From: Ectocarpus siliculosus
Taxonomy: Eukaryota > Sar > Phaeophyceae > Ectocarpales > Ectocarpaceae
Reading direction: 5' to 3'
Length of the DNA: 62,123 bases
Assembly: GCA_000310025.1 (NCBI GenBank)
Contig: FN649754.1
Coordinates: 425,848-487,970, forward strand
The notes under the pieces were generated by a model. It had not been told where the DNA came from. It worked only from the letters and a program-made list of their open reading frames with translations, and ran no database searches. Of the stretch, positions 1 to 62,123 are shown one piece after another; position 1 is the stretch's first letter; the number at the start of each line of letters is the position of its first letter. The position numbers were made by a program, and so were the translations under genes.

Positions 1-2300
1 GGCTCTGCAGCGGCAGCTGCAGCGACCCCGCCGGCGCCGCCGCCGCCGCAGACCGCGGCGGCGCCCCCTCCGTGGCAACCGCTGCCGCCGCTGTCTCGCT
101 GCTGCGGGTCTCCCCGCTTGCGCCGGCGGGCACGTCTCGGGGGCTTGGGGTCCCCGCGGATAGTATCGCTCGTACCCCCCGCCGCCCTTTGCGTGCTGCT
201 TCCGTCTTGTGCTCTCCTGTTGCTTCTTCTTCGCGTTCGGAGTCTTTTCGGGCCGGCTCCGAACCCCGCTGCTGCTGCTGCTGCTGCTGCTGCCGCCGCC
301 GCCGACATGCCGACGTCTCCCGCTGCTGCTGTTTTCGTCGTTGCCGTTGCCCCGACAGCGGAGAAGCCGCCGGACTCTCGAGGGTCTCCAGCGGTGTGTC
401 CGCCGGTGACACCGCCGCCGCCGCCGCAGTTGTAGCCGCCGCCGCCGCCGCCGCCACCGTTTCTACCGGCGCAATCGCTTCTGATCGTCCCACCGCCGCT
501 GCGGTGCCCTCGACCGCAGTGCTGTGGCCCGCAGGGGGTGGGACAAGGGCATCCGCGCCGTCTACGGCATCCGCCGGGGGTGGTCCTTTCCGGGAGGGGG
601 CTGGGCGTAGCCCCGCGGAGTTGACCAGGTCTGGAGCGGCTCTGAAGACGGGGTCCCGTGAGTGCGAGAGGGGGTCCCGTGAGAGGGGGTTCCCGTTGGA
701 AGGGGTCCCGCAAATTGAACCGGGGTGCCATGCATCCAAGAAGGGATCGAGAACATACGTAGGATGAAGAAATTTAGTTTGTGCAAGGCTTATTCAAGAC
801 TCTGAAGAGAGGGGTCCCGTCAATGCGAGAGGTGGTCCCGTGAGAGAGGTTCCCGTAAAAAGGGGTCCCGCCAATTCAAAACTCGTGAATCGGAGAGGGG
901 ATCGAGAACGTAGGATGAAGAAATTTAGTTTGTGCAAGGCTTATTCAAGACTCTGAAGAGAGGGGTCCCGTGAATGCGAGAGGGGGTCCCGTGAACGTAA
1001 AAGAGGGGATCGACAACTAGTTGCCGACGAAGAAACTAAGTGATGCCAGGCTCATAGATGCAACAACCAGCATCAAGCTTATATTTCCCGCACCACTGGG
1101 ACGAGTGTGTAAGGTGCCAGAACCAAGAAGATCATTCTTGACAAAAAAAAAGGTTCCCCTTACAGTAAGTGAAACGGCGGCCGGTGTCCACCTAAGGGCA
1201 ATTTAGCGGTCAAGAGTTTCTGCGCAAGATTGAGCAGTCTACGGTCAGGCGGTGGGAGGCCACACCACCGCACAGACCAAGCGGGATTCAGTGAGCACCT
1301 GATGTCCAGCCACAACTGGTTGTTGGCGAGCGTCATGCAGAACACCTTGTCCCACCGGCTGGGGCTAGAAAAGTCGTGCCCGTTCCACAGAACCTGAAGA
1401 AAAAAGTACCAAATATTTACAGTCTTTTCTGAGACAAGCTTTCAAAAAACTTAGTTCAGGATAGCACCTGAACGTCACCAATTTATCAAAACAAATCCCA
1501 CACTCATTGCAGAAACTCCAAGCACTTCAAGGTGACAGCATTCAGACGGTGGATACGCGAGACCTCTCAAGTTGTTGGCTGAGCTTCGTACAATATCAAA
1601 ACAAAACCCCCAGTCATGAATGTCACCAGTACATCACAACAAACCCCACAGTCATTGTAGACGCCCAAGCACAAGGGTGAGAGCATTCAGAAAGTGCTGG
1701 TGAGGTAGATACGCGGGCCCTCTTTATCACGGCCGAGCTTCGTGCGGTTCTTAACGTGAAGACAACGGCAGCACCACCAGCACCGCCACATCCACGACCT
1801 CCACGACCACCCCCACCAACAATAACAAACAACAGCAGTGAACTCGACAACAATAATAGGGCCAAGCACCTTGCAGGAAAGCTCCGTGGGAGGGGCGGCC
1901 TCCTCCCCCTTCGCCTCGCTGGACGCCGTCCGCGTCACCCCCTCCGGTACCCCCAGGACCGACGCTCTCTTCGGGGGCAACGCGGCTCGGATTATGTTCG
2001 CCTGCAGCCTTTCCAGGCTCACGGCGATGCGGATGGTACCCCTGCTGCTGCCCCACCACGAGCCCCTGAACAAGGACAGGGGTTTGAACGAGAGAGGAGG
2101 GGGGGGGGAGGTCGGGATGAGACCAAGGATGGGTACGTAGGTGGGTACGCAGAGAAGCTGCCACCACGAGCCCCTGAACAAGGGAAGGGATTTGAACGAG
2201 AGAGGAGGGGGGGGGGGTCGGGATGAGACAAAGGGTGGGTAGGTGGGTGGGTACGCAGAGAAGCTGCTGCTCCACCACGAGCCAGCCTCTTATATGAATG

Positions 2301-2341
<41 letters not shown>

Positions 2342-3158
2342 AACGTTTCAGGGCGAGAAGGGGGGGTACGCAGGACGAGTTGTAAAGGTTTCGTACTGGA
2401 GTGTACGCATACTGTACGAGGAAACAAGGAATTTTGCGCTCGGAGGGTCTTCGAGAGCGTTGTGGGCATGGGTGCCCCGGTGGTGGCAACGCCACTAGGC
2501 CCGTCTCTAGAAGAAGGGGCGGCGTCAGCTGTTTCCTCTACGATAGTGTCAATAACAAGGGCGAGCACTCGCAATTCGCTGCGCTTGTACGGGGCCGCTC
2601 ATACCTTGCGCCTCTGAGTTTCAAGCCCCGCAAGGGCTGACTTAACAAAGAACACAAATTGCGCAAATGACGAGACGCGACAAGCATGGCAAACAAAGCG
2701 GCGAACGACAACACAGCAGTGCGTCTCCCTTTGCTCCTGGTCCAGCAATCCGAACAGAGACTTCTTGGATTGGCGGACTAGCTGCACAACAACAACAGCA
2801 GCAGCAGCAATTCTTTACCCAAGAGCTGAACAACAGCAGCAGCAATTCTTTACCCAAGAGCTGAACAGCAACCGCAGCACCAACACTATTGAGCATCACC
2901 CGAGCAAAATCTGGCAGGAGCGACATTTACCACAGCAACACGCAACACCTCAATGCTGAAGCAGCAGCAGCGGCGGCGGCGGCGGCGGTCACAGTCATAC
3001 CCACACACACAATTAACACTATCGACCAGCAGCAGCAGCAGCAGCAGCACCAACGGTAACAAACACAACAATCCCACAACATTTCACCATTGAAATGCAG
3101 CAGCAGCAGCACCAATGGTAACAAACACAACAATCCCACAACATTTCACTATTGAAAT

Positions 3159-3204
<46 letters not shown>

Positions 3205-4170
3205 CAACAGCAACAGCAGCAAAAGCAGCGTGACCGACCTACCTGGGGTCCCTCAGCTTCAGGTCCGCCGGCACCGTGGACGACCCGAGCCCTCTCAGCT
3301 CGCTCGACGAGATGCGGCAGACTCCGATCAACCTGTCCCCTCCGATCACCGCGCCCTGCACCCGCCTCAGCGCTCCCTTTTGGAAGCACCTCGACACGAA
3401 GCTCACGTCGAACAACCGGTCGTCTTGGCGTCGTTTTTTTTTTTTTTTTGTGCGAGCGAAGGGGTTTCGTCAGACGAATGACAACCACGTGAGAATGTGG
3501 ACAGACATGATGGGGCGTCGGGAAAACATGCGGATTCATTTACTCGTTGCCGCGTAGTACTGTTTTTGGCTTTGAAGTAGGACGCATGTCACATGCCAAA
3601 CAGTAGACATGGGTAGTAAATGCAACGCTGCTGCTGCTGTTGCGAATGTTCAGCATGCTCCCGTAACGACCAAGGTTTTGGTCGAAAAATAACTCCCAAT
3701 GAACACACCAGCCACAGAAGTAACAAGAGCAACGGCAACCCCACCTTGGCACAAACACAACCCCAACAACTATCGCAATGGATGTTCGGGCTTGCACTTG
3801 CTCGGCCTCCTTTGTCGATGCTGCCGTCCTCTCTTCTCCCGCCAATCCCACCGTCTCTCACATCGCCGTCTACAGCATACACCAAAACCCCATTCCGCCA
3901 GCACGCCCGCGATATTACAAACCCCGAATAGGTACCATCGGTCGGCACGCCCTCACCAAACAGATCGTTGGGTTTGTTAATGCTCGATCTCCTCTTCTTG
4001 CCGCTGCCGCCGCCGCCGCCGCCGCCGCCGCCGCTTCCACCCCCGCTCGAACCCCCCGCCCCCCCCGCCTCCCCCCCCCCATCCCCCGCCTTCTCGTCTT
4101 CTCGTACGTACTCGTCCCATAGCTCCAGCACCACCTCGTCAACGCCTCCCCTACGCCTGCAAACCCCACA

Positions 4171-4205
<35 letters not shown>

Positions 4206-7200
4206 TGTTGCGAGTCTTGATGGGGGAGGGGTCGTCCAATAATCTGTACCATTCTGGGTACCCCTCCGCTTCGCAGTCCGCGGAGCCCCTTTCGCCGGTA
4301 GCGGCCTCGGCGGAGCACGCTTTCGCGAAAGCGGGGCATGTCACATCACGCACAACAAAAAAACGAAGAAAGCAGCAGTTGGCATCGCCACTGTGTGTTG
4401 AGAACTAGTGTCGGATTGGCTACATCTGTGGCCAACCCCCCCCGAAAAGGAGCAAAACAGGAGCAACAAGGGGGTGGAAAGCGAGAAAAAAGGAATAAAA
4501 AAGGGGGGAAAATAGGGCACAAAAGCGTGGGGGGGGAAACGGAAGACAAAGGGGGGGGGAAGGAAACAAAAAGCGCATCACAGACAATAAAAAAAAAGAA
4601 AGAGAGAAAAAAAATGAATGGACTGACTGACTCACAGCAGCGATTTCTTTCCCCTTGAGGCTCTTGGCGGTTGTCGTCGTCGTCTGGGTTAGACACGTCA
4701 TCTCCGACATCTCCGACGTCTCGCCTGGGAAGGGCTGCGGCGGGCTCGGCGAGGTCTGACCTGATGAGAAAGTTCTGGTTCCACTCCGGCCTCCTCGTAC
4801 CGCGATCGGCCTTCGTACACCCGACCTAGGACACCAAAGTTGTTGTTATTGTTCTTGTTATTGTTCTTGTTGTTGTGGTGGTTGTTATTGTTCTTGTTGT
4901 TGTGGTGGTTGTTATTGTTCTTGTTATTGTTCTTGTTGTTGTGGTGGTTGTTATTGTTCTTGTTATTGTTCTTGTTATTGTTCTTGTTGTTGTGGTGGTT
5001 GTTATTGTTCTTGTTATTGTTCTTGTTATTGTTCTTGTTGTTGTGGTGGTTCTTATTGTTCTTGTTGTTGTGGTGGCTGTTGCAGTTGCTGTTGCTGTTG
5101 TCTTCACATAAAAAATCGTTCCTCCAGGTCACTATTTACTCAACTACCATGTTCTAATATATGCCCATACGGTAACCAGCCCTACATACCCGCCATATTC
5201 AAAGCATAAAACGACTTGAACATTGTATATATATTGCGTCCCCAAACCTGAAAAATACAAAATACCCTAAACAAATGCACAAACAACACCCCAAACCCAA
5301 TATGTATTTCATGGAGACGCCCACGAAATGAATGTGCAGTAATTCTGTGTGTGTTCTATGTGCCAAGGAATTCCACCCACCCATCCGATAACCTGTCCTA
5401 CACAACTCGCCTCATTGCCCGCCGTATGCATGCATATGCCAAGCACAAAACGACTTGAATGTTGTGTCTTTGCCAAGTAATTTCACCCGCCCATCCGTAA
5501 GATAACCCGTCCTACATATCCCGCCGCATTTACCCGCCCTATCTGCATACAAGCATAATATGACTCGAATATTCTATGCTAGCAATCGAGAGTCAAGCAA
5601 TTTCACCCGCCCATCCGGTAGGTAACCCGTCCACATAACCCGCCGTGTTTACCCGCCGTATCTGCATGCATACAAAAGCATAAAAAGACTTGAAAATTCT
5701 ATGCTAGTAATCGAGAGTCAAGCAATTTCACCCGCCCATCCGGTAACCCGTCCTACATAACCCGCCGCATTTACCCGCCATACCTGCATGCATATAAAAG
5801 CATAACATTGACTTGACTATTCTATGTTAGCAAGCGTGAGCCAAGAAATTTCACCCGCCCATCCGTAAGATAACCCGTCCTACATAACCCGCCGCATCGG
5901 ACTGGGTGGTTGTGCAAGCTTTCTTAGCTATAGCATCGACGGCGCTAACCGGCTGACCAATGAAAAGACGTTTGAGTCTCGGTGCGATGGTTCGTCCCAT
6001 TTTTTTTCTGGCGCCAGCGCAGTGCATAACTCGCCCTCTGTAAAGATGGACTCCGACTCTGTAAGATGGCGAATCCCAACGTGTGTCGTGTGTCTTTAGC
6101 ACTAGCATCGACCGGGCAGTGTGCAAGCTTTCTTAGCTAGCATCGACGGCGCTAACCGGCTGACCAATGAAAAGACGTTTGAGTCTCGGTGCGATTGTTC
6201 GTCCCATTTTTTTTCTGGCGCCACTACAATTGTACAGTGCAGTACAGCTGGGGATAGTAGTCTACGCAGCAAAATTGACTAAGCAAAAACATATGGGATA
6301 AAGTATTGAATCCGTGCTTTGGGGTTAGGGTTAGGGTTAGGGTTAGGGTCTGCGTGCCCCCTCCCTATTATTTTTCTATAATAGAAACTCTTAAAATCCT
6401 GCGTAGGCGGTCCGTGGGGACCCCTGAATACGGCGGTCTGAGTGGCGGCCGCCCTATGGAAGGCGAGTGAAATTGGCTGGCATGGACGGAATAATCGGAC
6501 CGCCTACGCAGGATTTCAAAGAGTATCTAGAAAAAGAATAGGGACGGGGCACGCAGACCCTAATCCCTAACCCTAACCCTAACCCCAAAGCACGGATTGA
6601 AAACTTTATCCCATATGTTTGCTTCATCAATATTTGCTGCGTAGACTACTGGAATAATCAAGCTGCTGTGATTGAGTAAGGTGGCTGCCCCGGGTAAGGC
6701 GGTCATTTTCAGAAAAAAGTCCCGGTGTTTACCCCCTCCTGTGTGACCCTGGATGGTTATATTTGTACGAAAAAAATACACTGAAAAGTGTAGTACTCTT
6801 CATACACTGAAGAGTGTGGTACACGTCTCACCACGAAAAATGGGGGGACTGTCGCCAGACATACACGACGACAACCCACACAAGACACAATATCTACTGA
6901 ACAGACTTCAACACATCCCTTTCGACTGAGGTTATATCTCGAACGGGTACAATATTTTATAGTCTGTCTGTGAGGCTATGTTTACTTTCTAACAATATCA
7001 GCCTCCCCAACACCGCCTTGTCTTTCAGGCGTTCGATAATTTGAACCTTCTGTGGGGCGAAGGAACGGATGAGATGATATTCAAATTTTGTGCAGAGGGG
7101 CCTTGACCAATACCACTACTACTACTGCTGCTGCAGATGTTTGACTTCCATATCAGCCGGGGTCACACAGGACGAAGGTCATGCAGCTACAGGAGATTTT

Positions 7201-7429
7201 TTTTCTTCTTCTTAATATGACACAACGAATCCATCTCTATCATAGAAAAGAGTCAGAGACAGATTAGCATTGAATTCATAGCGTCAGAAAAAACTACCTG
7301 TATGTCTACGATTTCCCAGACAGCATATAGGGACATCTCCCCTTTGTATTTTTGAAATGCCCCGTCTTTCCTCCAACCGTGCGCTAAGTGGAATACAATA
7401 TCTGTCGTGTTGAGACACCCACATGTCCA

Positions 7430-7465
<36 letters not shown>

Positions 7466-9339
7466 CAGAGACAGATACATGGAAAACACGCCAATGCCAG
7501 CCTACACTGGTATAGTGTGATGCCACACGAGTGAAGACAGAGATAGAAAACTCACCAACGCTCAGGCTCACGTAGTCTACGCTACTGCTGTAGATGATCT
7601 CTGCAGCCCTCTCTGTGTTGTCTGGTATGTGGTACATTGGCCACCTTGACAACGTTCTGGTCGTGGCTGATACGCGTAGTATACCATAAGGTTGCGAGTC
7701 AGCTCACAGGGTGCGATCGATTTTCAAAGCGTCATTTCTCCTCAACCAGGAGGGTGCGAGCGCAACTGATACTTCTCAGGAAGCTCTCGATGAGATACTT
7801 CCAAAACCGCCCTTTTCGACACCGTGGTAACCTCCTGGTTGTGGAGAAATTCCGCTTTGAAAATCGTCCGCACCCCTGTGCGCTGACTCGCAATCTTACG
7901 GCACTTGAGTACAGGGGCGGAGAGATGGCACTCCCCCCAGACCGTCTTTCAAAGGTCGATTGCTCCACAACCAAGATTGTCTGTACCGTACCGTATACCG
8001 TACCGTGGTATTCCGTAAGAGGCGGAGAGATGGCACTCCCCCCAGACCGTCTTTCAAAGGTCGATTGATTGCTCCACAGCCAAGGGTGTGCGGAAAGAGC
8101 TCGATACATGTACGGAAAGCCCTCGACGACATGTTTCCAAAACTACTGCTGTTGTATGCCTATGCATGCATACGTTACCCGCGCTGTTCGAGGGTGTTCA
8201 ACGAAGACATCCAAACTACGCTGTGCTTCAGCAGTGTACACCATCGCTCAAGAACCTCCCTCACTTTCCACGAAGGCTTGCTTCGTACGGTATGTCCCGC
8301 GAACCCAGCGACTGCTGTTTAGGTTCCTTTTTTTTTTTCTTAATATGACACAACGAATCCATCTCTATCTGAGAAAAGAGTCAAATATAGATAAGCTATG
8401 AATCCATAGCGTCAGACGAAGGCTACCTGTATTTCCACGATTTCCCGAGCAGCACATAGCGAAATCTCCCCTGTGGGTAATAACAGGCTCAACAAGACAG
8501 TTTGGTAGCAGTGAGGAGCACCTGTCAGCAGTATTTACAGGTCAAGTTCTTAATCTTTTCGACTGTTTTTGTTTTTTTGCCTGAACTTCTTTATCTCAAA
8601 GTGGCGGAGCGTACACTGCTGTACAGGCCAAATTGTGGCAGCACAGCCAGTGTTGTATGCATATAGCATAGTAGTCGGAACAAATGCAAACAACACCGGG
8701 GGGCTACAGCAGTACAAATTACAAAGCAGCACAAACTGCAACATGGAAATGGTGCAGTCACTGCTGCTGTTATGTAGTCAAGCGGAGGTTGCAGAAGGGA
8801 GGTGCATGGTCAGCTAAATATAGATACCGCTGTCAAATAGGACAAAAATTCACCCTGTTGGAAAAAGGGCACAAGCTGTTGGGTTTTCAAACAAGCCACC
8901 GTAGTTGTGCCTGTCCGACAGAAACACCAGCATGAAAGCCAGCTCGCCTCAAACCACGTTGTTGCTGGAGCATCCCTGGGAAGCTCCTTACGCGCGTGTT
9001 CTTGGATTGAAGAACCAAAGTGTCGTCGCGATTTCAAAAGGACACACAGCAAAACAGCAAATGGCAATTATTTTCCAGTCAGCAGGCGTGGCAGTCGCCC
9101 CCTCTCCGCGAGGAGTGCTCGCAAGGGTTACAAGGCAATAGGCTCACTTTTTCTCCGTTGAACTTGACCACCACGTAAGGGTCGGGCATGCCCCGGGCTC
9201 GAGCCAACCCCACCGCGCCGGCGGACCTCGGCAATCCCCTCGCGGACACGACGTGAATCCTCAGCAGGGGGATCTCGTCCTCAACGTTCACCTCGTACGA
9301 CCTGCTGGGCGGAAACGGCGGCCGCTTCTTGTAGCTCAT
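1..9339 (-). CDS. C2-domain protein, N-terminal part (3' end beyond the left edge)
   Basis: Seven exons read leftwards: 9148-9339, 4636-4825, 3936-4319, 3243-3423, 1870-2041, 1299-1393 and 1-521 (open to the edge), giving about 578 codons with compatible phases at every junction. The start is the ATG at 9337-9339. Exon 1 gives the first half of a C2 domain (EDEIPLLRIHVVSARGLPRS, then MPDPYVVVKFNGEK). Exon 2 continues it with RRPEWNQNF at residues 76-83. Exon 3 gives VVLELWDEYVRED and NDLFGEG, separated by a Gly-rich loop and preceded by poly-Ser. Exon 4 has GDRLIGVCRIS and exon 5 GTIRIAVSL. Exon 6 (VLWNGHDFSSPSRWDKVF) looks like the start of a second C2-like unit. The last exon is Ala/Gln-rich and probably disordered. 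C2 domains usually bind phospholipids, often with Ca2+; the Asp pattern allows this but does not prove it. Intron 1 is 4.3 kb. The exact 5' border of exon 3 is the least certain. Confidence 0.72.
640..1020. repeat. Tandem repeat of about 155 bp with GGGGTCCCGTGA sub-repeats
   Basis: GGATCGAG..ACGTAGGATGAAGAAATTTA recurs at 744 and 899, followed each time by GAAGAGAGGGGTCCCGTSAA. The 12-bp GGGGTCCCGTGA motif occurs several more times. It lies in the C2-gene intron between the exons at 1-521 and 1299-1393. Confidence 0.8.
2053..2340. repeat. Three copies of a 108-112 bp repeat, then (GA)n
   Basis: Copies start at CCACCACGAGCC (2053, 2161, 2273); the third is truncated and followed by a (GA)n run at about 2305-2339. 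The array begins 12 bp from the 3' splice site of the C2-gene exon 1870-2041. Confidence 0.85.
3165..3225. repeat. CAG repeat tract
   Basis: About 12 uninterrupted CAG units followed by mixed CAA/CAG, in a C2-gene intron. Interspersed shorter CAG tracts at 2793-3120 carry ATTGAAATGCAGCAG direct repeats. Confidence 0.85.
4838..5102. repeat. TTG/TTA/TGG trinucleotide tract
   Basis: Interleaved TTGTTGTGGTGGTTGTTA and TTGTTCTTGTTA segments repeat over 265 bp in higher-order units of 36 to 60 bp. It lies just upstream, in transcription order, of the 3' splice site at 4826 in the C2 gene. Confidence 0.9.
5165..5905. repeat. Tandem array of about 121-bp units
   Basis: About five units contain CAAGCAATTTCACCCGCCCA, TAACCCGTCCTACATAACCC, GCCGCATTTACCCGCC, GCATAAAAAGACTTGAA and TTCTATGCTAGCAA. 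The first, more diverged unit is longer. It is noncoding and in intron 1 of the C2 gene. Confidence 0.85.
5907..6222. repeat. Direct repeat of about 105 bp ending in a T-run
   Basis: Two copies (about 5910-6014 and 6120-6222) share GTGCAAGCTTTCTTAGCT, GACGGCGCTAACCGGCTGAC, CAATGAAAAGACGTTTGAGT and CGTCCCATTTTTTTTCTGGC. They are nearly identical. The GGTTCGTCCC..T8 ending loosely recalls a pol III gene end, but I see no convincing A box. Confidence 0.8.
6256..6650. mobile_element. Foldback element with TTAGGG repeats in both arms
   Basis: The left arm begins AGTAGTCTACGCAGCAAA and the right arm ends with its complement. Both arms continue through CATATGGGATAAAGT, CCGTGCTTTGGGG, four TTAGGG units (6324-6349 and, inverted, 6561-6585), the GTCTGCGTGCCCC region and AATCCTGCGTAGGCGGTCCG. 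Arms are about 150 bp with few mismatches, enclosing a loop of about 85 bp. No protein is encoded and no convincing target-site duplication is seen. A degraded partial copy lies at 34297-34372. Confidence 0.85.
7208..8465. repeat. Dispersed direct repeat of about 125 bp (two copies)
   Basis: The segments 7208-7330 and 8338-8465 share TTAATATGACACAACGAATC, CATCTCTAT..GAGAAAAGAGTC, ATAGCGTCAGA and TACCTGTAT..CTACGATTTCCC. They flank two inverted-repeat elements, as if one insertion complex had been duplicated. Confidence 0.75.
7682..7902. mobile_element. Inverted-repeat element, subfamily with CGCACCC arms
   Basis: TACCATAAGGTTGCGAGTCA, GGGTGCGATCGATTTTCAAA at the left, and TTTGAAAATCGTCCGCACCC, GACTCGCAATCTTACGG at the right. 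It has the same size and plan as the TACCGTA family but a different arm sequence. It lies in intron 1 of the C2 gene and is followed directly by another rearranged pair at 7910-8090 containing a 45-bp direct repeat (GGCGGAGAGATGGCACTCCC). Confidence 0.75.
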
Positions 9340-10178
9340 CTCGTGGCGTGAGCCCCAGCGCGGGGTGTGAGGGAGACACACCACACCCCTGCCTACTGCT
9401 GTGCTATCTGATTTGTGTAGCAACATCAATGGAATCCATGCCGAGAGGGGCGCCGCAGAATAGACGACGGTATGTGATTTCTGACATATGCAACTACAAC
9501 GGAGTATCATTAAGGAATAATATAAACACACACAGAAAGACTACCCATTCGAGATATACCCACAGCAGTCGAACGTTTCCTGTTCATGTGGTGGGTGGTG
9601 GGCGTACTCAATGATGTGCTGTGGTGGCCCGATTTAGCAACCCTCCCAGTGTCAGGAGTGAGTATGGTCGTTGTTCAGGGCAGGTCGCTATTGCCAGTAG
9701 CCGGAATGCAGTGGTGTCACGCTCGATGCACCGGACATGTCGCTTGTAAGAAGACAGGATCGCTAGATCTCTAACTGCTATAAGCGCGATGCGATCTAGT
9801 ACTGTCGGGCGTAGTAACCGTTTCACGTGCATACAGCAGTATGTACGCGGGTTGTCGGCCCAACCAACACGACACACATCTTTCTCGATATCTCTCCACA
9901 TATTGCACGGCTTCCCACAACATGTGTCCATTTAGTGAACTGATGTAGTAGGTGTTGCGGGACTACTGCTGCAGGTTCTCTCTCGAGAAAGAGACAGCGA
10001 TTATTTCGCTTCTTCCTATGCGTCCGCCCGGCCGTTCGGTTTGTTTATTCCTGTGAAAAAGCATTGAAGAAACAGAAGGTAACATAACTGCTACCGTCTA
10101 CACAGGTAAAGCATACGGTTTCTCTCTTACACGCGGTAGGCGTTTCTCGATTGCAATCACTGACTGTTTGGTCCTCCA

Positions 10179-10538
10179 GTGCCCTCGAAGGAAGAGACCG
10201 AGACCAAGGGCGATGCTCCTGCCGCCACGGATACTTCGGAGGAGGCAACCACCGCTGCTTCGGTTATACCGCCGCAGTGGAGGTCTTCGAAGGGGACGGA
10301 TTGGCCGTGGTCAACGCCGTGGAGGAAAAGGTCGTTAGTGCTGGTCAGCTTCCGAAACCTAACCCTGATCCTAGCCCACTTCATGATGTTGGGCGCCACC
10401 CGCTTGATCATCACCTGGATGTACTGTACATGGACACATCGATCGGCTCTCCGTCGGGTTCAAGCCATACGTGTCGCAGAGATTAGGACGCTGAAGGCTA
10501 GTCGACTACGTACGGTGAATCCATCTCTCTATCCATGA
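10179..10538 (+). pseudogene. Possible decayed coding fragment
   Basis: Frame 1 reads PSKEETETKGDAPAATDTSE and continues acidic. The next frame then reads EVFEGDGLAVVNAVEEKVVS, and frame 1 later becomes hydrophobic (LILAHFMMLGATRLIITW). No single frame starts with ATG and reads as a normal protein throughout. Two protein-like stretches in different frames suggest an old frameshifted copy. The minus strand is also open here (IKRVAPNIMKWARIRVRF), so even the strand is unsure. Confidence 0.2.
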
Positions 10539-10729
10539 ACAAGTTTTCGCGGCGTTGAACGTAGAGAAGGTGGTGTGGTAAACGTGCGTGTGCGCGATTT
10601 CGAGGCAGACCCGCTATAACTACGCCACAGTTTCAACCGTGCCCACGGGTAGGCTAGCCTTAAACAAACGTAGCTTCTCGACCTGCTTACCAGGGGAGTC
10701 CGCTTCTGCCCAGTTAAGCGGGGGGAAAC

Positions 10730-11620
10730 CGAAGGGTACTCAGTAATTTTAGGGCCGCCGCCGTGAAAATACCGCCGGTGGGCGTTACCGGTACACGACC
10801 GGTTCACCGCCCTTTTTTTATTTATTGCCAACGCCAAACTCGACACCGCCTATCACCAGAAAATAAACAAACGCCGTAAGGCGCTACCGCCGAGAAATTA
10901 ACGCTTTTCGTTGTTTTGCCACCTTCGACCATGAGCCGTTGCCGCCGAAAAACGAACGCAATAATACCGATACCGCCAAAACAAATACCGTCACACGGCA
11001 CTTTCGCCTGAAAAGTACCGTGATACAAGTACATTACCACTGACGGGAAAGTGACCGATGGGCTGAGTGGGGAGGCGCCTCGTCTCGTCGACTGTGACGC
11101 TAAAGCAACCGTGAAAACCATTACTGGTGAAACTCCACACCAATGCCAGGCAGGTGTACAGGGTTAAACCGGCGGAGAACAGTTGGTATTTCGTTCGGAC
11201 GCTGTATCTTAGCACCTGCCGCCTTGCTTGGTATCGCTTCAATTAACGGTCATATGGCATTCATCGCTACCGTGAACATACCGCCTTTTGGTGGACTGTA
11301 CCGGTGTACCACCAGTTTACCGCTGGTTTCTAGTTTACGGGTTCCGCCAAAGTAGACAGTTACGGTCGAATCATGCACATGCCGCCTACCGCCAGAAAAA
11401 TTCCGCCGTTTTTTTGTTTAACCGCCTCCTCCTAAGGCGTTACCGCCGAAAAACGCAATACCTCCGCCTACCACCAAAACAAATGCCGCCAGGCATACGG
11501 CAATACTATTCAGGTTTTACCGCCTCCACTACTGTCGCTACCGCCAAAAACGCAATAATACCGCCTGCCACCGAAAAAATACCGCCTGATGGCTTCACGG
11601 CCGAAAATGTGTCCGCCTAG
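10730..11620. repeat. ACCGCC / A-run rich degenerate repeat
   Basis: Two blocks (about 10740-10990 and 11370-11600) consist of TACCGCCGAAAAACGCAATA-like words in loose repetition, with sparser copies between them. Composition and periodicity are unlike the flanks. It is noncoding. Confidence 0.65.
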
Positions 11621-12298
11621 GAAAGCGTTACCGAGTGAACGCTTGAAAGAAATCAGATATCCTTCAGGTGACGCCCTACTGGGACACGAGTCGTCCAGGT
11701 ATCTATGGTGAAACCCTGTGACAACGTTGATCACCTCAACAACAACATAGTCTAGTCCATACAAATATGATAGTCCCTAGATAGATGGCTCCATGAAACC
11801 TGTTTGTATGATTGCAGCCCTGGGACATTGATGCTATCCCAGCGCCTTGAAATGTGTGGGCTTGTTGTTGTTGTTGTCTTCAATATTCAAAGCGTTCCGA
11901 TATCTTCTCCGTATCTTCTCACACCACCCGTGTAATGGTCTAAATTGGCAAGCTGGAGAGTAAATACGAACGAACCCCGAGCCTCGTGCAAATAGGGAGA
12001 ATACTGAGTGGTATTGCGTGCTCATGCGGCTGGTATGTAGCCCACGCCTCCCCCCTCTGTTTTCGGCTGGAACCTTTGGCGGGGGGTAATGGCTGCGCGC
12101 GGCAGTACTGCAAGCTCCCCGCGGCCACTTCCGGCTGGTTGACGTGATTCAAAGATGGAAGACGGCTCCAAGACGGTCTGTGCGCCGTGCTCAACATCGC
12201 AGAAGACCTCCCCCACGGCCCGCACCCTCGGTCCTCTTGTTCCAAGGGGTTCTTGCCAGGACCTATTCTTGTTCTCGGGTATGCCTTCATTCTGTCCT

Positions 12299-15200
12299 TC
12301 ATCCGACGATTTTTCTTGGAAACTTTCCGTTACCGCCCCCGATCCCCTTTCCAGGAGAAGGACCGGGACCCATGTTTCCCGTGCCCATAAACAAGTGCTG
12401 GTCGGCCAACAGATCTTTGGCTTCTGCAGCCGCGGTCCCCTGCGGTACACCGACAAAAGCGTGAGCGGGGCGGTGGGTGGGAACGGGCAACAACCAGACA
12501 AAATGCGTATCACGTAGGGACAGCAGTTGTTGATTCCGAATACTGCTGTGTCTGGCGCACCACTTACCGAACAATACTTGACGTGTAGGCTCTAGATCTC
12601 GTTGGCGTCGTGGGCTACACCAACAACCACTACAATAGATTGCTTTAATGGGTTTCGTGTGGGAATTCGTATTCAAAGCAAAAGGAGCTTCGATGTTTCA
12701 CGGGCCACGCACTCGGGTGAAGGTGGCGTCATCTGTACAGATCGTATGTCTGTCCGGTGCCACAGGTTCGCCTCGGGAACACAAGTGAGAAAACCCGCCT
12801 GCATCACACCGCCGCTGGGTTTAGGCCTGTACTCCGTAGGCGATTGTTTTCGCGATTTGCATACACTAACTTTTTCTCCAGTCTATTTTCAGTACATTAA
12901 CAAGAATCGACAGCGAATATATCAGGCAATCGCCTACGGAGTACAGGCCTAGTTGGGTTTCAGCAAGCGCGTCGAAGGCGGCCTACCGTCACAATGCGTA
13001 AAATCACCTCACCCCATCGGTACCACGTACCTACTGTATACTTCGCGAATCCAAGGATCGAAAGCGGAGGGGGTGCAATTTGCAGCTCTAGCAAACACCC
13101 ACATATCGCACAAAATACCGTCATACCATATCAGGAGCACAGACTACCGTCGGTTGCATAAGATATCACACCCCCTGGACCGATTTTCGAAGCTCGAATT
13201 CTCGGCAGGAAAAGCAGTGACGGTGCCGAAAATTATGGCGTTGGAACCGTGTCGTCGAGAACTTTCCGAAAACATATCCTTTGGTTTCGGCATCCTCTTC
13301 GTCGTGGAGCAATCGAGCTTTGAAAATCGGTCCAGGGGGTGTGATATCTTATGCAACCTACGGTAGTTGCAAGACCACGAGCGTGCAGGTTTTGGAGCAC
13401 ATGACTTTCAAGTGGGAATCAGACTGAACAGACGGCGGCCTGTATGAAAAATAGTGCGCTGCAGACTGTGGTGGACTAACCTCAGGCATGACGTTGTCGG
13501 CGATCCTCGCCAACGTTTTCCCCGCGAGCCGCCTCATGAACTTGCTCGCCACGACCTGGGCGCCGGGCATCATCTCCGGTGCCAGCGGCGCCAAAGTCTT
13601 GGCGGTGGCCGCAATGTCTCGCGGCCGAAGCTTCGGGATGGTCTTGATCAACGACGCCGGGAAACGCGCTCGCTTCTGACCCTGAAGAAGCGGACGGGCG
13701 GCGGGGACGTCTGGGGTTAGGGCTTCATTGGCATCCAAGACGACGGACCGCTGACAGGAGACGCGAACGAACTCGGAGGGTCTTTGTGACAACCTTGTCC
13801 GGTGGGGGTTAGCGACACACGCCGGCATGACAACAACCGTTAGTTGTTTCTTCTTGTGTCCCGTCTATTCTGGGCACTAGTCGACGCCTCCCGGTATATG
13901 TTTCGACGCACAAGCCTACTGAGGGAGGGGTTCATTCGAGGATATGGTAAGAACGAAGGAGTGGTGGTGGTGGTGGTGGTGGTGGCGCTAACGACCTTTT
14001 CGGCTGTTCTAAGCGCCGCGCTTTTCTTTGGTGATCTTGTCGCAACCTTTGCGCACCGAGCACGAAGAATCGTTGCCTGATGAACAGTGTTTCGCGCGAT
14101 TTGTCTCTGTCTCTGTCTCTGTCTCTGTCTCTGTCTCCGTCTCTGTCTCTGTCTCTGTCTCTGTCGCTGTCTCTGTCGCTGTCTCTCTCTCTCTCTTTCT
14201 TTCTCTAGCTCCCTCTTTGGTTCTCTATCTCTCTGTCTGGGAATGCGTCTTCCAGTTTAACCGACTCTGAGCGAATCGTCACTCGGAGGCTCCGTAAATG
14301 GTTTACCCGAAAGCGGTCGTCCATAGTACTGTCTCTCGATCAAAATATGTCAGAAGAATTGAGAAAAGCGCATCCCGTTCTGCTATTAGCGAGGCGGTTC
14401 CAAGGTTGAACCTTCTTGGAAACGGATGGGTAACCCCTCGTAAAAATGTGAGGGACTCCGTATGTCGACAGTTCTGTGCGAAATGTCTAGGAAACGGACG
14501 CGTAACACACCGTCAAAACCCCAAAATGGCTATGTATGTCGACCGGGGGATTGCAACAGCGGTGCTATCTGGCCCACCTCGGCCTCATGGGAAGCATCCT
14601 CGTACTGCCACTCTCTTCTCTCGGCTGCCCCCGCTGTCAACGGATTCTTCGCGCCGCTCGTGCTTACTGTAGCTCTCCTGAAGATGTCAACTAGCCTTTC
14701 CGTCGCCCGGAGAGTCTCCTGGAAGCGTCAAGGTTCACGTTGTGATTGGTCAAGACCAAGGGAAGATGTAACACAGGCCAGTCTTGTTGCGGTTCAGGCT
14801 ACGGATAAACCGAGGCTGGAGTTGCGGTTGGCCAAGGTCGAGGGTTGAAGCAAAGGTTGCATAGTTGAGGTCGAGCTTGTGGGTGAGATCGATGCTTCGG
14901 CTGAGTAAGGCTGAGGTTGAGGCGAAACGCGGGCCAAAGAGTACATGAAGAGCCAGGATAATTTCAAGGTCGAAGGGGAGGTTTGTCCGCTATTTCTGCT
15001 GCCTGGACGAGAAGCTGGTTGGTGAGATCGATGGTTCGGCTGAGACTACCTAAGGCTATGGATGAGATGAAAGGTCGATCCAAGCGTAGAAGAAGACAAC
15101 GGATGCTTTCAAGGTCGAAGTCAAGGTTTGTCCTCTATTTCTGCTGTCTGGACGAGAGAAGCCCATGTGCTGACACGGGGTTTTGTCTGTTGACTCCCGT

Positions 15201-18200
15201 TAACCCTGAATAGTGACCCCTTGCATATAGAAGGCGTCACCTCTTAAGAACCTCCTATTAGGCCGAACGGCTAAATAGTTGCTTACTGGTGTGAGGAATA
15301 TCAACACCGACTAAGATTCTTTACCGAGCACATGTTTCTTTGGTCAAGTTCTTGAATAGATACATTCATAGACTGAATGTCTCCACAACCCCTGTGTTAT
15401 GCACACCTTATCCTCGTCGGAGAGCTTCAGCACGCTCTCGACTCTCGTGATGATGCGCTCCACCATCAGGTACGGCAGCTGGATGGGCAGCAGGAGAGGG
15501 TTAAGGTGACCATCGGGAGACGGCCTGAAGGAGAGGTTGCTCAGGGGAATGGGCTCCATCACGCCGTCTGCGAAACGCCTCAGTACCTGGTGGAGGGAGG
15601 CGTGTTTCGAGAGGGTGCGGGGGAGGGGAGGGTGCTCATGTTTGCATGACCTAGTTGATTGATCATTGACCACGCGTCCTCGAGAAGAAGGGGGGGGGGG
15701 GGGGNNNNNNNNNNNNNNNNNNNNNNNNNNNNNNNNNNNNNNNNNNNNNNNNNNNNNNNNNNNNNNNNNNNNNNNNNNNNNNNNNNNNNNNNNNNNNNNN
15801 NNNNGGAAAAAAGGGGGGGGGGGGGGGGGCGGTCTGTATTTTTGGATATTTTCGCGGTTCCGGTTTTTTAAACAGGAAGACGCGGGGGGTTTTGTTGCTT
15901 GAAGTTGTCTAGAGGAGATTGCGACCGACCAAGCAGGGAAGGAAGACGAAAAACCGTACTTGTGGCCGACAACCCTCACGAACTTGGCGGACGATGGCGC
16001 ATCTCAACTTAAGATTGGCAAGCAGTAATGCTTATTCGCCAAGAGACATCACGCGCGAGGTTACCATGCTTGGTGACCCATGGGACGTGCATGTGACGGT
16101 GGCTTTCGCTATTGTGCCGTACACGGCAAAGGCAAGAAGAACACAAACGACGCTCGGCTATATCCCCGAGGTTTAGCGAAATGCCCAACCTGGTTTAGGG
16201 TCCCTCTGCAGGGGGTAAATATATGGGTGCAGATAGTTAGAAGGACCCTTGTAACCAGAGGTACTGACATTTGACTTTTACCCTTGTCAATGAAAATTAA
16301 TGTGCACCTTTTACAGCATAGTGTGCGTACCTGCAAAACTTCAAGATTGACTTCCCTCCCAAGAGCGTCGGTCATTCTTGCCAGCTCCTCCACCACCTGA
16401 GACGAAACAAATGACATGGCAAAGCCGACCGTTTCAACTGGTTCGTGCTGTGTTGGTGGTAGCCACGAGCTTGGTTTGTTATTGCGGCGGTTGATGATTT
16501 CCTTACGATCATAAACGCGATATTGTGGGGGTGGTGTGGGGGCAGAGTAACCACGAGCTTGGTTTGTTATTTCGGCGGTTGATGCTTTCCTTACGATCAC
16601 TACACGCTAAAGTGGGGGGCTGGTGTCGGGGCAGAGGCGCGGGGGGCGACGTGTAGGTTCTCCACTGTTTTCTCAGACGTATCGGGTAGCTTGACGCACT
16701 GCACCAAGCCCGTTTAGTTTCGTTAGCAGAAGCGTACTTTTGGTGTATTATGCACAACTTTGCGAGGGGAGGTTCCATGGGGGTATCATTTAGGTTATGA
16801 TTTTGAACAGATCGCACTGTGGGGCACTCGAAGGCGATAATATGGCAAACCTGATGTAAGGGAAATGCTTCGTATCGACACGAGTCGTCATGACGTAGAC
16901 TCGACAGCACAAACACCCACCGTACAAAAAAAAGAAAGAATAAGAAGGAGAAACACATCCCTTCGTACGGAGTACTATTTCGGACGGGTAGTCCTTTTCT
17001 GATAGTATGTACCACGGGAATTGACCGCGTCAAGTGTTTGGCTAGTACGGACAGAAGAAGGTACTGGATAGAGAGAATGGAACGGTTTTTAATGTGAAGA
17101 CAACAACAAGAACAACAACAACATGTACCTCTTTTCAAATGGAGCTATCACCCTCTTGATTACATTGCTGTGCTCCCACGGACCCATTCTCCAGGGACCA
17201 GTTGAACATCTAAGAAGATGGACAACACACACATGACGGCGATCAACTCACCACGTAATAGTTCCCTTCCTTGAATTTTCTTAGAAAATGGATCAACACA
17301 CGTGTAAAAGACGACGATCAACTAACCAAGTCCTGGACGTAGTTCCCTTCCTTGGCGAACAAGAGCCGGAGCGCGTCCATCACGACCGGATCCGACGCCG
17401 GATCAATGTACGGGACCCCCCGCCCCCTCCCCCCGCCTTGCCGCGCAAGCGCCGCGTCCCCCGTCCCCTCCCCCTGCCGCCGCTGCTGCTGCAATGGTGC
17501 GTAGTCACCCAGGGTTCCGGAGCCGGAGGTCGGCGAAAACGCCTCCTTGGTGGTGACTCCCCCGTTGGCGGCGGCGGTGGGTTCAGTGCCGTATCGGGAC
17601 ATGATACCGCTGCCGCCTGGGGCGCTAACCTCGGCTGCCAACGCTGTGAAGGTGCGGTAGCCTTCCAAGATCTCGTCCACACGGTCCACCTGCGGTAAGC
17701 GCGATATTTTCTCGCAATGAGTCTTTCTTTTTTGTACGATGTGAGAACGGCATCAGTGTCGCTGTTTTTTGCTAAGATTGAACGTTCGCCCAGCGTGCTC
17801 GTGGCGACAGGCGTGGGGCCTTCTCGTATGGAAACGATTGCTCAAGGATTGACAGCAACAACGACGACAACGACCACGACGACGACGGTAACAATGCCAA
17901 CGGCGGCGACGGAAAAATGAAAAACTACGAAACGTCAACGACGACAACAACGGCGATGTCAACGACAATAACACCACCAACGCTCGCAGCAGCAGCAGCA
18001 GCAACGACACCGGCAACAGAAATAACGAAAAAATATCGAAGCGAACAACGACCACGACAACGGCGATATCAGCACAAACACTCGCAGCAGCGGCAGCAGC
18101 AGGACAAGCACCAGCAGGACCGAAGCAACAACGACAAACCTGCAGGAAATCCCCGTCCTTGCCGTACAGGAAGCTCTTGAGCATCCGGCGCATTCTCGGA

Positions 18201-21200
18201 GTATCCTCCGTCAGCAGGCGTCGGCACAGGTACGGGAAGCACTCCTTGACGATGCTGTACCCGGGGTCTATCGACAAGCCGAGGCCCTCGAGGGTGCCGA
18301 AGCAGCGGATGATGAGCCCGAAGTAAGCCGGGATGCTGATTGGGTAGTTCTTTGCCAGCTCCTCCACTTCCTCCCCGACGGTGTCGATGGTAATCGTCTG
18401 AGCACCCCCCCCCTCGCTCAGCTGTTCCATCACCTGATTGGTTGGAATGAAGGGGCGCATGACAAGGGGGGGGGGGGTGTACTCATAGTCGTGCATGCCG
18501 TATAATAGTCCTTAGACCATTGACCTCACATCCCTACAAAGCCGGAACGGAGCACGCCGGGTTCTCACCCGATCAGGCTCTTACATCACCAAGCGCGAAG
18601 CACCGTGAGGTATTCGGCGAGTCGCATGAAGGGTGCCTTGCATCCTGCTAAGGGTGTTCAGCATCTTGTGCTTACTTCCTTACGTACGGATGATGACAGC
18701 TGCGTATGACATAATTTATTTTCTGGTGCTTTCACTTCCATGGGAAGGGGGAGGGGCGGTGTACTCATGTAAACGCATGCCATGGTCGTTAGACGATTGA
18801 TCTCGCATCCGGACTTCTGGCGATAGGCCGTGTTTGCGCCGGCCACGATACGTTTCACAAGGAAAAAACAGAAGCGCCAAACAAGGGTCATGGGATGGGG
18901 GTGGGGCGTGCTCATGTTTTGCATGCCGAAGTTGTTAGACCATTGACCACACGTCCTCGAGAGGACGGAGCAATGTTCCCACACAGGACCGATCACCGAT
19001 GGCCAATCGCTCCTTTCCTAGTTTGCCACAAGATGGCTGCATAACGTGGGTATGCGAGGGGGAGGGGCGTTTGCGGCTCGACTCACGATAGCGATTGGGT
19101 CATTCACCAAGGATCCTCACTGGAGACGAGCCGCCGCCACAACATCCCCAAGACGTCTCGCTTCGAGCTTTCGTAATTCAATACGCGATCGCCGCTTTGT
19201 TTTCAAGTTTGCTACGACTATGCTATCTTCACTAGAGTCATCCCACGATAGGGTGGGGGAAAAATGGAGCCGAAATGACGGTGGCGACAGGCTACGCGGT
19301 TCGTTCGCGTAGCCTCTTGTATCTCTTCGAATCGCTCATGTGTTCCGAATCTGATTTCGGGACAGGGACACCCATCCCATTGGCTTCCGTTCTGCAAAAA
19401 CGTTTTTTGTTGTTGATCGTTTTTCGGTGAGATACGGAGCTACGCGTCCGCGTATCCCATGTTTTCAAGGCTGCTACGACTATGCTATCTTCACTCGTCG
19501 CCACTGAGGACCACCGTCTATCCGTGCTATGGCCGCGTAGGGAGTCAACGGTTGTCTATAGCCCAGCGCGACAAAGCAAAGTCGTGTTGCCACAGGACCG
19601 GGTGCCGGAGTCCTGGTCAGACACACAAATGCAACGAGGCGTTGTCCTGAACAGCCTTGACTACTTTCGTTCGAGTATCAACAACATTGGTTCCTTTTCT
19701 TCGTCAACAATAGTTAAATGTTCCGACTGCTGTACTTCAATTTTGTCGATAACCCGCTTGAACATGACCAGTATGACCGATCATGTTTTTCGCTTCATAA
19801 TAAGGGGTTGGAGCCCTTACCGGTGATCATTCTTATTTTCGCGGAGGTCCCGGAGGACTGCTTTTTGCCGTACTGAGGTTGATGACTTGTCGTTGGTCAC
19901 CAGCCGGTTAGCGCGGTCCTTGCTAGTAAACTAAAAATACAAGAGAACACACATGCGCGTGTTTTTCAAAGGCCAGCAGGTAAGCGTGGTCGATGCTAAC
20001 TGACACACTTGCACACACACACCTTGGCGAGGAGCGGGACAACGAGGGCAACTTTCTCGGGATCATCCCCGACTTCTGGCGAGATGAAGCCGAGGACGAT
20101 CAGGTCCTCCAACGTGGCGGGGTAATCCTTGGCAATGAGATGGATCACGTACTCCAGGAGCGCATAGCTCTGTTCTTCGGTCACCTGGAGAAACGGTGCC
20201 ACGCAGAAAATACGAGCACATGGTGCCGGGGGGGGGGGGGGGGGGGGCATACGCCTAGCTTGTGGACAGGAGAAGTTTCAACTGGAACGTGCCCAAAAAT
20301 TGCTGACCCCTTAGGGTTGCACAAACAAGCATACGTCAGCAGAACTCTTTGTTCCGAAGTTGTGCATGTGGCGGACGACCATGTTCGATGTCCTAGGCTT
20401 GGATGTGTTGTTCCATCCCGGGCGGCCTCGTTCTAGACCCTCATCGCGAGGTCAGCGACACGTATATGGTTCGGTTTCCCCGCCCAAAGGCGGTTTCTCT
20501 TCACATGAGATAATTCTCGTTGTCGCTGTCGTCGACGTCATCGTCGCTGTTGTTGTGCTTGGTACCCCTGATTACACGTTGAGCAAACTGCCCACCTACA
20601 TCAACATCGGAGTTGGCGAGATGATTGCAGAAGGAGAAAGACAAACAAAACAAATATCGGTACTCCGCCGTGAATCATGCCAAGCGGGCCGTCGCGAAGA
20701 AAAAAAAATGGTACCTCGGTCATGAGCCCGAAGTCGAGCACGCAAAGTGTCCCGTCGTCCTGCAGGAGGAAGTTGCCCGGATGGGGGTCGGCGTGGAGGA
20801 ACCCGTTGTCGAGCAGCTGCACCAGGTAGGAATTCAAGAGCGTTGCCTGTGGAGTGGACGAGGCGAGAGACAGAGGAAGAAGGTCGAAGCGTGAGGACCA
20901 CGTTTCGCGCATCGTGTGAACATGCGTGCTCGACAGGAGAAACACAGGGACCTAGAACCTCGTTAGGGAAAAACGTTTATTTCCAGCAGGAGATATATAT
21001 ATATATGGGAACCTAGCCGCTTACGTAAACAAGATACTGTGCTCGAAAGGGTCCCCAGGTAGCCAGTCCTAGGCCAAAACGTTCCGAACCGCGTCTCTGG
21101 TAAAAACCAAGCAACGGCAGCAACGGCCACACCAAGACCACCAAAACAGGACGACAAACACCCCATCAAGAGCACTCCCTCCGCCACTGCTACCAAACCC

Positions 21201-23798
21201 TTTTCCACAACAGGCCACGCCCTTAGAAGCAGCAACATCGCGATCGTCTTTAACAAAGACGCACGACACCACAGCCACCGCCACCCACCTGTAGAGTTGC
21301 GAGGCATGCTCTCCCCTCGGGGCTCCTAGCCTCCAAGTTCGAGGCCTTTTCCCCGTCCACCCACTGGGTTACCAAGACGTATCTCGTCGTCATGTCCCGG
21401 TAGACGGAGGGGACCTTGATCGCGCTCCCGAGGCTCTTGTGCTTGGCCATTTCCTTGGCGAAGCGGTCGGCGTTGTTGGCCTCCATCGTGTAGTCCATCT
21501 CTTCCAGGAACCTCACCGCCCAGCTGTCGATGAGGCTCTTGACTGAGCGGGAGGCGTCCCGCAGTATGGACACCGTGCTGCGAGCGCGAAAGAATACGAT
21601 TGAGTACCGATTAAGATAGAAGTGAACTGACGGGTTCCTTGGGAATCGGGTCTTCCTTAACACTCCCCACCCACAGTGTTTCCCCTCGACTGGGAACCCA
21701 TTGTGACCAGGACGGGTAATTCGATAGAGGTTTCACGGGCTATTGCCAAGATCTAGTCAAAGATGTGCTCCCGGGACTGAACCGTACATTCGTCCATGGG
21801 AATGTCCATCCAAGGTAGGAGAAGAGTGTGCACAACCGGACTGAGCATCGAACTATTATGTAGTAGTGTCCTAGACAACGCCGTTGCGAAGTTGTAGCGA
21901 TTGTGGCAAATTGCAATTGACAGATATCTTGGAAATTGGGCCCTTCTTCACACGAACATACGGTAAAAGAAGAGCTCTCAAACGGCGTGAGGCAAATGGA
22001 TAGTTCTTTCAACGTCAACATACACGTCTACCGTGGGCTGCATTAGATACCCAACCTAGACCGATTTTCAAACCTCGACAACTCTGCGGGAAAAACAGCA
22101 TCTGTGCCGAAAATGACAGCCTTGGAACCACTGGCCGAGACCTTTCCGAAACGTAAAACTTTGATTTTGGCATCCCCTTCGTCGTTGAGCAATCGAGCTT
22201 CACTGCTCGGCTTAGGGGGCAGGGGGTGTGGTATCTTACGCGTGACTTACGGTACTACGGCGTACCCGACAGCAGGGTTGGTTGGCGCTGCTAACCAAAA
22301 CGTTTTCCATGCAATTTCTGTGCATTGAATCCATCCGCTTGTCTTCTACAAAGCTGCCACGTGCTACTCCGTTCGGGAATATAGGGACATTCGGACAATC
22401 ACATTGAATGGTCCCTATATTTCCAAAACCGAGTGGTATCAACAACAACGTAGTAGCAACGTTTGACTCCCAGTGCAAGCCACGGCTTTCGCCCGCTCAC
22501 CCGATGAGGTCGAGAATGATGCGGATGACGTAGAGGTCTCGCGTCACCGTGGCCAGGACCTTCGGCCGCTGGATCTTCACCGCCACCGTCTCCCCCGTCC
22601 CCTTCAGCCTCGCCTTGTACACCTGCCCCAGCGACGCGGCCGCGATGGGCCTGTCGAAGGACTCCACGCTCTCGAAGGCTTTGCCGACGGGGACGCCGAG
22701 CTCACGCTCCAGGATCTTCCTCGCTTCCGGGGAGGAGAACTCTGGCACCCGGTCCTGCAGCTTCTGCATCTCTTCGAGGTATGGGGCGGGAAGGATGTCC
22801 GGGCGGATGGACGCCCCTTGCCCCACCTTTTTTAGACAGTTTACATACAATCACAGGAAGCTGACGCCTTTTAGTGAGTGGAGGGAAACCGGCTGGAAAC
22901 TCGGCTTATTTAATGGTCTGTTCAAGCCTACCACTGAATGTTATCAGTGATTTCAGCCTGTGCTAAGCACAAAATATCTATTATATGCCATTTTACTTAG
23001 AAGTATACCATTTTTGTTGTCTGCAAATCGTTTAATAGGTGGATGTCTTTTACAATACATCCCCTGTAAGTTCTCTACTGGGTCACCTTGATGAAGGCGG
23101 GTCCGTTCGAAGACGTGAACTCCCGCATCTGGACCGCCCTGACGGCCATGTTCTTGTCCCAGTTGTTGGTCAGCACGTCTGCGAGGACGTTCAGCAGGAA
23201 GCTGGCGAGGGAGGCGGACACCTCCACGAAGCGCACCGCCACCACCAGCGGCTTCCGCCGGTAGTACGCGTCCAACTGGTCGAGATCGTACTCGGTAGGC
23301 AGGGGGGGGCTTTCCCCTCCGAAGCGCTGGACGAAGACGGCCAGGACGGCGGCGGATCCCAGGAGGGAGAGCGCCGCCACGACCGCGCCGGCCTGGTCGC
23401 TGCTCAGCCCGAGCTTCTCCAGGGAAGACTCGATGACCTTGGTTGCGGGGCTCAGGTAGCCGTCGACGGCGTTGAACATGTCCTCCGTGGTCTCCCACGC
23501 TCTAGCAGGGAGAGGGGCGAGGTGGAGCGCCGACTGCAGGGAGCTCGTCATCTCGGCCGCCATCGTCGCTATCTGGTGGGTCGTGCGGGTGTCCGTGATC
23601 TCTCCTAGGAATCGCATGTGGTCGTCGTTGAGCAAGCTCAGCAGCACCGGCGACTCCCCCACCGAGAAACCTTGGTACCCATCCACGAACGATCCCATAC
23701 GCGCGCCAAGCGCGGATTCCAAATCGAACCCCATGTCTGCGCCGGAGTCCAGCCCCATGCCCAGGCGCGTCGCTGCCCCTCTCCGTGTTGGCGCCCCT
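12299..23798 (-). CDS. ABC1/UbiB-family atypical protein kinase (ABC1K/ADCK type), first exon missing
   Basis: Eleven exons on the minus strand: 23087-23798, 22501-22826, 21289-21577, 20715-20846, 20023-20184, 18140-18433, 17327-17689, 16331-16396, 15407-15586, 13481-13681 and 12299-12439. Together they encode 954 aa to a TGA at 12299-12301, and every phase closes. Family hallmarks are in order: the KxGQ motif across the first junction (FIK|VGQ, then RPDILP), the Ala-rich loop AAASLGQVYKARL, VAVKIQRP with the ATP-site Lys, the LEEMDYTMEANNADRF segment, HADPHPGNFLL and LDFGLM. The downstream helical region (IPAYFGLIIR, LEGLGLSIDP) is typical of plant and algal ABC1K proteins. A hydrophobic stretch near AGAVVAALSLLGSAAVLAV may be a membrane helix. 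Members act in quinone or prenyl-lipid metabolism in mitochondria or plastids. Targeting cannot be judged because the N-terminus is unresolved: exon 1 as given starts with one base of a split codon, although the frame also stays open upstream to about 24.3 kb. The assembly gap falls in an intron. Confidence 0.88.
12822..12951. mobile_element. Short foldback with perfect 25-bp arms
   Basis: TAGGCCTGTACTCCGTAGGC plus GATTG at 12822-12846 is matched exactly by its reverse complement at 12927-12951, with an 80-bp loop. The perfect match suggests a recent origin or selection on the hairpin. It lies in the last intron of ABC1K. Confidence 0.85.
13145..13365. mobile_element. TACCGTA-type inverted-repeat element (MITE-like)
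   Basis: The ends are TACCGTCGGTTGCATAAGAT and its near-complement ATCTTATGCAACCTACGGTA. The arms continue with ATCACACCCCCTGGACCGAT, TTTCGAAGCTCGA and GCCGAAAATTATGGCGTTGG. The element is about 220 bp, noncoding, and lies in an ABC1K intron. Confidence 0.85.
14100..14205. repeat. TCTGTC / TCTC simple repeat
   Basis: About 13 TCTGTC hexamers followed by TCTC repeats, in an ABC1K intron. A related AGAGAC tract occurs at 7431-7474 and a GGT tract at 13962-13985. Confidence 0.9.
15608..15690. repeat. G-rich ACTCATGT/GCATGCC dispersed repeat, copy near an ABC1K 3' splice site
   Basis: GGGGGAGGGGAGGGTGCTCA, TGTTTGCATGACCTAGTTGA, TTGATCATTGACCACGCGTC, CTCGAGAAG. Read on the gene's strand, it gives a long pyrimidine tract 20 bp before the AG of exon 15407-15586. 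Confidence 0.65.
15705..15804. other. Assembly gap (100 N)
   Basis: One hundred N characters lie in the ABC1K intron between exons 15407-15586 and 16331-16396, with G homopolymers on both sides (about 14 and 18 G). The true length is unknown; the poly-G flanks suggest a sequencing failure. No exon appears to be lost, because the phases across the gap match. Confidence 0.99.
16960..17125. repeat. Dispersed retroposon-like repeat with (AAC)n tail, copy 1
   Basis: GACCGCGTCAAGTGTTTGGC, TAGTACGGACAGAAGAAGGT, ACTGGATAGAGAGAATGGAA, then TAATGTGAAGACAACAACAA. The same order appears at 48170-48290. The TGAAGACAAC(AAC)n end alone recurs at 51500 and, inverted, at about 5095-5106. Confidence 0.65.
17850..18135. 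repeat. Degenerate CAA/CGA trinucleotide region
   Basis: A long purine/C trinucleotide stretch (AACGACGACAACGACCACGA) in the ABC1K intron directly beside the 5' splice site of exon 18140-18433. Confidence 0.8.
18460..18990. repeat. G-rich dispersed repeat, three copies
   Basis: Copies at about 18465-18580, 18740-18805 and 18893-18990 share G-rich..GTACTCATGT, GCATGCC, GTTAGACCATTGACC, then CACGTCC and CGGAGCA. The first lies about 30 bp from the 3' splice site of exon 18140-18433. Confidence 0.7.
22029..22254. mobile_element. TACCGTA-type inverted-repeat element, diverged copy
   Basis: TACCGTGGGCTGCATTAGAT at the left and ATCTTACGCGTGACTTACGG at the right enclose ACCGATTTTCAAACCTCGA and GAGCAATCGAGCTTC, the same internal order as the other copies. 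It lies in an ABC1K intron. Confidence 0.7.
22375..22425. repeat. Hairpin, about 17-bp stem
   Basis: GGGAATATAGGGACATT pairs with AATGGTCCCTATATTTCC across a 15-base loop, with one bulge. It lies in an ABC1K intron, about 75 bp downstream of the 22501-22826 exon in transcription order. Confidence 0.6.
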
Positions 23799-25641
23799 CT
23801 GCGGACGGACGGGTGATGTGTGTTGATGAAGACCCCCCCCAAAACACCCACCCCCTCCGGCACCCCGCGACGCTTTCTCCTACGATGTCGTTCGGTGCCT
23901 GCTACACCCCTACAGTATTTGCCCTCGAGGTGGCACCGGGCTGCATTGAAGGCTCCATACGGGTTGCTAATAGGTCGGGGGGCAGTTACCATCCCGCTGC
24001 ACTCTTGGACGTTTTCGCTCAAGAGAACCATGGCGACCAAGATGCAGCCCGATGTGCCTCGAGAACATGTCGGCGGACAACATGAAGCTGAAGACGGAGG
24101 CAACCGTGTCATCGTCGGAAGGGCTTCTTGCAAATAGGGTAGACAGAAACAAAGAGGACCAGACGCATAGATAGGAGGGTGAGATTTTCCGGGCCGTGCG
24201 TACATTGGGGGGTATAACCAGGTCCCGGCATGGGGGGTACAGCTGTGCAACTCGTATTCAACATTAAGAGTGCGGGGTACATGGCACGCCATCCTCATTT
24301 TGGAGGACACGGTGACATGACTCAAGTAGTTTTCGCTGAAATACACCTAAAACTTGTACCAGTATATTGTGCCTTCTGCAGTTCTGCAGGGCGCTGGGCT
24401 GACCGTCGTTCGTGTGTTCGTGTAGCCTGCGTAAGAAGTAACAAGCTCCGATGCACACCTATAGTAACATGTGGTCACAGTCTCAGTACCTAAATTAAGT
24501 ACCCGCATCGCCGGCGTGAAATCCCAGCCAACATGTGGTAGATTGCAGAGCAGTATCTGTGCTTCCTATCTGATCGTATGCGTACATGCACGGTGAAGTC
24601 TGGAAGTGCATGGGCGTGTAGTCAAAATGGTATGTGTGTAGACAGGGCTTTACGTACAGTAGAACATATAGTATCGTGAAATGTAGACCACATGCTCCGT
24701 AAGCAAAGTATCTGGTCTTCTCTAACACATGGCTTAACTCGATATCGCGTTTGCCGGAGGCTCCTCGTGTTGGTGTATTCCTTAGCCGCGTTCAAAATTC
24801 AAAATACATTCGCTGCAGGTAAGATTGTGGCCAACACCCTTGCGTACCTTGCGCACGTCTTGCTCCGGCCGGTAACCGCTTTCAGCCGGCGATACCAGGA
24901 TGTCGTATGCACACAGCAACAGTAGCCTCAACCAGCGGGCTGCGTTGGGATGGCCCGAAGCAGGATTGATGAGAATCACTGCTGTGGCATGTACAGTAGG
25001 CCATCGACGCGCGGACATTTTTTTGTCGGAACATGAGGCTAATATTTTGCCGTTTCAGTCCGCCAAACATCCAACATGAACAGCACGGAAATCCTGAAGG
25101 GGGCGCCGTGGATTCATCCCCCTGCAAGGACCAGCAACGACACGCAAAACAACGCGACACACAGCAGTCTTCTTGCTCGTCAGCGGTGGTGCATACGTTA
25201 GGTGAGGTGGGAAGGTGTCATTGTCGGGGAGTTGGCTCCGATGTCTGCTAGTTGCAAGGGTGTCGACTTGTCAACGACGTCAGTATGGACTCGAACCCCC
25301 CCACGCAAAAGACATCTGCCGCTGACTTGCGATTCCTCTCTGTACACACAGGAGAGCAAGCACTTGTCCCTTGCTTCCTGGCCTGCTCTCCAGAGTTTGG
25401 AGGGGCTGTGTGTCTTATGGAATCACTTGACTGCAAGGGAGAGGGACGCTTAAGCTTCCTCGTTTCACGTCTGCTCTGAAAGCGTAATCCAACGTTTGCG
25501 ACCTTCTCAGGCTGCGGACACATACATACCTTGTCTCCGAGAACCTGCTGCTGTCCCTACTATTCATGATACCGGTACAATTATGCATATGTTTTCTAAC
25601 TTAGCGTACCACCGGCGTCCGTGTCTCTCAGCAGGCGGAAC
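23799..25641. other. Divergent region between ABC1K and NDUFB2
   Basis: The missing N-terminal exon and promoter of ABC1K should be here, on the minus strand. Candidate openings are the upstream extension of the 23087-23798 exon (open to about 24346) and a minus-strand frame starting MFLSTLFARSPSDDD at 24152, but the latter does not splice in phase. An ACAGCAGT lies at 25161-25168, 474 bp before the NDUFB2 ATG. No other gene is seen. Confidence 0.5.
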
Positions 25642-28089
25642 ATGTTGACCTCGCTCGCACGCAGCGGGCCGGGCGTGGCGAGAGCCGCACAGCGCGCGGC
25701 GGCACCGCTCTCCGTGGCACGGGCACCAGCGGCGGCTGCGGCAAGACGGAGCATGGGGGGTCACGCGAGGCACATCGGGTTGCCAGGAGAGCATGTGCCG
25801 ATCGAGGTCAGCAAGGTGTACAAGACGCTCGGGACGGCGTACCTGGCCACCATGTTCTTTTGGATGATGTACCGGGCGAAGCAGGACGGATTGGTTCTTC
25901 TGGTACGTTCCCGGCTGAGTAGGGCGAGAGCTTCGGCGATGTTGACGGGGGGATTCCAGCAGACAGCGGGCACCGTATGCGACACGAGATGACGCCCCAT
26001 GGACGGACCGATTTTTAGAGCTCGATTTCTCAACAGCAGAAAGAGTCGCAGCGCCGAAAACGGCGGCGTTGAAGCCGTCTCTCCGAAAACGGCGGCGTTG
26101 AAGCCGTCTGGTCGAGAGCTCTGCCAAAGCGTTTGTGCATCCTCTTCGTCGTCGAGTGATCGAGCTTTGACAATCGGTCCAGGGGGTGTGCTATCTTGTG
26201 TCGTATACGGTAGTCGTTGCACCAGGCAGGATTGTACAGCGACCTATTTTTGTGCTGAAACGGGAAAACGTTTTCAGCAGCTGTGCGCCGGAGAAGAGGC
26301 CGCTGTTGTGTGATCTCTGCTCTCGCATCAATACTGCTCAGTAAGAGGCATCCGAATTACAGCAGTTACGGTAGTGGGGATCCCCAAAATGGCGGTGGTG
26401 GGGAAGCTGATAATGGCCGCCTTGTACGGGGCAGCACCCGCCTTACTCAATGTGTATGCATAGAACAACTTGATTGTTTCGTCTGTGCATATTCCAGCCA
26501 ATTTCACCGCCCGACGTGGGGCGACCACCTTACTTGGGTATGTCGTAGTTCATCCTAAATCGTTAGTACAGCAGTCGGCCGCTGTGGCAGCAGCTCATCG
26601 ATGAGCGCAGCGGGCCCGCTCTCAGGTCAGCGCATGATGCCGTGCACCCGTCGGCTCGCCCGCGCACAAAGTCTGGTCGGTTTCCTTTGGGAAGACGACA
26701 CAACAGGGTATATACCCTGGTCTATAGGCGACTCAGCTGGGTACCTGCTATTTGGCAGCTTCAAACGAGTCCAGCTGATTGGTCACCGTCAACGCTGCCG
26801 TATCCCGACATAGCCGGCTAAATTGTTTTCTCCACGGGCTCGAGTCTCGACGCGCGCGAGCAGAGTAACAGCCTTTTGCCGTGAATGACGCTTCAGTCTC
26901 TGAATTCGTGCCTGCATCTCCGCTTCCGACTTGGCACCTGCATCTATCTGTCATTGTGCGTTCGAGCCACCCTCACATCGGTATAGACGCACAGCCACTG
27001 ACGGGCTGGCACACAGACGTTCGCCGTCGCGTGCAGTGGTTTTACCGGACCTGAATGCTATCTGAAAACGAAGGGTAAAACTCTTTTCTGTTTCCTGCGA
27101 ACTTCATTACCGTATATGACACAAGATAACACACCCCCTTGGCCGATTTTCAAAGCTCGATTTCTCAACAGCAGGAAGAGTCACAGCGCCGAAAACGGCG
27201 GCGTTGGAACCGTCTCGTCGAGAGCTGTTCGAAAACGTATTGTTTCATTTATGCATCCTCTTCGTCGTGGAGTAATCGAGCTTTGAAAATCGGTCCAGGG
27301 GGTGTGTTATCTTGTGTCATATACGGTATAGGCCCGGGCCAGAGCATGCGTCGAGCCGTGGTGCGTCTCTTGGAAAGGATTTGTAGAGATAATTCATTTC
27401 GGCATTCGCAATCAGCGCGTTGCGCATTTTCGAAGTTTGTTCCCCTTCCAGGGACCTTGATTTTTTCCCACTGGTGCTCACGGTCTTGTCATTGGTCAGC
27501 CTGTTGACACGACCGATGCTTTCAATGAAACGCACACGTACATCTACGCACATCCTATGTTGCTGAATCATTTATTCGGCGTTCCTGACGCCATTAATTG
27601 TTCACAGCGAAGGCGATGGGTGGGCAAACCGGGGCAACGTATTTCTTTCTCGGTGTGGCGAATTTGCTTGATATCGTCAAATACGCTTGTGTGTGTGTGG
27701 TTTTTTTTTTTTATCTATTATATGTCTCATCTCGTCAATCCGATGATTCCGGATGCTCGTTTTCCTCGATGTGATGGTTTGAAGTTTGGGGTTGTAAAAG
27801 AAAATAATCAATTCAACCTAAGGAAGCAACGTTATCGTAAAATATTTTAAACTCGAAGACAAGGGAATCGGACGTCTGGTGGCGGTTTTGTATGTGCAAT
27901 TTTTAGGTCACTACCAAGTAATTCCACCAAAACGCAGAAATATATGATTTACTAAATTATGTTATTACTTTGTTCTCGCCGTTCGTGAAAACATAGGGGC
28001 TCGAGCACCCGTGGGACCACATGGACGACCACCACGACCACGGTGCAGGCCACGAGGAGGCCGAGGACGAGGACGAGGACGAAGAGTAG
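25642..28089 (+). CDS. NDUFB2: Mitochondrial complex I small subunit, NDUFB2 type
   Basis: Two exons, 25642-25902 and 27997-28089, give 117 aa; the joint is CTG|gtacg ... catag|GGG in phase 0. The N-terminus (MLTSLARSGPGVARAAQRAA) is rich in Arg and Ala and nearly free of acid residues, as in a mitochondrial presequence. The mature part has one membrane segment (LGTAYLATMFFWMMYRAKQDG) followed across the junction by GLEHPWDHMDDHHDHG and an acidic tail of Glu and Asp ending in TAG. The membrane segment plus YRAKQDG and HPWD plus a His/acidic tail is the layout of plant-type NDUFB2, an accessory subunit of the inner-membrane arm of NADH:ubiquinone oxidoreductase. An in-frame GTG lies 7 codons upstream, but ATG is the natural start. 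The 2.1-kb intron holds two TACCGTA inverted-repeat elements. I recognised the family from memory of its motifs. Confidence 0.85.
25971..26212. mobile_element. TACCGTA-type inverted-repeat element in NDUFB2 intron
   Basis: CACCGTATGCGACACGAGAT ... ATCTTGTGTCGTATACGGTA. The inner segment CCGAAAACGGCGGCGTTGAA is duplicated in tandem (about 26055-26110), making this copy about 20 bp longer. Confidence 0.8.
27108..27328. mobile_element. TACCGTA-type inverted-repeat element in NDUFB2 intron
   Basis: TACCGTATATGACACAAGAT ... ATCTTGTGTCATATACGGTA, with near-perfect arms of about 50 bp through CACACCCCCTTGGCCGATTT. It is almost identical to the copy at 59982-60207, so the family was active fairly recently. 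Confidence 0.9.
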
Positions 28090-28098
28090 GCGATTAAT

Positions 28099-28385
28099 AA
28101 TAGTTGACATCTACGGAGATCAAATCATCTAATGATGGTTGATATCTACGGAGATCAAATCATCAAAGAACGTGACATCTACGGTGATCTAATGATCAAA
28201 GAGTAGACTCATAGTCGACATCTACGGGACGATTCGAAGAGTAGAATGGACTGATCGTTGACACCTACGGAGATGGAAATGGTCAAAGAGTAGACTGACA
28301 CCAAGTACTTGACATCTGCGGAGATCGAATGATCACAGAGTGACTGACAGTTGACACGTACGGAGATCACAGATGATCATACCTC
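28099..28385. repeat. Tandem repeat of about 50 bp after the NDUFB2 stop
   Basis: About six degenerate units of the type TTGACATCTACGGAGATC .. AAATGATCAAAGAGTAGACTGA begin 10 bp after the stop codon, so they would lie in the 3' UTR. Each holds the small palindromes GATCAAATGATC and similar. Confidence 0.85.
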
Positions 28386-29559
28386 TCACTCAGAACCGGC
28401 CGTGTTTCGTTTGACACAGATCAGAGCATCATCTTAGTTCTACTTCAGAATCGACCGTTGTGTTCATGGTCACGTTCTGCTGCTGCTGCTGCTGCAGAAC
28501 CTTTTTTTGTTTGGGGGGGCGGGGAGGGTTGGGGGGTTTGGTTTACAGAGGTGATGCTGCGGCAGGGAGAATCCGTCGGTGTGTCGGGCCGAGGTAGACA
28601 ACTGTGACGTCAGATTACGAAGGTCTCGTCGCCAGTTTTTTTTTTTTTTTGGCGGAGTAACGGGCGGTGGTGCAGAGAGGCCGCAGAGAAAACTTTTGAT
28701 TGGTCACCCGCACCCCCGTCGGCTAGCGTGGGTGCTTGTGCGGGGCAAGCAAGCCCAGGCTTGGGTGAGGGTAGCAAATACTTCTTGTTACCCCTTGCTA
28801 TGATGATGCACAGCTTGCTTCCAATGTCACCCGTCAGATGCTGCTACTCTTTGTGGTCGTCGAGAACTTTTGCCCTAAGTGGCTAAGCAGTAAATGCGAA
28901 GCAACCGAACAGCAACAAAAACCGTGACCTTTGGTCCTACTGACGGTGTTTTGAGTTTGCGCTTTCGCAACTCCTTTTTCCCATTCATGCGCTTCTTCGG
29001 CAAAGTGAACTACTTACGTTGGTATTTGCCAATTGCTTTGGCTACACGGAATGCAAGGTGTTGTGTCCATTTCGTGCAAAAAGGTGACAGCTGAGAACTT
29101 GGGATCATCTCGAACGGGTAGTCTCTCTTTGACTGTATGGATACTTTCTAAAGTTACAGATGCGCCGACGCAGAGGGACGTACCGCGGTAGACGTGCGGG
29201 ACGAACACACACAGGTGTGTGTGCTGTCGATTGCTCCCCATACAAGCTGCCAACACCGAAAAGGGTTTGTAGATAATATTGGCAACAATCTCGTCCAGAG
29301 TTGTCATTCCTTGCACGCACCGGTCGGGTGTTCCTTAACCCTCTTGTTGGTTGTGGAGCAATCGATCTCTAAAACTGATCGCACGCCTGTGCGTTCGCTT
29401 GCACCTTAACGGCGGAACACCAAGCTCTACTCATGGAATCGGCGGCCTGATTAGTTGTGCCGCCGACAGAAACAGACACATTTCAGTGTGTACAAGCTAA
29501 CTTGAGTACATTTCCACTCGCGTGCCGTAGCGCGATTTCACCGGTTGATTACAGAACGC

Positions 29560-30130
29560 GACCAGGAGTCAAGAAATTGAGCCTAAAACAATTCAAAATC
29601 CAAGAACCTGAGCACCATTTTGTGACCCCATACACCAAAACCTATATATAATAGTAACGATTCGTAGCATGACCCTAGGAACTCAGAAGTCCAGCCTCGG
29701 CCGAAACTATCAATAGAGGTTCTTGAGTGCGGGTTCTGTAGAGTAACGTTTCCATGTGATCAAACGGAGGCGTTCTCCCACCCCTTCGCGATCGGCCTAG
29801 CGTTTTGATCACAAGGACGTGAATATAAGGTGCAAAAAACGATTTTCTGCCTCGCCCTAAGTCTGTCAGTAAACCCACCGCTTACAGTTGGTGCCTCGGG
29901 GGACCGAATCGGGAATCGAAGTGGAAAATGACCAACACGGGCGTAAACCAGCAGCCAAACATTGCTTCTGCTCCGTCCACACCAACGCGCCTAATAAACG
30001 CGAGTCTCGTCCCCGGCTACCTTCAACAGCAACTCCAAGTCCAACCACGAGACCCGACCCAGCCAAGAGCGGTGTACAATTTTTTCAAGAAGACCCTGAA
30101 CGAAGAACGCAAAGGGTCTTTTGGTTAGTT
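29560..30130 (+). mobile_element. Remnant of an LTR-retrotransposon 5' end with gag-like start
   Basis: A TATA-like run (CCTATATATAATAG, about 29640) is followed 240 bp later by CCACCGCTTACA and then GTTGGTGCCTCGGGGG. That is the usual look of an LTR 3' end (..CA) followed by a tRNA primer-binding site starting TGGTGCC or similar. Shortly after comes an ATG at 29928 opening a 66-codon frame (MTNTGVNQQPNIASAPSTPT, then VYNFFKKTLNEERKGSFG) that stops at 30128, as a truncated gag might. No protease, reverse transcriptase or second LTR is seen, so the element is broken or only its 5' end is present. The LTR 5' border is not defined. Confidence 0.35.
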
Positions 30131-30309
30131 GTGTCCTTCGTTGGGTAAAAAAAGGACAACAATAGAAAGGGTTGCAACAAGACTATCCTGCAGCGACCGG
30201 CAGTCAGCATGGACTGCACGGTAGTGCCTGTTGCACCTCCGAGCCCTTTGTGCGTGGACGTCGCCCCCACCACAGGGAGATAGAAGCCCCGACGCCCGCA
30301 CCGGGTACG

Positions 30310-31060
30310 CCTTCCAACGGCTTCCCCAACAGGTGCGTATGCTGTCCAACGGCTTCCTCAACAGGTGCGTATGCTGACCAACGGCTTCCCCAACAGATAT
30401 GCATATGCTGTCCAATGGTTTCCTCAACAGATACGCATATGCTGTCCAACGGCTTCCTCAACAGGTGTGCAGTGTTCTCCAACGGTTTCCTCAACAGATA
30501 TGCATATGCTGTCCAACGGCTTCCTCAACAGGTGCGTATTCTGTCCAACGGCTTCCTCAACAGGTGCGTATGCTGACCAACGGCTTCCTCAACAGATATG
30601 CATATGCTGTCCAACGGTTTCCTCAACAGATACATACGCATATGCTGTCCAACGGCTTCCTCAACAGGTGTGCATGTGTTCTCCAACGGTTTCCTCAACA
30701 GATATGCATATGCTGTCCAACGGCTTCCTCAACAGGTGCGTATGCTGTCCAACGGCTTCCTCAACAGGTGCGTATGCTGTCCAACGGCTTCCTCAACAGA
30801 TATGCATATGCTGTCCAACGGTTTCCCCAACAGATATGCATATGCTGTCCAACGGTTTCCTCAACAGATATGCATATGCTGTCCAACGGTTTCCTCAACA
30901 GATATGCATATGCTGTCCAACGGCTTCCTCAACAGGTGTGCATGTGTTCTCCAACGGCTTCCTCACCAGGCATGCATATGTTCTCCAATGGCTCCCTCAA
31001 CAGGGAAGGTTTCCAACAGCTTCCGCAACAGTTGCGCAGTCCAACGGCTTCCTCAAGAGG
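30310..31060 (+). repeat. Minisatellite of about 23 units, 32/34 nt, open in all forward frames
   Basis: The unit core is CCAACGGCTTCCTCAACAG followed by GTGCGTATGCTGT (32 nt) or ATATGCATATGCTGT (34 nt). Because neither length is a multiple of three, each forward frame cycles through the same three peptides (LSNGFLNR, AVQRLPQQ, CCPTASSTG), and long open frames of 218 to 299 codons result. The peptide content is therefore an artefact of the unit having no stop codon in any frame. Many units contain CAACAG|GTGCGT, a good match to a splice donor, and TTCCTCAACAG, a good match to an acceptor. Confidence 0.9.
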
Positions 31061-31339
31061 CACGTCGACCAATCGCTTCCTCGGCATGTTTCCGAGCACC
31101 GAAAGTACGTTGCGAGTTTCAAGATCCGTGGATACGTAATATTCCACCCCCATCACAGGGCACGACGCAGCCCTTGCCCACTCTCATCACAATCGTCGGA
31201 CACGCCGATTTCTTCGCTCAGGTGGGACTTTATCGACGAGGTCGAGCACGTTGACGAAAAATAGAAAACCACACTACAAGCCGGGGTGGGGGGGAAGGGA
31301 CTAAAACTACAAATGCGTGCATGGTCGTAGTCCCTAAGA

Positions 31340-31575
31340 TACCGTAAGAGTCGGAGATATGGCAACCCCGTGCTATGCTATCGTTTTCGTTTAGCGTATT
31401 TTTCCACAACTAGGAGCGTGCGAACACCAACCGATGATGCCTCTTAGGAAAGCCCTCCACGAGATGTTTTCAAAACTACCCTTTTCGGCAGTGTAACAGT
31501 ATCCCCCTGGTTGTGGTGAAATGCGCTACAAAAAAACGCTAACACGGGGGTGCCACCTCTCCGACAATTACGGTA
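31340..31575. mobile_element. Inverted-repeat element, GGCGGAGAT subfamily
   Basis: TACCGTAAGAGTCGGAGATA ... ACCTCTCCGACAATTACGGT, with a C/G-rich inner arm and a centre containing AAAACTACCCTTTTCGGCA. It is intergenic. Confidence 0.7.
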
Positions 31576-31967
31576 GACCATTTTAGTTTTCGCGATGACT
31601 GCCGGGGCCGGTGATGTCAACCGTCGCATGAGGCAAGCCGTCGTGCCATCAGTCAAACGTAGCCACGTCTGCTTTGGCCACCTGGTGAAAAATTTCATGA
31701 TCCGCAGCAGGGGTTCCGTGGGAAGAAGCGCGCGCGGGGGGGGAGTACGGGTTATGATCAGCCGTTCTTTCTGCATGGGAAGGGTTGTCATGAGAGCGGC
31801 AATAGAAATATTTGCGTGTCAGTTGACACCGACCAGGGAAAAGCTGGGGACCAAACCAAAAATTGAAGACGAGGTTTTCCTCAACTCCAGAGTAGGACAC
31901 AACGACTCGAAACAATGCCTTTTAGCCTGACTAACACACCCACACACGCATCACACGCACACACAGA

Positions 31968-34900
31968 CTAGAAAGAATGTTCGCCGAGGGACCTTGGTTG
32001 TACCCGCTGGCACTGAGGTCTTTCCATCGGCCGGACCGTTAGCGCTAGCGCGGTCGATGCTAACAATAACACACACACGCGTAAACAACAATCCCCCCCC
32101 TCCCCCTCCCCCCCCCGACTACGAGTACCCCCCCCCACACACACACACCTTGTTCTTCCGTTCCTCCGGTATCGGCAGTGCCAACTCCGACGGCTCGCAC
32201 GGCTTCGGCTCGTGCTTGGCGAAGTACGGGTGTCGCAGCGCCTCCCTAGCTGTGGCCCGCTTGTCCGGCCGCAGCACGAGGAGCCGAAGCAGGAGGTCCA
32301 TCGCATCGGGGGATGCCGCGGACAGGAGAGAGCTCAGGTCGACGGGGGGCTGCGGCTTGAACTCCACGAAGTCCGGGAGAGCGCAGTGTTCCTGGGGGGG
32401 GGAGGGGTAGTCATGTAACCGCGTGTCGTAAATAGTCGTTTTACCGCATCCGTACAATACCGGGACGGAACGATACGCCGGGTTTTCGCTGGCCGAAGCT
32501 AAGTTTCAAAAGGGAGGGGTGGTGGCGAAGTTGTGGCATTTTGTCGGAGGGGCGTGGTCGACCAATCAACTCCGCTCGTTTCACTCTGAGCAGAGGTATG
32601 TGCCCCGCTGAGTCGCTTGTTTTCAACAACAACCACCAGGGTATGTACCCTGTTGTGTGGATTACCCTCTCTCTCTGTTCGGTCGATGATCGTAAGAAAT
32701 GTCGAGTGCTTAGTAAGAGTACGACGTGGGTCATCCAAAACAGCTATCGCAAAGAGGGCCGGCCAAAAAAATGTCAAACTGTGGAAACCAGTACCATATG
32801 TAGTAGTCCCTCATTCCGAGTGGAACGAGCGCCCAAAACCATTTCAATCGATATGGATTTTCGGCGAACAAAGAGGGGGGCAATGTGGAAGCCAGGATGT
32901 AAGTATCTTCCTAGGGGTAATGGTGCACATGCGACCAGCAAAGATCGTCGGACTACATGAACAATGTTCTACCGTCCGAAGACATTTGGCAGGAAAGAGT
33001 CGCCGAGCACCGTAACTATGTATGTGACTCTCGGACATGGGGAGATGGTGGCGAAAGCGCACGCTCCTCACTCTCACACCTTCCACCTTTCGTCAACTAG
33101 CTAAGCCGAGACTCTCGGCTACGCTTGGCACTTCCTCGCCACATTACAAGAAAAAGCGATTTTACCTCGGTTGGTGAACGGTTATTCACCACTTCAGGGA
33201 CCCTTGCTCGTAACAGAGAAAGGGTATTCTCAAAACAAGGAAAAATAACGTTTTTGGAGAGCGTAACGACCGGTTTTAGAACCAAAGCTATTGTATGCTG
33301 CCATCACATTAAAACCGTTCCGACCACTGCTCAGGACCTTGAAATGTCCAAACTGATCCAGCTGACGCGGGTACCCTCTGTGGCCGTCCATAGACCTAAA
33401 AAAGAATACATGCCTGGGCTGGCATAAAGAATGAGCACCAAGATTCGAAAACGGCAAGCCTCTCATTGGCCCCACAGCAGTAGTACAACGGAAAAACAGA
33501 GGACCAGAGCAAACGCTCACCGGCCAGCTTTCGTCGGTGGGAGTTCCCATGACTTGGAAAATCCGCGCCACTTGGTCCACGTCGCTGACGCCCGGAAACA
33601 GCGGTCTTCGGCACATGAGCTCCGCAAAGATGCATCCAACCTTAACACAGAAATGTCGATTTGCGCAGTCGAGGGAAGCCGTTGTGGGATCGTGTGTCCG
33701 CAGCTTGTTGTTGCCGCAACAGGCGGGGATATGGCACCCCCCCCCCAGATCAATTTTCAAAGCTCAATTACTCCATAATCCAACCTTGAAACACATCGAT
33801 TTGCGCAGTCGAGGGCGGTCGTAGTGGGATCGATGTGTCCGTGGCTTGTTGTTACCGCAAAAGGCGGAGATACGGCACCCCCCCCCAGATCGATTTTCAA
33901 AGCTCAATTACTCCATAACAAACATTGTGCTAAACACCAAAAACGGTGGTTTTGGCAACATCTCATCGAGGGTTCTTGGTCGACGTATCGCGCGTTTTTC
34001 CGCACCCCCTTGGTCGTGGAGCAATCGAGCTTTGAAAGTCGGTCTAGGCGGGGTGCCATCTCCCCGCCTCTTACGGTGTTGTTGCTGTTGGTGGTGGAAT
34101 TGTCTTCATATCAATAATCGACCCGATGTCTGATCGAGGGTGTCCGCAGAACTTTATTCGCGGTGTTGTTACTAATGGTGATACTGCTGTCTCGATATCA
34201 ATAATCGGCCTGCTGTCTGCTCAATATCCTTCCAGAGCTCACTCCCACAAACGGACTGCCTTCGCCAGAAGTTACGTTTATGCGGATATAGAACAGGGAG
34301 GGGGTACGCAGACCGTATTCCCTAACCCTAACCTACTAACCCAACTCCCCCGATTGCATACTTTATCCAACTTACTAATTGAATCGAAAAAAAAACGCCA
34401 AGGTTACAGCCACGAACTCACCGTCACGGGGCCCGAGGCCATGGCTTGTAGAAGCGCACGGAGGTCAACGTTTTTTCTTCAATCAGCCGGTTGGAGCGGT
34501 CGACACTAACACCCGCACACGCCAAACTTGCCACATCTAACATGTACCAACTTAATAAAAGTCCAGTTTTCAACACCAGTTTTCGCTCCTAAATTTCCAA
34601 ATTACCACGTTCCGACTCTTCAGATTTCAAACCATATGGGAAAAAAACTCGTTCCGTTTCTTTCGGTGCCAGTCGTTTCCAAATTTCCGAACGCAATTCC
34701 TCGGCCGTAACTCGAGCTTCTATATATGGCCTACACGATTTGGAAACTTGGAAGCAAATTTCGGAACGTTCAAAAAAGCCTCGTTTCGACCACGATACCC
34801 AAGAGCTTGCTTACCCCCCACATGTCCACCGCCGCACCGTACTCGTGGCATCCGAAGCACAGCTCTGGCGGCCTGTACCATCGCGTGACTACCGTCGGAG

Positions 34901-37624
34901 TCATGTGTCGGCCAGGACTGCCGTAAGACCTCGCGAGCCCGAAATCGGCCAGCTTAAGCTTGCCGTCGCTTGCGTACAGCAAGTTGTTGGGCTTCAGATC
35001 CTGTTGTTGTTGTTGTTGTTGTCGTTTTCGTGGGGGTTGCGGTGGGCCGTTAGTTTGTGGGGGTGTTGTTGTTGTTGGAGCTGGTGGTGTTGGTGGTTGA
35101 TGATGATATTCTTTTGGTGATGCTGATGGTCTTGGTTTGGTGTCGTAAAACTACCCACATACGATAGACACGCGGGGAGCTGTACATGATTTTCCGTACA
35201 CGCATTCGCGGCTCAAGTAAACGATCCTACCCCGCTTGCGTTTGCACTCACCGAGACGCAGTAGTACGGCCAAGGCAATAACTGCCAAAGGCCGTGGAAG
35301 CCCCAAAACAGCCAGAATCAGAAAATAAACACTGCTGGTCTTCAGTCACCACTTTCAGGACAAGTCAACACATGGGCCAACGGTGCCTGTAAAAGCGTTT
35401 CCCGCTCGCCTAGGTACCCCCAGAGGGCGTGGGCGATGAGGGCTACTCTAAAGCTAAGAGAAAACGAAGAGCCAAAAAAACAGTTCTATCTACGCCATGC
35501 GATCTTATTGCCACGTCGACCTCTCTGGCAGGTCGGTGCCGTGAAATTTCTTCATTTTTTCGCCGCCGGCAAACCTTGCAAGTGAAAAAATTTCTTTGTT
35601 TTGTTACACTGCTGTACCGGTTGTGTAGGGTCATGCAGAACGTTTGGGCCCCATGTTTGGCGAGTCGCTCGCTGCGATGAGTTTTGTCGAGAATTTGGCC
35701 TGGACCAACGAAATCAAGCGGGAGGAGTGGGGGGGGGGGGGTCGCTTTCTCGTCCCATTGATCGTCCAGTTGCTATCAGCAGTCCCGTGGGCTGTTGCCA
35801 CCGCTTTCTAATCGACGGCTTCTGGCTCCCTGCTTCTATCCTGTCGACGGCAATAATAGCGCTTTCCCCATTGCAGCCGTGACTTCCACACGTGACACAA
35901 GAACCACCACCCCATGGATCAATTCTCACAGCTCAACTCCTCCACGACGAAAAGCGTGTCAACATAAAATGGTTCATTTTTGGAAAGCTCTGGACGAGAT
36001 CACTCCAACGACGCCGCTCTCGGCACCATAAATCTTCAGTCGATCTTTGATAATCCGTCCAGGGAGTGTGGCATTTATGTGATGCCACCTACGGTGTCAA
36101 CATACAACACTGGCAGCAATGCTTGGAGCACCGTCTACCACTTGGTGCTAGCGGGAAATTGACAATTGTTGGTCCATTGTTCTAAAAAAGCAACACGAAT
36201 TCATCTCTATCCACAGGTCATACTTGTAGTCTAGGATAAATTGGCAAGGGTTAATTCACAGTGGTGTGTTCTTGTGACATAACGGCGGAAAGTCTACTTG
36301 TACTCTAGGATGATTAAAAAAGGGTTAGTTCACAGTTGTGTGCTCTTGTGACATAACGGCGGAAAGTCTCCGTCGCTTCTTGCTCGGGGTTCTCAAACTC
36401 ACCCTATGCAGCACGAAGTTGTCGTGCAGGTACCCGAGTCCCTCGAGCAACATTTTCATGTGGCATTTCACGTGCTCGGGCTTCAGGATAACGCTCTGCT
36501 CCATGAGGATAGACTCGAGGTCGGTCTCGCAGAACTCGAACACCAGGTTGAGGTCCTCGTGGATGAGAAAGACATCCACCAGCTGCGTACAGGACAAAAC
36601 AAGACGCACGTACTGCTGTAGTCCCGTTCAGAAAAAAATACCAGGTGTGTGTAAGAACTGAAAACGTGAAAGTCTCCTTTCAGCAACTCTATCAGGTAGT
36701 TTATCCAAATCTGTCGTTCTCAAGATAATTTAAGAGACATTTATCTATGTAGCTGCACGCATTTTACTTAGACGAAAAACATTCATCCCCAACATCAAAA
36801 CATATCGGGATCATCAAGACAGCAGTACTGGATACGACAAGGCACAGGTAGGTTGTCGCGTAAACGCTGCCATTTTTTCCGCACCGAAAATCTCTATGCT
36901 ATGGAGTTAATAACAGCGTTGGAGATCGGTCCGGGTGGGGTGATGTCTTCTCACCTACAGTATTCCAAAGCGATTATTTTCCCCTTCGTTCAGCTCACGA
37001 AGTGCGATGCAGTACGCACATGTTTGCTTGCACCCACAATCATCAACGCTGTGCACGCCTTCGTCATGTGCGATGGGTACGTACAGCAAACCAAAGGACT
37101 ATGCATACGTGTGTCTACGGGTACAGGTACGACAGAGCTGCAGCAAACAGTGGCAGGAGCGCATCCCAAACCCACCTCAATGATGTGATCGTGCTTGAGC
37201 TCCTGAAGAAGCTTGATCTCTCGCAGCGCCGTGAAGTTCGCCCCCTCCGTGTACTTCCCCAGCTTCATGGCGATCTTCTTGATAGCCACGACGCGCCCGG
37301 TCGCTTTTTGCGTCTGAAGCGATCATGATGAAGCACGAGCTGAGAAAAAAACATGTGCAATCTCTCCACATTTCCTCGGCTTACTCTAGAGAGTCCTCCA
37401 TATATCCTGTCAAGGATGCTGTGTAAGTGGTTCTAATGTGGCATGTGTAATCGAGATTCTCGATGTAACGTCGATACGCGGTGCCACCGCTTGTAGCGGG
37501 CTGATATGATGCTTGCATTTCGTTCTCACCAAAGTGCGACCTAACCTCTCTCGTAACTTACCGCTGATGTGACGACACCCCATGCTCCCTCTCCCAGCTT
37601 CTCGCCACGCTCATAGTTCTCCAT
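31968..37624 (-). CDS. CDK7: Cyclin-dependent kinase 7 (CDK-activating kinase / TFIIH kinase)
   Basis: Seven exons: 37562-37624, 37176-37313, 36403-36582, 34815-35000, 33521-33640, 32149-32391 and 31968-32012, giving 324 aa with all phases in register. Visible elements are the Gly-rich loop GEGAWGVV (residues 11-18), ATP-site Lys in VVAIKKIA (about K33), the cyclin-binding helix [14 protein letters not shown] in place of [27 protein letters not shown] (126-133, split by an intron after HR), [13 protein letters not shown] (146 onward), a T-loop with Thr at about 161/163 before [10 protein letters not shown], and [17 protein letters not shown]. The [14 protein letters not shown] helix and the GSPGR T-loop separate CDK7/CDKD from other CDKs. 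With cyclin H and MAT1 it phosphorylates CDK T-loops and the RNA polymerase II C-terminal domain in the nucleus. The last exon (14 residues ending EHSF) rests only on phase and an AG, so the C-terminus is tentative; animal CDK7 is slightly longer. Confidence 0.92.
32392..32500. repeat. G-rich dispersed repeat at a CDK7 3' splice site
   Basis: CTGGGGGGGGAGGGGTAGTC, ATGTAACCGCGTGTCGTAAA, TAGTCG, then CCGGGACGGAACGATACGCC. It starts directly at the exon border, so its C-rich complement is the polypyrimidine tract of the last large CDK7 exon. Confidence 0.7.
33634..33918. repeat. Tandem duplication of about 140 bp including a CDK7 3' splice site
   Basis: Copy 1 (33634-33779) begins TCCAACCTTAACACAGAAAT, spanning the exon border at 33640. 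Copy 2 (about 33779-33918) begins TCCAACCTTGAAACACATCG. Both then share TCGATTTGCGCAGTCGAGGG and run to AGCTCAATTACTCCATAA. Confidence 0.8.
33853..34077. mobile_element. Inverted-repeat element, GGCGGAGAT subfamily, in CDK7 intron
   Basis: TACCGCAAAAGGCGGAGATA, GATCGATTTTCAAAGCTCAA at the left, and AATCGAGCTTTGAAAGTCGG, CCCCGCCTCTTACGGT at the right. The left arm alone is also present in tandem at about 33710-33779. Confidence 0.8.
34297..34372. mobile_element. Degraded partial copy of the TTAGGG-bearing element
   Basis: The order GGGTACGCAGACCGTATTCC, CTAACCCTAACC, a C-rich segment, GATTGCATACTTTATCC matches the right arm at 6547-6612 with substitutions. It sits in a CDK7 intron. It shows that the element is a dispersed family, not a chance telomere insertion. 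Confidence 0.6.
35880..36094. mobile_element. Inverted-repeat element, diverged, in CDK7 intron
   Basis: GACTTCCACACGTGACACAA, CCACCCCATGGATCAATTCT at the left, and ATAATCCGTCCAGGGAGTGT, GTGATGCCACCTACGGTG at the right. The centre keeps the AGCTCTGGACGAGATC motif of the family. Confidence 0.6.
36225..36380. repeat. Tandem duplication of about 75 bp beside a CDK7 5' splice site
   Basis: CTTGTAGTCTAGGATAAATT and CTTGTACTCTAGGATGATTA each lead to GGGTTARTTCACAGT and CTTGTGACATAACGGCGGAA. The second copy ends about 20 bp from the exon at 36403. Confidence 0.8.
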
Positions 37625-37965
37625 CCTCACCAGAGGGCAGAAGCACACTGCTCAAACACAGCAGTGCTACTGCCAGTCAGTGCTTGCTGGTGTGGTTTGG
37701 CAACAGGTGCGGCCGGAGTAGGGCACCGTGAATTTATTATGGGGGGTACCTCGCACGGTTCTCAGCGAGAACCTGCGGTGGGATAGCCGACGTCCCGAAC
37801 CGAAAAAAACGGTTTACTTGTAGTGTTGCATTTTTGATAAATACTTGAAAATACGGAGTAGCATTAGTTGCACTTTTTCCACTTCTGCGGTCGGCCATTG
37901 AACTCAACCTCTTGCAGGAGAGGAAGAAGAGCGTGTCTCTGCAGGGCGGGAGCCTTGAGGCCGCT
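37625..37965. promoter_or_regulatory. Divergent intergenic region between CDK7 and the RhoGEF
   Basis: Only 341 bp separate the CDK7 ATG (minus) from the RhoGEF ATG (plus), so the two genes probably share a bidirectional promoter. It contains one ACAGCAGT (37658-37665), an AT-rich stretch at about 37835-37865 (tttttgataaatacttg), and no clear TATA box at a standard distance from either ATG. If the RhoGEF really uses the AG at 37917, its transcription start must lie still closer to CDK7. Confidence 0.5.
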
Positions 37966-40900
37966 ATGGGGTTGGGATGGAGGAGGAACTCGGCGGCCTC
38001 TCGACAAGCAGATGCGCAACAACAGCACCAGCACCAGCAGGAGGACCATTGTCACCATCAGCGGCAACAGCAGCAGCAACAGCGGCAATATGCGCTTGCA
38101 TCGACAGCACCATCCTCTCTTCGGAAGGGCTCTTCGCCGGGGAAAGTCGTCACTAAGCGCACACAGGTAAGAAGATCCAGGCGTCGTCTGCCACTGCTGT
38201 GTAGGAAAGGTCTACAGCAGTACAAACACAGTCGCTTTGCGTGTGTGCCGGTGAGATCGGGACATTGGGTCTAGTCTACAGGACATTGTAGACTGCTGTA
38301 TGTATTCCTCCGCGATTCCATAGCGATGCCCACGTGCATGCTGGAGGATGTCCGATACTCGGCTGTGCGTTATCGAAGCGTTCGAGGAGATGCGGCTGAT
38401 GTTTCGGGCACAGATGCAATGTACGCAGACTATGCTGTAGTGTTAGCGTTGGGCGTTCAGAAGGGCACCGGTTGGACCCTCTCGCTGCCGTCAGCTCCGC
38501 GACGATGAAAAAAGAATCGCCGAGACCAAAACATGCGCGTTGTTGGTTCTCACTAGTCACCTCGTAGTTGGAATGTTGAAACCCGATTCTCTCTCTTGAG
38601 TGCAAGAAAGTAATCGAAGCTTGCGGTCGAGAAAACGCTCGCCTTGGCGAGGGAATGATACGGCTGAAACTTTCTTGAGACAGTACAGTAGACTGGGACA
38701 AGCGCCGAAGGAGGAAAGGTGTGGGGAATAAAAACAACTACTGCTGTATGTACAATACACCGGAACACACACACGATACGTGTACGTTTTGCAAGAACAC
38801 CCACGACGCACCAAATAGTCCACAGCAGTATTTTCTCGGCGCCTGGGTCTGCTGGATGTTCTGTGTCAAGCGTGCGATGGGAGTCTCCAGGTTCTGCGTG
38901 GTGCAAGTTCAACGTTGTATTTCTGTCTATCATGAGCTGTTGGAATACGTCAGTCAAGATACGGTTGGGCGTGGGTCCATCGAACCTCGGAAGCTTCGGT
39001 GACACGCCGACCTCCTCAGCAAACATCCCGAGCTTTCCAACAGTGCGCCCAAAAAACCGTGCCCCGATATATAACGTTTACTCCTTTGGATAAGCAACCC
39101 ACGGTTCCGCCCCAACGAACGCCGGGCCTGCATGCGTTCTGTGTGCTGATGCTCACTGTACAGGTCCGGGACGAAATCATTTCGTCCGAGGAAACGTATG
39201 TAAAGGAACTACGCACACTTGTGATGGTCTTTCTCCGGCCGCTCGAAAAATGGGCCGCCGAAGGCATGAACGGACTGGACGTTCCTGCAGGTGGGTTAAC
39301 GTGAGAAGCCTGGCTCGTGGGGCTAGCACCCTCTATGTCGAGCAAACCCTCAGAATACCTCGGCTTTCTTGTCTTGGTGGGTGTGTCACGGCATCATTTT
39401 CTCGTCTAGCGTGACCCACCCAATGCCGTTGGGGTTCTCACACAATCCTCCTTTCTACGACTAGTTTTGATCGCATAAGGGCTCTATTGTGCGGAGAACG
39501 TAGACAGGGAGAAGATGCACCGGGGAGTATCGAAACTCGTGGGAGCGTCCACCTACAGCAAGCTCCTGGCACCATATGATGTGCTGTGCTTGTTTTTGTG
39601 CGTGCTTTGTCGATGGTAGACCCTGACCGCCACAGCAGTACGGTCATGAGCAGAAGGGTACCTTGAGAAGGCGGAAGCATCACAGCAGTATGGGAGTGAA
39701 GCAGGAGACAAATACCATCTCGTACTATGAGTCGCCATACATCCCCCCCACCTGCGGCGATTCTTCACGCTCAACTTCACCATAACGAGTTTCCGATCGA
39801 CATTTGCACGTGGAAACTAATCTTCCTGCGAGATTATTAAACCTCGCCCTAAGCGTGTTGGTTCCAAGAATATTGCTTGACCTTCAATACCGTTCCTACG
39901 GCGGAAAGAACCAGCGCCTGCTGTTTGTCTGTGGTGCTAGTCGCTAAGGGCATGGTACATGACCGCAGCTTCAGGCTATTGGTCATGACTACGTTGGATA
40001 TTCCTTAGCTCATTCCACAACTTCTCGAAGCAACACCGGAACCACCTATCTCGGTAGCAAGACGACGGCGCCTGCCTTCGGCTTCTACGACTGTCCGCAG
40101 GAAGCGTGTCCGAGATCTTCTCCAACGTGGCGGCAATTTTGGAATTCAACGAGCGGTTCTTGTCGGACCTCGCCGGTCGCCACGGCGAGGAAGTCGACGG
40201 CAGACGAAGAGGCATTGGCACCACTTTGAGGCGGCAGTCCCTGGACATGTTTAAGCCGTACTCGGTGTACGTCAAGAACTACCCTCAATCTCTGAAAACG
40301 TGAGTGTTGTTTTAGCGGTGGGTGGCTGGGGTCGAGGTTTAAAAACACGACTGGGATCGGTTCTTTCAACAACCACACAAAAGGGATCGTTTTATTTCAG
40401 CAACCATACCATAGAAAACGAGAGATAATGGGATGGCCATGTCCATGGTGGTACCGATCTACAGGGTCTCTGGGTACGCGGGCGAGTGAAGACGGAGTCC
40501 CCACTTGCTCTGCGTCTCGGTGCCACTGCTGTAACCGTCACTGGTATGAGTCGCTCTTTTACAACTTCTCTTCGAGCGGTCCTCCGCTAACAACCCTATC
40601 CCGGACGCTAGCCGTAAGAAAACTGTGTGCACATGTGGCAATTTGTTTTTGGTGAGGGTGCAGGCGAGGGGGAAGAAAAATTCACGGGATATTATGAGTG
40701 AGACCGCGCTTCAGACGTGTGCGACGCAACCCCCGAGGTCCTCAAGGCTAACCAACCCACACAGATCCCGCTCCATTTTCGACTACGGTAGAGGTCCCTG
40801 TTTAGTGCCGATTGAATAGTGCCGGTGCCCGGTATAGTGCCGGTGTTTTCGGCGGGCAAACGCTAAATTCCCAAGTACTTCTCAGTACTTTGGAAAGTGC

Positions 40901-43900
40901 CGCTCCGGCAAAGTGCCCGTGAATTTTCGGGGCAAATAACGGCGCTAAACAGGGCCTCTACTGCTGTATCTTGCGATCGCGAACGGCTGTCCTCTAAACC
41001 ACAGCCTCGCGGCCTGCGAAGAGTTCTCCGAGTTCAACGCGTTTATTCGGGGGTGCGAGCACCAGGACGCGTGCCACGGGCTGGACCTGAAGGCGTACCT
41101 CATCCAGCCGGTGCAGCGGGTGCCGCGCTATCGGCTCCTCATCATACAGCTGCTCAAGCACACCAAGGAGTCGCACCCTGACTGGGCGGATCTGAACGCG
41201 GCACTAGAAACCGTGAGAAATTTTGTGTTCGTGTCTAAATTTACTGAGCGAAACAACTGCGCGGACAGCTGTGCTCGTGTCTAAATAGTGGAGGAACAGC
41301 TTCGTGGTCTTTGACACCTGCGGCTTGAACGTGATCGTTCAGTCTGTCTAGTGAGAACACACTTGATGGTCTGAATGCCTGTGAACTGCCGTATGTAGTA
41401 GACAAGAGGTGTTTGGCTTCCCTCCACTTGTGTTGGAGAAGGCGTGTGCCGGCACTGAACGCACAGACATCTGTGAGGGGCTCTCGGGTTGGAGGTATCG
41501 GAAAATCAGCGTGTTGGACGAATGCTTTCGTGGAGGTGGGGGGGGGGGGGATGACGCTTGTTTTGTTCCCGGCGAAGCTTGAAGGCCACTCAGACTACGA
41601 TCGACGGCAACAACGGTAAATATCGGCAAAAGAAAGAAAGCAGTCCCAAAAAACACACACGTACGTATACACGGGAGCCAATGTTGTAATTTTCGATGTC
41701 TCGGCCACTGCTTCTTCCTCCGATCGGTCGTGGCTAGGTTTCCAGTACGGTGACAAAGCTGAACGAAGGCGCCCGGGATAAAGAACGCTTCGTGAGGGCA
41801 TTGGAACTCCAGTACGAGTTCAGAGAAGATTTCCTAAAGCCCTCAAGGTGACTGCCATGTAGATATACCGTAGTCTGGCATGACGTTTCGACCGTTCTTT
41901 TTAGCACGAAACGTGGAACGACACCAACCGAACCAGCCGGACCGGGGTGAAAAGCAATAGTATGTACTCGTAGAACAGTTCCCCTTTGGTGGTGTGTACC
42001 GACAGTTCTCCTTGATAGTGTGTACTGGAAGACAGTTTGCCTTGGTATTGTGTACTTGTAGCAGACAGTTTCCCTTGCCGATGGGTTCGACATACTAGCA
42101 CTGCTTGCTGTTGGTGCGGAACCCCCGTGACGTGTGTCTCTGTTTCTATTTGATGCTTTGCCTCCCCGTCCCGACTTCCCTCTCCCCTGCCTGTCTACAA
42201 AACGTCGCGTGCTCACGTCGGGCGGATGAACGATGTTTGATGACACTGTACGTACATGGCGGTATGCTTTGGAATACGATGCCGCGTACGAAGTATCTCG
42301 TCAACCCCTGACCCTAATCCTATCAAGCAGATACGAAGTCCAACACCGCAGACTAGCCTTCGCGCACCGAGCTGTGGATGATGGCGTGGATGGTGTCTTA
42401 CCTCTGTTGCATTTCTCTACAGTTTCAAGGAGGTTCCCCGAGGCTTTTTACGATTTTGGATTTTATGTCCCCTAACCTAAAAAAAGTGCGCCGGAACCTC
42501 AGCAAACATCACTGCTATCCCTTGGAACGCGATTCTGCGTGCGAAGTCATCTCGTGAAGGAGGGATTCTTGCTCAAGGTTTGCAACGGAGGGCCCCGCCG
42601 ATACAAGTTCGTTCTGTTCTCGCACATGCTGGTCTACGGAACGGAGGCCAGCCTGCGGGCGAAGCTTCAGCGCGACCACCGCAAATACAAGGTGGGAATT
42701 ATTTTTCGTTTGAGTGCTTTACTATCTTCGCTGAAGCATTCTGACAGTCATTTTGGTACTTTGGTGAAATCGTTGAGATCAATGGTTTGGTGGTCATGTT
42801 GGACTATATTTGTGTGGAGCGACTTTTGTTGAAATTTTCGCTGTGTAGGGTTGTACGAACAACAAAACGACGCTCAGGAAGAGTGTGAATGTTTTTCGAA
42901 TAGTTTCGCTGCAACATTCCTCTGTGATATATTTCGAGGCGATGCCGGTGATATTGCCATTGAAGAGACACGCGCGAGTTACTTGCCGTGCGCACGGCGT
43001 TGTGTGCCGACTCCTGTAGCTGTTGGATGCAAACACGAGCATGGTGCCGCCTTTGTGTCCACTTCCTTTCCGGGCGTAACGTGCAAGAGAGCCGTGCGGC
43101 TTCCCTACCGTCGGTATGTGCCCTTTGTCCCAACACCATTGCGCCACATACTCGAGGTGGCGTTTCGGGTTTCCTGCCGTACGACGTATATCCTTTCCCA
43201 TACCCGTTGATTCCCTGAGTCTTCGTTTTGTTCGTTCGTGCTTCAGTGCTGCTGCTGTGGTGCCAACCAAACAAATATGTCGGTATTCTATAAATTGTCA
43301 CGGTGATATTCGTTCATGCTACTGCTGCTGCGGTGCCAAGCATAAACTGTTGTGGGTATGCGGTGGTGACAGCGAGCTATGGAGTCTCCTGTGGTTGACC
43401 CAAACTCGGTGTATATATCAACCACGCCCAAGGACGAGACAGAGTGAGCATGCCATGCGGAGCATCAAGTCATATCACACTTTCTGCCTATGACTTACCA
43501 AACCCGCAATGCCGTATTTTGTCTCCGTCATATCGTCATCACTAGGTGCACGGACGGATCCCTCTGCATGAGTGCCTCGTGCTGGACTACGGCAGCAGCG
43601 ACTCTTTCGCGATCGCGCGGTCGAGCGGGAAGAGCTTCGTGGCCATGGCCGTCTCCGCGGAGGCGAAGCAGGTGAGCGAGGCTCACTCTCGGGAACATGA
43701 CAAGTGCTGCTGTGCATGCAATGCGCTAAACGCTTCATCGAACAGCGGGGTGTTGGTAGAACAGGTGTGGGGATCGCCAGACTGAATGGTGCAACCGTCC
43801 CAGAAAACAATATGGTGTAGGCGAAATCGCGCGACATTGATGGGACATCTACTGCTGTCTCATTTCTCCGAATAGTGCCGATAACCCGGAACAAAGAAGA

Positions 43901-46900
43901 ATATTTACGTATGGACAACGATCGATCAACTTTTTTTAAAACTGCAAGCATACTCTGCCAATGGGACGCACACACACATTGTACCGCATGAAAATGAAAT
44001 ACAACCGAACCTTTTCTAGAAATGTTTGTCCCGAACGGCAACGATGGTGAACAAGAAAACAACATGGCGGCGGTGGTGACCACGCACGCGCAGGCATGGC
44101 TAGACGCCTTCGAGGAAAGTTTCGCAGGGATCAAGGATAACGCCCAACAGGACGACGGCAATCAAGGTCAACGTTCACTGCCGCAGCAGCAGCCGACAAG
44201 AAGAGGAAGCAAGAACCGCGGAGCGCCTTCGAGCCCCACCTCGGAAGCGAACAGCAGCCGCAGAGCTTCCGAGGATGACTGGACCTTGGCCTTGCCTCCT
44301 GCCACGCGACAGGAAGATGATGGCCGCGTCGGTGCAGGCAACGCCAACAGCAGTGCCGGTGAGTTGATTGTTGTTGCTGTGGTTATGCAGTTACCCGTTT
44401 ATTCTGTTGTTGTTTGCCGTTTGTGAGCGGTTGTTGCTGTTGCTGCCGCTGCCGTTGCTGGTGCTGTTCGTGCCTCGGCCTTTGTTGTTGCTTTCTCCAC
44501 CTTAAGAACGGTTCCCACCACGTTTACAAACGGGTCAGAACTAGCTTCTTCACGCAGTAGTAGCGACTACAAACAAGCAGAGAGGCGTGGAGTCTTGAAG
44601 ACCGTTGGCCCCTTCCAAATGCAGACATTTGACGTCAACAGCGGCATTCATTGTGTGAGGTCATGCCGTGAATACCCTCCTTTTGCGGTGATCATCGCTT
44701 TTGTTGCCGCTTTTTAATACATGTTTCCGTTCGGTTTACTTAGCATACGACGTGAATTCCGTGCTTGTGTAGGTCTCTAGCTTTACATGCAACTGTCGTC
44801 TTCCTCGTTGAACATCCATTCATTTATCCTGGCTTTGACCTGAAACTCATGATGAATTTAGTGCTGATGCCTACGCCCCAAGCGAGAATTTTGCGCCGGA
44901 CCTAGCGTTAATATCTCCGTGATGGTCAGCCTGTGGGCGTTTCCGTCGTGCCGAAGCTCCTAGTATCTGTGGGGCGGGCGGCCGTTGTCAGTTTCCACTT
45001 GTACGCCAAATGATACTAACGTTTCAGCAATGTCCAAGGAGCCGCATATTGAAGTGCTGCCTTCATCTGCGCTCTATTTGAAGCAAGCCCACCCACGATT
45101 GACTGATTGATTGTCAGCGCCCCTCGTGTGTGCTGACGATCGGAGCGGCGACATGAACGTTTCGTGATAACGCGGGTGCGCAGGGCACTCCGCCGAAGGC
45201 GGCATGATCGGTAGGGATGGGGAAGAATGCCCCCCCCCCCTGTCGCCTCCAGCGAGACCAACAAAGCCTCATTTGGGATTCCCGAGCGGGGGAGCAACGC
45301 TGGCACAGACGGTGGCCGCTTCAATGGCCATGCCGGGTCGATGGTCGCTACCAAACGGCGGCGGTGGCGGCGGCGGCGGGAGAATGTCCTTGGCGTCTCA
45401 TGCTACCAGCGGTGGTGGCTCGTCTCCTCGGTCGGCGCAGTCTTCATTTTCGAGACGGGCTGGCGTTCAGGTGCGGGTGGCCAGAGGATGTCCTTGTTGT
45501 TGTTGTTGTTGTTGGTAATCGTGGTGTTGTTGATGCTACTGCTGCTGCTGCTGCTACTGTTGCTATCGTCGTCATCGCTGTCGCAGCCATGCACGGGTGT
45601 TTCAGCTCGACTCGTAACACCACATGCGTATTGTCCAGAGCGCGCTAACGAGCTGTCACATTTTCGTTTCTCGTCGAAGAAGTCGTGAAACACAAGTCCT
45701 ACTTCTTTCCAATCGGTACCGTTCTCATGTGATCGGCATGTTTTCGACATTGTTGGTCCCTCACGTGGTAAGCGGAGGGTTGTGTTTCACCAGTCAACCA
45801 CAGAACGAGAAAACTACCGGTGCGTGTCGATATCTGTCTCCTGTTTTCACTTGTGCGCGTTGTCGATATAGTTGGTTCCTCGCGTGGTAAGCTATCGCTT
45901 GTGTTGAACCAGTTTACCGCAGAGTGAAGATACAACCCCACACTACTTGTATGCACTACCGGTGCATGCCGATTACTGCTGTCTCCTGTGTGCACTTGTA
46001 CAGGTGTGGGTGCCGGTACACGGGCGTACAGAGATGCACGAGATCTCCTTGCGAGGCCTCCCCGCCGGCTCCACATCGGGTCTCTTCAAGGTCCAGGAAG
46101 GGGTGAGACCCGTGCCGGGGCCCCGTGGTTTATTTTTTCCTGTGTGCGGTTTACCCGTAAAACAAGTTGGTTCTCTTCTACTCGTGTTGAGAGGGGTCCC
46201 CTCTTGTTCAACCTCTGATTATGGTTCATTGTTGCTGATTCTATCGTGGCAAAACACGAAAGAGATGGTTTGTGTTTGTGGTCGCTTAGAGGTCATGATA
46301 TGTCCAGGTGACACCTGGGCTCCGACTGTGGACAGCTTGCGTCATGGGCTCCCACAGCTTTGTGGTAGTCCGTTACCGAGAGCACACCGGTTCTCTTTTC
46401 GTCGCGAGATTTGAGCTAAACCCTATGACCCTAACCCTATCCCCAGCGAGGAAACGGCCGAGAATAGAACAAGCGAGGCCCCACCTGGAGGGGATTACCC
46501 TGTCCATGCAAGATTGTTGCGCATGCAAGAGATGTGCTTCCATCAAAAGCAGGTCTCCTGATTCCCAAAAGGGTCCCGAAATCTTCGGACTAATGTCCTT
46601 CCCGGCTTTTCGCGTGCGTGTGCTTGGACACTGCCCTTCCGTCACAACTTTTTGTCGTCTACACATCATCCACGATTTTGTCGCCTGTTGTTCGTGCAAC
46701 AACGTTGCAACGTTTTCGGTGTCCGCCCAGAGGGCTTCGTGGACTGTATGTTCTTTGTTTTAACAGTGCCGTCGAGGTCTGGCAAGAAGTGACGATCGTT
46801 GTCCAATCTCACGTTCTTGTTTGGCTCTGCTCGCGTGCTACCTTGAAAATACGTGTCTTCCCCCTAAAACAAGAGGGCGTATGTAGCAAATGCTGGATAT

Positions 46901-49900
46901 GTTGTGAACGTCCTAAAAAAGGGAAATGACGACGGCAATGGTAAGACCATCAGCAACAACGTGGGGGCGAAGTTCGCTGAAAGTCCTAGACGATAGCACA
47001 CCACACCCAAACAACATTCGACGAGCGGGCTCGCGCTCTTGTGACATGGCTCCCTCTCTCGAAGGTCTCTCTTCGTGCGATAACGCTTCTTTTTCTTGCG
47101 GTGAGACTTTCTGTTCTTGCGCTAAGACCCCTTCTCTGCGGTACGGTCTTCCTCTTCCGACAAGCCAACTCTGGGTGAATGAGAGCGTTGCTGATCTTGT
47201 TGGCCGTCTGTTCTGAGTTCTACACTCTGCGCACCTCTCGCGCGTTTGCTTCCGTCTGTTTTTTTTTTCCACTGGAGGGGGCAAGCAACGACGATCTCAA
47301 CAACAACGACGACGACAAATACGCCTCCGGTGATACCAAAGGTGGCGGCGATCTGCCCCCCAACGGCCCCAAGAGGAAGCCGCTAGCAACCACCTTCCCG
47401 GGTGCGAGGAGCGCAACCACAAGACTAGCCGCGTCCACCAGTCGGCAAACTACGAGATCACCTTCTCCCGGACGCCACTACGAGGGAGATTGGGTAGGGG
47501 GCACCGTGATCGCGGCTGGTGGGGGGGGCGGGACTGCCCGCGGCACATATGGAGGAAGCGGGGGCAACGCGGCGGAGGGTGTTGATTGGCGGGTAGGGGG
47601 GGGTTCGGAGGTTGGTGCCGACGGGAGTGCAGACGTTGATGGCGGCAGGGACGGCGGCGGTTTGGCGAGGGGGCGGCACGACTCCACGGGGCTTGCCGAC
47701 CGGGCGGAAACGGAAGGAAGAGGACGACCAAGAAGAAGGCTTCCGGCTATGGTGAGGAGGAAAAATCAAGACTTCATGCTCGTGGGCGCAATATTAACGA
47801 CTTTCCTTATTTTTTTGTTTCGAGACAACATGCCATAACTAAATATGATGTGGGTAAATAAACCAGGCGGGAATAAGCACTCGAACGCAGGGCAGAGGGA
47901 AATACCGCTTAACAATAAGGCGAGGTTGACGAGAAAATCCAGGAGAAATGTGTGTAGGCCAGGTGGCAGTGTTGCACTCGTCGGTGGAGACTATAGCCTC
48001 ACGAACAGCCGTCAAAAGCGGCTCGTGGTTTACGGTGGAGATCGCACATTCAAAAAAGGACGAATTAGTTCTTCGTCTGGATGACTTGGCGATCGGAACG
48101 TCTAGCTAGTTAGTGCAAAGACAAGCGTCGAAGTACAGGAACATACAATACCATTCTTGGGTAAGTTGGCCTGTGACCACGGGAATCGACCCCGTCGAGT
48201 GCTAGACTAGTACGGACAGAAGAAGGTACTGGGCAGAGAGAACGGAACAGTTATTAATGTGAAGACAACAACAACAACAACTCTTTGTCCTCTCCACGGG
48301 CAACGGTTTGGGATACTTGGCGCGGTTTCTCCCCTCTCCGACGGCACTTGCCGTAGGCTGCATGAGGTGTGTAGCACACCCCTTGGACTGATTTTCAGAA
48401 GTTGATTACTCTGCAGCAAACCCAACGGCTGTGCCGAAAATGGCGGCGCTGGAGCCATCTCGTCGAAGACAATGCATAATTTGATTGTTGCGTCCCCGTT
48501 TGTCGTGGTGGTATCTTATAGAACGTAAGCAAAAATACAGCAACGCCATTTGCTCTAACCAACCACAGACCTCCCTTTACCTTTCTTAACGGTAGCGTCG
48601 GCCATCCTGGAGATATGTCATTTAAGATTTTGTCCATACTGCGAGGATGACGACGTCAGACTCAACCGTGGCCCTACAGTACTTCTTGGAGAATACTATA
48701 ATAGCCTCCTATACCGAGGGTCACGGGTGCTCTATTATTGTTCAAGATGACGCCAGTATTCAGCATTGGCCCTAAAGTAAAATGTTTCCGCCTCCGTCAT
48801 AACGAGGTCACGATGCCCATTTGTCTTGCAGTATTCAGCAGTATTGTAGGGATGCTTCCACCTCCTTATAACGACGTCATGGTGCTGCTTTTCTGAGCAA
48901 GGATCACGTTAGTATGCAGCAGCATTGTGGGAATGTTACCGACTTGTGATAACGAGGCCACGTGCTCATTTATCGTGCGAAATTCCGCCGGAACGACGAC
49001 CTTTGTTTCATGCCAGCCGTCCGCGCAAGCTGTGGCCGAGATGCAAATGCTGCCCTTCTCGGACGAAGGGGGGAACAGCAGCGATTCCGGAAGTAACGAT
49101 GATGACCCCTCCAGCGTAAGACATAGCTCCGGAAGCAACGAAGCCCCCGCCAGCGTAAGACGCAGCTAGCTCCGGCTTTTGCGTCTGCTTGTTTTTTTTT
49201 TCGCTGCAACGATGATGCTCCCGCCAGCGTAAGACACAGCTTCGGCTTTTCGTGTGTTTGCATTTCTTCCGCTGATCGGTGCATTTCTTCCGTCATCGCG
49301 GTGCCACGTAGTAGTCGTTCATCAATCAAACCGTGGCGAAGGGGGCTATTCGAAAATTGTTTTTTTCTCAAGGTCTTCGGCCATTTCATGTTCTGGCTGG
49401 CGGGACGTCATTGACGGACCTAAACGCACTACGTTCGGTCCCCCTTAGGGTCGGTCGTCGATCTTTTGCGGTGCTATAATATTTCTACAACAACATGGCA
49501 GCCACAGAACCTATGCAGGTTCGTTTCTGAGGCGTATTTTTCGAGGTCGAAACCGTTTTCTCTCCCCCCCCGGGAGAACAGAGCACGAGGACACGAGGTT
49601 CTAATGACACCCACAAGTAGTTGGTAGTGCACCGTATCTGTTTCAGCCCACGTGTTTTGCATTATTGTAGTGCGACGTGAATGACACCCACAAGTAGTTG
49701 GTAGTGCAACGTATCTGTTTCAGTCTACGTGTTGGGCATCATTGTAGTGCGACGTGTCTGTTAAGTCGGCATGTAAGTTCCGGAGTCTTTTCCGACTGAC
49801 GGGAAGGCGGCGTTTCGCGCACAATACCGATGGCCGGACGACGCAGGCGGTCTGTTAAGGTGTGCAGCATTTCCACTCTGCTTGTCGCTGACTTGTAGAC

Positions 49901-52900
49901 AGCATATCCACTATGCTACAAGTCAGCGCTGACTTGATGTGCTGACTCGTAGAAATTTGGATATTCCGTACCGCTGACTTGTAGCATGGTGGATATGCCG
50001 TACATGTTAACACGGTTGTGTTCACTCGGTCTCCCTGTAGAGAGCGCGTGCGTGCCTGTGCTCATCATCCTACCTCCACGGAGCCGCCGCTGACGACGTA
50101 GACACGCACCAACATCAAACAATTCAGCGAGAATGGCTGAAGAGCATTGTTGTTTTCGTGCATCTCCCCCTCGCCTCTGGCGCTGTCGTGACAGATTCAG
50201 GCTGTAGCGGCGAGTTGGCGCCTGACGGGAGACAGGGGCAAGTTTCGAAAGATGCTGGCCAAGTTCGAGGCTGGACCACGCACCACACCAGGTACATTTT
50301 CGAGCCTTTGCTAGCTGCAGCGGTTCCGAATGCTTTAATTAATACTTTCGAAGACATTCGGGTAGAGAAGAGCGATATCGCTGTTTCTCTCACCACACGC
50401 AACATGCGCGTCAAAAAATCACGGCACGGGGCGACAAGCAGAGCCATGTTTGTCGTGCTCCATGTCGGTCGCATGGATTCATCCAAATCTCCAATAGTGC
50501 GAGCGTGGGTGGGTGGTGCACGTGTTGGTTCACACTATGAGCAAGCGCCGGACACTGAAAGATATACCGCAGGTTGCAAGATATGTCACACCCCCTGGAC
50601 CGACTTCCGAAGCTCGATTACTCGGCAGGAAAAGCAGTGACGATGACGAAAATGACGGCGTAGGAACGGTCTCGCCGAGAGCTTTCCGAAAACGTACCGT
50701 AAATTACCCTTTGATTTATGCATCCTCTTCGTCGTGGAGTGTTCGAGGTTTGAGAATCGGTCCAGGGGGTGTGATATCTTGTACAATTGCCTACGGCATG
50801 CTGTCTCGTTTTGTTTCTTTGACGAGTGCTTCGGAGTACTCCAGGGTATGTGTGTGTATTTTTTTACGAAAAGTTCAGAGTGCACCCGGGGAAGGGAGAA
50901 GAAACACTGAACGATGTATGCTGTGTGTGTATGTGTGTGTATGTGTGTGTGTATTTTTTTACGAAAAGTTCAGAGTGCACCCGGGGAAGGGAGAAGAAAC
51001 ACTGAACGATACACAAAAATGACAAGAAATTGTGTTTTTTTTTTGTTATTTGACGAGTATTAGTTCAGAGTGCAACCGAGGAAGGGAGAAGAAACGCTGA
51101 ACGAATATCCGAAATGCAAGAAAAATAATTGTTATTTTTTTGTTGTTTGGCGTGTACTTCCGAGTGCAACCGGGGTAGAAAGAGGAAACACTGAAAGATA
51201 CGTGCCGTGTTTTTTTTTTTGTTGCTTTTTTGCTTTTTTGACGAATATATCCGAGCGCAGCTGACGAAGAGAAAGGGAACGCTGACGAGGAGACGCAAGC
51301 TGCAGCGGCAGCAGGCGGGAGAAGAAAACAAGCTGTGGAGCCGGACTTAGGCTGGGGCGATAGCGTCAAAACAAGGTAGTGGGAGTCACATTCAGCAGCA
51401 CTTTTCTTGCCGCTGAAGTAAGTGTGATGGTTCTAGCATTTCTGTGACCACGGACCGAGTCTTTTCCTAGATTTGGGATAGCAACTGACGTACGAGTTTA
51501 ATGTGAAGACAACAACAACTACAACAACAGCAACAACAACTCTTGCTCGAAACGCTGTGTCCCTCTTTGATGCAGCTTTCCCGGTCTGTAGGATTCCTCT
51601 CCGGCGAGTTGGATTGGTTCCTCGAACGTTGCAGAGTGCTACTACAGTACGCTTGGGGAGATTGTACCCTTCATGAGGGAATCCCCACATATGTCCCCCG
51701 AAGAAGCCTTCTTGCCTATTATAGCATTCAAGAAGAGTCGAAAAAGGGGGGGGTAAGTGGAGATACGGCAGTCACCCTCTTTTCACACGTAGAAAAGCCT
51801 CTCAAATTTAGCCCGTTCCCCATCAGAAGTCCTTCGACCCGCCACCGTGAAGACCCACATGACCGCATCCATCCCCTTTTGAGAATAGTCTCCAACGCGA
51901 CGTCCTTCTGTGATATCTGCACTCACTCAAACTACAACAACAACAACAACAATACACAGTGTCGATGCCATGTATGAGACTCAACGGTCTCCACTTCGTT
52001 GTTTGGCGCTCGGGGCAAAGCCCAATTAGCACTTGCCTACGAATCACGTTCGTCTCGCGAAGTCATCTGTCGAAAGGATCGGAATCTAGCGCGAAACCTT
52101 TGCACAGAACAGCACACATGTATCAACGCGCGCCGGTAAGCGTAAGGGTAAAAGGTAACATCCATTAACATCGGAATGAAGTATTTCCGAAACTTCCTAG
52201 ACACGCTTGAAATATGAGTACAGTGGGTAGGGGCCTTTTTTGCGCAGGTTTGTGCCTGGAGAATTGACGGCACAATAACGGGCACCGGCACTATTCAACC
52301 AACCGGCACTAAGGGCCGTTTTAAACGCAGCGCTATTTCGCTCCAAATTTCCAAATTTCCAACAACAAAAATTGGAAAGGTTCCAAAAACTTGGAACGAA
52401 CCATTCCAAATTTTTCGGCCCCTACTTCTTTCCAAATTTCCAAATTATCATAAAGAAAAATGTTGTGTGGGCGCCGCAAATCGCCGTTCCGTGTGTTTTT
52501 GGAACGAAATTTTTGGGAATTTGGAAAAAAACTCGCCGCGTTTAAAACGGCCCTAAACAGGCTCCTCCACTGTATATCCTATGATGTGCGAAAATATTGA
52601 TTTAGATCCACATTCGAAACGTTGTTTTTATCTTCCACAGTCGGGGCGAGCAACAGACCGCGACAAAGAGGCAGCGGCAGGAAGAGGGGGGAAGAGAGAA
52701 CGGGGAGAATGAGGACGATGCCGAAGAGGACAACGAGCGTTTCGCTTACATTTCCAGCAGTGTGAGCACCAGTTCCAGCAGCCTCGAAACAGAGCACGTC
52801 AACCCCCTGGCCCTCATGCGAGGTACGTACGTGTAGAACGCATGAAATTCGTCTTGATATCTCAATACATCCGTCGTGGGCTCCGATACAGGAGGGCACC

Positions 52901-52984
52901 TTGTAAGAGCGGGCTCCGATGTAAGAGGGTCGAAATCGGTTGTCACGGACTCGAGCCGTTAAATGTTTATTCCGGAGTAAGACG

Positions 52985-53039
<55 letters not shown>

Positions 53040-53052
53040 ATTGTTGTTGTTG

Positions 53053-53103
<51 letters not shown>

Positions 53104-55469
53104 TTGCTGTTGTTGCTGTTGTTGTTGCCGTCGTTGTTCCGATCCTACCTCTAACCATCGCACTATTCCAACCGATGGGACTTGGTGGGACACAAATCAT
53201 TTTATGCGCCTCGACAAAAGCAACTTGCCGTCAACCTGTTCGAGTTTTGGTTTCTGTTGTGCCCTCCCACTTGAAGAATTATCCGTCATCCTCCGTCATT
53301 TGCGTCTTCTAGCTCTCCGAAGGATGGCAAAGTGCGTGTATATGCTCGCGCCCGTCCCGGCGAATACCTCATCGCCGGTACGGTTGTGCCCTTCAGCCCC
53401 ACTCTGCTCTACATGTGTACGGAACATATAGGTTTATCGTGTAGACTAGAAGCCAGCCCGATTCTCTTATCTTCAATGTGAAGGCAGAAACACTCTCCCG
53501 TCAAAACGTTTAAAGTGCTGTAATAGCTGAAAAAATGTTGTTCGACACTGGGCGTTCCCTTTTCGACTACAATTCTACAATAGTTCTCTAGTTCTACTCT
53601 GTTTTTCTTTTCTTTTCTTTTTGTCTTCACTTCAAATCAGCGCTCACAGCACTAGTGCCGTTTACTCCAACCCGTGGTCACACAGAAGAGCCCCTCTCTA
53701 CCCGCCCCTCCTGCGGTCCCTTTGCCTTCGATTTTTAATGCGAGAAGAGTTCAGCACTCTCTTCCCTCTGGTTGCTTTGTCCTCAAGGACGAACACAACT
53801 CACCTTACCCCTATGAGAAAAGAGAGAAAATCCTTTTGAGACACTGGAAAAGAGCTCCGGAAAAAAGGGCCCCAAGTGTGGAGGTCAGGATATGGAGATT
53901 CATGGAGCACAGATACACGTACACAAAGAGTAGGATCTGAGAGGATATGTGATAATAGATTACCGTTCTTCGACACAAGTTGTTGTTGCCGATCACGTAC
54001 CGTGCCTTTATTTTTTCTCGTTTTTTCGGTCAGACCCGGTCTGTGTCAGACCAAGTGAGATGCTCAACAACCCCACTACGCCGCGGGCCTTCTCCGCTGC
54101 CACTGCTCCCTCTCGAGACGCCGCTGGTGCGAACGCCAAGGGAGCGGAGGGTGCGCCTCCCGGGAAGAAAGAATGCCCTTCTTTCCCCGGTACCCGCGGC
54201 GAAGAAGCCACCCGTAGTAGCAACTCCCGTCGGTCCTCTCGATTCCTCCCGAGGGCCAGGTCTTGGACTGCCAAGAAACGGAGGAGCCCCCAACGGGCCG
54301 GCAACAGCGATAACGACGACGGTGAAAGCAACACCGGCGGTAGCAGAAGCAACAGCCCGCGCAGGGCATCTGCCGGGATGTTGGGGGCCCTGCAGAGAAG
54401 CTTCCGCGACCGGCTGAAAACGAACAGGTGCGGGTGAAGTAGGTTGATTCTTCTTCCTCTATGTACCCCCGTTTTTCATGATGTCGTATTTTTCGAAAAT
54501 CTGTGGTAGAGATGTTAATCCCGTACCAAAGCATACGCCCGACAACGTTGGTCTAGAGGTTAACCCGTATGTTCGGATGTCGATGCTAATTCCCCACCCA
54601 AAATATGCTGACAACGTTGGTCTATCAGGTAACCTTTTAAACCCAACCAGACCACGCGTCCGCTGAATCGCATCCAATCCCATCGTGTTGCGAAACAGGC
54701 TGCTCTCGTCACCTCCGCGAACAACAACACGAAAGCGATGGTCGAAGAGCGACGAAGCGGAGAAGAAGGGCTTGGCGGGGTTGTTTCTGGCTAGGGCTAG
54801 AGGCACCGCGGCAGCAGCAGCCGCAGCCGCAGCGGACGGCAGAAGAAACGGCGGTGAGCTGTCTCTTGCGAGACACACTGCAGCGTGCTGCCTGGAAACA
54901 TACCGTCACACGTTCCTCGTTTACTGCATTCGCCGAATAATGAAATTAAGGTTGTTTGCCCCTACCCTGTGCCTTCTAGATTGCAGTTATTTTTCGTGTA
55001 CGCTTTTGCGCTGCTAACGCCCTCCTTTTGTTGGCCATGTTGGGTGTAGGGGACGAGAGAGAGGGTATATGGCATCTCCTTCACGTTTCGGCGGGAAAAC
55101 TCGAACACAACAGTCTGTGGCGTGCCAGATCTTTGAAACCGAAGAAACCTCAATGTTTCTTTGGAGGCTAGGTATATGTTCTATTTATAGGCTAATAGTG
55201 CATTGAGTTTATATTGCAAGCCTTCCAGTTGGACAATGTATTATGTTGAAGTCGAGACTGACTACGAGTTATGCCTACTGTACAAATATCTTCGAGAAAA
55301 TGTCTGTGATGATATTCGTGCAATTTTTTTCCGTGAAATTTCAACATCAGGATGGCATGTCGTCTGCAACTAATTCTCTTTTTTCTTGGTGATCGTTTGT
55401 TTTGTGCGGCATCGAACAGGCTGCCCACCAGACTCACAGCAGGCAACCCCAGTGTCGGATCCGGAATGA
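37966..55469 (+). CDS. Dbl-family Rho guanine-nucleotide exchange factor (DH-PH) with long disordered tail
   Basis: Eighteen exons: 37966-38166, 39164-39290, 40101-40299, 41005-41212, 41738-41847, 42547-42691, 43546-43671, 44094-44358, 45184-45470, 46004-46102, 47278-47751, 49017-49115, 50195-50291, 51261-51375, 52641-52822, 54034-54427, 54699-54853 and 55420-55469. The coding length is 3,333 nt (1,110 aa plus TGA) and every phase matches. Residues 68 to about 262 form the DH domain: SSEETYVKELRTL (CR1) and LIQPVQRVPRYRLLIIQLL (CR3). A PH domain follows (about 283-385): LVKEGFLLK, RRYKFVLFSHMLVYG, and the terminal helix AWLDAFEESF. It should load GTP on a Rho/Rac GTPase at membranes. Exon 10 (VWVPVHGRTEMHEISLRGL) might be part of a second PH-like fold. 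The rest is Ser, Asn, Asp and Gly-rich and is supported by phase and composition only. The 47278 exon could instead end in phase at about 47489. Upstream exons before the chosen ATG are possible, since the frame is open to an AG at 37917. Confidence 0.83.
40789..40960. mobile_element. Foldback element in RhoGEF intron 3
   Basis: The left arm TAGAGGTCCCTGTTTAGTGC and the right arm GCGCTAAACAGGGCCTCTA face each other across about 130 bp rich in AGTGCCGG repeats. It ends 44 bp before the DH exon at 41005. AATAGTGCCGGTGCCCGG recurs, inverted, beside the foldback at 52311-52555. Confidence 0.7.
41970..42082. repeat. Three tandem copies of about 35 bp
   Basis: ACAGTTCCCCTTTGGTGGTG, ACAGTTCTCCTTGATAGTGT and ACAGTTTGCCTTGGTATTGT, each followed by GTAC, lie in the RhoGEF intron between exons 5 and 6. 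Confidence 0.75.
45735..46003. repeat. Tandem duplication of about 145 bp ending at a RhoGEF 3' splice site
   Basis: Both copies contain GTCGATATAGTTGGTTCCTC-like sequence, CGTGGTAAGC, CAACCACAGAACGAG-like sequence, CTACCGGTGCRTG and TCTCCTGT..CACTTGT. Copy 2 ends ..CACTTGTACAG at the exon start 46004; copy 1 ends ..CACTTGTGCGC, without AG. Confidence 0.8.
48170..48290. repeat. Dispersed retroposon-like repeat with (AAC)n tail, copy 2
   Basis: ACCACGGGAATCGACCCCGT, CGAGTGCTAGACTAGTACGG, ACAGAAGAAGGTACTGGGCA, TTAATGTGAAGACAACAACA. It lies in the RhoGEF intron between exons 11 and 12. Confidence 0.65.
48349..48528. mobile_element. Partial TACCGTA-type inverted-repeat element in RhoGEF intron
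   Basis: GCCGTAGGCTGCATGAGGTG, CACCCCTTGGACTGATTTTC at the left, and GTGGTATCTTATAGAACGTA at the right. The inner right arm (the AATCGGTCC part) is deleted. Confidence 0.6.
48700..49016. repeat. Degenerate tandem array of about 95 bp before a RhoGEF exon
   Basis: Three to four units contain GTATTCAGCAKTATTG, GGGATGCTTCCACCTCC, TATAACGACGTCATGGTGC. The last unit runs to the 3' splice site at 49016. Confidence 0.65.
49104..49245. repeat. Triplicated 5' splice-site segment
   Basis: CCTCCAGC|GTAAGACATAGC (49109), CCGCCAGC|GTAAGACGCAGC (about 49147) and CCGCCAGC|GTAAGACACAGC (about 49221) are three copies of an exon-end plus donor. I used the first as the end of RhoGEF exon 12; the second would also stay in frame. 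Confidence 0.8.
49603..49752. repeat. Two tandem copies of about 78 bp
   Basis: TGACACCCACAAGTAGTTGG, TAGTGCAMCGTATCTGTTTC and CATTGTAGTGCGACGTG occur twice. Beyond, 49880-50010 holds palindromic words around GCTGACTTGTAG. Confidence 0.85.
50565..50797. mobile_element. TACCGTA-type inverted-repeat element in RhoGEF intron
   Basis: TACCGCAGGTTGCAAGATAT ... GATATCTTGTACAATTGCCT, with the family's inner arms CACCCCCTGGACCGACTT and AATCGGTCCAGGGGGTG. It lies between RhoGEF exons 13 and 14. Confidence 0.8.
50855..51290. repeat. Five degenerate copies of an exon-border segment
   Basis: GTGTATTTTTTTACGAAAAG then TTCAGAGTGCACCCGGGGAA then GGGAGAAGAAACACTGAACG occurs twice nearly perfectly (50864, 50950). 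Copies also lie at about 51040, 51130 and 51240. The last is the real 3' splice site and exon start (CCGAGCGCAG|CTGACGAAGAGAAAGG). The intron therefore holds four decayed relatives of its own acceptor. Confidence 0.8.
52311..52555. mobile_element. Foldback element in RhoGEF intron 14
   Basis: AAGGGCCGTTTTAAACGC (52311-52328) matches the complement of GCGTTTAAAACGGCCCTA (52538-52555) at 17 of 18 bases. The interior is made of TTCCAAATTTCC and TTGGAAA segments. Similar TTCCAAATTTCC-rich sequence fills 34560-34790 in a CDK7 intron. Confidence 0.75.
52985..53128. repeat. (TTG)n(CTG)n trinucleotide tract
   Basis: About 27 TTG units, one TTA, about 14 CTG units and mixed TTG/CTG, 144 bp in all, in the RhoGEF intron between exons 15 and 16. 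It lies 160 bp after the 5' splice site. Confidence 0.9.
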
Positions 55470-58400
55470 TCAGGTTTGCCCGGAAAGAGCGCCTTTGTGG
55501 CGTTGCAACCCCCCGGGAGATTGTTGTTGTCCATCGGTCGGTAGGATAAGGCCCCTACACAAGTTTATATTTAATGTTGGTATGGTTGCATCGGATATGT
55601 ACGAGGTAGATTAGGGACGAGGCACGTTCGTTCTCAGTCTGATGTTACCGGTTCACGTGTTGCTTGTTGTGTGGGTCGATCACTCAATACGATGTAAGTC
55701 GTGGGCTACCACGCATTAAGCATGCATGGGGTATTTTTTTCCTGGTGGCTCTACCACTTGTATTGTGCCTCTCATATTTCGAGAGGCAAGGCTTTCTTTC
55801 GCTTCTCGAGCTTGATACCAAGAACCACTTTATATCTACATGTACGCAATATTTTTCGATTATCAATTTTTCGTGCGGGGGGTCTTGTACCCTGGTATCA
55901 CACCTGACTGACTGACTACGTACAAGTCATGCTTATACTTCTTTCGGAAGTATTGAGCCTCAATGATGCACCAAGTCTATAGATGGCGCTATCCGGAATT
56001 ATTTATTTTGTATGAAGGAACTGTTTGGGATGACGATATTTATAGCAGCATCGGTTTGTTCATACGTGTTTTTCTTCGTCATGACCGTTGGTTGACTATT
56101 TGAAACGGCTCTTCTGCCGATCCCTGGCATTCTCCTCGAGACGTGAGCCCGCCTGTGCTTGTGGTTTTTATTCTGTTGCCCTGAAAGGGAGGGTGGGAAA
56201 GGTGATGGTTCATTGAGACCGACAGAGTCAGTCGTGATCGGAGCGGCATCATTAGATTGTGTGTTCTTGGGAAATGTGGAACTATTATTAGCTGTGACGA
56301 GTTGGAAGGGATTCGATGCTCTTCGTCTAGAACCAACCCCGCTCGTCAAGTAGGGTTAGCAGTGTTTGTTTTGTAGCGGCGACTAAAGGGATGAATACGA
56401 TTAACTATCTAGACTTAAGTAGGCTAGACTTGGAGGGCGAAGATCAGGCCGTTGGGAATGCGACGAAAGTCCCACGGCCGGGGCCATAGACAGATGTATT
56501 ATTTATAGCTGTAGATGGAACGGAGGTGCGGTGTCTCTGTCATTCCCGATGGCAGGGCCCCGCTTCTCTTACAAAGTGCTTGATGAACGCAGCTATTATT
56601 GCGAACGGAAGAAATTGAAGCCTGAGAGTGCTGCTGTTGATGCTGAGCTGAGAACGTGCCGTGAGCTAGAGTGCGAGTGATGATATTGTAGTAAAACGGG
56701 TAGGTTGCATGTTCGCAGTACCGGTGTGCATGTATAAGGATCGCAAAACACGACACACCTAACACGGATGGATGACATTGGTGGGAAAGGATTGATGGTG
56801 GGCGCCCTAGCTGGCAAGCAGCAGCGTATCTTCCAGATCTTCGATACTACCCAAGAGAGATTGCTCTCTCGTACCATCTCTACGCTCCCTGGACGCCGAC
56901 TACAGCAGTAGAGTCTTGCGTCTAGCTACTTGCGTCCGACTGGGGCAGGCACCGTGAAGCTCGACGGGCAGATGGTCTCTGCAAACCAACCCATACGTGA
57001 AAACCGTTCTGAGTCTACCGCAACCTTCGTAGTCCACTTCGACGTTGGTCGATACGAGCGTAACACCACGCGCACAAGCAGGCAGGCGCGGTTATGTACC
57101 ACACTGAATTTTCAGGGGGGTCCTTCGCTTGCGGGTCATGTGGGCTTCAGAAGTCAGAATCAAAGCACCACCAGTCGGTAGACGTTTTTGATAGAAACTG
57201 ACTTATTTTAGTCTTGGGATCCGAATGACCAGACAGTTCCCTCCGAGGAGGATGGCTCTCCTAGACGTTCCATCCAATGTCAACTTCGCGTCATGTTCTC
57301 CTTTCGTCACCCACATCCTGCGGAATGTTCCAGGGTCCGTCTCAGACGAGAGTCTTTTCGTCGGCGATACTCTGGGCGAGAGTATCCTGGGTTTCAGGAA
57401 CAAACCACCTCGATCAAGTGCCCAGCCTACATAATAAGGAGGATCAGGTTCCCTTTTAGTAATAGGCTCCCCAAATGAAACCATTAGACTATTGTGTTAG
57501 GGATAGAGGGTTAGGATAGTGAGCTCTGACCACTGTAGTCTTGGCAGTAGGTTGGTAGGTTTGATTTCGGCTGCTTTTGTGGCGCCGCAGAGCCGTCGGT
57601 ACAAGTATGTTGTATATATGCGTACGTACAACGGTACATGCGCACCGCACCCGTATTATTACAGAGTCTCATCTCGCCCCTAGCGGTACTCCTAACAGAA
57701 TGACACCACGGAGAAGCAACAGCTCCCGCCTGTGTCGTCTTGGTCAGCAGCAGTCCTCCATCGGTCTGCGTTGCGCCTGGACTCTCAGTCTCTAGAGGGA
57801 CGGTCAGAGATAGTCTACGGTGCGTGGTACAAAGATTCGTACCATCCCAGAGGAGAAAAGGCTGCATGCATGTATCACGGAGGTGTGGATGAGCAGCGCC
57901 GTGCAGCAGAGACAGCAACAGCAGTATCTGTATCTCTGACTCCAGACACACTACACCTGCCTGGTGCATCCTCTGTGTATCCAATGCAAACGAACGTCGG
58001 TCGACACGCAACACACCGTACGTACCCCCGGCCCCCTCTTCAGCTAAAGATCGTGCATGCCTGTGAGCGTGGGTACTCCCGGCTGCACTTTTGATCTCGC
58101 CGCAAATTCCGCTACAGCTGCAACAGCTGGCACTTTGGGTGCAACCAACTCTCTCTTTGGCTACACAGCAAGCAGGGTGCAGGAGCTTCGTGCAGAACCA
58201 TGGCGAGGAGATACACAGCGTCGTCTCTGGCAGCAGCAGGTGAAGCACATCAGTAGCAGCCTTGGCTGAAGGCAGGTCTCTCTGTCGTCAAAGCGTGCGC
58301 CGCCCAGTAGCAACCATCTCTCTCCGGAACAGCAATGTTCTTCACCTTGAAGGTAGAGGCGGCGTGCCGTGACGGTCAATGGCTGGCTCTCCGAGGACCT

Positions 58401-58586
58401 GGAGAGGGCAGCGGCAACGCCGCCCTCGGCCGCCGTGCACACCACGCCAAGCGCATTGATTGTGGCACTTCTCCCTTCGGCCTTCCGTCGTGATCCGGCT
58501 GTCGGCCGTGCGGAGCGCCGAGAACCGGGGCATTGAACCTCGTGTGTGCACGCAAAATGCCTTGCCGAGATATACTGCGCTGTGCA

Positions 58587-58806
58587 TACCGTATGATGCA
58601 AGATAACACACCCCATTGGTCGATTTTCAAAGCTCGACTACCCCTCTGCAGCGACAACAGGATGACGGTGCTAATAATGGTGGCGATGGAACCGTCTCGT
58701 CCAGAACATTTTCGAAACCTTTCGTCTTAGTCTTGCGTTGTTCTCTTTTGTCGCGGAGTAATCGAGCATTGAACGTATCGGTCCAAATGGTTGGGGTATT
58801 GCACGG
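58587..58806. mobile_element. TACCGTA-type inverted-repeat element, diverged right arm
   Basis: TACCGTATGATGCAAGATAA, CACACCCCATTGGTCGATTT at the left. The right arm is eroded (GAGTAATCGAGCATTG, ATCGGTCCAAATGG, GCACGG). Confidence 0.65.
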
Positions 58807-59579
58807 CTCGCCGCATATCTCCCCTTGTCCCGCTGTGAGAGCCTGGTGGGCTTGTGGTTGGAGAGTCTGCGATCTGGCTGATGATGCGAATCGATGTGTG
58901 GCTATTGCTCTTCGAAGCAAGTCTGCCCCGGGAAACATTGGCAGGTTCTGTATGAGGCAACCTATTTACCAAATCAGAGCCTACCGCAAGGTTGCGTTCA
59001 ATAGGCGTGCGTCCTGGAATTCTGTACAACGATTTCTGGTACCATATTCAAGATTGCTGTCCAAACAGCAGTAGCTCGCGCTTGTGTGTGTGACACTACT
59101 GCTCCGCCCGGGCAGTTTCGGGACCAACAACAAGCGCGATTTCTCGCGCCCAGCAGGCGCTAGGAGTGATGTCTGGTCTAAGCAGTCGCTGTAGTATTGT
59201 TGAAATAACGAGTTGTTTCATAGGTTGGGAATGTCAAAAACCGTGATTGAGTGATACTATGCGTGTGCATATGCATTCACGTAAGGACTACAACCACTTA
59301 CAGGTATGCATAGATGGTAGGCATGACATACAAAACACCCAGATAAATGACCAGCCGGTTTTTTCGTCCCTTCGCTGCAAAGATTTTTAACAGCACCCGT
59401 TCTACAGCAGTGGTGTTCTCTCAACGGGGGGTAGTGTTCTGTGATTGTTTCGTCGCTTGATTTTCAGGTACTGTACCCACTTTTGTCCGAGAAAGGGGGT
59501 GGGTATACCCACTTGTGTCTATTTCCCTGTAAAAAATGATCCCGTTGCATTCTACAACCTTTTAGGTTTGGGTATAATA

Positions 59580-59758
59580 GTATAATACCGATTTTCAAAG
59601 CTGGATTGCTTGGCAAGAACGGCGTTGGAACCGTCCCGTCGAGAGCTTTCCAAAAACGCATCATTTGAAATCGGCATCCTCTTTCGCCATATGGTGAAAC
59701 CGAGCTTGGAAAATCGGTCCAAAAAATAGGGGGGGTGGTATCTTGCGCAACTCGCGGT
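59580..59758. mobile_element. Truncated TACCGTA-type inverted-repeat element
   Basis: The left arm starts only at TACCGATTTTCAAAGCTGGA, lacking the outer 25 to 30 bp. The right arm ends TATCTTGCGCAACTCGCGGT. A further eroded copy follows at about 59770-59975. Confidence 0.65.
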
Positions 59759-59981
59759 AGTCTGCCGTTAGCAGCATAACAACCGTTTCTCAGAGCTCGG
59801 CTATTCCACAGCAGAGAGGGCGACGGGGGCTATTTAAAACGGCGGCGTTGTGACCGCCTCATACAGAGCTTTCCGAAACGCATCACTTGAATGTGGCATC
59901 GCTCCCCTTGTGTCGTGGAGTAATAGTAATCGAGCTCTGAAAAATCGGCCCAGGGGGGGGGGGGGGGAATCTTACGTCAAC

Positions 59982-60207
59982 TACCGTATATATTACACAA
60001 GATAACACACCCCCTTGGCCGACTTTCAAAGCTCGATTTCTCATCAGCAGGAAGAGTCTCAGCGCCGAAAACGGCGGCGTTGGAACCGTCTCGTCAAGAG
60101 CTGTTCGAAAATGTATAATTTCGTTCATGATGCATCCTCTTCGTCGTGGAGTAATCGAGCTTTGATAATCGGTCCAGGGGGTGTGTTATCTTGTGTCATA
60201 TACGGTA
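59982..60207. mobile_element. TACCGTA-type inverted-repeat element, well preserved
   Basis: TACCGTATATATTACACAAG ... ATCTTGTGTCATATACGGTA. Its inner sequence (GCGCCGAAAACGGCGGCGTT, CATCCTCTTCGTCGTGGAGT) matches 27108-27328 at almost every base. Confidence 0.9.
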
Positions 60208-60298
60208 TGTACAACAGCCAAAATCGACGCCGGGAACAGTAATGGGATGACAACGCACTCCCTCCCTAATACATCTGGCGTGAATGCGCGTGAGTGCA

Positions 60299-60517
60299 TA
60301 CCGCATACGACACAAGATAACACACCCCCTGGACCGATTTTCAAACGATTGCTCCACGACGAAGACGATGCATAAACGAAATGATACGTTTTTCAGAGAG
60401 CGCTCGACCAGACGACTTCAATGCCGCCGTTTTCGGCGCTGCGACTCTTTCTGCTATTGACAGATCGAGGTTTGAAAATCGGTCCACGGGGTGTGTTATC
60501 TTGTGTCGTATACGGTA
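60299..60517. mobile_element. TACCGTA-type inverted-repeat element, inverted orientation
   Basis: TACCGCATACGACACAAGAT ... ATCTTGTGTCGTATACGGTA. The asymmetric centre (CGACGAAGACGATGCATAAA before GCCGCCGTTTTCGGCGC) is reversed relative to its neighbour at 59982-60207, so the two are separate insertions. Confidence 0.9.
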
Positions 60518-60679
60518 AGCTACCAAGCACTCGTTGTTGGTGAAGACGCTCTATCCACTTTACTTCTATCTTGCCTTCTCACGTGCCGACCAGATCATTT
60601 CCGAAATCACCCCTCCGAAAAATAACAAAGAAATAAAACGGCGCTACACGTTGACCGGGGGGGGCGGCCTCTGTGGTTA

Positions 60680-60990
60680 ATTTGATCGCGAAGAAAGGCA
60701 CGTAAATATCAACGGATAAAACGAGCTGCACACCGCTGTTGAGCATTTTGATCACGGCTAAAGGCACGCAGATATCATCTGACAACAACATGCCCAAGCT
60801 TTTTCGATCGCGACGAAAGGCACGTAAATATCGTATGATCACAAGATGCACACCGTTGAGCATTTGATCGTGACTAAACTCACGCATGTATCACCGGATA
60901 ACAATACAAAAGGCACTCTGTTGAGCATTTGATCGCGACCAAACGCACATCAATGGTATCAACTTATAGCAAGATTCACTCTGTTGAGCC
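60680..60990. repeat. Tandem array of about 70-75 bp, five units
   Basis: Each unit carries TTGATCGCGACGAAAGGCAC, GTAAATATCA, CGGATAACAA and GCACACCGTTGAGCAT. The array ends about 230 bp before the exon at 61221. Confidence 0.8.
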
Positions 60991-61220
60991 GACGCCGAAA
61001 TCCTCTCTAGTCACACCACCATATTGAGCAAGGGCTGCTGCTGACACATGCAACTGATGTGTTGGATGAAATTGTGGCGCTGCCGCTGCTGAGCCCGATT
61101 CTCGGTCCGATTTCTTACACGTTTTCAACAGCCTAAAAGCCCCAGGCACCTGCCTTCAACTTCAATTCTTAACAATACGAGTGGGTCGCTACGACTGGTG
61201 TATGTAACTATCCAAAGCAG

Positions 61221-62123
61221 GTGCGAGCGCCACTGCCGCCGCTGCCCTTGTGGGAGCAACCGCGGCCTTTAGCGGGGTGGGAACGGCGTCGCCGCCGTCA
61301 AGCGGCGGCGGCGTCGCGGCTTGCACGGAGAAAACGAGCACCCTCGCGGAGACCGTCGCGGGCAGGGCAAGCGCCGCCGCCAGCGTCGTGGCGGCGGGGA
61401 CAAAGACTAGCAGCGACCCCGCCGGTAAGCCGGGGTCGACGTACGCCGACCGGTTCTTCAGGGTGATAGGGCTCATGGACCCGAGGCACACGTTGACGAC
61501 GGAGGCGGACGTACGGCGCTACCAGAGACTGCTCAAGGAGCATCGCGTTGGGGAGGTGAGCAGCGACGAGAAGAAGCGCAGACAAAAGCTCCAATGTTTT
61601 TCTTTGATTATTGTAGCAACCACTGAAGAGACTCCACCACATCCCGTTCGACTGTGGGTACATCTCGAATGGGTAGTCTTTCTGTGTGTGTTTTTATTAT
61701 CCCTTAATCCTGCTGCTGTACAGTCGAGTGGTCTCGATTGGCCCGGGGCAATCTAGCTTAGTCGGTTGGTCGGTAAGATTACGTCCATCTTTTATTGCGG
61801 GGTAAAAAGCGAGAACGAAATAGACGCGTATGTGCGGGGGAACGAGCACTCGCCTGTCTGTGCTTGTAACGTACACGCCCGGTTGTCGAGGGTTTTCAGC
61901 ACGAGTCCGGTGGTCTGGGCCAAGTGCTTTCTCGTCGATGGTTGTTGTTGTTGTTGTTGTTGTTGTTGTTGCATGGTTGCTGTTGCCTGGGGACGTTACT
62001 TTTCCCCTACCGTCTTGGATTGCGTGCTCGCGGTGCTTGGTGCCATCACCTGTAGGTACGGTCTTACCAAAGAGCAGTGGGCCCATCCGAAGACGGAGGG
62101 GACGGCCGTACCATACGACCCGT
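61221..62123 (+). CDS. Partial gene, Ala-rich N-terminal region; possible sideroflexin-like segment
   Basis: An exon at 61221-61555 follows AAAGCAG and ends GGGGAG|GTGAGC. It encodes an Ala/Gly/Thr-rich stretch and then YADRFFRVIGLMDPRHTLTT and RRYQRLLKEHRVGE. The FxxVxxxxDPRxxL...LLKEHRxG pattern resembles the start of sideroflexins (mitochondrial serine/amino-acid carriers), but the likeness is weak. After an AG at about 62055 the most protein-like frame reads YGLTKEQWAHPKTEG to the window edge. That frame is not in phase with the previous exon unless an 11-nt microexon at about 61760-61770 (TCGGTTGGTCG, flanked by AG and GTAAGA) joins them. The first exon(s) must lie upstream, because the 61221 exon begins with two bases of a split codon. 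Function is not assigned. Confidence 0.5.

Follow-up and report, generated by a model that had tools for sequence, protein, structure and literature searches.

Genome-wide excess and strictness of ACTGCTGT

The 8-mer ACTGCTGT occurs 51,927 times in the 189.5 Mb genome of Ectocarpus siliculosus, against 7,247 copies of the reversed word, which leaves a surplus of about 45,000 copies over the reversed-word background. A genome-wide excess, a strict and asymmetric core, a noncoding location and the absence of strand preference were all observed. The chances are about even, in our judgment, that ACTGCTGT is bound by an abundant, sequence-specific protein which acts in promoter and first-intron regions.

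The window, that is the whole stretch of DNA analysed, comprises 62,123 nt of contig FN649754.1 (positions 425,848 to 487,970, GCA_000310025.1). Exact matching on both strands gave 39 copies (18 as ACTGCTGT and 21 as ACAGCAGT; Table 1), against a mean of 1.97 and a maximum of 6 among 100 dinucleotide shuffles, in agreement with the two or so expected in an earlier sequence-only reading. That reading had listed 38 copies, and 37 of its coordinates were exact; 19736 should read 19726, and the copy at 24978 had been missed. Its observations that all copies but one are noncoding, that none lies inside CAG/CTG tracts and that the word is missing between 46 and 56.9 kb were reproduced. Under both gene models described below 38 of the 39 copies were noncoding, none of the 39 was in or beside a run of at least three CTG/CAG units, and an exact search found no copy between 45983 and 56901. 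Extension to TACTGCTGTA, which had been described as applying to many copies, was found for 8 of the 39 (0.03 expected). Among the window 10-mers with one mismatch to TACTGCTGTA, 21 of 24 differed solely at the two outer bases. Rfam families and tRNAs were not found in the window.

Table 1. Copies of ACTGCTGT and associated regions, in window positions
Feature	Position	Strand	Evidence or remark
ACTGCTGT copy	1832..1839	-	exact match
ACTGCTGT copy	2713..2720	-	exact match
ACTGCTGT copy, extended TACTGCTGTA	7584..7591	+	exact match
ACTGCTGT copy	8145..8152	+	exact match
ACTGCTGT copy	8311..8318	+	exact match
ACTGCTGT copy	8615..8622	+	exact match
ACTGCTGT copy, extended TACTGCTGTA	8706..8713	-	exact match
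ACTGCTGT copy	9395..9402	+	exact match
ACTGCTGT copy	9562..9569	-	exact match
ACTGCTGT copy, extended TACTGCTGTA	9833..9840	-	exact match
ACTGCTGT copy	12520..12527	-	exact match
ACTGCTGT copy	12542..12549	+	exact match
ACTGCTGT copy (earlier given as 19736)	19726..19733	+	exact match
ACTGCTGT copy (not listed earlier)	24978..24985	+	exact match
ACTGCTGT copy	25161..25168	-	exact match
ACTGCTGT copy	26359..26366	-	exact match
ACTGCTGT copy	26568..26575	-	exact match
ACTGCTGT copy	33474..33481	-	exact match
ACTGCTGT copy	34183..34190	+	exact match
ACTGCTGT copy	35608..35615	+	exact match
ACTGCTGT copy, extended TACTGCTGTA	36612..36619	+	exact match
ACTGCTGT copy	36819..36826	-	exact match
ACTGCTGT copy	37658..37665	-	exact match
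ACTGCTGT copy	38193..38200	+	exact match
ACTGCTGT copy, extended TACTGCTGTA	38214..38221	-	exact match
ACTGCTGT copy	38292..38299	+	exact match
ACTGCTGT copy, extended TACTGCTGTA	38740..38747	+	exact match
ACTGCTGT copy	38822..38829	-	exact match
ACTGCTGT copy	39632..39639	-	exact match
ACTGCTGT copy	39682..39689	-	exact match
ACTGCTGT copy	40525..40532	+	exact match
ACTGCTGT copy, extended TACTGCTGTA	40960..40967	+	exact match
ACTGCTGT copy	43851..43858	+	exact match
ACTGCTGT copy, sole one in predicted coding exon	44347..44354	-	exact match, gene models
ACTGCTGT copy	45975..45982	+	exact match
ACTGCTGT copy, extended TACTGCTGTA	56902..56909	-	exact match
ACTGCTGT copy	57918..57925	-	exact match
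ACTGCTGT copy	59065..59072	-	exact match
ACTGCTGT copy	59404..59411	-	exact match
Region between divergent ABC1-kinase start (23758, -) and next gene	23758..25076		holds copy 24978; gene models
Region between divergent kinase (37624, -) and RhoGEF (39224, +) starts	37625..39223		6 copies; gene models, Pfam domains
Exon with weak sideroflexin match near protein N-terminus	61221..61555	+	PF03820, E 0.0031, 16.9 bits (cut-off 22)

As expected of a protein-binding word, the genome-wide excess was seen over composition as well as over near-identical words. In a 290 kb sample 95 copies of ACTGCTGT were counted where an order-4 Markov model predicts 29.9, a ratio of 3.2, and the 24 one-base variants of the word reached 0.57 to 1.98 times their own expectations. 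The extended TACTGCTGTA was counted 12,540 times in the genome and its reversed word 364 times. For comparison with CTG-type DNA, the 8-mer sister words YCTGCTGT (TCTGCTGT and CCTGCTGT) and the 10-mer sisters TYCTGCTGTA (TTCTGCTGTA and TCCTGCTGTA) were used. The 8-mer sisters occurred 27,136 times together (mean 13,568 each), ACTGCTGT being 3.8 times commoner than this mean, and the 10-mer sisters 1,710 times together (mean 855 each), TACTGCTGTA being 14.7 times commoner. By these counts the outer A is worth 3.8-fold in the 8-mer and 14.7-fold in the 10-mer. The best extended form is (T/C)ACTGCTGT(A/G). A palindromic dimer site was rejected because perfect palindromes are rare, the two palindromic variants having 817 sites together vs the 12,540 of TACTGCTGTA.

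On contig 1, two related words adjoin exact sites: stretches of 200 bp around plus-strand TACTGCTGTA contained 4 of the 35 copies of TACTACTGTA, where 0.45 were expected, and 2 of the 5 copies of TACTGCTGCTGTA, where 0.07 were expected, a pattern like that of homotypic clusters. Of the 30 copies of the sister TYCTGCTGTA, 3 likewise fell no more than 200 bp from an exact site (0.35 expected). One-strand clustering within 1 kb was 26 vs 14.0 expected for the word and 12 vs 6.4 for the sister words, and since the latter cluster as much, the clustering was not counted as support.

Distribution relative to genes

Proximity to starts was measured as distance to start codons predicted by ab initio gene models, rather than to mapped transcription starts. 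In a first gene model, 14 of 30 training exons (minus-strand Ras) were wrongly oriented and some overlaps mis-masked. The corrected model was retrained with overlapping loci merged, and all numbers outside the window derive from it. The splice-site and codon tables of the two trainings were nearly identical, but the window gene models differ: the start at 9339 was absorbed into a merged model, and that at 25076, which belongs to the plus-strand gene next to the ABC1 kinase, moved to 24052.

With the corrected model, the density of ACTGCTGT was 0.036/kb in coding sequence vs 0.39-0.42/kb in introns and intergenic DNA. The loci outside the window have 22 predicted starts, and the sequence within 2 kb of these makes up 26% of the noncoding bases and held 22 of the 55 noncoding copies (p 0.019 pooled, 0.008 within loci); in the window the within-locus p was 0.0006. 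In the same outside loci, 21 copies fell in the 43,664 bases between -1 and +2 kb of a predicted start (0.48/kb) and 3 in the 37,331 bases between +2 and +10 kb (0.08/kb). No enrichment was found at stop codons outside the window (6 of 55 copies nearby, p 0.97). First introns contained 7 copies in 11.2 kb vs 10 in 41.4 kb of later introns (p 0.05). When subsets were taken separately, the random loci gave a within-locus p of 0.014 (pooled 0.086), and the Ras loci, with 12 of 24 copies near starts, were not significant (p 0.13, within-locus 0.33).

The size of the bias was compared with that of other words. Outside the window it was 1.6-fold for -1 to +2 kb, which placed ACTGCTGT tenth of 145 abundant words; (GA)n and several words of CAG type ranked higher. 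The near:deep ratio of ACTGCTGT and of five CTG sister words did not differ significantly outside the window (21:3 vs 24:12, p 0.08), in it (14:8 vs 4:7, p 0.16) or pooled (35:11 vs 28:19, p 0.12). The sequence-only reading had taken the word for a promoter-proximal or first-intron regulatory one. The 5′ bias on which this rested recurs outside the window, but it is modest and partly common to CAG/CTG words and (GA)n. Given ab initio gene models, the 5′-end bias of ACTGCTGT is probably real but moderate.

In the window, 21 copies had been placed within 2 kb of three starts. The first gene model gave 24 among the 38 noncoding copies, with 8 at 9339, 12 at 37624/39224 and 4 at 25076, of which two are no further than 2 kb from 23758 as well. 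The corrected model, in which the start at 9339 is lost, gave 14 of 38; in it, a group of 13 copies lies 10-20 kb deep within merged models. As for the gene names proposed, Pfam supports protein kinase (37624, -), ABC1 kinase (23758, -) and RhoGEF (39224, +) domains, but no Pfam match was obtained for the models provisionally named C2 and NDUFB2. Since the RhoGEF match starts at position 33 of a 180-position profile, the true start of that gene may be further upstream. The copies at 56.9-59.4 kb had been thought to mark the start of a gene at 61.2 kb. The match of exon 61221-61555 to sideroflexin, which is below the Pfam cut-off, begins at profile position 10, so its gene should start upstream; the first exon was sought there but not found. 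It is plausible from this match that the copy group precedes the gene.

Alternative origins of the word

A chromosome-scale or chromatin role in place of gene regulation (replication origins, meiotic recombination or nuclear architecture), with the 5′ location following from open DNA, was also considered, since such sites too would be expected to be genome-wide, noncoding and indifferent to position and orientation. We regard this as unlikely.

A little less probable again is a neutral by-product, in which ACTGCTGT would be a two-unit relic of short CTG repeats, 5′-enriched because CAG/CTG tracts are. In its favour, the abundant GCTGCTGC and GCTGCTGT reached 301 and 82 copies in a first count of the sample, CAG-type words have the 5′ bias outside the window too, and the three-unit form TACTGCTGCTGTA also exceeds its reversed control (730 vs 26). 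However, three units are found 17 times less often than two, and the window copies keep clear of longer runs. CTG background, by which the sequence-only reading would have been refuted, does not explain ACTGCTGT because the sister words with a CTGCTG core are far rarer genome-wide, and as a full explanation the CTG repeat was largely refuted by these counts.

The location of 65 of the 95 sampled copies in predicted introns would suit an RNA signal of introns and UTRs, such as a splicing enhancer, an RNA-binding-protein site or a small-RNA target. The orientation bias raised for checking in the sequence-only reading was not seen, the sense:antisense ratio in predicted introns being 13:18 in the window and 14:10 outside, although these 55 copies would reveal only a strong bias. 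Intronic strands without bias speak for recognition as DNA, not RNA. Moreover, strands are near equal genome-wide and 28 sampled copies are intergenic, and an RNA signal appears very improbable.

An equally slim chance is given to a transposon end or target site, by which thousands of insertions of a dispersed family would make the excess. The copy number in tens of thousands and the near-palindromic TACTGCTGTA with TA at both ends fit such an origin, but perfect palindromes are rare. Among 93 sites with 150-bp flanks, 25 matching pairs were neighbours with overlapping flanks, and only 3 pairs from different places shared flanks (43-56 bp), out of register with ACTGCTGT. Thus the flanks are almost all unrelated, and a transposon terminus was rejected since one-sided homologous flanks were not found among the 93 sites.

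A core promoter element of the INR, FPR or DPEP type was rejected because distance is not fixed, with 7, 7 and 7 copies outside the window in the bins -1 to 0, 0 to +1 and +1 to +2 kb, and because the intronic copies, to which the strand test is confined, show no orientation bias.

A putative binding site and its relation to known words

According to the preferred reading, (T/C)ACTGCTGT(A/G) would be the double-stranded DNA site of an abundant sequence-specific binding protein. The copies would be scattered in either orientation through noncoding DNA with a bias to a zone reaching from roughly -1 to +2 kb around the start codon, which takes in promoter, 5′ UTR and first introns and in which loose clusters with weaker variants may form. 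By binding there, the protein may contribute to establishing or controlling active 5′ gene regions, through chromatin or transcription. The proposed nuclear protein should prefer TACTGCTGTA over TACAGCTGTA or TCCTGCTGTA.

General regulatory and architectural factors have promoter words of their own, among them Drosophila DRE/DREF and Motif 1/M1BP, yeast Reb1/Abf1 and the plant telo-box. Like these, ACTGCTGT is a short strict word with thousands of copies, noncoding, probably more frequent at 5′ ends and present in either orientation. In contrast, its sequence differs and its protein is a presumed one, and its probable bias extends to some 2 kb past the start codon whereas DRE/Reb1-type words lie tight upstream of the transcription start. 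In brown algae, complex multicellularity evolved independently.

A literature search for the whole word found no report, and searches with 7-mers together with Ectocarpus, as well as those on related topics, gave no description of ACTGCTGT among the matches listed. For a gene-control word of this kind in brown algae, no prior description was found in the literature searched. The Ectocarpus-naming match to the 7-mers, among those listed, was a single-strand conformation paper on telling algal species apart. Viral contigs scanned with two window proteins for related algal DNA yielded no relatives.

With so large a surplus, this strict word offers a direct way to isolate the candidate protein, and it could serve to mark 5′ regions in genomes that lack annotation and to build expression vectors. 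Should the 5′ bias prove to be that of CTG-type DNA and no more, ACTGCTGT would remain a striking feature of composition in need of a cause.

In a stramenopile, over-represented words near gene starts are known from the Phytophthora elements INR, FPR and DPEP, which are reported to occupy set positions close to the transcription start, in most cases no more than 100-125 nt from the start codon, with forward:reverse ratios of 1.8 to 5.9 (PMC3599244). ACTGCTGT resembles them as such a word, but its copies are dispersed over kilobases with no preferred strand, and it is unrelated in sequence.

Tentatively, and with some doubt, the protein could be a lineage-specific general regulatory factor, in which one protein at tens of thousands of sites would open the 5′ regions of a large fraction of genes, including the shared regions of divergent pairs, replacing TATA- or CpG-type signals and confined to this algal lineage. 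In Ectocarpus, 61.7% of genes beside start-adjacent intergenic regions are in divergent pairs with shared nucleosome-depleted regions (PMC7784034). The main text of that report does not contain the term motif and proposes no DNA word. As with these shared depleted regions, two of the window copy groups are located at divergent gene pairs.

Abundance and Form of the Word

The copies of the 8-mer ACTGCTGT (reverse strand ACAGCAGT), hereafter the word, were recounted in the window. In total 39 were found (18 ACTGCTGT and 21 ACAGCAGT), whereas dinucleotide shuffles gave a mean of 1.97; the extended decamer TACTGCTGTA occurred 8 times, against 0.03 expected. The sequence-only reading had listed 38 coordinates, 37 of which were exact; 19736 should read 19726, and a copy at 24978 had been overlooked. 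As it had stated, the copy at 44347 is the sole coding one according to the gene models. No copy lies in or beside a run of at least three CTG units. The whole genome (189,456,909 bases, 492 contigs) was then counted on both strands. The word was present in 51,927 copies and its reversed control, the word read backwards, in 7,247; for the 10-mer the counts were 12,540 and 364. The abundance of the word is a property of the whole genome. At 0.63 copies per kb, the window is 2.3 times as rich in it as the genome on average (0.27 per kb).

Related words were counted in the same way. The sister words TCTGCTGT and CCTGCTGT, which share the CTGCTG core, sum to 27,136 (mean 13,568 each), a mean that ACTGCTGT exceeds 3.8-fold; for TTCTGCTGTA and TCCTGCTGTA the sum is 1,710, and relative to their mean TACTGCTGTA is 14.7-fold more abundant. 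TACTGCTGCTGTA had 730 copies. TACTACTGTA had 2,399, 5.5 times its own reversed control, and may be a tolerated variant of the site. The perfect palindromes TACAGCTGTA and TACTGCAGTA jointly account for 817 sites (13,357 minus 12,540). Taken together, the counts of sister words, variants and palindromes indicate that the preferred site is the strict, asymmetric word.

The word was further characterized in a sample of 289,802 bases, consisting of the window, random 10-kb loci and merged Ras loci (loci with Ras exons). This sample holds 95 copies, with 29.9 expected under an order-4 Markov model, and the 24 one-base variants reached 0.57–1.98 times their own expectations, ACTGCCGT (20 versus 10.1) and ACTACTGT (13 versus 8.4) being the highest. 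The preceding base was T or C in 71 of the 95 copies and the following base A or G in 63; genome-wide, BACTGCTGTV makes up 36,250 of 51,927 copies (70%, versus 56% expected with even flanks). Complete 150-bp flanks were available for 93 sites; among these, 25 matching pairs were neighbours, and only 3 came from separate places, having 43–56 bp in common out of register with the word.

Further short words, among them TACTGTA, TAGTCTA and TATGCATA, exceeded Markov expectation in noncoding DNA of the window and sampled loci L001–L050. Before overlapping loci were merged, TACTGTA was counted 59 times (22 expected) and TAGTCTA 42 times (14.7 expected). The sequence of TACTGTA resembles TACTGCTGTA reduced to one unit.

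Position Relative to Genes

Genes were predicted with a small purpose-written gene finder using codon usage and splice and start signals. Training began with Ras exons and continued on the finder's own predictions; the finder was later retrained, the main counts being redone on merged loci. It recovered the usual splice sites (AG|GTGAGT, CAG|G) and, in the window, genes encoding ABC1 kinase, protein kinase and RhoGEF domains. In the sample, 2 copies of the word fell in 55.3 kb of coding sequence, 65 in 168.2 kb of introns and 28 in 66.3 kb of intergenic DNA.

The sequence-only reading had proposed that the word clusters at gene 5′ ends. Under the first gene model, 24 of 38 noncoding copies in the window were no more than 2 kb from one of five predicted starts (1.95 per kb versus 0.35 elsewhere, p 3e-7); under the corrected model, 14 of 38 were as close to one of four (p 0.0007). 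Because the window itself gave rise to the idea, it is unfit to test it, and 22 predicted starts outside the window were used. There the density from −1 to +2 kb was 0.49, 0.50 and 0.46 per kb in successive kilobases; further in, out to +10 kb, it was 0.08, 0.15, 0.09 and 0.00 per kb. Of the 55 noncoding copies outside the window, 22 lay within 2 kb of these starts (p 0.019 pooled, 0.008 within loci); no enrichment was seen at stops outside the window (6 of 55, p 0.97). First introns there held 7 copies in 11.2 kb, versus 10 in 41.4 kb of later introns (p 0.05). The Ras loci on their own gave no significant 5′ bias.

Enrichment near predicted starts recurred outside the window; its specificity to the word was less firm. 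The near:deep ratio outside the window was 21:3 for the word versus 24:12 for five CTG sister words (p 0.08); adding the window changed it to 35:11 versus 28:19 (p 0.12). Among the 145 words present 25 times or more outside the window, the word ranked 10th in 5′ enrichment (1.60), behind (GA)n and several CAG-type words, and it ranked 7 of 109 when the window was included; these ranks supersede first values of 17 of 149 (outside) and 1 of 109 (pooled). GCTGCTGT outside the window gave a pooled p of 0.005 and a within-locus p of 0.09. A 5′ bias of the word relative to predicted starts is probable, though its specificity to the word is not beyond doubt. On contig 1, 3 of 30 copies of the sister word TYCTGCTGTA had an exact plus-strand site no more than 200 bp away (0.35 expected). 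Sister words may be weak sites themselves and would therefore be a conservative control.

The (GA)n words were the most 5′-biased abundant words outside the window, AGAGAGAG having 46 of 71 copies between −1 and +2 kb of predicted starts; the bias may come from a few long tracts.

The word group at 56.9–59.4 kb, which the sequence-only reading took to mark the start of the 61.2-kb gene, lies upstream of the exon at 61221-61555; a search for a convincing first exon of that gene found none. The gene finder merges this exon into the RhoGEF gene, probably wrongly.

Proposed Recognition of the Word

Intronic copies were sense and antisense at 13:18 in the window and 14:10 outside. The strands are equal genome-wide (25,924 versus 26,003), as any genome would give. 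The intron strands and the intergenic copies speak for a word read as DNA, not RNA. In the simplest account, this candidate site would be bound in double-stranded form by an abundant protein. Its core of 8–10 bases is strict and asymmetric, from which we infer that the protein may act as a monomer or through tandem domains, such as zinc fingers or Myb repeats. An initiator-like element is excluded by the word's freedom of position and strand. Phytophthora core elements, by contrast, are position- and strand-bound, lying mostly within 100–125 nt of the start codon with a strand bias (PMC3599244).

Divergent gene pairs are numerous in Ectocarpus, with common nucleosome-depleted regions and with marks at transcription starts (PMC7784034). 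The 37.6–39.2 kb region of the window would be such a case: two divergent predicted starts flank six copies there. On the boldest reading, the word would help to open the 5′ regions of divergent pairs. The 8- and 10-mer were each absent, as whole words, from the open-access journal papers searched, and shorter forms combined with Ectocarpus gave nothing relevant among the matches listed.

Other Repeats and Genes

Five inverted repeats with related arms probably belong to a single family of small non-autonomous elements; the kinase and RhoGEF models have two of them in their introns.

Features located in the window
Positions	Feature	Remark
61221-61555	Exon	Weak sideroflexin (PF03820) match in N-terminal part, from profile position 10
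26005-26180	Inverted repeat	Related arms (GGTCCAGGGGGTGTG, TTTCAAAGCTCGATT)
33739-34076	Inverted repeat	Related arms, as above
50574-50786	Inverted repeat	Related arms, as above
59989-60520	Inverted repeat	Related arms, as above
7709-7875	Inverted repeat	Related arms, as above
6287-6620	Inverted repeat	Arms with TTAGGG/CCCTAA telomere-like units, distant from contig end
30313-31003	Tandem array	34-bp unit, 204-bp higher-order period; near 3′ end of gene called NDUFB2

At the sampled loci L017, L018 and L019 (the last with two divergent models), predicted genes had neither a Pfam match nor an adjoining word copy, and are perhaps mobile elements. The chlorophyll a/b-binding family gave 87 matches in the genome, some in the same gene, with gene arrays on contigs C92, C232, C488 and C16; such a number is in keeping with an algal genome. 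Twenty places (on C92, C232, C488, C11 and C18) had an identical score of 127.6 bits, which suggests recent amplification or a repetitive contig.
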